Both the position numbers and the translations under genes were made by a program. The notes under the pieces are model-generated. The model did not search any database. It worked only from the letters and a program-made list of their open reading frames with translations, and was not told the DNA's origin. DNA of 46,544 bases from Candidatus Ligilactobacillus excrementigallinarum. Its GTDB lineage: Bacteria > Bacillota > Bacilli > Lactobacillales > Lactobacillaceae. Shown piece after piece: positions 1 to 46,544 of the stretch (within the stretch, counting starts at the first letter, position 1; each line of letters starts with the position of its first letter). The DNA lies in contig DXFP01000021.1 of assembly GCA_019114385.1 (NCBI GenBank), positions 1 through 46,544 of the forward strand. The letters run 5' to 3'.

Positions 1-126
1 GAATTGATTGCATTTGTATTGGCATTTGGTTGGATTTTATTGTTGTTTGATACGATGGTTGGAATTGTTGAAGATGATGGACAGAAATTCCAAGTTAAAA
101 TTGAATTGGATAAACAAGAAAAATAG
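1..126 (+). CDS. C-terminal fragment of a membrane protein (...ELIAFVLAFGWILLLFDTMVGIVEDDGQKFQVKIELDKQEK*), truncated by window start
   Basis: Frame 1 open from position 1 to TAG at 124-126; hydrophobic segment; 10 nt before the next co-directional ORF. Confidence 0.6.
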   Translation, partial: ELIAFVLAFGWILLLFDTMVGIVEDDGQKFQVKIELDKQEK

Positions 127-136
127 GTGAAAATAA

Positions 137-571
137 ATGGTAAATGGAATCATCAGCATTTTAAGAATTGCGGCTTTTATTAATCTGATCGGCTGGATGC
201 TGTATATGGGTGTAGTGATGAATGCTCAAAGCAGCGCAGTAAAGTTGGAACTTAAATGTGCGCATTGCGGAAATGAGTTTGAAATCACTAAAAAGGAACT
301 TGAAGATGCATCATATAAACTCATTGATAATCAAGTTGCATATCAAATCCAATGTCCTAATTGTCACGAAACTGACTGGCAAATGACAGTTCGAAATTTC
401 TCGGGAAATACGACTGTTAAAACAATGAATGCTAATCGTAAAATGTGGCAGCATGCCTTGTGGATAGCGATTTTGCCAGCAATTTTTGCAGTAATTTTTC
501 CTGCCGGATTGATGGTTTATGTCCCAGGATTAGTAATTAGTTTAATTGTAATAAAAATCCGAAATAAATAA
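137..571 (+). CDS. Membrane protein with internal CxxC...CxxC zinc-ribbon-like segment
   Basis: 144-aa ORF; CAHCGNEF...CPNCHET; two hydrophobic segments. Confidence 0.75.
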   Translation: MVNGIISILRIAAFINLIGWMLYMGVVMNAQSSAVKLELKCAHCGNEFEITKKELEDASYKLIDNQVAYQIQCPNCHETDWQMTVRNFSGNTTVKTMNANRKMWQHALWIAILPAIFAVIFPAGLMVYVPGLVISLIVIKIRNK

Positions 572-584
572 ATTTATCAAATAG

Positions 585-615
585 AAAAGTTGCGTAAAAT
601 GTCGCAGCTTTTTTT
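585..615 (+). terminator. Rho-independent terminator
   Basis: AAAAGTTGCG-taaaatgt-CGCAGCTTTTTTT hairpin with T run, directly after the 571 stop. Confidence 0.7.
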
Positions 616-729
616 ATTTATATTGCAGGAATTACCTTTTGTATCTTGATAAATTAATGAATCCATAAGATAATAAAAACTGTTTATTGTTAAGAGGATC
701 AAGAACAATTAGGAAGGATTTAGAATATT

Positions 730-1326
730 ATGGAAAAATATTGTTGGAAATGCGGTAAAAAAATTGATGCAAATGCTCAATTTTGTACAAATTGCGGAGC
801 TAATCAAAATCAACAGGCAACAGCTCAACAGCAAAATTATCAGCAATCAAATTACATGCAATCTCAAGCTGTGGCAATGCCATATAATGAGACACGCACT
901 CCAGGATTGATTGCTTCAACCAAATTAGCTTTTAAGGATACTTTTAAAATCAATAAGTGTATGGGTCGTGCAGATTATTGGTGGTCCCAGTTAGGAATGT
1001 CATTGCTTTTCTGGGGAGTCAATATAGTTGTGTTTACTTTAATAGCAGTAACGGCAGGCGGTTTAGGCACTTTTGATTCTGGAAGCGGACTTGATTCGTT
1101 TGGAGTCGGGATGTTTATTTGGATTTTTTCAATGATTATTGAATGCATTTTGATTTGGATTTGCTCCTTTACTGCCACTGTTCGACGGTTGCATGATGCA
1201 GGCTACTCAGGATGGCATTACTGCTGGACGATTGCTGGTGCATTTTGTTTTGGATTGCTGAGTGTAGTAACTTTGGTATTGACTTGCTTGCATTCTTCAT
1301 ATCCTGCAAAATGGCCTCGTCCTTAA
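730..1326 (+). CDS. Zinc-ribbon DUF805-family membrane protein
   Basis: N-terminal YCWKCGKKI...FCTNCGA zinc ribbon; DUF805-like motifs (GRADYWW, RRLHDAGYSGW); RBS aggaagg. Confidence 0.8.
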   Translation: MEKYCWKCGKKIDANAQFCTNCGANQNQQATAQQQNYQQSNYMQSQAVAMPYNETRTPGLIASTKLAFKDTFKINKCMGRADYWWSQLGMSLLFWGVNIVVFTLIAVTAGGLGTFDSGSGLDSFGVGMFIWIFSMIIECILIWICSFTATVRRLHDAGYSGWHYCWTIAGAFCFGLLSVVTLVLTCLHSSYPAKWPRP

Positions 1327-1333
1327 ATAAGCG

Positions 1334-2524
1334 GTGATTAAAATGAAAATTTGTAATAAATGCAGTGCGCAAAATCCCGCTGATGCTCAATTTTGTTATT
1401 GTTGCGGGCAAAAATTAACGACTGATGCTCAAACGCAAAAGCAAGTTAGATATTGTCCTGTATGCGGCAGTCCTAATGATTGGGATGCTCGTTTTTGTAC
1501 AAATTGCGGAGCGAATTTGCAAGTTCAATCGCATACTGGGAATGAAAATATTTTGGATTCAGCTACGAGAAAAATAAATGGATGGACGGGTGAAAACCGT
1601 AAAGTGAAATTAAACTTGGCACAATTATTCAGTCAAGTATTCAAAAAACATACACAAGAAGAAGCAGATGAAATTTTTATTGCAGGGACAAAAACCACGA
1701 CGCCTAGTTTGCAACAGGTATCTACTTCACCGGTTACTCCCTGGTTATATTCGCGAGTGTTAGCGGCAACATTACTTGTAGTTGCATTATTGTGGACTTG
1801 TAGTTTTGTTTTTGAGAATACATATACTCTAATTAGTTTAATTTTCTTTAGCGGATTTGCGATTCCAGTTGCACTCTTAATTTTCTTTTTTGAAACCAAT
1901 GTCTATAAAAATATCAGTATTTTTGAGGCGGTTAAAACATTTATTATTGGTGGAGCATTGTCATTAGTTTCAACAATGATTATGTATACGATTTTTGGTT
2001 CAGGTAATTTTTCACTACTAGGTGCTTTGTTGATTGGATTCGTAGAGGAAACGGGTAAATTATTAATCGTATTGTACTATGTTAATAAGAAAAATTATTC
2101 ACACATCTTTAATGGTTTGCTGGTCGGTGCAGCAGTCGGTGCAGGATTTGCAGCCTTTGAAAATGTGGGTTATGTTGCAGAGTATGGTTTGAAAATTGCA
2201 ATTTTACGATCATTTACTTCAATCGGCAGCCATGCAATTTGGACCGGTATTTTGGGTGCTGCAATTGTGATGATTAAACGTGACCGAAAATTTAACGGAG
2301 AAATGCTATTAGATCATCGGTTTATTAACTTTTACTTGTTGGTAGTGATTTTGCACGGCTTATGGGATGCAGATATCTTTAATAATTTGATAAAACTTAT
2401 GGCCTTAACTGTAGCAGGATGGGTTGCAATTTTGGTACTAATTCATGCGGGATTACGCGAAATCAAGCAAATTCAGCATAATTTGACTGAAAAAGAGGCG
2501 AATGAAAATGAAGAAATGTCCTAA
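1334..2524 (+). CDS. PrsW-family membrane protease with two N-terminal zinc ribbons
   Basis: CNKCSAQN...FCYCCGQ and YCPVCGSPN...FCTNCGA; PrsW signatures EETGK, FENVGY, HAIWTGILGA, HGLWD in the translation. Confidence 0.8.
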   Translation: MIKMKICNKCSAQNPADAQFCYCCGQKLTTDAQTQKQVRYCPVCGSPNDWDARFCTNCGANLQVQSHTGNENILDSATRKINGWTGENRKVKLNLAQLFSQVFKKHTQEEADEIFIAGTKTTTPSLQQVSTSPVTPWLYSRVLAATLLVVALLWTCSFVFENTYTLISLIFFSGFAIPVALLIFFFETNVYKNISIFEAVKTFIIGGALSLVSTMIMYTIFGSGNFSLLGALLIGFVEETGKLLIVLYYVNKKNYSHIFNGLLVGAAVGAGFAAFENVGYVAEYGLKIAILRSFTSIGSHAIWTGILGAAIVMIKRDRKFNGEMLLDHRFINFYLLVVILHGLWDADIFNNLIKLMALTVAGWVAILVLIHAGLREIKQIQHNLTEKEANENEEMS

Positions 2525-3257
2525 TTGTGGATTTGATAATCAAGAAAGTGATCGTTTTTGCAAGCAATGTGGAGCACCATTGGAACAAAAACAATACCGG
2601 CGAACCGGAAATGGTGAAGAACCAGTTTCAAATCAAAATCCGAAACCTTCAAATCACAAACCATTAATTATTATTTTGGTGATTGTAATTGCAGTATTGT
2701 TATTTGCGTTGGCGTTTATTTTGGGTAAGAATGTAATGACACATTCAAATCAGAATAATACGCCGAAAACTGAAAAAACTGCTTCAAGTGCAAAATCAGC
2801 TGTAAGCGAGTCAGCTACAAGTTCTGAAAGCAGCAGTACAGCAACTCTTTGGAATAATAATAAGGCAAGTCAATTGGCTGATTTTATGCAAACTTGGGGA
2901 AATAAAATGGATCAACAATACGAAGATTGTGGAATCAATTCTGATAATGATGTTAATTTTTATGGCTATCATTTTCCAAGTGATTTTAATACAATTGAAT
3001 ATAAAGTTGATGATCAACCGGTTACTGTCCAATGGTCCCAAGATGGATCTGGCAGCGCAGATTATAATGTAGTAGCTATTTACAGTGATGCTAATAACAG
3101 TAAAGCGATGGACGCACACTTATATTTATTTACAATTCATAATGGCCAACCAGTAGTGTTGATTACACAACAAACAAATGGCGGCGGTGGTTTGCATTTC
3201 AAAGAGACTGCAAATCAAGATTTGAGAAATGGCTTTGCTTCTATTGTAAATAATTAA
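2508..3257 (+). CDS. Zinc-ribbon, single-TM protein with DUF4767-like extracytoplasmic domain
   Basis: ORF 2502-3257 (start at 2508 equally possible); CPNCGFDN...FCKQCGA, TM helix, Ser-rich linker; overlaps the upstream stop (translational coupling). Confidence 0.7.
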   Translation: MKKCPNCGFDNQESDRFCKQCGAPLEQKQYRRTGNGEEPVSNQNPKPSNHKPLIIILVIVIAVLLFALAFILGKNVMTHSNQNNTPKTEKTASSAKSAVSESATSSESSSTATLWNNNKASQLADFMQTWGNKMDQQYEDCGINSDNDVNFYGYHFPSDFNTIEYKVDDQPVTVQWSQDGSGSADYNVVAIYSDANNSKAMDAHLYLFTIHNGQPVVLITQQTNGGGGLHFKETANQDLRNGFASIVNN

Positions 3258-3265
3258 AAAAGAAA

Positions 3266-3430
3266 GTGTGACAAAACACTCTAAACAGGCATGTTGTAAG
3301 GAAAAACCGAACGAATTACGTGGTATTGATTCGGAGTTTTTTTGAATTTACAGACATGCTTGTTTGTTTTGGAAGTTGATTATGCGGATATATAAAAAGA
3401 GGTTGGACTTATGTCACAACCTCTTTTTAT
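3266..3430 (+). repeat. Intergenic inverted-repeat element, copy A
   Basis: gtgtgacaaaacact...aaacaggcatgttgtaag...ttacagacatgcttgttt...aagaggttggacttatgtcacaacctcttttt; related copies at about 6.3, 16.5, 31.0 and 38.0 kb. Confidence 0.85.
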
Positions 3431-3435
3431 ATTAC

Positions 3436-3933
3436 TTATTTCAATGTTTCGATAACCTTTTGAGCAACTGCTTTTCCAGATGCTGGATTTTGACCGGTAA
3501 TTAGGCGACCATCAGCAACTGCAAAACTTTCCCAATTATTTGCACTTTTTTCATAAGAAGCTCCGCGCTTAACTAATTCATCTTCAGTAAGATATGGAAC
3601 AAGATGGTCAAGTTGAACTTCTTTTTCTTCACTGTTAGAAAATCCAGTAACTTTCTTACCATCAATAAGATACTTTCCATCAGAAGTTTTTAGATTTAAT
3701 ATTCCTGCAGCACCATGGCAAACAGAACTTACAATACCGCCTTGATTATAAATTGACATTGCAATTGATTGTAATTTTTCATTATCAGGGAAATCCCAAA
3801 TAACTCCGTGGCCGCCTGTGAAATAAATGACATTATAATCATCAGGAGTGATACTGTCTGCTGCAAGAGTATTTCCTAAACGACTCATGAAACTTGAATT
3901 TTGGTAATATTCCCAATCTAAAGGTGTCATCAT
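3436..3933 (-). pseudogene. DJ-1/PfpI (glutamine amidotransferase class I-like) protein, apparently N-terminally truncated
   Basis: Retains YFTGGHGVIWDFPDN and VSSVCHGAAG nucleophile-elbow region but lacks ~60 N-terminal residues; homology-like frame extends upstream (YIDPHSLAAD) without a start to an in-frame TAA at 3976-3978. Confidence 0.65.
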
Positions 3934-3990
3934 GTCTGCAGCTAAACTATGAGGATCAATATAACATGTCCGTTTTTATAGTGTTCTGTA

Positions 3991-4665
3991 TTATTTAATA
4001 ACTTCTACAATTTCATCCATTGATTGCCGAGTTTTTACTGGCTGTTGCTGATTACGATAGCCTAAGCCAAGCATGACAGAAGTACCAAATTCTACAGGGT
4101 CAATGATTTCTTTATTTGCTAAGTAGCGGTCAACTTTCTCCCGATTAAAACCTTCAATTGGACAACTATCAATACCTAACATTGCAGCTGTGGTCATCAT
4201 GTTAGTAAGCGGGATATAAGTTTGCTTGCTGGCCCAGTCAAATAGGCTGCGTTCAGAATTCAAATCAAAATCATTTTCTTGGAAATCCTTAAATTTTTGA
4301 CTGCGTTCAGAAGTAATTGAGAATTCATGATGCATGACGTCTTCAACCATATGTTTGACGTGCGCACTCTCAATAGTTACATTTTTACGTGCTAAGATAA
4401 TAATGAAATGACTAGCACCATTTAAACTATTTATTGCACCCCAACAAATGTCTTTTAAGTCATTTTTCATTTTTTCGTTTTCAATTACTAAAAATTTCCA
4501 AGGTTCATAACCGAATGAACTTGGAGATAGCCGTCCTGCTTCTAAAATAGTTTCAAAGTCCTTGTTGGAAATTTTTTTAGTTGGATTGAATTTTTTAGTG
4601 GCATATCTGCGTTGAAAAACGTCGATAATTGCTTTTCGTTCTCGAGCAGTACTCATTATAATCAT
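3991..4665 (-). CDS. Nitroreductase family NAD(P)H-dependent oxidoreductase
   Basis: RRYATKKFNPTKKIS...ILEAGRLSPSSFGYEPWKFLVIEN typical of the nitroreductase fold. Confidence 0.85.
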   Translation of the reverse strand: MIIMSTARERKAIIDVFQRRYATKKFNPTKKISNKDFETILEAGRLSPSSFGYEPWKFLVIENEKMKNDLKDICWGAINSLNGASHFIIILARKNVTIESAHVKHMVEDVMHHEFSITSERSQKFKDFQENDFDLNSERSLFDWASKQTYIPLTNMMTTAAMLGIDSCPIEGFNREKVDRYLANKEIIDPVEFGTSVMLGLGYRNQQQPVKTRQSMDEIVEVIK

Positions 4666-4920
4666 CTTCCTTACTTTTTGTTAGTATAATTATAACACGA
4701 AATCTTGCTTGATTTGTTAAAAAAATATAAAGCGTAAATGAGGGTTATCCGCTTTCTTGCTTACTACATATAGTGAAACAAAGTAAATTCACCCCCAAAA
4801 TATAGCTTTATTTTTTGTATAAATGGGGGTATGATAGAAGGTGCTGTTGAATCAGCAAATAATTTTGAAATTAAGAGGCTGGGGGTTTCCTGTCTCGGAA
4901 GAAAGGATGCATCTATCATT

Positions 4921-5664
4921 TTGATTACACTTTCAGGAATTATCGGATCAGGCAAATCAAGCCTTACAGAAATTTTATCAGAAGAATTAGGAACAAAAGC
5001 TTTCTATGAACCAGTTGAAGATAATCCAGTTTTACCTTTGTTCTATAAAGGTAATGAGATTGCTGCGAAGAAACGGGCAGCTGGCGATAAAGAAGCTACG
5101 AATCCTTATGCTTACTTATTACAAACTTTCTTCTTAAATCGGCGGTTTGCAATGATTAAGCAAGCTATGCAAGAAGATAACAACATTTTAGATCGCTCAA
5201 TCTATGAAGATGAAATCTTTATGCGGATGAACACTGAAATGGGAAATGCAACAGACGTTGAATATGATATTTACAAGAGTTTGCTTTCAAATATGATGGA
5301 AGAATTACCATTTGCATCGCATAAAAAATCACCTGATTTGATGATTATGATTAATGTGTCATATGATACGATGCTGAAGCGGATTGAAAAGCGCGGTCGT
5401 GAATATGAACTGGTTGAAAATGACCCTTCATTAGTTGATTATTATCACCGGTTATTGAAACAATATGATATTTGGCGGCAAGAATACGATGCTTCCCCAA
5501 TGTTGGTGATTGATGGTGACAAGTATGACTTTGTAACTAACATGGAAGATCGAGTAGCTGTGCTTGAAATGATTGAACAAAAATTAGTTGATTTAGGTAA
5601 TTTAACTGCCGAAAAATTTGCAGCATTAAAAGAAAAACACCAAATTATGTTGGATCAAAAATAG
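4921..5664 (+). CDS. Deoxynucleoside kinase (dAK/dGK family)
   Basis: ITLSGIIGSGKSSLTE P-loop, DRSIYEDEIF, RIEKRGREYE; likely TTG start at 4921 with RBS GAAAGGA, so the 4831 ATG of the ORF track looks overextended. Confidence 0.85.
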   Translation: MITLSGIIGSGKSSLTEILSEELGTKAFYEPVEDNPVLPLFYKGNEIAAKKRAAGDKEATNPYAYLLQTFFLNRRFAMIKQAMQEDNNILDRSIYEDEIFMRMNTEMGNATDVEYDIYKSLLSNMMEELPFASHKKSPDLMIMINVSYDTMLKRIEKRGREYELVENDPSLVDYYHRLLKQYDIWRQEYDASPMLVIDGDKYDFVTNMEDRVAVLEMIEQKLVDLGNLTAEKFAALKEKHQIMLDQK

Positions 5665-5699
5665 ACACCGAACATTTTACTTATCTTGAAAAATAGATT

Positions 5700-5713
5700 C
5701 GAAAACGATATCA
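5700..5713 (+). promoter_or_regulatory. Candidate cre (CcpA) site overlapping the usp promoter
   Basis: CGAAAACGATATCA, one mismatch to TGAAAACGNTWTCA-like consensus; TTGAAA(5686)-17-TATCAT(5709). Confidence 0.4.
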
Positions 5714-5745
5714 TAATAGTAGATAAGTAAATGGGAGTGTTGACG

Positions 5746-6255
5746 ATGGCATTAGGTTACAAAAACGTTCTCGTCGGAATTGACGGTTCAAAGGGATCAG
5801 AAGCAGCATTGTTCGATGCAGTTAATATTGCAAAGCGTAATGATGCACATTTAGACGTATTATGGGTATTGGATATGAATTCATTAGAATATGGCAATGC
5901 CGGTATTACCTTAGACGGTGAACGTATCTATAATGAAGAGCAAGAATGCGAAAAATACGTGAATGACCTTAAGCAACACTTGGTTGAAGAAGGTTTTCCA
6001 AAGGATAAAATCGCTGTTCACTTGCGGTTTGGCAATCCAAAGACAGTTATTGTTGAAGATTTCCAACCAGAATACCATAATGATTTAATTGTAGTTGGCG
6101 AAACAGGGAAGAACTTCTTTAAACGAATTATTGTCGGTTCTGTAGCTTCATACATTATGCGTACTGCAAAGTGTGATGTAATGATTGCGAAAGCACCAGA
6201 AAAGGTTTTATCAAAAGATATCGATGAAGATATGAAAGATATTGACGATGAATAA
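5746..6255 (+). CDS. Universal stress protein (UspA family)
   Basis: YKNVLVGIDGSKGSEAAL...; VVGETGKNFFKRIIVGSVASYIMRTAKCDVMIAK; ATG 5746 preceded by gggagtg. Confidence 0.85.
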   Translation: MALGYKNVLVGIDGSKGSEAALFDAVNIAKRNDAHLDVLWVLDMNSLEYGNAGITLDGERIYNEEQECEKYVNDLKQHLVEEGFPKDKIAVHLRFGNPKTVIVEDFQPEYHNDLIVVGETGKNFFKRIIVGSVASYIMRTAKCDVMIAKAPEKVLSKDIDEDMKDIDDE

Positions 6256-6274
6256 AAGCGTGAATGCTACGAAA

Positions 6275-6531
6275 GACTGTGACATAAGTCATGGTCTTTT
6301 TTTATATCGAAATAAACGGGCATGATTATTTTGTCACAACTTCTTTCACAAAGAGGTTGTGATATAAGTTTACCCGTGGTAGTTGACCTTCTATTTCTAT
6401 ATCTGCGTAATCGGATTCCAAAACAAATAGGCATGTCTGTAAATTCAAAAACCTTCGAATTAATCCTAAATCCTACGTAATTCGGAGGTTTTTTCCTTAC
6501 AACATGCCTGTTTGGAATGTTTTACCACACT
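6275..6531 (-). repeat. Intergenic inverted-repeat element, copy C (inverted relative to A)
   Basis: Minus strand gtgtggtaaaacattccaaacaggcatgttgtaag...ttacagacatgcctatttgttttgg; plus aaagactgtgacataagtcatggtcttttttt and aagaggttgtgatataag hairpins. Confidence 0.8.
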
Positions 6532-6538
6532 TTTTTTG

Positions 6539-8458
6539 CTATTGTTCAAGTTGATATTGTAAATATGTTTGCGAGTGGTTTTTAATTGGTACACTTGCAA
6601 TTGGATAAGCTGCTTTACCTACTGCAAAATTAATTGGCACGCGGGTGGGATTATAAATTTTGACTTGAAGTTCCCCAGCATGAGCGTGACTAATATTAAT
6701 TTTCTTAAGTTGAGCAGTTGAATTAACTTTGGCAACTAGATGATTTTCTTGAGAAATTGTTGCCTTGATTTTTTGGTTATATCCTAGCGGTAAAAGCTCT
6801 AATTTATGAGCTTTAATTGGCAGTTTAATTCCAGTTGTCAAGGTTTTATGCGGCATAAGGACAATCTGTTCATCTGCTAAATATGAACCAATATTTTGCC
6901 CGGTAATGTATCCTGAAGAATTTAATGGCAAATCAGCGATAACTTTACCAATTAAAATTATAAAAATTACTGTTAAAAATCCCTTTCCCATATGTAATTG
7001 AGAATGTGATAAATCTTTTGTTCGGGATACAAGAGTATCGATTCCTAAAATTCCAAATAGAATCAAAATCGGCAAAAGCGGCAATCCATATCGTTCTTCG
7101 CTTTCCCAAAGTACCGAGTGAAAAATTACAATTCCAATCATAAAGATTACGAGGATTAAATGCGATTTGTCTATTGATGACCAAAGTAGAAAAATAATAG
7201 TTCCACAAAGCAAAATTATATATTCAATTTGAGTTATATTTGCAAGACGAATTTTTAATTGTGTCTGATAATGATAAAACCACTGTGGAGCTTGCTGCCA
7301 CTGTTTAGTTAAGCGTTCAAAGCCAAAGGTGCCTGAACTGGTTAGCAATTGCAATTTAAGTGCACAATGCTGAATTAATCCAGGAAGTTTCATTTGTTTT
7401 AAATTATTAGTAATTAGTTTGATATCAGTTTGAGTTCGTGCTTTTTTAGTTGGGAGGGCAATTTCGTCAAGCGTTTCCCTCTTAAGATAATCTCCATGTG
7501 TGTTTGGATTGGAACTCATCGCAATCCAGTGAGTGACGGGAAGAGCTTGATTAGTTGAAGAATAGTTTGTTGCTTTTTGGATTCCTTTCATTCCAATTGA
7601 AAAAACTAAAAATAGTAAAATAAATGTCCATAATAATTTTGGAAATTGGTTAAAATGATGGCGGCTTATTTCCGAAATTATTATTCCAAGCATTACCGCA
7701 ATTACTAAAATCCAAAAATTACCTTTCATTTTAGCTGCAAACAGCAATAACCCGCTTATTAAAATGAATTTTAACAAATTAATTTTTGTTGGAAAATGCA
7801 TTTCAAGCAGTGCTGCAATCATCAATGGAACGGGTAAAACCCAGATATCGGTATACACAAATAACGCATAGCCGTAAAAAGGTGCAGTGATGATCCAGAT
7901 GAAAATTAATAATGGTTTTAAATATGATTTATTCCATTTGTGCAATAACAAGAGACAAGCGATTAATCCTAGATCTAGCCAAATGAACTGAATTAAATTA
8001 ATTAATATCCAAGGTGACTTTAGGTGCAGTAAGATACTTAATTTAATTAATTCTGAAATCCAAACAGCACAAAAAACGTTATTTGGGTAAATGTTAAAGT
8101 AGTTCATCCAATGATATGAAGCGTGAGCTAATAAGACAGCTTGATTATGAACATAGAAACTGTCTGCACGACCATAATCAACAAAGTTAAATGCAATATA
8201 AATTTGAATCCCAATTAAAATAATTAGTAAAATACGTTGCAAAATTTGGATAAAGTTAGGATGTTTTTTTAAGAAATGAACGCTCCAATAAGTAATCATC
8301 AGCACTGCAAGACAGCTTCCGATTAACTCAATAGGCGACAACCAAGATGAAATCCCCATAAAATCTACTGGAGCAAAAATTGAAAATAAGCTAGTAATTA
8401 ATAAAATGGAAAGTAAGATGATTACAAACATGTTAACGATTAAAGAATTATTCTTCAT
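6539..8458 (-). CDS. Large multi-TM protein, GT-C-like (putative lipid-linked-sugar-dependent glycosyltransferase)
   Basis: ~12 TM segments; paralog of the ORF ending at 12848 (shared ...HWIAMSSNPNTHGDY.../...TWIYMGLNNQTSGTY..., VLWESEERYGLPLLP/IVWETECRYGLILLP). Confidence 0.6.
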   Translation of the reverse strand: MKNNSLIVNMFVIILLSILLITSLFSIFAPVDFMGISSWLSPIELIGSCLAVLMITYWSVHFLKKHPNFIQILQRILLIILIGIQIYIAFNFVDYGRADSFYVHNQAVLLAHASYHWMNYFNIYPNNVFCAVWISELIKLSILLHLKSPWILINLIQFIWLDLGLIACLLLLHKWNKSYLKPLLIFIWIITAPFYGYALFVYTDIWVLPVPLMIAALLEMHFPTKINLLKFILISGLLLFAAKMKGNFWILVIAVMLGIIISEISRHHFNQFPKLLWTFILLFLVFSIGMKGIQKATNYSSTNQALPVTHWIAMSSNPNTHGDYLKRETLDEIALPTKKARTQTDIKLITNNLKQMKLPGLIQHCALKLQLLTSSGTFGFERLTKQWQQAPQWFYHYQTQLKIRLANITQIEYIILLCGTIIFLLWSSIDKSHLILVIFMIGIVIFHSVLWESEERYGLPLLPILILFGILGIDTLVSRTKDLSHSQLHMGKGFLTVIFIILIGKVIADLPLNSSGYITGQNIGSYLADEQIVLMPHKTLTTGIKLPIKAHKLELLPLGYNQKIKATISQENHLVAKVNSTAQLKKINISHAHAGELQVKIYNPTRVPINFAVGKAAYPIASVPIKNHSQTYLQYQLEQ

Positions 8459-8547
8459 AGTTCCATCTTCTTTTCGTTTACATATTTGACAACTAATATA
8501 ATATACTTATATTAATAAAAATTCATGTAAGAAGGATTGAATGTTTT

Positions 8548-9243
8548 ATGAAAAATACGATTTTGCTTGTCGAAGATGAAAAAGGACTAGCGGATTCACT
8601 CGCAACAGAACTAGGATTTGAAGATTATAACGTGATTAGTGCTTCAGATGGATTAGCTGCGGTAGAAGAGTTTCAAAAAAATAAAGAAACAATCGATTTA
8701 ATTCTTTTAGATTGGATGCTTCCAAAATTAGATGGATTAGGGGTTTTGCGTCGAATTCGAAAAGAAAGCCAAGTTCCGGTAATTATGCTTACTGCACGAA
8801 ATTATATTGGTGATAAAGTTGCAGGACTTGACGGCGGAGCGGATGATTATATCACCAAGCCTTTTGAAATTGAAGAATTACTTGCACGTATTCGGGTCGC
8901 AATTCGAAGAGTGGAAAAGCAGGAGAATCATCAAGCTGAACTTTATCAACTTGACGATCTCACATTAAATATCAAGACACATCAAGTATTTCGCGATGAT
9001 GAAAAAATTCAACTAACGCAACGTGAATTTGATTTACTCAAGACACTATTTGAACACGAAAATGAAGTGTTAACGCGTGATGATATCTTGGACCTTGTTT
9101 GGGGAAAAGATTTTCTTGGACAGACTAATATCGTTGATGTTTATATTCGTCTACTACGAAATAAAATTAATGATAATCATAAAGATGAGCAGCTTATAAA
9201 AACTATTAGGGGTGTCGGTTACTCGCTTTCAAAGGAAAAATGA
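8548..9243 (+). CDS. OmpR/PhoB-type response regulator
   Basis: LLVEDEKGLADSLA, LLDWMLPKLDG, MLTARN, DDYITKPF, C-terminal winged helix TIRGVGY. Confidence 0.95.
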   Translation: MKNTILLVEDEKGLADSLATELGFEDYNVISASDGLAAVEEFQKNKETIDLILLDWMLPKLDGLGVLRRIRKESQVPVIMLTARNYIGDKVAGLDGGADDYITKPFEIEELLARIRVAIRRVEKQENHQAELYQLDDLTLNIKTHQVFRDDEKIQLTQREFDLLKTLFEHENEVLTRDDILDLVWGKDFLGQTNIVDVYIRLLRNKINDNHKDEQLIKTIRGVGYSLSKEK

Positions 9244-9339
9244 AAAATTTTCATTTAAAATTCATAAGATTTAAGTATATTCATCTGGATATTTTTTCTA
9301 TACTTCAAAATGGAAAGAAGTTAGGAAGGAAAAATCAAG

Positions 9340-9999
9340 ATGATTACAACACTGTTAACTACAGTATCAGGATTTAGCACTTATCTTCCGCACTTAATCT
9401 CACAATTTGGAAGTGGTTTTTACCTGATACTTTTTTTATTAATTTTTTGTGAAACGGGAGTAGTATTTTTACCATTTTTACCAGGAGATTCGCTTTTGTT
9501 TCTTTGTGGTTCATTTGCAGCAATTGCTAACGATCATTTAAATATTGTGATATTGCTTATTTCTTTAATAATTGCCGCTTTTCTCGGAGATAATACTAAT
9601 TTCTGGATTGGGCAAAAATTTGGAAAACATATTTTAAATCATCCTCGATGGCGGAAGCTGATAAAAGAGGAATATTTGGAAAAAGCCAATCATTTTTTTG
9701 AAAAATACGGTTCACTAGCGATTTTTCTTGGGAGATTTATTCCAATTATTAGAACAATTATTCCATTTACAGCGGGAGTAGGGAAGATGCCTGCTGGAAA
9801 ATTTCGCCTTTTTAATTTGATTGGTGGAGTCACATGGGTAACAATTGCTTTAATGAGCGGATTCTTTTTTGGAAATATTTCGTTTGTTAAGAATCATATT
9901 GAATTAATCATGCTGGCAATTGTGATTGTTTCGTTGATTCCGGTATTGGTTACCTTTGTTATTCAACATAAGAAGGAAGGTTCTCCAGATGAAGAATAA
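9340..9999 (+). CDS. DedA/SNARE-associated family membrane protein
   Basis: FCETGVVFLPFLPGDSLLF; FLGRFIPIIRTIIPFTAGVGKM. Confidence 0.9.
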   Translation: MITTLLTTVSGFSTYLPHLISQFGSGFYLILFLLIFCETGVVFLPFLPGDSLLFLCGSFAAIANDHLNIVILLISLIIAAFLGDNTNFWIGQKFGKHILNHPRWRKLIKEEYLEKANHFFEKYGSLAIFLGRFIPIIRTIIPFTAGVGKMPAGKFRLFNLIGGVTWVTIALMSGFFFGNISFVKNHIELIMLAIVIVSLIPVLVTFVIQHKKEGSPDEE

Positions 10000-10924
10000 A
10001 CTTGCAATTGTTGTTCCAGCATACAACGAAGAAAAAGTTTTAAAACAAACAATTAAAGTTCTTACCCAACTAATTCGTGATTTACAACCAAAGCAAATTG
10101 CTTCCGATAGTTTTATTCTCTTCGTTGATGATGGATCAACTGATCAAACATGGAATTTTATCAAAACCGCAAGTTTGCAAAATCCGATGATTCGAGGATT
10201 AAAACTTGCGCGTAACTTTGGACATCAATATGCTTTATGGGCAGGATTAATGGAAGTTCGATCACAAGTTGATTTCAGCATTTCAATTGACACTGATTTA
10301 CAGGATGATCCGACGGTTATTCCACAAATGATCAATGATTATGAAGAAAAAGGCTGGCAAATAGTTTATGGTGTACGCAATAATCGTGATAATGATCGAT
10401 GGTTAAAACGAACAACTGCCAATTTATTTTACAAAGTTATGAATTTAATTGGAACTCATATCGTTCCAAATCATGCCGATTTTCGATTAATGTCCCGGAA
10501 AGCACTGGATTTATTAGCTTTATATCCTGAACGTCAGCTGTTTTTACGTGGATTAATTCCTCAATTAGGATTAAAAACGGGAAAAGTAACCTATAAAAGG
10601 CAAACTCGAAAAGCCGGTCAAAGTAAATATACGGTTCCTAAAATGCTTAATCTGGCCTGGAATGGAATAACTCTATTTTCAAATGCATTGTTACGAGTAC
10701 CAACGCTTCTTGGAATTTTAACATTCTTATTGGGCTGTGTTTTAGGAGGAATTCAAATGTTGAATATGCATCATGTTAGTTGGAATTTAATATTGTTTTT
10801 GATTGTTTCAAGTACAATTTTAATTTCATTGGGAATAATTGCTGAATACCTTGGAAAAATTTTTAATGAAATTAAAGGACGACCACGTTATTTAATTGAA
10901 GAACGGACGATTCGTCATGACTAA
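9989..10924 (+). CDS. GT2 polyprenyl-phosphate glycosyltransferase (GtrB/DPM1/CsbB-like)
   Basis: IVVPAYNEEKVL, FVDDGSTDQTW, ARNFGHQYALWAG, IDTDLQDDP; two C-terminal TM helices; ATG 9989 with RBS AAGGAAGG, overlapping the dedA stop. Confidence 0.85.
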   Translation: MKNKLAIVVPAYNEEKVLKQTIKVLTQLIRDLQPKQIASDSFILFVDDGSTDQTWNFIKTASLQNPMIRGLKLARNFGHQYALWAGLMEVRSQVDFSISIDTDLQDDPTVIPQMINDYEEKGWQIVYGVRNNRDNDRWLKRTTANLFYKVMNLIGTHIVPNHADFRLMSRKALDLLALYPERQLFLRGLIPQLGLKTGKVTYKRQTRKAGQSKYTVPKMLNLAWNGITLFSNALLRVPTLLGILTFLLGCVLGGIQMLNMHHVSWNLILFLIVSSTILISLGIIAEYLGKIFNEIKGRPRYLIEERTIRHD

Positions 10925-12848
10925 GGTTAATCGTTTTTTATCCATAATTTTAATTGGATGTGTGCTAATTGGAATTTGGTCCAATATTTTTTATCCTATC
11001 AATCCAATCGCGAGTATCTTAATTATTGGAATTGTGGTTGGATATTTTATAGCCAGGAAAAGAATTAATAAAAATTCAAAATTAATCGATTTAATCAGCC
11101 AAAACGCCAAAAAGTTGACCATTATAGCATTTGTATTGCTTATCATCTTTCAACTTTTAATTGTTACGTTTTTTAAGGCTTCTGTTTATCACGATCCATT
11201 TCGGGTTTTGTATCAAGCCGATTTGCTTAGCCATCATAATTTTAATTGGAATGATTCAACATATTTTTCACACTGTCCTAATAATATCCCATTAGTCTAT
11301 TTGCTTGCGCAGTGGTTTAAATTTACGCAGATTTTTAATCTTCCGACCAATTGGGCGCTTAATTTACTATGTATTATTACAGTTGATATTTTTATTGCCT
11401 TAGTAGTTGCAATTATTAAACAGGTGAGTGGGAAATGGATGAGTTGTCTGAAAGTAACTATTTTTTTCTTGATTACACCATTGGCTTATAGTTACTTGCT
11501 GCAAGTTTTTTACTCTGATATTTTACTTTTAATTAGCGTTTGTGGGATATGGTTAGCATTAGTAATGTGGCCAAATGCTGTAAAAGTTAAAAAGATTTTG
11601 TTTACTGTTCTAATCTTTTTATGCGGCTTGCTTGGAATGTTGACTAAACCTTCAATTGTTGTATTGATTGTGTCTCTCGGAGTAACTGCTTTTCTTTTTA
11701 GAAAGAAAAACGGCTTAGTGCTTCCTACAATTGCGTTGATTGTTGGAATTAGCACGGCACCGATACTCAACCAGCAAATCGTTAATGAAGTTCATTTTTC
11801 AATTGAAACCAAATATAAACTTCCGGTAAATACTTGGATTTATATGGGACTGAATAACCAAACTTCAGGGACATATGCACGGAAGGATATTAATCGAATT
11901 GAAAATCTCTCAGAAGCTAATCGCTTTAAAGATACAAATAAACTGATTGCTCAAAGAGTGAGAAAACTTAATCCCATTGGAGTTGTTAAACAATGGGTAA
12001 GTAAAATTGAAATTTGTGAAAATGTTGGAACTGTTCAGGGAGCATATATGAGTGGAAATTATTGTGCTCCAGCCTGGTTTGTAAAGTGGCAACCGATAGT
12101 CTCAGTGATTGTTTCGGTAATTTTTCGCAGTCTAATTATTTTGATTATGCTGAGAATTATTAAAATTTGTGTTATGAATGATGCAACAACTTCATGGCTA
12201 GTGCTTCTTACTAAACTTACAATTTTAGGATTTATTGCATTTTACTCAATTGTTTGGGAAACAGAATGCCGGTATGGACTGATTTTACTTCCTCTTTATT
12301 TGATTTTAATTGCAATTCCAATGCATAAAAGACAAGCACATTGTCAAAAATATCATTCTGCACAAATTATTTTTAATGGACTAATCTTTGGTTTCTTATT
12401 ATTAAATCTATTTACGCAGAATGTGTCTGCAAATATCAATAATTTTTCAGGAGTTATAACTGCTCAAAATAGTCAATTATCAAGTTATTATAAGGCGAAA
12501 TTGACTCAATTGGCTCCGCATACAACAATTAGCGAACAAGTTCAACTAACCGGTCAAGCTAATGATTTTTCAGTAATTGTCCCTAAGAACTCAAAGGTTA
12601 AAGTGGAATTGATTTTTCCTAACAATGAAACTAAGTGTTTGGATAAAAGAAATGGGTATGCATATTATCATGGGACAATGAAATCAGGGAGATATCAAAT
12701 TCGAATCCTGAATGAAACCGCACAAACGCAAACTTGCACGGTTATTGCACCGTCATCATATAAATTGGCTAAGTATCCAATTAAAGGGGATATTAAGATT
12801 AAAAATGGGTATTTGGTTTATTCGTTTGAAAACAGGAGATTGAAATGA
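10917..12848 (+). CDS. Large multi-TM GT-C-like protein, paralog of the 6539-8458 product
   Basis: Same architecture and motifs as the 6539-8458 product; ATG 10917 overlaps the upstream stop. Confidence 0.6.
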   Translation: MTKVNRFLSIILIGCVLIGIWSNIFYPINPIASILIIGIVVGYFIARKRINKNSKLIDLISQNAKKLTIIAFVLLIIFQLLIVTFFKASVYHDPFRVLYQADLLSHHNFNWNDSTYFSHCPNNIPLVYLLAQWFKFTQIFNLPTNWALNLLCIITVDIFIALVVAIIKQVSGKWMSCLKVTIFFLITPLAYSYLLQVFYSDILLLISVCGIWLALVMWPNAVKVKKILFTVLIFLCGLLGMLTKPSIVVLIVSLGVTAFLFRKKNGLVLPTIALIVGISTAPILNQQIVNEVHFSIETKYKLPVNTWIYMGLNNQTSGTYARKDINRIENLSEANRFKDTNKLIAQRVRKLNPIGVVKQWVSKIEICENVGTVQGAYMSGNYCAPAWFVKWQPIVSVIVSVIFRSLIILIMLRIIKICVMNDATTSWLVLLTKLTILGFIAFYSIVWETECRYGLILLPLYLILIAIPMHKRQAHCQKYHSAQIIFNGLIFGFLLLNLFTQNVSANINNFSGVITAQNSQLSSYYKAKLTQLAPHTTISEQVQLTGQANDFSVIVPKNSKVKVELIFPNNETKCLDKRNGYAYYHGTMKSGRYQIRILNETAQTQTCTVIAPSSYKLAKYPIKGDIKIKNGYLVYSFENRRLK

Positions 12849-14218
12849 CAAAAAAAGAAAAAAACAAAATTCAAACAAGTGAAAAAATCATGACGGGGAA
12901 AATTATTTCATTGGTAGTAATTTCCATTTTACTTTTAAGTGTAGCTTTGCTTGTTGGAGTTGGCCATGAGATGCTTGAACAGGAAGAACAACATGCAAAT
13001 ACAACATTGACCTCATTAGAGCGGACAGAAATTGACAGCCGTCATGATTGGCATATTTTAAATGAAAACAGTCTGTTAAATCTAAAAACAAATTATGTAT
13101 ACATTTATGATCCAACTGCACATGATGGGCATACACATTTTTATTCCCCGCAAACAAAACAGCTATTGCATAGCAAGTTAAAGCAAATTCCATTATTTGA
13201 TAACTTGTATTACAATTCTAAGTTTGGCCTTTTGTGCTATGTTACAGGGACGTCTAAGGGAATCCATTATCATTTATGGGAAAAAATTAATGCTGATTTT
13301 TTACTAATGATTCGTATCATTGAGATTAGTATATTGATTTTAGGAATCACAATTTTAATTAGTTTGGTGTATGTTAAGGTGATTGTTGCACAGTTAACTC
13401 AACCATTAAATGATCTTACGAAGAATGCTAATCAATTGATTAAAACTAATCAAACAGAAGATTTACTAAGAGTACCTGCGGGGTCATCTGTTGAAGTTCA
13501 AAATTTAACGTCAAATTTTAATCAGTTGCTAAAACAGTTAAAACAACAAAATAAACGTGAACGGGACTTTATTTCAAATGCAACGCACGAACTAAAGACT
13601 CCAATCGCCACGATTAAAAGCAATGTGCAACTGATTAAACGCCGTGGCAAAGAACATCCTGAAATCATCACTAAAGCTTTCAATTACATTGATGACGAAA
13701 CTAGGTTAATGCAAAAATTGATTGATCAACTATTAATGATTTCAAAAGAAGGTCATTTGCAATCAAATCAAAAATTAATTAATCTTTCGGATTTGATTCG
13801 ACAAATCAAAAACGACATTCAGCCAACAATTAAGCAAAAAATCAACCTAGAATTAACCAATAATCAGAATGTGGTCGCTGATGAAACGATGCTGACAGTT
13901 ATTATTACAAATTTAATCAATAATGCTGCTAAGTATTCGGCTGATGATACTCAAATTCACATTACTCTTGTTCCTTATGGTAAACAAATTCGGTTAAACA
14001 TTGCTGATCAGGGAATGGGGATTTCTAAGGAAGAAAAACAACATATTTTTGAACGTTTTTATCGGGGTGTGAATGTTCGCGGAACAATTCAGGGAAGCGG
14101 CTTAGGTTTATCACTAGTTGCTGAATTAGTAAAAGTTAATAATATTCAAGTTAAATTGGCTGATAATCATCCACACGGAACAATTTTCAGTTTAATTTTT
14201 GAAAGGAAGAGTAGTTAA
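12845..14218 (+). CDS. Sensor histidine kinase (HAMP-HisKA-HATPase)
   Basis: FISNATHELKTPIATIKSN H-box, NLINNAAKYS N-box, GSGLGLSLV G-box; two TM helices; overlaps the upstream ORF by 4 nt. Confidence 0.95.
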   Translation: MTKKEKNKIQTSEKIMTGKIISLVVISILLLSVALLVGVGHEMLEQEEQHANTTLTSLERTEIDSRHDWHILNENSLLNLKTNYVYIYDPTAHDGHTHFYSPQTKQLLHSKLKQIPLFDNLYYNSKFGLLCYVTGTSKGIHYHLWEKINADFLLMIRIIEISILILGITILISLVYVKVIVAQLTQPLNDLTKNANQLIKTNQTEDLLRVPAGSSVEVQNLTSNFNQLLKQLKQQNKRERDFISNATHELKTPIATIKSNVQLIKRRGKEHPEIITKAFNYIDDETRLMQKLIDQLLMISKEGHLQSNQKLINLSDLIRQIKNDIQPTIKQKINLELTNNQNVVADETMLTVIITNLINNAAKYSADDTQIHITLVPYGKQIRLNIADQGMGISKEEKQHIFERFYRGVNVRGTIQGSGLGLSLVAELVKVNNIQVKLADNHPHGTIFSLIFERKSS

Positions 14219-14871
14219 TGGGTGACAAATTGACAAAGACAACTAGACAAATCTGCTATATTGTTACTTCAGTAATATCATTTGCCATTTTTATTTGGCT
14301 GGCAGTTAGTGTAAAGTGGCATTTAAGCTTTATTGATAAAATCGATAGTTATGAACATCATGTATTAACAACAGTTTCAGGCTTATCAACGACAACCGTT
14401 CATTTTCTTTCGAATTTAGGAAGTCCGCTTATGGGGATTGTCCTAATAACTTTCATTGCATTATTTTTATGCTATCAAAAGAATTTTATAGCTGGTGCAT
14501 TGACTGAAACTACAATGATTGTAGGAAATATAATTGCAGAATTATTTAAAATTATCATTGCACGCAAACGGCCAAGTTATCAACTATATTCTGATGCATC
14601 TTATAGTTTTCCAAGCGGACATGTTTTTGATACTACATTACTTGTTTTGGTTGTGATAACTTTCATTTTGCCGCAAATAAAAAATGAGACATATCAAGTA
14701 GTTTGCGGATTACTTTTAATTATTTGGAATGGATTTATTATTTTTTCAAGGATTTACTTAGGGGCACACTATTTTTCTGATACTGTTGGAAGTGTGGCTC
14801 TAGCAATTAGATTGTGGACGTTAATGTTAATAATTAAGCCGATGTTTGATAAGCAAGATTCCGATGATTAA
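14218..14871 (+). CDS. PAP2-family lipid phosphatase
   Basis: KxxxxxxRP (KIIIARKRPSY), PSGH (SFPSGHVFD), SRIYLGAHYFSD. Confidence 0.9.
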   Translation: MGDKLTKTTRQICYIVTSVISFAIFIWLAVSVKWHLSFIDKIDSYEHHVLTTVSGLSTTTVHFLSNLGSPLMGIVLITFIALFLCYQKNFIAGALTETTMIVGNIIAELFKIIIARKRPSYQLYSDASYSFPSGHVFDTTLLVLVVITFILPQIKNETYQVVCGLLLIIWNGFIIFSRIYLGAHYFSDTVGSVALAIRLWTLMLIIKPMFDKQDSDD

Positions 14872-15009
14872 TTATTTTGATGCATTTTTTGGTTTGATTG
14901 AACTTAAAAAAGTAATTCCCGATAGTTTGGTGCCAAGTTTTTTTGATAATCAATTAGTGATATAATTATATGTAAATTTATTTATTTTATTAAAGGGGAA
15001 TTATTTTAT

Positions 15010-16506
15010 ATGGCATCACAAACTAAGAAAATTGGTTTGATGACTCTTGTAATGATGATTATTTCATCAATTTACGGATTCGCAAACACCCCCCGCGCAT
15101 TTATGCAAATGGGATATGCAAGTATTATTTGGTACATTTTAGCTGCGTTAGTCTTTTTCTTACCAGTTAGTTTAATGCTTGCAGAATATGGATCTTCGTT
15201 TAAAGAAGCAAAGGGTGGAATTTACTCATGGCTTGAAGGTTCAATTGGTGAAAAATGGGCCTTTGTTGGTACCTTTATCTGGTTATCAGCTTGGATTATT
15301 TGGTTGGTTCAAGCCGCTTCTAGTTTTTGTATTCCACTATCTTCAGTGATTTTTGGAAAAGACACGACTTCTTCATGGCATTTATTTGGATTATCCTCAG
15401 TTGAAACTTTAGGAGTAATCGGGATTGTCTGGGTCTTAGTAGTTACATTCTTCTCATCAAAAGGGATGGATGCAATTGCTAAAGTCTCAACTGTCGGCGG
15501 CTTTTTCAACGTTGCATTAAATGGCTTATTCTTAGTAATTAGTATCATTGTATTGATTTGTAATCATGGTCACTTGGCAGAACCAATCAGTGGAATGAGT
15601 TCATTTATTCATTCGCCAAATAGCCAATTTACGACTCCAATCGCAATGATTTCATTCATCGTATATGCTATCTTTGCATATGGCGGAATGGAAACCATGG
15701 GTGGAATCATGGATAGTTTGGATAAACCGGAAAAGACCTTCCCTAAAGGAATCTTATTGGCAACGATTTTCATTACTGTAGGTTATGCGGTAACAATCTT
15801 CATGTGGGGCTTCAGTACAAATTGGCACCAAGTATTCGGTTCAGGTCAAGTTACACTGGGAAATGTTACATATGTATTAATGGGAAACTTAGGGGTTGCT
15901 TTTGGACAGGCAATTGGAGTTTCACATCATACTGCGCTGCTCTTTGGCAGTTTGATGACCCGTTTCACTGGATTAAGTATTTTACTTGCCGTTTTAGGAA
16001 GCTTCTTCATTATGACATACTCACCAATTAAGTCGTTTATTTTAGGTTCAGATGAACGCTTATGGCCAAAGAAAGTTACGAAGTTAAACAAGGCAGGCAT
16101 GCCGGCATTTGCAATGTGGATTCAATGTGCAGTGGTCTGCATCTTTATCTTCTTTATTTCATTTGGCGGTTCAGCAGCAAGCAAGTTCTTTACGATTTTA
16201 ACAAATATGTCAAATGTTTCTACTACATTCCCATATTTGTTCTTAGTAGGGGCATTCCCATTCTTTAAGAAGTTGAAGGACATTGATCGTCCATTTGTCT
16301 TCTTTAAGAGTAAGTTCTGGACAAACTTGATTGTAGCTTTATGTTTGATTGTTCTATCAGGCGGAATTATTTTCACAGTAATTCAACCAATTATTGAACA
16401 TCAATATGGCAATGCTTTTTGGACAATCATTGGACCAATCTTCTTTGGTTCAATTGCATTGATCTTCTATGAAATTGCTAACCGAAAACGTAAGAAAACA
16501 AATTAG
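15010..16506 (+). CDS. APC-superfamily amino acid permease (YjeM/glutamate-GABA antiporter-like)
   Basis: 12-TM permease; ISSIYGFANTPRAFMQMGYASIIWY. Confidence 0.8.
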   Translation: MASQTKKIGLMTLVMMIISSIYGFANTPRAFMQMGYASIIWYILAALVFFLPVSLMLAEYGSSFKEAKGGIYSWLEGSIGEKWAFVGTFIWLSAWIIWLVQAASSFCIPLSSVIFGKDTTSSWHLFGLSSVETLGVIGIVWVLVVTFFSSKGMDAIAKVSTVGGFFNVALNGLFLVISIIVLICNHGHLAEPISGMSSFIHSPNSQFTTPIAMISFIVYAIFAYGGMETMGGIMDSLDKPEKTFPKGILLATIFITVGYAVTIFMWGFSTNWHQVFGSGQVTLGNVTYVLMGNLGVAFGQAIGVSHHTALLFGSLMTRFTGLSILLAVLGSFFIMTYSPIKSFILGSDERLWPKKVTKLNKAGMPAFAMWIQCAVVCIFIFFISFGGSAASKFFTILTNMSNVSTTFPYLFLVGAFPFFKKLKDIDRPFVFFKSKFWTNLIVALCLIVLSGGIIFTVIQPIIEHQYGNAFWTIIGPIFFGSIALIFYEIANRKRKKTN

Positions 16507-16534
16507 TGTTAAATAAAATAATCAAGAATTGAAG

Positions 16535-16797
16535 GTGTGACAAAACACTCAAAACAAGCATGTTGTAAGGAAAAAAACGAACGAATTACGTAGTAAAAAT
16601 TCGGAAGCTTTTGAATTTACAGACATGCTTGTTTGTTTTGAAACCTGATTATACGGATATATAAATAGAGGCTGGACTTATGTCACAACCTCTTTTTGAT
16701 AATCGAATTTAAAATAAACGGGTATGCTTATAAGTTCTAAACTACTGCATCAAATTACGTGATTCAGTAGTTTTTTCCTTATAGCATATCCGTTTTT
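16535..16797 (+). repeat. Intergenic inverted-repeat element, copy B (two hairpin arms)
   Basis: gtgtgacaaaacactcaaaacaagcatgttgtaagg...; central aatagaggctggacttatgtcacaacctcttttt; second arm aaacgggtatgcttataag...cttatagcatatccgttt. Confidence 0.8.
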
Positions 16798-16812
16798 AAT
16801 CTTCATTCTAGG

Positions 16813-17037
16813 TTATTTTTTACGTTCCTTGATTTTTCTTACAAAATATTGAACGGCCACTGTTAATAATGAAATGAATGAACTTAAAACTACAAAGTCT
16901 ACAATTAACAGTAAAATCATCCCAAATGAAAGGTGAGGATGCGCCATAATTTGCTGAATTGAAAATGCCAGACAAGCAATTAACAGCAATGTATCAGCCA
17001 GAAAAATCAAAATTAAATTGCGTTTTAAATGTTTCAT
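16813..17037 (-). CDS. Small two-TM membrane protein
   Basis: 74-aa ORF with two hydrophobic helices. Confidence 0.5.
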   Translation of the reverse strand: MKHLKRNLILIFLADTLLLIACLAFSIQQIMAHPHLSFGMILLLIVDFVVLSSFISLLTVAVQYFVRKIKERKK

Positions 17038-17101
17038 TTTTAACCTGCTTTATTAATTGATTTAGTATGTATTATAAAAAAATAAGCGTGGTGAACAGGT
17101 T

Positions 17102-17443
17102 TTATTCACTACCAACAATTGAGCGGACTTGTACTCCCAAATTTTCCCAGAACTTGTATGGATCTTGTTTAAAGTCCTCTTCAAAAGTCTTGAAATCGTG
17201 ACGAGGGACAATTTCGCCTAAACGTTCGCTCATTGCACCGCGAACCCACATTTTTTCATCTTCAACGTCCCAAAGTACTGTCCAGTATGATTCTTCAAGT
17301 GCTTCGTTAAATAAATCTTGAGTACCTGAAATGATAGTATCTCGCAATACACCTTCCTCGGTAGCATCTGGATAACCATTTGCTTTTAGCCAATTGAGTT
17401 TTGCCAAAACTTCAGGGTAATCGTTAGGAATCATGTTAAACAT
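17102..17443 (-). CDS. Conserved-looking hypothetical protein (113 aa)
   Basis: ORF with RBS-like gaaggGAG upstream on the minus strand; soluble. Confidence 0.6.
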   Translation of the reverse strand: MFNMIPNDYPEVLAKLNWLKANGYPDATEEGVLRDTIISGTQDLFNEALEESYWTVLWDVEDEKMWVRGAMSERLGEIVPRHDFKTFEEDFKQDPYKFWENLGVQVRSIVGSE

Positions 17444-17562
17444 TGAATTACTCCCTTCGTGAATTATATGTCTTTATTTTACAAAAAAATTTACCATAAG
17501 TAAAAGCGATGTGGTAATCTAAAATCAAAAAGAAAACGATTTCTGATTGAGAGGGATTATCC

Positions 17563-18381
17563 ATGACAATTAAAATGATTGCAACTGATATTGATGCAAC
17601 TTTAGTAAATGATGATAAGAAGATTACACCACGGACTTTAAGTGCACTTAAAGAAGCACGTAAACGTGGAGTGTATGTTGTATTATGCACTGGTCGGCCA
17701 GTTTCTGGTATTCAAGATTACTTGGAACAATTGGGATTAACTACGAAAAATGACTATGCTATTACTTTCAATGGAGCTCAGGGACGCAATGTTGGTACTG
17801 ATGAAGTGATTTTTCAAAATGAAATTACTGCAAATCAACATTCTCAACTAGTGGATTTGAGTCATCAACTGGGAGTGCACGGCCAATTAGTGACGGCCGA
17901 CTCACAATTATATGTAACCGATCGTGACATTAGCGATTATTCAGTAATGGATGCTTTTTACACGCATATGGGATTACATTATCGTGAATTAGTTGATTTT
18001 CCACAAGATATGAAAGGCACAAAATTCATGTGGGCAGACAAGCCGGAAATTATTTCCCAGGCAATGACCCAAATTCCTCAGTCGATTCATGATCAATTTT
18101 ATACGGTTTTAAGTGCACCGTGGTTTTTAGAATTTACTAACCCAGCTGCAACTAAAGGACATGCGGTATTAGAATTAGCGTCCCATCTTGGAATTCAGCC
18201 AACTGAAATTATGACGGCCGGAGATGAAAATAATGATTTAACCATGATTGAAGCTGTACCGCATAGTGTTGCAATGGGAAACGGCAACTCAGTGGTTAAA
18301 GCTAAAGCAGCATATATCACAGATGATAATAATCATGATGGATTAGGTAAAGCGATAGAAAAATTTGTATTAAATGAATGA
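17563..18381 (+). CDS. HAD-superfamily Cof-type phosphatase
   Basis: IATDIDATLVNDDKKITPRTLSAL; AGDENNDLTMIE. Confidence 0.9.
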   Translation: MTIKMIATDIDATLVNDDKKITPRTLSALKEARKRGVYVVLCTGRPVSGIQDYLEQLGLTTKNDYAITFNGAQGRNVGTDEVIFQNEITANQHSQLVDLSHQLGVHGQLVTADSQLYVTDRDISDYSVMDAFYTHMGLHYRELVDFPQDMKGTKFMWADKPEIISQAMTQIPQSIHDQFYTVLSAPWFLEFTNPAATKGHAVLELASHLGIQPTEIMTAGDENNDLTMIEAVPHSVAMGNGNSVVKAKAAYITDDNNHDGLGKAIEKFVLNE

Positions 18382-18448
18382 TTTTGACCGAATCTGATTG
18401 AAAGTGATTATTAATGGTGCTAAAATATTATTTGCGGAGGGAATGAAA

Positions 18449-19204
18449 ATGCTTGCAGAAGAACGACAACAGATTATTTTAGAAATGTTAAAAACTAATC
18501 GGATTGTTAAAGTTCAAGAAATTTGCAATCGGACACACGGTTCAGAATCTTCAGTTCGCCGGGATTTACAAGCGTTGGAAGAACGAGGATTGCTTGAGCG
18601 TGTGCATGGAGGAGCAAAAATTAATTATGCCTTACAAAACGAACCGGATATGTTCGGTAAAGCTTCACAACATCCAAATGCTAAGCAAGCAATTGGCAAA
18701 CAAGCGGCAACTCACGTGAATGCAGAAGATGTTATTTTTCTGGATGCAGGAACAAGTACCTTGGCAATGGTTGATTATTTGCCTATTAACCAAGGAATTA
18801 CAGTTGTAACAAATGGAATTTTACATGCATCTGCATTAGCGGAATGTCACATTCAAACTATTTTGGTTGGCGGCAAGTTAAAAGCGACTACCAAAGCGAT
18901 TGTTGGAGTCGATGCGATTTCACAATTAAGCAAGTTGCGCTTTAACAAGGCGTTTTTAGGAATTAATGGAGTTCATCCAATCGATGGTTATACGACTCCT
19001 GATCCAGATGAAGCTGCTATTAAAGAATACGCAATGGCAAAGGCTCAGCACTCCTTTGTTTTAGCGGATTCTTCCAAATTAAATGAAGTGTCGTTTGTTC
19101 AAGTTGCACCGCTGAATGCTGCTACATTGATTGTTGAGCATGCTTCTGCAAAACTGCTTCACCCATTTATGAAAGAAACCACAGTTGAGGAGGTCAAACG
19201 ATGA
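18449..19204 (+). CDS. fruR: DeoR-family transcriptional regulator of the fructose operon
   Basis: DeoR HTH SSVRRDLQALEERGLLERVHGGA; GGAGG RBS 8 nt before ATG 18449; upstream of fruK/fruA. Confidence 0.85.
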   Translation: MLAEERQQIILEMLKTNRIVKVQEICNRTHGSESSVRRDLQALEERGLLERVHGGAKINYALQNEPDMFGKASQHPNAKQAIGKQAATHVNAEDVIFLDAGTSTLAMVDYLPINQGITVVTNGILHASALAECHIQTILVGGKLKATTKAIVGVDAISQLSKLRFNKAFLGINGVHPIDGYTTPDPDEAAIKEYAMAKAQHSFVLADSSKLNEVSFVQVAPLNAATLIVEHASAKLLHPFMKETTVEEVKR

Positions 19205-20112
19205 TTTATACAGTAACTGTAAACCCATCAATTGACTATATTGTTCAATTACAGAATTTAACACTTGGCGAAGTTAACCGGATGGATTATGACAACATGC
19301 TTCCTGGCGGAAAAGGAATCAATGTTTCACGAATCTTAAAAGAACTTGGCCATGACAGTGTTGCTTGGGGTTTTCTTGGCGGCTTTACTGGTAATTTTGT
19401 AAAAGATTCATTAGAAAAGATCGGTTTGAAAACTGATTTCACTCCAATTGAAAGGGCAACTAGAATTAACGTTAAAATCAAAGCGGAAGCTGAAACGGAA
19501 ATTAATGGCAAAGGTCCTAAATTAACCGCTGAAGAATTAGCAGCTTTCAAGCATCAATTTGATAAGTTGACTGCTGATGATACGGTTATTTTTGCTGGCA
19601 GTCTGCTTCCTGGATTAAATGATGATTTCTACTTTGATTTAATCAAAATTATTCGTGAAAAGGGTGCCCAATTTGTAATTGATACAACTGGTGACAGTTT
19701 ATTGAAGACTTTGCCAGAACATCCATTGGTAGTTAAGCCTAACAACCATGAATTAGCGGAAATGTTTCACGTGAAATTTAACGACATGGACGACATTGTT
19801 AAATATGCAAAGAAACTGCTTGAAATGGGTGCTCAACATGTACTGATTTCAATGGCTGGCGATGGCGGTTTGATGGTCACAAAAGATAAAATTTATCGTT
19901 CACTCGCACCAAAGGGCACCGTTATTAATTCTGTGGGTGCAGGTGATTCAATGTTGGCTGGTTTTACTGGAACATTTGCCGAAACTCATGATCCAGTTGA
20001 AGCTTTCCGCTATGGACTAGCTTCCGGTTCAGCTACAGCCTTTTCTGAAGACTTGGCAACACGTAGTAAAATTGATGAAATTTTGCCACAAATTAAAATT
20101 ACAGAATACTAA
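19201..20112 (+). CDS. fruK: 1-phosphofructokinase (PfkB family)
   Basis: VNPSIDYIV, GGKGINVSRIL, GAGDSMLAGF. Confidence 0.9.
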   Translation: MIYTVTVNPSIDYIVQLQNLTLGEVNRMDYDNMLPGGKGINVSRILKELGHDSVAWGFLGGFTGNFVKDSLEKIGLKTDFTPIERATRINVKIKAEAETEINGKGPKLTAEELAAFKHQFDKLTADDTVIFAGSLLPGLNDDFYFDLIKIIREKGAQFVIDTTGDSLLKTLPEHPLVVKPNNHELAEMFHVKFNDMDDIVKYAKKLLEMGAQHVLISMAGDGGLMVTKDKIYRSLAPKGTVINSVGAGDSMLAGFTGTFAETHDPVEAFRYGLASGSATAFSEDLATRSKIDEILPQIKITEY

Positions 20113-20129
20113 AATGAGGAAGTGTTAAT

Positions 20130-22097
20130 ATGGACATTCGTAAATTATTGATGAAAGACATCATGATTATGAATCTGAAAGCAACCACCAAGCAAGGTGT
20201 CATTGATGAAATGGTTCATAATTATTATGAAAAAGGCATCATTGATGATGAAGAGTTATACAAGAAAGATATTTTAAAGCGTGAAGCAGAAGGCTCAACC
20301 GGAATGGGCGATGGAATTGCTATTCCGCATGCTCACGATAAGGCTGTTAAGAAGCCGGCTGTGATGTTTGCACGCAGTGTAAAGGGCGTTGACTATGATT
20401 CAATGGACGGTCAACCAGCTCATTTATTCTTCATGATTGCAGCTCCAGAGGGCGCCGACAATACTCACTTGCAAGCTTTGGCAGCTTTATCACAAGTATT
20501 GATGAATCCAGATGTAGTAGCTGCATTGAAGCAAGCTGATACTCCTGACAAAGTGCAAGATATTTTTGCTAAGGCTGTAGCTGAAAAAGAAGCAGCTAAT
20601 AAGGCCGAAGAAGAAGCAGAAAAACAAGCTGCCAATACAGATAGCGACAAGCCTTATATTGTCGCAGTTACTGCTTGTCCGAACGGAATTGCACATACTT
20701 ACATGGCAGAAGAGAATTTAAAGAACACTGCTAAAAAGATGGGCGTAGATATTAAAGTTGAAACAAATGGTTCTGAAGGAATTAAGCATGAATTAACTGC
20801 AGCTGAAATCAAGCGTGCTAAAGGGGTAATTGTTGCGGCTGATAAGAAAGTTGCAATGAGCCGTTTTGATGGCAAACATTTAGTTAACAAACCGGTAACA
20901 GCTGGAATTAAAGAACCTGAAAAATTAATTCAAGATGTTTTAGATGGAAAAGCACCAATTTATCATGCATCCGGTGAAGATGACAGTGCAACTCAAGAAA
21001 CATCTGGCGGTGGAATTTGGGCTAACATCTACAAGCAATTAATGAACGGTATTTCTCACATGCTGCCATTCGTTATTGGCGGTGGGATTTTGATGGCAAT
21101 TTCATTTGTCGTTGAAAACTACATGGGCGGTCCTAAATCCGAAGCCTTTATTTTCTTGAACAATGCTGGGAATATGGCATTTGCATTCATGGTTCCTGTT
21201 TTGGCTGCTTACATTGCGGAAGCGATTGGTGATCAACCTGCCTTAATGCCTGGGTTTGTCGGTGGTTTCATGGCAATGGTTTACAAGGGCTCGTTTGGTG
21301 GAGCCTACATTGCTAATATCCAACATAGTGCTGCTTCTTCAGCTGGTTTCTTAGGCGGAATTGCAGCAGGTTTCATTGCTGGCTACATCATGGTTGGTTT
21401 GAAGAAATTATTTGCTAAGCTGCCTAAGTCACTTGAAGGTATGAAACCAATGCTCTTATATCCAATCTTTGGATTACTTTTTGTAGCATTGATTATGTAC
21501 TTCATTATTAACCCAATTTTCTCAGGAATTAACCTTGCAATTACCCACTTCTTGAACAGTATGGGAACTGGTAATTTAGTATTATTAACTGCTATACTTG
21601 CAGGGATGATGTCAATCGATATGGGTGGTCCTTTCAACAAAGCTGCTTATGTTTTTGCCTCAGGTGCCTTTGCTAATGACCCTCATTCAACAACAGCTGC
21701 AATCTTGATGGCTGCTGTAATGGTCGGTGGAATGGTACCACCATTTGCAACTGCTATTGGTACAGTATTATTTAAGAACAAGTTTACTAAGCAAGAACGT
21801 CAAGCTGGTGTAACAAACTGGGTATTAGGTTTCTCATTCATCACTGAAGGGGCTATTCCATTTGCAACAGCTGATCCATTACGTGTTATTCCTTCATGTA
21901 TTATTGGTTCAGCAATCGGTGGCGGAATCGTCGGCTTTATGAAAGTTGGTGTGCCTGCTCCGCACGGTGGTTTATGGGTAACACCATTAGCTACAAACTG
22001 GGTTGGTTACGTGGTAGCAACTATTGTAGGTTCAATTATTGCTGGAATCGTAATGGGCTTGCTTAAGAAGAAAGTTTCAGAAGATCCATATGAATAG
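20130..22097 (+). CDS. fruA: PTS fructose transporter subunit IIABC
   Basis: IIA (IPHAHDKAVKKPAVMFARS), IIB (VTACPNGIAHTYMAEENL), IIC domains. Confidence 0.95.
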   Translation: MDIRKLLMKDIMIMNLKATTKQGVIDEMVHNYYEKGIIDDEELYKKDILKREAEGSTGMGDGIAIPHAHDKAVKKPAVMFARSVKGVDYDSMDGQPAHLFFMIAAPEGADNTHLQALAALSQVLMNPDVVAALKQADTPDKVQDIFAKAVAEKEAANKAEEEAEKQAANTDSDKPYIVAVTACPNGIAHTYMAEENLKNTAKKMGVDIKVETNGSEGIKHELTAAEIKRAKGVIVAADKKVAMSRFDGKHLVNKPVTAGIKEPEKLIQDVLDGKAPIYHASGEDDSATQETSGGGIWANIYKQLMNGISHMLPFVIGGGILMAISFVVENYMGGPKSEAFIFLNNAGNMAFAFMVPVLAAYIAEAIGDQPALMPGFVGGFMAMVYKGSFGGAYIANIQHSAASSAGFLGGIAAGFIAGYIMVGLKKLFAKLPKSLEGMKPMLLYPIFGLLFVALIMYFIINPIFSGINLAITHFLNSMGTGNLVLLTAILAGMMSIDMGGPFNKAAYVFASGAFANDPHSTTAAILMAAVMVGGMVPPFATAIGTVLFKNKFTKQERQAGVTNWVLGFSFITEGAIPFATADPLRVIPSCIIGSAIGGGIVGFMKVGVPAPHGGLWVTPLATNWVGYVVATIVGSIIAGIVMGLLKKKVSEDPYE

Positions 22098-22115
22098 GGA
22101 TAGAAGATTATAAAC

Positions 22116-22155
22116 AAAAAGCGAGACTAGACATATTGTCTAATCTCGCTTTTTT
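22116..22155. terminator. Bidirectional terminator
   Basis: AAAAAGCGAGActagACAtatTGTctaaTCTCGCTTTTT between convergent genes. Confidence 0.85.
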
Positions 22156-22169
22156 GATATATGCAAATG

Positions 22170-22622
22170 TTATTCGTCTTCAGGATCGAATTTGTGAGCT
22201 TCTACCAAAATTTCTTTGGCTTTTTCAATATAATCTTTTTCAGCTAAGAAAGCTTTAACTTCATAGCCTTCAGAACCCTTTAATTCGTCTAATTTGTGAT
22301 CTAATTGTTTAAATTCTTCACGTAGATGATTGATAACTTCTTCTTCATCTTCAACGTAAACGTAGTGGTTTTGAGTTGAATCCTTATGACCTTCGTCTTC
22401 ATGAACCATGATCTTGATTTCATCTTTATCAACTTTAACTGCATGCTTTAAAATTGACTTGATATCTTTGATAGTTTCATGTTGAGCTGTGCGATGCTTC
22501 TTTTCATCTACACCATCTTCAATCTTAGTTAAGTGGTTTTCCGCATCCATGATTTTCTTTGAAATTCTACTCAAAGCTTTTAATTGTCTCTTTGCGTAAT
22601 CCATAATAACACTCCCAATCAA
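22170..22622 (-). CDS. Hypothetical charged, coiled-coil-like protein (~147-150 aa)
   Basis: ORF with KR/E-rich helical content; RBS GGGAG on minus strand. Confidence 0.6.
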   Translation of the reverse strand: MIGSVIMDYAKRQLKALSRISKKIMDAENHLTKIEDGVDEKKHRTAQHETIKDIKSILKHAVKVDKDEIKIMVHEDEGHKDSTQNHYVYVEDEEEVINHLREEFKQLDHKLDELKGSEGYEVKAFLAEKDYIEKAKEILVEAHKFDPEDE

Positions 22623-22790
22623 TATAGTTTAAGGTTCTACCCTTCAATGATTAAGATATATCGATTGTCAGTGGTACTAAAGTAAAAAGTGTTAGATGCC
22701 AAGAGAGTTTGCGTGTGTGGCTGCCATCACCATTGGCTTAACACTCTGCATAAACTTCGAATATGCTGTGTTATTCGAGCTTATACACGC

Positions 22791-23816
22791 CTAAAATAAA
22801 CTTTTCAACCAATCAATGAAGCGTTCAAACCAGTTTTTTGCCTGTTCAGTTGTTTGCTGTCCTTCCTTACTATTCATCCAATTTTTAGCCTTATTCATTA
22901 AGTCGCCTGTCGAATTCTTAACATTTTGAATCGTATTATTAACGTTTTTTGTATAAGATTTATCGGCCGAAATTGGTGAATTTTGGAAATTAGCCAATGC
23001 ATTTACAATTTCTTGTTTTTGTGAATTTGAAGTTTGATCTTCAATTCCTTGTTTTGCCAAAGCCTTATCTAACATGTCTTGAATATCTTGTTTTGTTGCC
23101 AACTCTTGACCATCATTTTTTTGTTTTTGATTAGAAATTTGTTTTGAAACTTCACCTACTGAAGCCATTAATTTTCCAGGATATTTTTTATCAGTTTTAT
23201 TGTCATCGATAGCTTTTTGAGTAGCATTTAACATTTGATTAGCAGTCGATGTATTTTGAGTATTTAATTGGACGCCGTCTGCAGCCAAAGCTTCGTAAAC
23301 TCCAGTTAAAGCTGATTCGCCAGAAACGGGACGGTTGGCAGTAACCACGATTGTTACATCCTTAACTCCAGCCATTTGAGCTACCATGGCATATTGTTGA
23401 GCCGTAACTTCCGTAATATTATCGTCGCCTTCATAATTTTTAATGTTGACCTTAACCCCAGAGCCGGGTTCTGCGGGAGCGATTGCTACTGAACTGATCA
23501 TTGCGGCATCTGTTGTTCCTGAATTTCCTTTAGCAATGTATTTATTGTAGTCGGCAGCAGTTGCTGTCATTTTTTTAAAAGAAGAATCAACGTCAAAAAT
23601 TTCATTTAATTGTGAGCGCACTGAGTTTGATGTTCCGGCACCATAAACTACATATGCAGAGTTTAAAGTTTTATGATTTTCAGTTTGAGATGCACTAGTA
23701 CTGCTTTCTGTCGTTGTATCTGCCTGAATTTGAGTAACTGCAGCAGTATATGTTCCAGCAAGCGTAATTGCTAAACTGGCACTTGCAAGCATTGTAATAA
23801 TTTTATTTTTCTTCAT
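22791..23816 (-). CDS. Secreted DUF1002-family protein
   Basis: Sec signal peptide MKKNKIITMLASASLAITLAGTYTAAVTQIQA; GAGTSNSVRSQL...VTIVVTANRPVSGESALTGVYEA. Confidence 0.8.
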   Translation of the reverse strand: MKKNKIITMLASASLAITLAGTYTAAVTQIQADTTTESSTSASQTENHKTLNSAYVVYGAGTSNSVRSQLNEIFDVDSSFKKMTATAADYNKYIAKGNSGTTDAAMISSVAIAPAEPGSGVKVNIKNYEGDDNITEVTAQQYAMVAQMAGVKDVTIVVTANRPVSGESALTGVYEALAADGVQLNTQNTSTANQMLNATQKAIDDNKTDKKYPGKLMASVGEVSKQISNQKQKNDGQELATKQDIQDMLDKALAKQGIEDQTSNSQKQEIVNALANFQNSPISADKSYTKNVNNTIQNVKNSTGDLMNKAKNWMNSKEGQQTTEQAKNWFERFIDWLKSLF

Positions 23817-23936
23817 AGGTTTCGGCCTCTCCTTTTAGTTTTGTTAGTTAGATTTTATGCTTAATTCAACCGAAATGCAAAATAACTGTTATTTAGATTG
23901 ATTTCGAAAAATATCCACAAGATATAGAAAAAACAA

Positions 23937-23965
23937 TTGCATAAGACACTATATGTATGTATAAT
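23937..23965 (+). promoter_or_regulatory. Sigma-A-like promoter of pnuC
   Basis: TTGCAT (23937-23942) - 17 nt - TATAAT (23960-23965). Confidence 0.65.
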
Positions 23966-23972
23966 AGAAAAC

Positions 23973-23987
23973 GTTGTGTTGCACAAC
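23973..23987. promoter_or_regulatory. Candidate operator palindrome just downstream of the pnuC promoter
   Basis: GTTGTG-ttg-CACAAC, perfect 6-bp arms, 7 nt after the -10 hexamer. Confidence 0.45.
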
Positions 23988-24015
23988 AAAATTAAGAGAG
24001 AAAGAAGTTTTCAGC

Positions 24016-24783
24016 GTGTTTGAACGTTATAAAGATGTATTAACTCACTTACCTGAATATTCAAAAAATGTATTTCGCAAAGGTTACTTCCAATGGTTGA
24101 TTGACCAATGCAAAGGTTGGGGTAAATTCAGTTACGGGTTATTGGCATTCAACTTTATTTTACAAGTTATTTCATTAGTGCAATCATTCGCCCAACATCC
24201 CGTAGTATCAATTATTGTATTTATTGGTGGAAACTTATCTGTTGCCTGTGTAATCGGGATTTCTAACCGTTCTGGTATTCAAGGCTGGGCCGGATTAACC
24301 AGTGCGATTTGTATTGCAACTACTGCATTTATTGCTCATAACTATGCTAATGCTTGGGAACAAATCGGTTACATTTTATTCTTAGATATCTTTTGTATTT
24401 TGGATCCTAAGTGGAATGATGATATTAAGGCAGAAAAATTTGACAGTTGGTTTGACTGGATTAAATATGGAATTTTCTTCTTAGTTTCATGGGCAGTTTT
24501 GCACTTTATATTCAGTATGACAAATGATCCGCGGGTCTTCTTAGATAGTATGAGTTTAGCAATGTCAGTTACAGGTTCATTATTGGAATTAAACCGGAAG
24601 CGGGAACAATACTTTGTTTGGACATTATCATCTGTAATCACTATTGCTTTATGGGTTCAAACCATGCTGCAAGGTGCCGGCAATTTCGCGTTGATTTTTA
24701 GTTATTCAATTTTCTTCTTGAATGATATGTATGCATTCTTTAGTCGCAAAGGCTGGTTCCGCTCAGAAAAAGCAGAAAACTAA
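24016..24783 (+). CDS. pnuC: PnuC-family nicotinamide riboside transporter
   Basis: 7-8 TM PnuC-like sequence (NRSGIQGWAGLTSAICIATTAFIAHNYANAWEQIGY); probable GTG start 24016. Confidence 0.8.
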   Translation: MFERYKDVLTHLPEYSKNVFRKGYFQWLIDQCKGWGKFSYGLLAFNFILQVISLVQSFAQHPVVSIIVFIGGNLSVACVIGISNRSGIQGWAGLTSAICIATTAFIAHNYANAWEQIGYILFLDIFCILDPKWNDDIKAEKFDSWFDWIKYGIFFLVSWAVLHFIFSMTNDPRVFLDSMSLAMSVTGSLLELNRKREQYFVWTLSSVITIALWVQTMLQGAGNFALIFSYSIFFLNDMYAFFSRKGWFRSEKAEN

Positions 24784-25016
24784 AATAAAAAATTTATTAA
24801 ATCCGGTGACAAATGAGGATAAGCATTGTATACTAAAAACAATCAAACTCATAACCAGGAAAAAGCTTCGGACTAAACCGGGGCTTTTTCTTGTTTCACC
24901 AGAAAGTTCATTAACTTGCAGAGTGTGGTAAAATATAAAACGGAAGAATATAACTATTAGACTAGGTGCGATATTACATCGCAGCCTCGTAAATCGATTA
25001 TACGATGAGGGACATT

Positions 25017-27041
25017 ATGGAAAAGAGAAGATCAAAGAAATTCTGGCATTTGCCTGAGTTCATGCAAGACAGCCGGATGCGGACGATTGCGTTGTTCATG
25101 CTTGGCTTGGCAATTGTAAGTGATGGATTAGCGTTCTTTGTCAGTCCGATTACAGGTGTATTTGTTTTAGTTTTAGTGATTTTAGCAATTATTGTTGCCT
25201 ATATTACTTTGCAACACCTAAAAGAAGAAACAAGCGAATATATTTCGGATTTGTCATATCGGATAAAACGCGGTGGACAAGACAGTCTGATTCGGATGCC
25301 GATTGGAACGATTTTTTATAACCGCAATTACGAAGTTGAGTGGATTAATCCATACATGCAGCATTATTTTGGCAAAGAAGATATTTTAGGGAAAAAACTA
25401 GATGACATTGATGAAAATTTAGCAGCATTGTTAAAAAAGCATCAGGAAGATAAGGAAAGTCAGCAAGTTACTTGGAAAGGACGGGCGTTTGACTTACTGA
25501 TACAAGATGATATTGGTGCTGCTTATTTGATGGATGTTACTCATTATGCTGAAATTCAAGAAAAATACGACAATTCACATGTAATGATTGGACAAATTTT
25601 CTTGGATAACTATGATGAAATTTCTAAGGCAATGAGTGATAAAGATATTTCGAATTTGATCAATTTTGTGGCAAATGTTTTATCTGATTGGGCTAAGGAA
25701 TACGGCTTATTCTTGAAACGGGTCGATGAAGATCATTACGTCATGATTGGTTACACTGGAATGCTGAAAAAATTGGAAGAACATAAATTTTCAATTTTAG
25801 ATAAGGTGCGGGAACGAACTTTCAAGAGTAATTCACCAATTACCTTGAGTATGGGGATTGCATATGGTGAAGATGACTTGAATGAATTGACTGAGTTATC
25901 GCAATCTAACTTAGACTTAGCCTTAGGACGTGGGGGTGACCAAGTTGTTGTTCGTGAAGCGGATGGTCAAGCCCGTTTTTATGGCGGAAAGACTAATCCA
26001 ATGGCTAAGCGGACGCGGGTACGTGCACGGATGATTTCACAAGCCTTAAGTGAATTATTGAAGCAATCAGACCAAGTCTTTGTAATGGGGCATAAACGTC
26101 CAGATATGGATGCAATTGGAGCTTGTTTAGGGATTCGGCGAATTGCTTCAATGAATGGCAAACGGTGTTGGATTGTGCTGAATCAAGATAATATTCATTC
26201 AGATGTTCAACGCCTATTGGATGAGTTAGATAAGTATCCTGAGATTAAGGATTCGATTACTACGCCAGAAGAAGCATTGGAAAAAGTAACTCCTAACAGT
26301 TTGCTAGTATTAGCGGATCATTCAAAACCATCAATCTCAATTAGTCATGATTTATATGAAAAATTAGCCAATCGTTGTGTGATTATTGACCATCACCGAC
26401 GGGGCGAAGAATTTCCAGAAAATCCAATTTTGGTTTACATTGAACCATATGCAAGTTCAACATGTGAATTGATTTCAGAAATGTTTGAATATCAATCACG
26501 TGATAGTGAACCAATTAATTCAATAGAAGCGACTGCAATGTTAACAGGAATTATTGTTGATACGCAATCCTTCTCACAAGGAACGGGAACACGAACTTTT
26601 GATGCAGCCAGTTATTTACGCTCAATGGGGGCCGATTTAACGATGGCACGGCATTTTATGAAGGAAAGTTCAAGCAGTTATATGCAACGTAATCACTTAA
26701 TCGATCGAACTGAATTTATTGAAAATATTGCGTTATGTGCTGGTGAAGATGATAAGATTTATGATTCGGTTATTACAGCACAGGCAGCAGATTCGCTTCT
26801 GCAAGTTAGCGGAATTCAAGCTACCTTTGCAATTACACGCAGAGATAACGAAACAATTGGAATTTCTGCACGGAGTGACGGTTCAATTAATGTTCAAGTT
26901 ATAATGGAAGAAATGGGCGGCGGCGGTCATTTAGCTAACGCAGCTACTCAAATTAAAAACGTAACGGTTACTGAGGCACGGGAACAGTTGTTGGCAATTT
27001 TAAAATCTGAAAAAGAACCGCAACCAGTAACGGAAGAGTAG
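25017..27041 (+). CDS. gdpP: c-di-AMP phosphodiesterase GdpP (two TM, PAS-like, degenerate GGDEF, DHH/DHHA1)
   Basis: GHKRPDMDAIGAC, DHSKP, DHHRRGEEF, GGGGHLANAATQI; upstream of rplI/dnaB. Confidence 0.95.
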   Translation: MEKRRSKKFWHLPEFMQDSRMRTIALFMLGLAIVSDGLAFFVSPITGVFVLVLVILAIIVAYITLQHLKEETSEYISDLSYRIKRGGQDSLIRMPIGTIFYNRNYEVEWINPYMQHYFGKEDILGKKLDDIDENLAALLKKHQEDKESQQVTWKGRAFDLLIQDDIGAAYLMDVTHYAEIQEKYDNSHVMIGQIFLDNYDEISKAMSDKDISNLINFVANVLSDWAKEYGLFLKRVDEDHYVMIGYTGMLKKLEEHKFSILDKVRERTFKSNSPITLSMGIAYGEDDLNELTELSQSNLDLALGRGGDQVVVREADGQARFYGGKTNPMAKRTRVRARMISQALSELLKQSDQVFVMGHKRPDMDAIGACLGIRRIASMNGKRCWIVLNQDNIHSDVQRLLDELDKYPEIKDSITTPEEALEKVTPNSLLVLADHSKPSISISHDLYEKLANRCVIIDHHRRGEEFPENPILVYIEPYASSTCELISEMFEYQSRDSEPINSIEATAMLTGIIVDTQSFSQGTGTRTFDAASYLRSMGADLTMARHFMKESSSSYMQRNHLIDRTEFIENIALCAGEDDKIYDSVITAQAADSLLQVSGIQATFAITRRDNETIGISARSDGSINVQVIMEEMGGGGHLANAATQIKNVTVTEAREQLLAILKSEKEPQPVTEE

Positions 27042-27053
27042 GAGGAATTATTG

Positions 27054-27503
27054 ATGAAAGTAATTTTTACACAAGATGTACGCGGAAAAGGCAAGCGCGG
27101 TGAAGTTAAGAATATGGCAGACGGCTACGCTAACTTTTTGATTAAGAGCGGCAAAGCAAAGCAAGCAGATGCAGCTGCAATGAGTCAATTACGTGCTCAA
27201 CAAAAAGCTGAAGCAAAGAAAGAAGCCGAAATTTTGGCAGAAGCTAAGGATTTGAAGAAAAAACTTGAATCAGGCAAATATGTGGTTGAATTGAAGGCCA
27301 AAGCTGGTGAAGATGGTCGTTTGTTTGGTTCAGTAACTTCAAAGCAAATTTCGCAAGCATTGCAAAAGCAATATGATATTAAGATTGATAAGCGGAAAAT
27401 GGATTTAGCGCAACCAATTCGTTCAATGGGATATGTAAACGTGCCAGTTAAGTTGCACAATGAGGTAACGGCAACGATTCGGGTGCATATTGCAGAAAAG
27501 TAA
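27054..27503 (+). CDS. rplI: 50S ribosomal protein L9
   Basis: [38 protein letters not shown]. Confidence 0.97.
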
Positions 27504-27668
27504 GGATACGCAAAGCGTTAAGTTAAGCGTAATGTAAGGGTTAAGGTGCGAAAGCTGACTAGACTGGAACCCAATTAAGAACAAAATGGTTAACCGAAGA
27601 TAAAGAGACTGAACGATTGTGTTGCAGTCTCTTTCCTATCTAGTGCTGAATAAAGAAAGGATAAGCTT

Positions 27669-29057
27669 GTGGATAATAAAAATGAATTAGAAAATGTTAT
27701 CCCGCATGATGCGCGGGCTGAGCAGGCCGTTTTAGGTTCAATTTTCTTAGATGGAAATACCTTAGCGGACGCTGTTGAATTTTTAACTCCTGATGATTTT
27801 TATAATCGTGCAAATCAAGTAATCTTTAAAGCGATGATTGCGGTAGATGATAATGGTGATAAGATTGACCCAGTGACCGTTTCCGATGAGTTGCAACGAT
27901 TAAATCAACTGGAAGATGCAGGCGGTCCAGTCTACTTAGGGGAATTAATGAATAACATTCCGTCAAGTAGTCATATTCGCGAATATGCGAAAATTGTACA
28001 AGGTAAGGCGATGCTGCGTCGTTTAATCAATACTTCGCAAAATATCATTAATTTAGCTCAGAATGAAGATGAAGATGTTGATGATATTTTAGATAATGCA
28101 GAACGTCAGATTATGGATGTGGCTGAAAATCGGAATAGTGCCGGTTTTAAACCGATTAGTCAGGTCTTAGATCAAGCAATGGTTAATGTGCAGGAATTAT
28201 CTCAACAAAAAGAGGAAATTACGGGTTTGGCTACGGGTTACCATGATTTTGATGCAATGACATCTGGGTTGCAGCCAGATAATTTGATTATTTTAGCTGC
28301 TCGGCCTGCTGTTGGTAAGACTGCTTTTGCATTGAACATTGCACAAAATGTCGGAAAAGCAACGGATGCTAATGTTGCAATCTTTTCATTGGAAATGAGT
28401 GCAGAATCATTGGTTAATCGGATGATTTGTGCAGAAGGCGGAATTAACGCCAACCATTTGCGGAATGGACAGCTGGAAGGGCGCGAATGGGATGATCTAA
28501 CTGTTGCAATCGGAACATTAGCAGGAACTAATATTTTTATTGATGATACTCCTGGAATTAAGATGTCTGAAATTCGGGCTAAATGTCGCCGGCTTGCAAA
28601 GGAACAAGGCGGTCTAGGATTAATTGTGGTGGACTACTTGCAATTGATTGAAGGTTCAAATAAAGAAAGTCGTCAACAAGAAGTTTCTGAAATTTCACGA
28701 CAGTTAAAAAAATTAGCTAAAGAATTGAACGTACCAATTATTGCATTGTCACAGTTATCTCGTGGAGTTGAACAGCGACAAGATAAGCGCCCTGTATTGT
28801 CTGATATTCGTGAATCTGGATCAATTGAACAGGATGCGGACATCGTTGCCTTCTTGTATCGTGAAGACTACTATGAGCGAGATAATGGCGATGATGATAA
28901 TCAGGAACAGCAAGCAGAAGATAATGATACGGATGCAGGTGAAGTTGAATTAATTATTGAAAAAAACCGGGCTGGTTCGCGGGGCACAGTTAAGTTGTTG
29001 TTTATTAAGTCACATAACAAATTTGCAAATCTGTCGCCGATAAAAGAAGATATATAA
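27669..29057 (+). CDS. dnaB: Replicative DNA helicase DnaB
   Basis: ENVIPHDARAEQAVLGSIFLDG; AARPAVGKTAFALNIAQNV; DYLQLIEG; GTG start. Confidence 0.97.
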   Translation: MDNKNELENVIPHDARAEQAVLGSIFLDGNTLADAVEFLTPDDFYNRANQVIFKAMIAVDDNGDKIDPVTVSDELQRLNQLEDAGGPVYLGELMNNIPSSSHIREYAKIVQGKAMLRRLINTSQNIINLAQNEDEDVDDILDNAERQIMDVAENRNSAGFKPISQVLDQAMVNVQELSQQKEEITGLATGYHDFDAMTSGLQPDNLIILAARPAVGKTAFALNIAQNVGKATDANVAIFSLEMSAESLVNRMICAEGGINANHLRNGQLEGREWDDLTVAIGTLAGTNIFIDDTPGIKMSEIRAKCRRLAKEQGGLGLIVVDYLQLIEGSNKESRQQEVSEISRQLKKLAKELNVPIIALSQLSRGVEQRQDKRPVLSDIRESGSIEQDADIVAFLYREDYYERDNGDDDNQEQQAEDNDTDAGEVELIIEKNRAGSRGTVKLLFIKSHNKFANLSPIKEDI

Positions 29058-29096
29058 TTAATAATAAATACAATGTATAAAAAATAACTTATTGAT

Positions 29097-29137
29097 AAAT
29101 GCTTGATTTAATTAAAAATAGATTGGATCAAGCATTT
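29097..29137 (+). terminator. dnaB terminator
   Basis: AAATGCTTGAT ... ATCAAGCATTTTT, 11-bp stem. Confidence 0.8.
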
Positions 29138-29393
29138 TTGGAATAGTATATTTTTAGATAAAAAATCAAATTAGTGCGATGAAATCAAGGATTGTTATAT
29201 TTTTTAAAAAATTTTTCGATTTATGCAGAAAAAATTTTTTTTAGGTGAAATAAAACCCTAAAATTCGCGCTTAGTGATGTCAAGTAAAATTTTTTAAGTA
29301 ATTTTTGGCTTTTATTTTTATCAAATCAGCGCTAAAATATATCAAGTAATAACAAAATGTGAACGGATGTTCGAGCGACGGGGGTTTCTAAAA

Positions 29394-29516
29394 ATGACGA
29401 TTTCTGCAAAAATGTCAACAGAAGATTTGGTTAAAGTTGTAATGAATGAAAGTAAAGTAAGCTATCAGGAAGCCATCAATATGTTGTTAGAGTTAACTCA
29501 GGGTAAAGGTTGCTAA
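29394..29516 (+). CDS. Candidate 40-aa small protein
   Basis: ATG..TAA encoding MTISAKMSTEDLVKVVMNESKVSYQEAINMLLELTQGKGC, followed by a strong terminator (29528-29565). Confidence 0.45.
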   Translation: MTISAKMSTEDLVKVVMNESKVSYQEAINMLLELTQGKGC

Positions 29517-29527
29517 AGATTGAGTCA

Positions 29528-29568
29528 AAGCAGAGGCTGAACTAATACTGTTTCAGTCTCTGCTTTTT
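29528..29568 (+). terminator. Rho-independent terminator
   Basis: AAAGCAGAGgCTGAA...TTCAGtCTCTGCTTTTTTT. Confidence 0.85.
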
Positions 29569-29659
29569 TTAATCCGCCAACTAATAATCTTTCTTTTTTC
29601 TTTTGCGCTAATCGTTTATAATAAGTAGTTAGGTAAAATTCATGTACGGAGGTTTAATC

Positions 29660-30439
29660 ATGAAGTATTGTGGTGACACAGTTGATCAAGCTTTAAGTCG
29701 TGGCTTAGCAGATTTAAATGTAGGTCGTGACCAAGTGGAAGTAACGGTGGTTAGTCAAGGAAGACGCGGTTTTTTAGGAATTGGAAAAAAACCGGCCGAA
29801 GTTGAAATAAAGGTATTAACACCGGATGACCAAATTGATGATGAATATACTAATAAATTAGAAACTGAAATCACAACTGAAGTTAAGGAAAGTGAAGGCG
29901 ACTATACCACAGAAACTGTAACTGAGTCTAAAGAAACATCAAACTCAGATGAAAAAGATGTTAAAGCTGTTAATGAAGAGCAGTTAGAAAAGGCGTTACA
30001 TACTGTTGGTGATTATTTGTGTGAAATTATTGAGCAACTTGGTATCGATGCTGAAATTTCTGTAACAGTAAATAATCGGTATGTTTATTATGATTTTGAC
30101 ACTGATCAACAAGGACTTTTGATTGGCAAACATGGTAAAACAATCAATGCATTGCAAATTTTGGCACAAGCCTTTTTTGATAAACAAATTAAGCAGCGTT
30201 ATCGTGTGATTTTAGATGTTGGTGATTACCGTGAACATCGTCGAGAAGAATTGCAGCGCATTTCAAAAGAACTTGCTGAACGTGCATTAATTGAACGACG
30301 TGCATTTAAATTGGGACCAATGCCAGCAATGGAACGGAAAGTCGTTCACAAAACGTTGGCTGCTAATCATCATATTCGGGCAAAATCACATGGAAATGAT
30401 CCATACAGATATATCGTGATTGCTCCCAAATTACATTAA
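29660..30439 (+). CDS. jag: Jag/KhpB RNA-binding protein (Jag-N, KH, R3H)
   Basis: GRRGFLGIGKKPAEVEI; LIGKHGKTINALQILAQ; R3H-like APMPAMERKVVH...SHGNDPYRYIVI; RBS GGAGG before ATG 29660. Confidence 0.85.
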   Translation: MKYCGDTVDQALSRGLADLNVGRDQVEVTVVSQGRRGFLGIGKKPAEVEIKVLTPDDQIDDEYTNKLETEITTEVKESEGDYTTETVTESKETSNSDEKDVKAVNEEQLEKALHTVGDYLCEIIEQLGIDAEISVTVNNRYVYYDFDTDQQGLLIGKHGKTINALQILAQAFFDKQIKQRYRVILDVGDYREHRREELQRISKELAERALIERRAFKLGPMPAMERKVVHKTLAANHHIRAKSHGNDPYRYIVIAPKLH

Positions 30440-30501
30440 TTTAGTGGTAAGATATCTGTAAAGAAGTAAATTAGGAGTATTAAAATCTGGAGGATTAACT
30501 T

Positions 30502-30981
30502 ATGCTTGAACATAAACCATACCATCTTGAAGACGAATTGTGCTTTGCGATTTATTCTGCACAAAAAAGCTATAATCATTTCTATAGCGAGGCGCTTAAA
30601 AAATTTAATTTAACCTATCCGCAATACATCACATTGTTGGTTATGTGGGAAGAACGGCGGCCAATGATGGTAAAGGATATCGGTAAACGATTAAATTTAG
30701 ATACGGGGACATTAACTCCATTGCTTAAACGATTAGAAATGAGTGGATGGGTAACCCGAACACGTTCTGGATTGGATGGCCGCAGAGTTTATCTCGAGCT
30801 AACCGAAAAGGCTAAAAATAAAGAAAAAGATGTCAAAAATGCAGTCTCATATTCATTTAGATTAATTGACATGAATTCAAAGGAATATGAAACAAGCGTA
30901 AAATTATTACAAGAAATTACAAGAAAATTAAATGAATTGAATGCATCGATCGATGAAATTCGGGAACGTAATCGCTTTTGA
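30502..30981 (+). CDS. MarR-family transcriptional regulator
   Basis: YPQYITLLVMWEERRPMMVKDIGKRLNLDTGTLTPLLKRLEMSGWVTR. Confidence 0.9.
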   Translation: MLEHKPYHLEDELCFAIYSAQKSYNHFYSEALKKFNLTYPQYITLLVMWEERRPMMVKDIGKRLNLDTGTLTPLLKRLEMSGWVTRTRSGLDGRRVYLELTEKAKNKEKDVKNAVSYSFRLIDMNSKEYETSVKLLQEITRKLNELNASIDEIRERNRF

Positions 30982-31003
30982 TGTAAAATATAATAGAATG
31001 CAA

Positions 31004-31264
31004 CAAACGGATATGCTGTAAGAAGAAATTGAACGAATCATGGATATTAATTCGGGAAATTTCGGCCTTGCAAGCATACCTGTTTTTATTGATTATGCAG
31101 GATAAGAGAGGTTGTGACATAAGTCCAGCCTCTATTTATATATCCGTATAATTGAGTTCCAAAACAAACAGGCATGTCTGTAAATTTAAAAAAACTCCGA
31201 ATCAATACTACGTAATTCGTTTGTTTTTTTCTTACAACATGCCTGTTTAGAGTGTTTTGTCACA
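31004..31264 (-). repeat. Intergenic inverted-repeat element, copy D (two hairpin arms)
   Basis: Arms 31004-31087 and 31165-31251; terminal tgtgacaaaacactct on minus strand; central agaggttgtgacataagtccagcctct. Confidence 0.8.
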
Positions 31265-31357
31265 TCTTCTTCGTTTACATGTAATGTGAGATTTATTGGT
31301 TAATATTTTGTTGCATACGCGCGGTTCAGTCTTATATTAACTAGGCGGCTTTACATC

Positions 31358-31606
31358 CTAACTTAACCAATCATATCTTAATAATTGATTAGTTTTCTGG
31401 TTAACTGGAATCCACAAATGATGGTGCCAAATATCTTTCAAAATTTCAGTAAAAATCTTCAAAGAGCCTTTCTTTTGTTGACTCTTTGGATACTCAATTT
31501 CAATATACTTATTTTGTTCAGTTTTAAGAATAATTTTCTTATTTTTTAAACTGACTATCTGTGCTGAAACAATATCTGAGTCAGCCGTGATTGATTTTTT
31601 CTCCAT
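31358..31606 (-). CDS. Hypothetical 82-aa protein
   Basis: ORF only; codon usage plausible. Confidence 0.4.
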   Translation of the reverse strand: MEKKSITADSDIVSAQIVSLKNKKIILKTEQNKYIEIEYPKSQQKKGSLKIFTEILKDIWHHHLWIPVNQKTNQLLRYDWLS

Positions 31607-31780
31607 AAATCACATCTCAATTCTAGTGAATATATTATCTATGTTCACAATTCTATCCTACATGATGATTGTGAAGAATATGTGCATTTGATGTTAAAAC
31701 TTCTGGGTAAAAGGATAATATTCAAATTATTTGCAATTATAAAAATAACCAAATTCATTAAAAATATTTAAAGTATTTAA

Positions 31781-31808
31781 TTTACATTAACATTTATCAA
31801 TAATATAA
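31781..31808 (+). promoter_or_regulatory. Promoter of the DUF1700-DUF4097-PspC cluster
   Basis: TTTACA (31781) - 16 nt - TATAAT (31803). Confidence 0.6.
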
Positions 31809-31862
31809 TGTAACTAGGGAAGAGGAGACATTATTCGATTTTAAAGTGTCAAAATTATTATA

Positions 31863-31882
31863 AACGTTGATAAATCAACGTT
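31863..31882. promoter_or_regulatory. Perfect 20-bp palindrome in the leader of the DUF1700 operon
   Basis: AACGTTGAT-AA-ATCAACGTT. Confidence 0.5.
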
Positions 31883-31943
31883 TTGGTTTAAATATTTAAT
31901 TAAGGATCAGAAAGGCAGCATCGGTTGCCTGGAGGAGTAAATC

Positions 31944-32576
31944 ATGGACAAGGAAAAATATTTGGTCGATTTGGAAAGTGCAATTAAGCAACTTCCAGAA
32001 GATGAACGCTGCAAAATAATCGCAAAATACGAACAACTAATTGCCGCAGCGAATCTTGTGACCGAAAGTGAAATTGAACAACATTTTGGAACAGCACGTC
32101 AATTAGGACGACAGATTCTGGCAGAAAATGCGCTTGAAGTACGCAAGCGAATTCAAAAACATCATCCTCAACTGTTATCCGTTAATTGGCATGCTTTTTT
32201 AATGATAATGATGGCTGTTTATAGTTCACCAATGACTTATCTGGCTGGCGTTGCCGGGATGACATTAGAATTTTTAGCAGGATTAATTATTTTCTTAATT
32301 GGTTTTGTGATTATTGTTGGTTTATCTGCAGCAACAGTTCTTGGCGGAGTATTAATTTATGCAGGAATTGGTACATTAGGAATGGCCTTTGCGGTTGGAA
32401 TGTTTCACTTAGGAATTGGGTTGCTTTTTATTGCATTTAATTTCTTTATCGTACCTTTAATTCATAGAATTTATGTTGCTTTGTTTGCAGGTTTAAGCAA
32501 TTTGGGGCAAAAGATTTATGTGAAATTCAAGGCACGTTGGGAAAAGAATTTAAAGCTTGAAAAGGAGGCCCAATAA
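31944..32576 (+). CDS. DUF1700-family membrane protein
   Basis: MDKEKYLVDLESAIKQLPEDERCKIIAKYEQLI + 4 TM; RBS GGAGGAG. Confidence 0.8.
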   Translation: MDKEKYLVDLESAIKQLPEDERCKIIAKYEQLIAAANLVTESEIEQHFGTARQLGRQILAENALEVRKRIQKHHPQLLSVNWHAFLMIMMAVYSSPMTYLAGVAGMTLEFLAGLIIFLIGFVIIVGLSAATVLGGVLIYAGIGTLGMAFAVGMFHLGIGLLFIAFNFFIVPLIHRIYVALFAGLSNLGQKIYVKFKARWEKNLKLEKEAQ

Positions 32577-33556
32577 TGAAAATCAAGCGAAATTTAAAGT
32601 GGGGCACGTTGATTTTATTAGTTGGGATCTTTTGTACCATATTCGGTGCATTGAATAATGGGGTCAAAAGTATTGCCTTTGATGGAATTCGACCAGTTGT
32701 TCCAGAAAAAGAACGTCAGTACCGGGAATCAATTGAAAATGAAGCATTTGATTCAATTGATATTGATGTTAAGCGTGCGAAGATTAAAATTCAGCGCGGC
32801 AAGCATTACGCAGTTACATATCAAGGTAAAAAGTCTAATGTGCCAACGATATCAGTTGATAATCATCAATTAGTAATTAATCAGACAAATAATATTTTGA
32901 CAGAAACAGCGAATACGATTCATTGGAAAGAGTCAACGCGGGTCGATCGAGATAACAGTACGATTTTAATTACTGTTCCCGAAAATGTAAAATTACAAAA
33001 AGTTCGTGTATTTAATAATTATGGAATGACGAGTGTTTTGAATATCGATACCTCAATGCTGGAAGTTACAGAAATGGAAGGCGGAATTATTTTGAAAAAA
33101 ACAGCAGCTGATGCGGTTGATTTGGAAGCTGATTCCGGAAAAGATATGTATTTGCAAGATGTTGACTTAGAAAATGGGCAAATTCAAAATACAGGAGTTG
33201 GATTAAATATCAATGACGGTTCGTTAAAGAATATGGCTGTTGACGCTAACCATGGTGATGTTGCATATCAAAAATTATCAGTTGATGGCGGTTCGATTAA
33301 TAATGATGATGGTGATGTAACTTTGAATAAGTTAGAAATTGTGAATGGCTTTACAGTAAATACATGTCGAGGTAATAATAAGGTCACTGATATTGAAAAC
33401 TCAGCCTTCAAGCTTTCTGCACGTAACGGAAAGAATAAATTGTTCAACCAAAGTCAGACAGCCAATAATGAAATGAAATCAATTCAAAATACAAATTCAA
33501 AGGATAACATCTTGAGTTTGACGGTCATAAATGGTAATAATGTAGTTAAGCAATAG
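32576..33556 (+). CDS. DUF4097-family (LiaX-like beta-propeller/adhesin-like) protein
   Basis: N-terminal TM, repetitive beta-strand pattern (FDSIDIDVKRAKIKIQRG...), coupled to the DUF1700 gene. Confidence 0.75.
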   Translation: MKIKRNLKWGTLILLVGIFCTIFGALNNGVKSIAFDGIRPVVPEKERQYRESIENEAFDSIDIDVKRAKIKIQRGKHYAVTYQGKKSNVPTISVDNHQLVINQTNNILTETANTIHWKESTRVDRDNSTILITVPENVKLQKVRVFNNYGMTSVLNIDTSMLEVTEMEGGIILKKTAADAVDLEADSGKDMYLQDVDLENGQIQNTGVGLNINDGSLKNMAVDANHGDVAYQKLSVDGGSINNDDGDVTLNKLEIVNGFTVNTCRGNNKVTDIENSAFKLSARNGKNKLFNQSQTANNEMKSIQNTNSKDNILSLTVINGNNVVKQ

Positions 33557-33567
33557 GAGGGTTTTAT

Positions 33568-33801
33568 ATGGCAAAAAAGAAACGGTTGACTAAATCAACA
33601 GATAAAGTTTTATGCGGTGTATTCGGCGGAATTGCAGAATACTTTGGCTGGGATAAAGCGATTACCCGAATTGTGGGTGCATTTTTAATCCTTTTCCCAG
33701 GCGGTGTATTACCTGGAGCAATTTTGTATTTTATTGCTGCTATGGTGATGCCTAGTCCAACTAAACCCAACATTATTGAAGGGGAATTTAAAGAAAAATA
33801 A
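33568..33801 (+). CDS. PspC-domain protein
   Basis: KKRLTKSTDKVLCGVFGGIAEYFGWDKAITRIVGAFLILFPGG. Confidence 0.9.
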   Translation: MAKKKRLTKSTDKVLCGVFGGIAEYFGWDKAITRIVGAFLILFPGGVLPGAILYFIAAMVMPSPTKPNIIEGEFKEK

Positions 33802-33889
33802 AAAAGGAACTGTACCTAAATCCGTTTATTAACGAAAAAAGAATACAGTATTATAATATGTTTATGAGTTGAAAGGAAGCTTTAGAACT

Positions 33890-34387
33890 ATGTTATCAGA
33901 AAAATTAAGTTTAACTTTTGGACCTGAAAAAGAATTAAAAGAAATTATCGCTGCTCACCCTGAACGGAAATTCAAATTATTTCACGCAGCAGATGATAAT
34001 TCAGAATTTATGTTGATGGATTGCTCTGGAAAAGAATCAATGTTTCATTCAGGATTAGATTACTATATTTGCGGCGAAATTAATCCAAATGAAAATTCAA
34101 CTAATGGTTACATTGAATGCCGTTACGTAACATTAAACGAAGATGAACAAAAAGTATTTAAGTCAATTTTCAAGTCATGGGATGCAGAAGCTAAACGCCC
34201 AGTAGGTTTGGATTCAAGTGTTTTGGTCCACTCTTTGAAAGATAATTTTGAATTTCTGTTGATTAATCAATGGGAAGACGAAAATGTGTTTATGGTTTGG
34301 GATAATGATAAAGACAATCAGATGAACCAATTTGGACATGATGGTAATTCAACTCCGGTTGTTAAGACATATCGTGAAATTGGATAG
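33890..34387 (+). CDS. Hypothetical protein, possible antibiotic-biosynthesis-monooxygenase-like fold
   Basis: 165-aa ORF from ATG 33890 with RBS gaaaggaag; FEFLLINQWEDENVFMVW resembles ABM domains (weak). Confidence 0.6.
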   Translation: MLSEKLSLTFGPEKELKEIIAAHPERKFKLFHAADDNSEFMLMDCSGKESMFHSGLDYYICGEINPNENSTNGYIECRYVTLNEDEQKVFKSIFKSWDAEAKRPVGLDSSVLVHSLKDNFEFLLINQWEDENVFMVWDNDKDNQMNQFGHDGNSTPVVKTYREIG

Positions 34388-34405
34388 ATAAGAAACATAA
34401 CATTA

Positions 34406-34456
34406 TTGAGAGGTTGCGACGTAAGTCCGGCCTTTTTTATTTGCATAATCGAGTTT
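34406..34456 (+). repeat. Degenerate remnant of the intergenic element (central hairpin plus one flank)
   Basis: tgagaggttgcgacgtaagtccggcctttttt...tgcataatcgagtt matches the centre/flank of copies A-E. Confidence 0.55.
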
Positions 34457-34558
34457 TATTGCTTAAATTGCATAAAATCCGAATAAATATTGAGATATCT
34501 AAAATAAAGCATTAAAATTATTACATAGAAGAATTAGGAAATAGAAAGGATTGTAATT

Positions 34559-35587
34559 ATGAAATATTGTCCAAATTGCGGCACTCCTAATAAAGACGAT
34601 GCACAGTTTTGTGCAAATTGTGGTGCTCCAATAAGTAACACCTCTGCTGGTGAACATCTATCGCGCACAGGAGCTGCCCAAAATGAACAATCAACAAATA
34701 CAAATGTTAACCAATTTGCTCCACAACCTCCTAAGAAATCTCATGGATGGCTAATCGCGCTTTTAGTTATTGTAATTATTGTATTAGTAGTTGTAATTGG
34801 CGGAGTGATTGGAAGCCAATCCAAGAAATCAAATGCTAAGGCGGAACAAAGTGCAAAGACCGAAGTTAGTCAAAAGCAAAAAGCAACGACAAATAACGAT
34901 GACTCGAATTTGTCAGCAGATAATTTAACTCCTCAACAAACGGCAACTGCAATTGCTTACTATCAAGGTACAAATAGTTTAGCATGGAGTGCAGTTTCAA
35001 CTGATCAGATGTCACATGATGTTTATGTCCAAAAGAACGGTGACGAAAATATTTCGAATAAAGGGGCTGGCGTTTCATACTGGTTTGGTGCAGTTGGAAA
35101 CGGATATAGTGAATACACATTATCGAATAATGGTAAGACAGTCAACATTTATCAAATTGATTCTGGATCAGATTCTGTTCAAGACCCTAAAGAATCAGTT
35201 TCATTGCAAACTATAGTTGATACCGTAAATAGCAAGCATGTTGCTCAAAAAGTTAGAGATGTAGCTAATGGGGTACATGTCAAAGATTATCGCTCTGATT
35301 CTGATAATCACGATAATGATAGTAACAATAATAATGTTGATACAACTAAATTGAATAAGGATCAAGTGAAGGATTGGGCTTTACGGACATTTAAACATGA
35401 TTATTCTGATTCTGCGGACGATGATTTATCGACTGAATATTTAGGAGTCGATGATGATAATTATGCCGAAGTAGAAGTTCATGATCATGACGATAGTGAT
35501 ATGGATACTACATATCGAGTTAACGGTAGTGGTGAATTGCAAGAAAAGACTGGCGACAGTTGGACAACGGTGAGCGATTCATATTAA
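34559..35587 (+). CDS. Zinc-ribbon single-TM protein with extracytoplasmic domain
   Basis: MKYCPNCGTPNKDDAQFCANCGAPI, TM helix, Asp/Asn/His-rich linker; architecture similar to the 2508-3257 product. Confidence 0.75.
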   Translation: MKYCPNCGTPNKDDAQFCANCGAPISNTSAGEHLSRTGAAQNEQSTNTNVNQFAPQPPKKSHGWLIALLVIVIIVLVVVIGGVIGSQSKKSNAKAEQSAKTEVSQKQKATTNNDDSNLSADNLTPQQTATAIAYYQGTNSLAWSAVSTDQMSHDVYVQKNGDENISNKGAGVSYWFGAVGNGYSEYTLSNNGKTVNIYQIDSGSDSVQDPKESVSLQTIVDTVNSKHVAQKVRDVANGVHVKDYRSDSDNHDNDSNNNNVDTTKLNKDQVKDWALRTFKHDYSDSADDDLSTEYLGVDDDNYAEVEVHDHDDSDMDTTYRVNGSGELQEKTGDSWTTVSDSY

Positions 35588-35638
35588 AATAAATTTTATT
35601 GTAATTTAGATTTTATTGAAAAAGGAAGGAAATATATT

Positions 35639-35983
35639 ATGGCAGTACAAGCAGAATTAACAAAGGGTCAAATTATTTATTTGGCAATTGCAGAATACAA
35701 GGGAAAGAATTATGCAAAGCCATTTTTGGCAAGTGAAGCATATAAACTTGTAAATGAAAAGTTAGGTGAATTGAAGGCGAGCCAATCACGGATGCAAAAG
35801 AATACTTTTATTTTTGAAGTAAATGAAATGTTAGCAAATCAAAGTCGGAATGAAAATTTACTTGGATTGCATTTAACACGTAAGTTTGGCAAGCATTTCA
35901 AAGACGTAACCGGCAAACAAACGTTGACAGCAGATAATTTTGATGATAATAATTTATATCTATCAGTTGAAAAATTAGGTTAA
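35639..35983 (+). CDS. Hypothetical 114-aa protein
   Basis: ORF with RBS ggaagga. Confidence 0.6.
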   Translation: MAVQAELTKGQIIYLAIAEYKGKNYAKPFLASEAYKLVNEKLGELKASQSRMQKNTFIFEVNEMLANQSRNENLLGLHLTRKFGKHFKDVTGKQTLTADNFDDNNLYLSVEKLG

Positions 35984-35987
35984 TAAG

Positions 35988-36027
35988 AAAACCGAGATGA
36001 TGACATTAATTGTCTAGTCTCGGTTTT
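35988..36027. terminator. Bidirectional terminator
   Basis: AAACCGAGA...TCTCGGTTTTTT between convergent genes. Confidence 0.8.
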
Positions 36028-36051
36028 TTTAGTGGTTAAAATTTTGTTGTA

Positions 36052-36477
36052 TTAAAGCTTCATTATATATTCTAAAGCACCGGTTTCAGATTCGATTTGT
36101 TCATTGATAATTTTAAAGCCAAAATCACGATAAAAGGCCATCGCTGTGGTATTTTGTTTGTAAACTTCAAGTGTTAATGTGGAATACTTGGCTTGGACGT
36201 ATTTTAACAACTGAGTTCCAATCCCTTGATGACGAAATTCACGTTTAACAAATAAACCGGCAATGTAATTTTTAACCAAACCAATGAAGCCTGTTATGAT
36301 ATTGTCACGGACTTCTACATAGACTTCAGCTTCGGTTAAAGCTGCTTGTACTTCATCAAAGTGGGATTGCCAGTAATTTTTATTAATAAACGGATGAGCA
36401 TCTAAGTTACTGAATAACCAAATTCGCATAACTTGATTAATTTCATTTTGGTTGGTTAAGTCTAAAGTTCTTATCAT
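36052..36477 (-). CDS. GNAT-family N-acetyltransferase
   Basis: GLVKNYIAGLFVKREFRHQGIGTQLLKYV; YRDFGFK. Confidence 0.9.
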   Translation of the reverse strand: MIRTLDLTNQNEINQVMRIWLFSNLDAHPFINKNYWQSHFDEVQAALTEAEVYVEVRDNIITGFIGLVKNYIAGLFVKREFRHQGIGTQLLKYVQAKYSTLTLEVYKQNTTAMAFYRDFGFKIINEQIESETGALEYIMKL

Positions 36478-36528
36478 GAAATTCCTCCTATTTTTTAATG
36501 TATATAATGTTTTTAATATATCCGATAC

Positions 36529-36559
36529 TTGACATATATTTAGAAATCGATATTATAAT
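36529..36559 (+). promoter_or_regulatory. Promoter-like sequence at the head of the hairpin-rich region
   Basis: TTGACA (36529) - 19 nt - TATAAT (36554). Confidence 0.5.
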
Positions 36560-36569
36560 GATATGGATG

Positions 36570-37180
36570 TTAATTTAACTAATATTTAATATTTTTAATT
36601 ATTTTATAAAAAATATGCTTGATTTACATGTGTAAACATCTTACTATTAATAAGTAAGGCCCGAAAGGAGGTGAGGCGGTGACCGATATTTTAAGATGGT
36701 TAAAGTCAAGTCAAACAATGCAACCGGTATTTTTGCCCAGTACTAGGTTATTGTTTACAGGTTTTAATTATAAAAAAGAGCATTACATAGTAAAATTTGG
36801 GACAGTATAAAAACTATGCAATGCTCATTCTTAATTTATCTGTCATAAAGAAATAACTATAATTATGCGAATTATTGTATGCAATCTTTATGACTGGTTT
36901 CATTTTAACATGATTATCAAAATTGTGAAATCGCCGAATTAAAAGCGATTATCCATGTTTTGATAAACGATTTAATGTTAGATGAAACGGATGTTCGTGT
37001 AGGGTGATTTGAAAGCGTTAAACGGATAAATTGTTTCGAAATAAAACATAATTATCCGGAGATTAAAGAAAGTTATAAAATTTTATTTTACTCAAAATTT
37101 TTGATTTAAAAAGGAGTAAATAGTTAATTTGACCCTAATGACGAAAGTGAAAATTCAAAATAGGCCCGATTTTGAATTAA
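36570..37180 (+). ncRNA. Candidate structured non-coding RNA region with serial hairpins
   Basis: Inverted repeats at 36778-36826, 36842-36894, 36914-36966 (nested), 37023-37058, 37152-37178; no long ORF. Confidence 0.35.
36679..36810 (+). CDS. Candidate 43-aa ORF with near-perfect Shine-Dalgarno
   Basis: AAAGGAGGTGAGGCG-GTG; MTDILRWLKSSQTMQPVFLPSTRLLFTGFNYKKEHYIVKFGTV. Confidence 0.3.
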   Translation: MTDILRWLKSSQTMQPVFLPSTRLLFTGFNYKKEHYIVKFGTV

Positions 37181-37269
37181 AATATACCCAAACGCTTTTA
37201 AACTTACAAGCTGAAAGTAGTCGTAATACTGCATACATTATCTTAATCTAAACAAAAGCGTGATAAATT

Positions 37270-37497
37270 ATGTATGTATTATTTAATGCTCAACATCAAA
37301 TCCTGATTGAGGAAGAAGATTTATTGACCCAGAAAAAGATTTACTATTTCGCAAGCCCAGCGAAAGTAAAGGCTGTAAATTCTTACTCAAATAAAACAGC
37401 TAAAATAAAACGCTTCTTCTCTCCTAAATCCTTTCCCAACTATTATTGGCAAAAAGATAACCGGGTGTTGAGAAAACAAATTCGAGATAATTATTAA
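37270..37497 (+). CDS. Small hypothetical protein, paralog of the 37761-37997 product
   Basis: 75 aa; MYVLFNAQHQILIEEEDLLT...PAKVKAVNSYSNKTAKIKRFF. Confidence 0.55.
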   Translation: MYVLFNAQHQILIEEEDLLTQKKIYYFASPAKVKAVNSYSNKTAKIKRFFSPKSFPNYYWQKDNRVLRKQIRDNY

Positions 37498-37501
37498 GCT
37501 T

Positions 37502-37541
37502 AAAATCCTTTAGATACATGCTTGAAGCAATCTAAAGGATT
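37502..37541 (+). terminator. Terminator
   Basis: AAATCCTTTAGAT...ATCTAAAGGATTTGTTT, 13-bp perfect stem. Confidence 0.75.
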
Positions 37542-37760
37542 TGTTTCTTAAGAGGTTAAGAATATCGCAAACAATCTTAAGTTTATCTTTGTATCATTAT
37601 GAACGTATTAATTTTTTAGCTATTTAATTAATGTATTTAAAAAACTCTATCAATGAGAGGCTAGAGTGCCTATTGTTACTGAATTACTAGTATAATAAAG
37701 AATGTAGAAAAGTTAAGGTCTAAATATTAATTAAATACATAAAAGAAGAGGAAGTTAACA

Positions 37761-37997
37761 ATGTACGTTTTACTTGATGATCAAGGAAACGTTCTGATTG
37801 AGGAAACGAACCTTGCAACGGGAGATAGCTTGGAACGCTTCGTAAAACCAGAGAAGATTAAAGCAATTAACACTTACCGCAATAAAGATGCACGAGTAAA
37901 GACTTTCTTCCCATGGTACTCATTCAAGAACAGTTATCATTTAGTAAAAAAGAGTAAGTGGCTTCACAGTGTAAAAAGTAATATTGTCTTATCCTAA
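37761..37997 (+). CDS. Small hypothetical protein, paralog of the 37270-37497 product
   Basis: 78 aa; MYVLLDDQGNVLIEETNLAT...PEKIKAINTYRNKDARVKTFF; RBS gaagaggaag. Confidence 0.65.
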   Translation: MYVLLDDQGNVLIEETNLATGDSLERFVKPEKIKAINTYRNKDARVKTFFPWYSFKNSYHLVKKSKWLHSVKSNIVLS

Positions 37998-38024
37998 TAA
38001 CGAAATAAAACTACAAAAGAGAAG

Positions 38025-38312
38025 GTGTGTCAAAACACCAAAAACAGGCATGTTGTAAGAAAAACGGACGAATTACGTAGGATTAATTCGGAAGTTTTTG
38101 AACTTACAACATGCCTGTTTGTTTTGGAAGTTGATTATGCGGATATAGAAATAGGAGCTAGACTGATGTCGCAGCCTCTTTCATGGTTTATATAATTGAG
38201 TTCAAAAAAAACGAGTACGCCTATAAGTTTGAAATTCTCTGAATTCTTGCTTTATGATTCAGAAGATTTTTCCCTTACAAGGTACTCGTTTTTGGTGTCT
38301 TATTACACTTCT
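38025..38312. repeat. Intergenic inverted-repeat element, copy E (two hairpin arms, full length)
   Basis: gtgtgtcaaaacacc-aaacaggcatgttgtaag...cttacaacatgcctgttt (perfect 18-bp stem)...gcagcctcttt...aaacgagtac...gtactcgttt-ttggtgtcttattacac. Confidence 0.85.
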
Positions 38313-38318
38313 ATTTAA

Positions 38319-39086
38319 TTATAATGATTCTTTTTGCAATTGAGGCATCATTTTACTAAACATTTGCTTAGTTAATTTAGCTACTAATTGCTTTTCTTGT
38401 TTAGCAGTAATCTTCTTAGTTAATTCTGCTTTTTGTTGAGCAGACATATTTGGATTTTTGGCTAATTGCTTCATCATTTCAGCCTTAACCATTCCAGGTA
38501 ATTGTTGCTTAACTTGAGCAGTTAATTGTGCCTTGGCTTGCTTTTGTTCTTGTTTCATTGATTTCAATTGATCAGTACTTAATACTAACCAGTCATTTGG
38601 AACCTTAAAAACATAAGTATAATGTGAAACTTCTTTATTTAATCCTAAGCCGCTAAACATTGCTTTCCAAAAATCATTTTGATATTCATAGTGGTATTTT
38701 TTAATCTGAACTTCAGGAGTTTTAATATTGCTGTGTTCAACTTTTGTAGTTACATTGTAATCAATTTTAGTCTTTTGATTTTTGTTAGGTTGATCAGCAG
38801 TCCGGTAGACGAAAATCTTTTCTTTACCATTTCCTAAAGCTTTATAAACTGTTAATTTTAATTGTGAATCTTTACCAGTTGTAGAAACTAAATCTTTTGT
38901 TTCAGTTGTTGTGATAGATTTCATTCCGAGATGCTTAGAATCATTCATCATCAATGTAATCGAGCAACAAGCTGATAAAATTAAGAAAAAGATTGAAGTT
39001 GTGTAGCGTAAAACTGGTTTTTTCACAAATGCAATAAATGTAATGGCAAATAAAGCCATGCTGATCAGTAAGATCCAAAGAACCAT
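38319..39086 (-). CDS. DUF4811-family membrane protein
   Basis: Two N-terminal TMs, Lys/Gln-rich C-terminus; adjacent to a DHA2 MFS transporter. Confidence 0.65.
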   Translation of the reverse strand: MVLWILLISMALFAITFIAFVKKPVLRYTTSIFFLILSACCSITLMMNDSKHLGMKSITTTETKDLVSTTGKDSQLKLTVYKALGNGKEKIFVYRTADQPNKNQKTKIDYNVTTKVEHSNIKTPEVQIKKYHYEYQNDFWKAMFSGLGLNKEVSHYTYVFKVPNDWLVLSTDQLKSMKQEQKQAKAQLTAQVKQQLPGMVKAEMMKQLAKNPNMSAQQKAELTKKITAKQEKQLVAKLTKQMFSKMMPQLQKESL

Positions 39087-39089
39087 TAA

Positions 39090-40589
39090 TTACGCCTCCT
39101 TTTCTGCTGAGTGATTAACATCATTTTTAACTAAACCGGCATTCTTCTTCAATAAGAAAGCTAAGATTAAGCCTAAGATACCGAAGACAACAGCTGTAAA
39201 GAATGCTGCGTGGTAACCATTTAATGCGGCAGTGATTGCTTCATGCTTGTATTGCAATGGAGCAGTGTGAAGCAAGTGCTTGCTTGGCATTTGATCACTT
39301 TGAATGTTTGAGTAAATAGTTGTAAAGATCGCAGTTCCGATAGCACCTAATACTTGACGTAAAGTGTTGTTGATAGCTGTCCCATCATTCATCTTATTTA
39401 AAGGTAATGAATTCAAACCGGCAGTTGTTGATGGCATTAATACTAAGGTAATTCCCATAACACGTACAGCATACAAAACAACAATTTCAATGATTGGTGT
39501 TGTAGTTGTCAATGTTGTGAAGTTGAATGTTCCTAAAGTTAATAATGTCAATCCAGCAATTGAAAGTGTTCTTGCACCTAAACGGTCAAATAACATTCCA
39601 GAAATTGGACTCATTAATCCCATTAATAATGCACCTGGAAGTAACATTAAACCAGAATGGAAAGCTGATTCTCCTCGCACAATTTGAATGTATAATGGAA
39701 GCACTAATTCAACCCCAACTAAGGCAATTCTAGCAATTGAACCTAAAAGGGATGCCAATGAGAAGTGCCAGTTCTTTAATAAGCGGATATCCAAGAAGGG
39801 CGTTTCCAACTTAAATTGACGCCAGCAGAATAATGCAATAAAAATAACGCCAATCACGATTGTTGAAATTACTACTTTAGAAGTCCAACCATCATTTCCA
39901 GCTTCAGAAACCCCATAAAGTAATGAACCAAATCCGATAATTGATAAGATTCCTGATAAAGTATCCAACTTAATTTTCTTAGTTGGTAAAACTTTCTTCA
40001 TGAAGAAAAAACTTAATAACAAGTCTAATCCAATAAATGGAAGAGTGATTCCGAAGATCATCCGCCAATTAAAGCGGTCGATAATCCATCCTGATAATGT
40101 TGGTCCGATAGCAGGTGCCACCCCAATTGCTAAACCAACCATTCCCATAATCGTTCCTCTTTTTTCAGGTGGGAAAATAGACATCGCAATTGATTGACCT
40201 AATGGAGTTAAGATACCACCACCAAGGGCAGCTACAATTCGTCCTGTAAGTAACATTGGGAAACTATTTGCTGCAAAACAAATGATATTTCCAATAAAGA
40301 ATAATCCCATTCCTACTATATATAATAACTTGGAACTGAAACGGTTCATCATCCATGCAGTAATTGGAATCATAACCCCTGTAACCAGCATAAATCCGGT
40401 TGATAACCACTGAACAGTGCTGGCTTCGATATTGAATTCATTCATTAATGTTGGATATGCAGTAGCAAGCATGGTTCCAGCAAGGAAAGTACCGAATAAA
40501 CCGACAATAATAGTGACCATCAGCAAACCGCGGTTATATGGCTTACCGTTCATATCAATTGGTTTTTTAGTATTTGAACTTGTCGTCAT
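39090..40589 (-). CDS. MFS transporter, DHA2 (EmrB/QacA-like) family
   Basis: 14-TM; LSTGFMLVTGVMIPITAWMMNRF, GRIVAALGGGILTPLGQSI, GWIIDRFNWRMIF; ATG 40589 with AGGAGG upstream. Confidence 0.9.
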   Translation of the reverse strand: MTTSSNTKKPIDMNGKPYNRGLLMVTIIVGLFGTFLAGTMLATAYPTLMNEFNIEASTVQWLSTGFMLVTGVMIPITAWMMNRFSSKLLYIVGMGLFFIGNIICFAANSFPMLLTGRIVAALGGGILTPLGQSIAMSIFPPEKRGTIMGMVGLAIGVAPAIGPTLSGWIIDRFNWRMIFGITLPFIGLDLLLSFFFMKKVLPTKKIKLDTLSGILSIIGFGSLLYGVSEAGNDGWTSKVVISTIVIGVIFIALFCWRQFKLETPFLDIRLLKNWHFSLASLLGSIARIALVGVELVLPLYIQIVRGESAFHSGLMLLPGALLMGLMSPISGMLFDRLGARTLSIAGLTLLTLGTFNFTTLTTTTPIIEIVVLYAVRVMGITLVLMPSTTAGLNSLPLNKMNDGTAINNTLRQVLGAIGTAIFTTIYSNIQSDQMPSKHLLHTAPLQYKHEAITAALNGYHAAFFTAVVFGILGLILAFLLKKNAGLVKNDVNHSAEKEA

Positions 40590-40813
40590 CCAAAAAGCCT
40601 CCTGTCTAAAATTTATATTCATATTATTATGATGCAAATTGTAGTTAAAAGCATGGAATTTGCACTTGATTTAAAAAATAATTAACAAATGTATAATATT
40701 ACACTTGTGTTTCTTATTACGCTTATATATAATAAACCTTGTGAGAAAGAAATGCAACCATTTTAGAAACATGTGAGTAAAAAATATGATTTTAAAAACA
40801 GGAGGTGAATTTC

Positions 40814-41353
40814 ATGGATCGTCGGGTAGTTAGGACGGTTAATCGAATTAAAAAAAGCTTTATCGATTTACTTCAAGAAGAAGACTTTAGTAAAATCACG
40901 GTGAAGATGATTTGTGATGCGGCTGATATTGAACGGAAGACTTTTTATTTACATTTTAAAGATAAGTATGACTTGCTGGATAAAATTTTGGAAGATAAAA
41001 TGGAACATTTCCGTGAACATGTGAATGCAATTCCAAATGTAGCACCAGCTGATTTTTATTATGAAGCATTGAATTTTTATGATCGAAACAAAGATATTTT
41101 TCATAAGGTATATAAAGGAAGAGGATCAGTTCCGATTCGTAAAAAAGTACAGCAGTATGTTTTGAAGCGGCTAGAGATGCGCTATGGTGAAAACCATAAT
41201 CCGGCAGTGATGAACTTTGTATCGGCGGGGATTAGCGGAGTTTTTGAAGCTTACGTAACGGGAAAATTACATGAAGATAAACGTAAAATTGCAAACGATA
41301 TTGCTAATTTAGTTGGACAAGCACGTGAGTATTTAGATAAAAATGAAAATTAA
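40814..41353 (+). CDS. TetR-family transcriptional regulator
   Basis: VNRIKKSFIDLLQEEDFSKITVKMICDAADIERKTFYLHFKDKYDLLDKI; divergent from the MFS gene. Confidence 0.9.
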   Translation: MDRRVVRTVNRIKKSFIDLLQEEDFSKITVKMICDAADIERKTFYLHFKDKYDLLDKILEDKMEHFREHVNAIPNVAPADFYYEALNFYDRNKDIFHKVYKGRGSVPIRKKVQQYVLKRLEMRYGENHNPAVMNFVSAGISGVFEAYVTGKLHEDKRKIANDIANLVGQAREYLDKNEN

Positions 41354-41434
41354 ATTTTAATTTAAGCGAATTGTGAAATAGTGATTGTTACAATAATGAA
41401 TTTGAAAATTTAACATAATTTGCGAAATAAATTT

Positions 41435-41478
41435 CCCCTGAAGGAACTAAGGAATGGTTAGTGGTTTCAGGGGTTTTT
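41435..41478 (+). terminator. Terminator of the TetR gene
   Basis: CCCCTGAA...TTCAGGGGTTTTTAT. Confidence 0.75.
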
Positions 41479-41617
41479 ATTATACTTCGCAAAATATATT
41501 TCATGAAAATATGTCATAAAATAGCACGTTTATGGCATAAAAAAACATATGGGCAACAGATTTTTTAAGTGGTATAGTACATTTTGATATTATTACCAAT
41601 AAAGGGAGAGTTATATT

Positions 41618-44600
41618 ATGGGAAAAGACGTTAAGAAACGTTTCAAAATGTATAAATCAGGTAAAAATTGGGTAATTGCACCTATTTTATTTTTAGGTTT
41701 ATCAGCTGGCGTGCAAAGTCATGTTGATCATGTGCACGCTGATACTGTTTCTTCAACCTCTAATACAGAAAAACAAGCAAGTACTCAAGCTAGTTCAATT
41801 CAACAATCACAAGTTGTATTGAAATCATCAACTGCAAGCAGTCAAGCTCAAACTGACTCAGCAAGTTCGGCAACTGTCTCATCAAAAGAAGATAATCAAC
41901 CAAATATTGAAGCAGCACAATCATCACAAGTTGAAAGTTCTTCAACTAAAGTAAGTTCAAAAGCTTCGTCAAGTAAAGCAGATGCAGTTCAAGCAGATGC
42001 TCAAAAACAAACTGATGTAAAAGCTCAAGCTGCAAATCAAACTCAATCAGCAACTGTTCAAAATCAAACTAAGCAATCAAAGCAACAAGATCTTAAACAA
42101 GATGATCAGCAAAAAAATCCTATTGCTCAACAAACACAAACTAAAACTCCAATGTTAAGGTTGGCAGTTCAATCACAAAATAACAATAATCAACAACAAG
42201 ATTATAATAAAGCTCCTGCGAATACTCATGATAATGGCTTAGTGAAGAAAATTAACCAAGAAGCTCAACGGAATGCTGCATCATTTAATAAGCAATTATC
42301 CAATGCGAAAGCTCGCAATGCGTATAATAAATTAAATGCAATGGGTAAGAGACTGGCTCAAGCCGCAAATTTAAACCTTTCAAACTTATCACAAACAGAA
42401 ATTGACGCCTTGAATAAAGTTTATGTTGATGGTGAATCATATGATGGTCAGTTAACATATTCACAATTTGAACAATATGGTAAGACTTTGGTTTCAGAAG
42501 ATAAGCAATTTGCAATTCCTAAGTTTGACAAAAGTAAAATTAAAAACTTTCCTGCAGCTACAACAAAGGATGCTGAATCAGGAAAAGTAGAAAACTTGGA
42601 TATTTGGGATTCATGGCCAGTAGTACATGCTGATAACGGTGGAGTTTACAACTGGAATGGTTACGAACTCGCAATCGGAATGATGGGTGTTACAAATAAC
42701 TGGAATGACGGCCACTTGTATTTATTGTATACAAAATATGGTGATACAAACTTTGATGATTGGAAATGTGCTGGCCCAATCTTTGGTTACAATGCAAGTT
42801 CACAACACCAACAATGGTCAGGTTCTGCAACAGTAAATCAAGATGGTTCAATCCAATTGTACTATACAGATGATGATTTAACTGATGGTAATAATCATCA
42901 AAGTTTAGCTTCAGCAACTGTTTATTTGAAGCAAAATAATGACGAAATCACAATCGATCATGTTGAAAATCAAAAAACATTATTCACAGGAGATGGCTAC
43001 TACTATCAAAGCTATCAACAATGGAAAGATGCTAATGATAAGATGGATGACTTCTGTTTACGTGATCCGCACGTCTTTGATTTAGATGGTAAGCGTTATT
43101 TAGCCTTTGAAGCAGGAACAGGTACATACAATTACCAAAGTGAAGATCAAATTTATAATTTACGCAATTATGGCGGTGCAACAATTGCAGAGGATATTCA
43201 AGACTTATTCTCAATTGTAAATAATAAAGATATGACACACCGTGCTTCATTAGCTAACGGATGTATTGGTCTGATGGAACTTGGCGGAACTGAAAAGAAT
43301 CCGACAGTCGCTGAGCTTTTTGCTCCATTAGTATCAACACCAATGGTTAGTGATGAAGTAGAACGTCCTGTAATCGTTAAGATTGATGATAAATATTATT
43401 TATTTACAGATACACGGTTAAATCGTGGTTCAAATGATCCATTAAATAATGAAGCCAATAAGAAGATTGGTGATAACGTTGGAATGATGGGCTTTGTATC
43501 TGATAGTTTGACTGGTGGATATAAACCATTGAATGGCTCGGGAGTTGTACTAACAGCTACTGTTCCAAATAATGATCGAACATCAACATATTCATGGTAT
43601 GCAGTTCCAATGTTTAAGAATAATGGTGATACAGCAAATTATGTCTTAATTACAGCTTATATGTCAAACCGTGGCTGGGCTGCAGGAAATAACATGGATT
43701 CAACTTGGGCTCCAAGCTTTGTTGTTAAGATTAATCCAGATGGTACAACTGAGGTATTAGATAACTCAGTAACTCCGCAACAAGGTGTTTGGGTTGCTCC
43801 AACTGTAACAGATAAGAGTCATATGGCAATTCAAGCTCAAGAAAATCCAGATGCTGTTCAAGTTAAAGAACATGGTAAATGGTACTTAAGAAACCGCGGA
43901 AACAATCGTAATTTGACAGGCTTCCAATATATTAAAGATCAAAACAAAACAGTCTACTATGATCCTAAGACAGGTGCAATGGTTTATGGTCAACAAAAGA
44001 TTAATGGTTACTGGTATTACTTTGATGATGTAACTGGTGCAATGAAGTTTGGCTATCAATGGATTGGTGGTAAACAACACAAGGAAGTTTACTACGACTT
44101 AGTAACTGGTGCGATGGTTTATGGTCAACAAAATATCAATGGTAAGTGGCAATACTTCGATCGCGTAACAGGTGCTCAAGTGAAGAACGGTTATGTTTGG
44201 ATTGGTAATCAACATAAAGAAGTCTACTATGATAAGAATGGAAACATGGTTTATGGCCAACAAAAGATCAATGGCAAATGGCAATACTTTGATACTGTAA
44301 CCGGTGCCCAAGCTAAAAACAAATATGTCTGGATTGCAAGTCAACATAAAGAAGTTTACTATGACAAGAATGGAAATATGGCCTATGGTCAGCAAAAAAT
44401 CAATGGCAAATGGCAATACTTTGATACTGTAACTGGTGCTCAAGCTAAGGACATGTATGTCTGGATTGGTAATCAACATAAAGAAGTTTACTATGACGAG
44501 AACGGAAATATGGTTTATGGCCAACAAAAGATTCACGGCAAGTGGCAATATTTCGATACTGTAACCGGTGCTCAAGCTAAGAACAAGTACGTTTGGATTG

Positions 44601-44977
44601 CAGGCCAACATAAAGAAGTCTTCTATGACAAGAACGGAAATATGGTTTATGGTCAGCAAAAGATCAACGGTAAATGGCAATATTTTGATCGCGTAACCGG
44701 TGCTCAAGTGAAGAATGGTTATGTTTGGATTGCTGATCAACAAAAAGAAACTTACTATGATCGTCTAGGTAATATGGTTTATGGTCAACGGAAGATCAAT
44801 GGTAAATGGCAATATTTTGACAAAGTAACCGGTGCCCAAGCTAAAAATAAATTTGTGAAGATTCCAAAACAACATAAGACAGTTTATTATGATGCAAACG
44901 GTAATATGTTATATGGAAGACACCAAATCGATGGCAAGTGGTACAACTTTGACAAAGTAACCGGTGCCGTTAAATAA
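41618..44977 (+). CDS. GH68 fructansucrase (levansucrase/inulosucrase) with C-terminal YG/GW cell-wall/glucan-binding-type repeats
   Basis: N-terminus FKMYKSGKNWVIAPILFLGLSAG (KxYKxGKxW-type signal); catalytic motifs WDSWP, RDPHVF, DEVERP intact; Ser/Gln-rich linker; ~44-aa repeats. Confidence 0.92.
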   Translation: MGKDVKKRFKMYKSGKNWVIAPILFLGLSAGVQSHVDHVHADTVSSTSNTEKQASTQASSIQQSQVVLKSSTASSQAQTDSASSATVSSKEDNQPNIEAAQSSQVESSSTKVSSKASSSKADAVQADAQKQTDVKAQAANQTQSATVQNQTKQSKQQDLKQDDQQKNPIAQQTQTKTPMLRLAVQSQNNNNQQQDYNKAPANTHDNGLVKKINQEAQRNAASFNKQLSNAKARNAYNKLNAMGKRLAQAANLNLSNLSQTEIDALNKVYVDGESYDGQLTYSQFEQYGKTLVSEDKQFAIPKFDKSKIKNFPAATTKDAESGKVENLDIWDSWPVVHADNGGVYNWNGYELAIGMMGVTNNWNDGHLYLLYTKYGDTNFDDWKCAGPIFGYNASSQHQQWSGSATVNQDGSIQLYYTDDDLTDGNNHQSLASATVYLKQNNDEITIDHVENQKTLFTGDGYYYQSYQQWKDANDKMDDFCLRDPHVFDLDGKRYLAFEAGTGTYNYQSEDQIYNLRNYGGATIAEDIQDLFSIVNNKDMTHRASLANGCIGLMELGGTEKNPTVAELFAPLVSTPMVSDEVERPVIVKIDDKYYLFTDTRLNRGSNDPLNNEANKKIGDNVGMMGFVSDSLTGGYKPLNGSGVVLTATVPNNDRTSTYSWYAVPMFKNNGDTANYVLITAYMSNRGWAAGNNMDSTWAPSFVVKINPDGTTEVLDNSVTPQQGVWVAPTVTDKSHMAIQAQENPDAVQVKEHGKWYLRNRGNNRNLTGFQYIKDQNKTVYYDPKTGAMVYGQQKINGYWYYFDDVTGAMKFGYQWIGGKQHKEVYYDLVTGAMVYGQQNINGKWQYFDRVTGAQVKNGYVWIGNQHKEVYYDKNGNMVYGQQKINGKWQYFDTVTGAQAKNKYVWIASQHKEVYYDKNGNMAYGQQKINGKWQYFDTVTGAQAKDMYVWIGNQHKEVYYDENGNMVYGQQKIHGKWQYFDTVTGAQAKNKYVWIAGQHKEVFYDKNGNMVYGQQKINGKWQYFDRVTGAQVKNGYVWIADQQKETYYDRLGNMVYGQRKINGKWQYFDKVTGAQAKNKFVKIPKQHKTVYYDANGNMLYGRHQIDGKWYNFDKVTGAVK
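43940..44965 (+). repeat. Intragenic tandem repeats, ~132-bp (44-aa) period, about 7-8 units
   Basis: VYYDKNGNMVYGQQKINGKWQYFDTVTGAQAKNKYVWIASQHKE-type units, near-identical at nucleotide level. Confidence 0.85.
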
Positions 44978-44989
44978 GATTGCATAAAG

Positions 44990-45017
44990 AAACCCGCGAG
45001 TGATTCGCGGGTTTTTC
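44990..45017. terminator. Bidirectional terminator
   Basis: AAACCCGCGA-gtgat-TCGCGGGTTTTTC. Confidence 0.85.
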
Positions 45018-45029
45018 TTATATTCAAAA

Positions 45030-45344
45030 TTAGTCTTCAGCAATATGTTCTTTAACTTGTTTAAAAATATTAATAATGTGACGATCAGCTAATTCATAAA
45101 TTACATTTTGACCTTCACGCTTGCCAATTACTAGATTAGTCTGACGCAAAATTTTTAATTGATGTGAAACAGCAGATTGTGAAATTCCAATTAATTCAGC
45201 GATTTCGTTTACAGATAATTTATCTTCAAATAATAAAAATAAAATCCGATAACGGGTTTGATCACCGAATGCCTTAAAAATTTGGACACTTTGTTCTGTT
45301 TCTTGAGGTGAAGGTAAGGTAAGATTATTATTTTTCTGCATCAA
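45030..45344 (-). CDS. ArsR/SmtB-family metalloregulator (alpha5-site, CzrA-like)
   Basis: SVNEIAELIGISQSAVSHQLKILRQTNLV; C-terminal DxH-x10-HxxE (DRHIINIFKQVKEHIAE). Confidence 0.88.
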   Translation of the reverse strand: MMQKNNNLTLPSPQETEQSVQIFKAFGDQTRYRILFLLFEDKLSVNEIAELIGISQSAVSHQLKILRQTNLVIGKREGQNVIYELADRHIINIFKQVKEHIAED

Positions 45345-45457
45345 TGTCGTCTACTTTCTAACTGAATTCGTGAATATTGTACGCCACCCATAATAATTTC
45401 GCAAATCAAAAATTGCTTGCATTTTGGTAACAGCTAAATTAAAATAATTGTAGATAT

Positions 45458-45477
45458 ATATGAATATATGTTCATAT
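45458..45477. promoter_or_regulatory. ArsR-type operator
   Basis: ATATGAA-TATATG-TTCATAT between the divergent regulator and ATPase. Confidence 0.75.
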
Positions 45478-45508
45478 GTTTACATAATTAGACAGAGGAG
45501 GGATAAAA

Positions 45509-46544
45509 ATGATTAATTCAAAATTAAATGCCAAGCAGCGCCGTGCTTTAATTCGAATTGTTGCGGGCATTCTTCTAGTGTTATGTGCGTCATTTTTAGT
45601 ACCTGAATCAAATTTAAAAATTGCAATTTATTTAATTGCATACTTAATTGCCGGATATCCAATCTTGATTAAAGCTATTCGTCATTTATTTCACGGCAAA
45701 TTATTTGATGAAAATTTTTTGATGACCGTGGCAACTGTCGGAGCAATCTTAATTCGGCAATTTCCTGAAGCAGTAATGGTGATTTTATTATATGAAATTG
45801 GTGAATTTTTCCAAGATAAAGCAATTGAATCTTCGCAAGCTTCGGTAACTGATTTGTTAGATAAACGACCATCAGAGACGTTGCGAATTCGTAATGGCCA
45901 TGAAGAAAAAATCCTTTCAGAAAAAGTTAAAGTTGGGGATTTACTAGTTATTAAACCAGGCGATCAGGTCCCAGTTGACGGTCGAATTATTGATGGTGAG
46001 GCTGATGTTGATACTGCAGTCTTAACAGGAGAATCTGTTCCGCGTCATTTACAAATTAATGACCAACTATTAAGCGGGATGATTGTTCAAGACGGGGTTT
46101 TAAAAGTCAAGGTAACGCATGCTTATAACGATTCAACTGTAGCTAAAATTTTAGATTTAGTAGAAAATGCTGCTAATCGTAAAACTAAGACAGAAAATTT
46201 TATTACTAAATTTAGTCGAGTTTACACTCCAGTTGTTGTTTTCAGCGCACTGCTATTAGCAATTGTTCCACCGTTAATATTGCATACTGAATTTCGTCCT
46301 TGGATTTCACGGGCACTGATTTTCTTAGTAATTTCATGTCCATGTGCATTAGTAATTTCTGTTCCACTAAGTTACTTTAGTGGGATTGGAGCAGCTTCTA
46401 AAATCGGCGCTTTAATAAAGGGCAGCAACTATTTAGAAGCTCTAACCAAGGTAGACGGCGCAATCTTTGATAAAACAGGAACGTTGACTAAAGGAAAATT
46501 TACGGTGACCCAGGTACATGCCGTGACAGGATTTTCGGAAGAAA
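45509..46544 (+). CDS. P1B-type heavy-metal (Zn/Cd/Co) ATPase, 3' end outside window
   Basis: ISCPCALVISVPLSYFSGIG, FDKTGTLTKG, VLTGESVP; open to window end (hence absent from the ORF track). Confidence 0.92.
   Translation, partial: MINSKLNAKQRRALIRIVAGILLVLCASFLVPESNLKIAIYLIAYLIAGYPILIKAIRHLFHGKLFDENFLMTVATVGAILIRQFPEAVMVILLYEIGEFFQDKAIESSQASVTDLLDKRPSETLRIRNGHEEKILSEKVKVGDLLVIKPGDQVPVDGRIIDGEADVDTAVLTGESVPRHLQINDQLLSGMIVQDGVLKVKVTHAYNDSTVAKILDLVENAANRKTKTENFITKFSRVYTPVVVFSALLLAIVPPLILHTEFRPWISRALIFLVISCPCALVISVPLSYFSGIGAASKIGALIKGSNYLEALTKVDGAIFDKTGTLTKGKFTVTQVHAVTGFSEE

Follow-up and report, generated by a model that had tools for sequence, protein, structure and literature searches.

The 46,544-nucleotide stretch of Candidatus Ligilactobacillus excrementigallinarum analysed here (contig DXFP01000021.1, hereafter the window) has eight convergent gene junctions. 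Five of them carry a copy of one palindromic repeat and three a plain hairpin terminator, as a preliminary description of the window had counted. What is this repeat, and why does it lie where genes converge? All five copies (A to E) were found again, and the work reported below supports the proposal of a mobile or amplified, MITE-like element; its ends resemble terminators, and convergent junctions are strongly over-represented among its sites. Our preferred answer, to which we assign a probability of about 0.8, is that we are looking at a non-autonomous MITE of the IS1182 type, which takes the place of terminators and brings along its own. What can be observed directly are inverted repeats, the replacement of hairpins by repeat units, lineage-specific amplification, ends shared with IS1182 elements, and nesting of units within each other.

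Anatomy of the repeat unit

Alignment of 25 to 30 copies defined a unit of ~167 bp with imperfect terminal inverted repeats (GAAGGTGTGACAAAAC... / ...CTTATGTCACAACCTC). It consists, in this order, of an I end (GAAGGTGTGACAAAACACC), a long hairpin (AAACAGGCATGTTGTAAGG ... TTTACAGACATGCCTGTTT, with the inner stem CGAATT..ATTCG), a conserved spacer for which no structure is predicted (GTTTTGGAACCCGATTATGCGGATATA), and a T end, which itself folds as a terminator hairpin (AGAGGYTGGACTTATGTCACAACCTCT). Compared as inverted repeats, the I and T ends match imperfectly (AGAAGGTGTGACAAAA versus AGAGGTTGTGACATAA). Folding calculations gave a stable T hairpin on either strand (-19.5 and -18.4 kcal/mol) and, on the opposite strand, a weak hairpin for the I end. 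The unit is short, is present in many copies and lacks a transposase gene; it is non-coding.

In four congeners we found a sister subfamily with the hairpin arms AAACGAGC...GCTCGTTT, in which several pairs are altered on both sides. Between the subfamilies 95.8% of the paired cells were retained, compared with at most 51% when the partner was slid. This covariation supports the hairpin, and is essentially one contrast between two clades rather than many independent events. The spacer is the best-kept unstructured part of the unit across subfamilies (30 of 32 consensus positions); the same segment is present in all units, and it is absent from the IS1182 ends as seen.

Single and compound copies in the window

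Copy A is a single complete unit (3261-3430, + strand; 180-bit profile match) between the convergent genes at 2502-3257 (+) and 3436-3933 (-). All its parts lie on the + strand: the I end with the terminal inverted repeat GAAAGTGTGACAAAACACT (3261-3281; weak hairpin on the - strand), the long imperfect hairpin with the inner stem CGAATTACG..ATTCG (3282-3366), the spacer (3367-3395), and the T end (3399-3428), which combines the terminator-like hairpin with the terminal inverted repeat common to IS1182 ends.

Copies B to E had been described as two-fold symmetric. This symmetry was confirmed, but in most cases a degraded unit of greater age makes up the second half. Copies C, D and E each join a high-scoring and a low-scoring unit in opposite orientation, with one T hairpin in common. 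In copy C, the younger unit (16530-16697, +; 177 bits) occupies the T hairpin position of an older inverted unit, whose remainder follows at 16698-16797 (-; 42 bits, boundary approximate). Copy D consists of an older unit at 30997-31103 (+; 45 bits, boundary approximate) and a younger one at 31104-31271 (-; 178 bits), and copy E of a younger unit at 38020-38181 (+; 151 bits) and an older inverted one at 38182-38309 (-; 48 bits, boundary approximate). Copy B is more rearranged: a T-like hairpin GAAAGACTGTGACATAAGTCATGGTCTTTT (6271-6300, +) is followed by debris of an older unit with arm and I-end remnants, read from the sequence (6301-6347, unstranded), and by the main unit in reverse orientation (6348-6533, -; 137-bit match). 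The hairpin at 6271 was also the only T hairpin in the window copies that a simple terminator scanner called as terminator-like. Those it skipped nonetheless fold to a strong stem, and the scanner's loop and tail limits may be the reason they went uncalled. A partial copy comprising a T hairpin and a trace of the spacer (34408-34455, -; 23-bit match) lies between tandem genes, just past the stop at 34387. In the window as a whole, the motifs far exceeded their expectation in dinucleotide-shuffled sequence (arm, 6 versus 0.2; terminator motif, 7 versus 0.01; spacer, 3 versus 0.02; terminus, 4 versus 0.19).

Our gene caller had placed no + strand gene before copy E, missing a 78-aa ORF at 37761-37997 (+) that adjoins it. 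This ORF is kept in the relatives G003, G001, G004 and G041, which bears out the earlier placement of copy E between convergent genes. Together with a 75-aa ORF at 37270-37497 (+) it looks like a pair of tandem paralogues with similar starts (MYVLL... and MYVLF..., respectively).

The compound architecture recurs genome-wide. In 17 of 19 compounds in the census described below the T side of the old unit faces the young one, although some of the 'old' matches are short and may represent a double reading of the palindromic T hairpin; when only compounds with a recognisable old body were considered, 9 of 11 showed the T-side join (table read by eye; p = 0.07). Such an arrangement would be expected if a young unit had taken the place of an old unit's T hairpin.

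Gene context across the genome

The genome to which the window belongs (G000; 1.47 Mb, 67 contigs) was surveyed by a profile search over 613 kb of stretches around pattern and similarity matches. These contained 88 unit loci, 48 between convergent genes, 36 between tandem genes, 1 between divergent genes and 3 at contig ends, and the genome as a whole holds about a hundred copies. As G000 has similar numbers of convergent and divergent junctions, the ratio of 48:1 is a strong bias (p about 2e-13). Using a 206-kb sample of the remaining sequence, we estimated an occupancy by units of about 37% for convergent junctions, 3.4% for tandem ones and 0.8% for divergent ones; these figures are slightly low, since the sample holds a few more degraded copies.

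The expected convergent enrichment was thus found, together with a substantial tandem class. The intact copies of the window do lie exclusively between convergent genes, as had been stated, but genome-wide 36 of the 85 classifiable loci (42%) are tandem and 1 is divergent, so that 'tolerated only there' is not exact. Our home-made gene caller misses some small genes, and some 'tandem' loci, copy E included, are therefore truly convergent. The tandem units lie a median of 13 nt past the upstream stop codon and 125 nt before the next start, and the I end faces the upstream gene in 27 of 36 cases (p = 0.004). Therefore, the placement rule is 'at a gene 3' end' and not convergent junctions only.

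Terminator hairpins are replaced by units

The congeners G001, G003, G010 and G018 align at roughly 79-97%, mostly 90-97%, along the stretches compared, and we mapped the unit flanks among them. The search for empty sites in relatives succeeded: at eight clear sites a unit is present in at least one genome and missing in others, and every empty allele folds as an intrinsic terminator. Another site (site 2) was ambiguous, as its empty alleles may derive by deletion, and was excluded from the count. The junctions of window copies D and E each carry a plain hairpin in G004 and G041, which brings the number of informative orthologous junctions to ten. At all ten, a terminator hairpin stands in the empty allele and the unit stands in its place in the filled one. 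Site 12 illustrates this: G003 has AAAAAGACTGGGCTGTTAAGCCTAGTCTTTTTTAGCG, whereas G018 has AAAAAGAAGGTGTGACAAAACAG ... TGTCACAGTCTTTTTTAGCG, so that the hairpin is lost and the A- and T-tracts that flank it are kept on either side. At site 3, downstream of the permease gene (window 15010-16506), the replacement separates G001 from G003, G010 and G018; here, as at site 18, some bases of the left flank are missing too. Even G003 and G018, aligned at about 95%, differ in the presence of units among these sites.

Most convergent junctions should have an intact terminator, and a hairpin in the empty allele would thus by itself be unsurprising; the argument for replacement, as we read these alignments, rests on the loss of the hairpin combined with the retention of the flanks. 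Target-site duplications, which the preliminary description had proposed to look for, were not seen by eye at the compared sites, nor was any intermediate allele that keeps both hairpin and unit. The unit can occupy one position in either orientation, as at site 0 (G003 versus G018 and G001). Opposite orientations within the same boundaries in close relatives, noted for the junction at window position 18381 (L124, L125, L126), arose by independent insertion, replacement or inversion.

Distribution and amplification

Six genomes, all of one genus, were found to contain full units, with many in each of G000, G001, G003, G010 and G018 and one in G002; none turned up in the remainder of the 41 genomes searched, G012 included. 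There was no match in plasmids, phages or viral contigs (the last searched with one exact pattern). Rfam contains no family matching the unit at the gathering score, and relaxed thresholds yielded only sub-threshold matches, none of them credible. The exact arm pattern gave 43 matches over named genome contigs, a set that may omit G000 and its closest kin, and no unit was recognised among them. Three matches in Enterococcus proved on inspection to be one common, apparently protein-coding sequence; the remaining ones, scattered over unrelated phyla and uninspected, were treated as chance.

Unit copies are 91% identical within G000, 91% among the sisters and 75% between the groups, as expected if each lineage had amplified its own version of the unit.

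The unit shares its end with IS1182 elements

The unit search also matched the ends of an insertion sequence in G012, whose transposase belongs to the IS1182 family according to NCBIfam NF033551. Seven copies with different flanks carry the common end repeat AAGAGGCTGTGACATAAGTC (left-end repeat: AGAGGCTGTGACATAAGTC); therefore, the repeat is the insertion sequence's own. In G000 itself, an IS1182 fragment at a contig edge ends in AGAGGTTGTGACATAAGTC, identical to the T end of the unit in 19 of 19 nt, and three ends of this kind, differing at one to a few positions, are present in G018. The I end resembles IS1182 ends less than the T end does. In G018 (contig C38), an IS1182 end directly follows the spacer of a unit, at the position expected for the T hairpin.

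IS1182 is represented in G000 and G018 only by fragments at contig edges, the one in G000 carrying a premature stop, and we found no IS1182 transposase in G001, G003 and G010. The assembly of G000 contains no complete gene for an IS1182 transposase, so that the role of this enzyme as mobiliser of the unit is one that we infer. By eye, the fragments L231 (G000 C7:4-294) and L230 (G018 C27:1-402) are near-identical over the 5' transposase region, which suggests that IS1182 moved recently between the two species, whose units are only 75% alike. A second IS1182 group in G012 (L108-L117) comprises ten near-identical copies with the ends GGGGCTGGGAAAAAACT, and several of their left ends follow A-rich sequence. 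Among the IS1182 copies of G012, one (L107) differs from the others in a possible 9-bp direct repeat, GCACAAAAA, on either side.

Proposed mechanism and alternatives

According to the model we favour, an IS1182-type transposase acting in trans probably recognises the two inverted-repeat ends of the unit. The unit would then take the place of a palindromic target hairpin, usually an intrinsic terminator, rather than insert beside it, commonly keeping the flanking A- and T-tracts and creating no target duplication. Loss of the hairpin and insertion of the unit would occur in the same event, of which the end states alone are visible. The terminator hairpin of the unit would in turn serve as a target for younger units and, in one relative, for an IS1182 copy; such nesting at the T hairpin of an older unit would produce the two-fold compound copies. 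Because one end of the unit bears a strong terminator-like hairpin and the other end a weak one, transcription probably still stops at a filled site. These T and I hairpins, along with the A- and T-tracts that are kept, should preserve termination, which would explain why insertions are tolerated.

Tolerance, one of the readings offered in the preliminary description, is probably not the main reason for the position of the repeat. Its fullest version is an ordinary MITE inserting near-randomly near gene 3' ends, with selection clearing the other insertions and the redundant host terminator deleted later, so that convergent enrichment would reflect tolerance only, as proposed for the pneumococcal BOX, RUP and SPRITE repeats (PMC3049150). 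The same argument has thus been published, and it accounts for the near absence at divergent junctions. However, the hairpin is gone at every one of the ten informative sites, even between genomes as close as G003 and G018, and neither an intermediate with both hairpin and unit nor a duplication was seen; we consider this explanation improbable. Because relatives show a pre-existing terminator hairpin replaced, the position is explicable by targeting of terminator palindromes.

Replacement might instead be the work of a transposase outside the IS1182 family, the common 19-nt end reflecting convergence or the landing of IS1182 elements in units. Most carriers are indeed without an assembled intact IS1182, and units are common as targets. 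Against this, the same end is found on all seven G012 copies in different surroundings, in a genome where no full unit was found, and the same unusual mode of insertion has been published for the IS1182 family, which leaves this alternative only a minor chance, if a slightly better one than that of random insertion. By far the least probable is a host-encoded family of bidirectional terminators spread by gene conversion: one end does have a terminator-like hairpin and arm pairing is kept between subfamilies, but the units have inverted-repeat ends, come and go between close species, occur in both orientations at one site and are missing from most congeners. The presence/absence pattern likewise disfavours a host RNA structure without mobility.

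If the favoured model of terminator replacement holds, one may speculate that a large share of the terminators has been captured by a selfish element, which replaced hairpins, brought its own and became the terminator for roughly two in five convergent gene pairs, and that the host now depends on it for termination, a reading we put forward only tentatively. If it is true, the unit's own terminator is a fresh target, and accumulation can continue at little added cost. It raises the question of whether mobile DNA can take over the terminators of a genome.

Comparison with known systems

We found no description of this particular element, in keeping with the initial impression that it belongs to no named family, but in its ends and its mode of insertion it agrees with the IS1182/IS1272 family. 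REP palindromes are likewise intergenic with a possible role in termination, but, as far as the available part of the source describes them, they measure 20-40 bp and carry GTAG or CGTC tags (PMC3733652), whereas the unit has ~167 bp and IS1182-type ends; size was decisive in rejecting this assignment. Streptococcus pneumoniae likewise has short interspersed repeats, SPRITE, RUP and BOX, that are enriched between convergent genes. Like the unit, SPRITE resembles a terminator and is located near gene 3' ends, while RUP and BOX are bounded by terminal inverted repeats. Unlike the unit, however, RUP and BOX duplicate their targets; no empty site was found for SPRITE, and hairpin replacement is undescribed for the pneumococcal repeats (PMC3049150). 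For some of the interspersed repeats that accumulate between convergent genes, our data offer targeting, and not tolerance alone, as a mechanism.

A large survey found IS1182-family elements over-represented between convergent genes (PMC9208149), and IS1182-derived MITEs have been listed for Methanosarcina. Those of M. acetivorans (partner ISMac2) resemble the unit in being non-autonomous, 160-169 bp long and bounded by inverted repeats; they exist in 7-14 copies, their inverted repeats measure 25-26 bp, a 4-bp direct repeat is present in one of them, and the portion of the source available does not report hairpin replacement, the comparison being one of descriptions rather than sequences (PMC3852290).

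The closest parallels are staphylococcal and belong to the IS1182 family. IS1272 inserts into inverted-repeat targets, which it replaces without duplications (PMC5678879), and TnSha1 inserts into hairpins, several of which are terminators confirmed by RNA-seq (PMC4923244). Both share with the unit a hairpin target that is often a terminator and is lost wholly or partly, the lack of a target duplication, insertion in either orientation and end repeats of similar length (PMC5678879, PMC4923244). Both are far larger (1,945 bp and 3,022 bp, respectively) and encode a transposase (PMC5678879, PMC4923244), whereas the unit is non-coding, reaches about a hundred copies and brings its own terminator-like hairpin. 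In the literature that we found, hairpin-replacing transposition rests on these two staphylococcal elements. The unit family adds ten natural before/after pairs from another genus and a minimal substrate of ~167 bp, with which the recognition of DNA hairpins by a transposase becomes directly testable.
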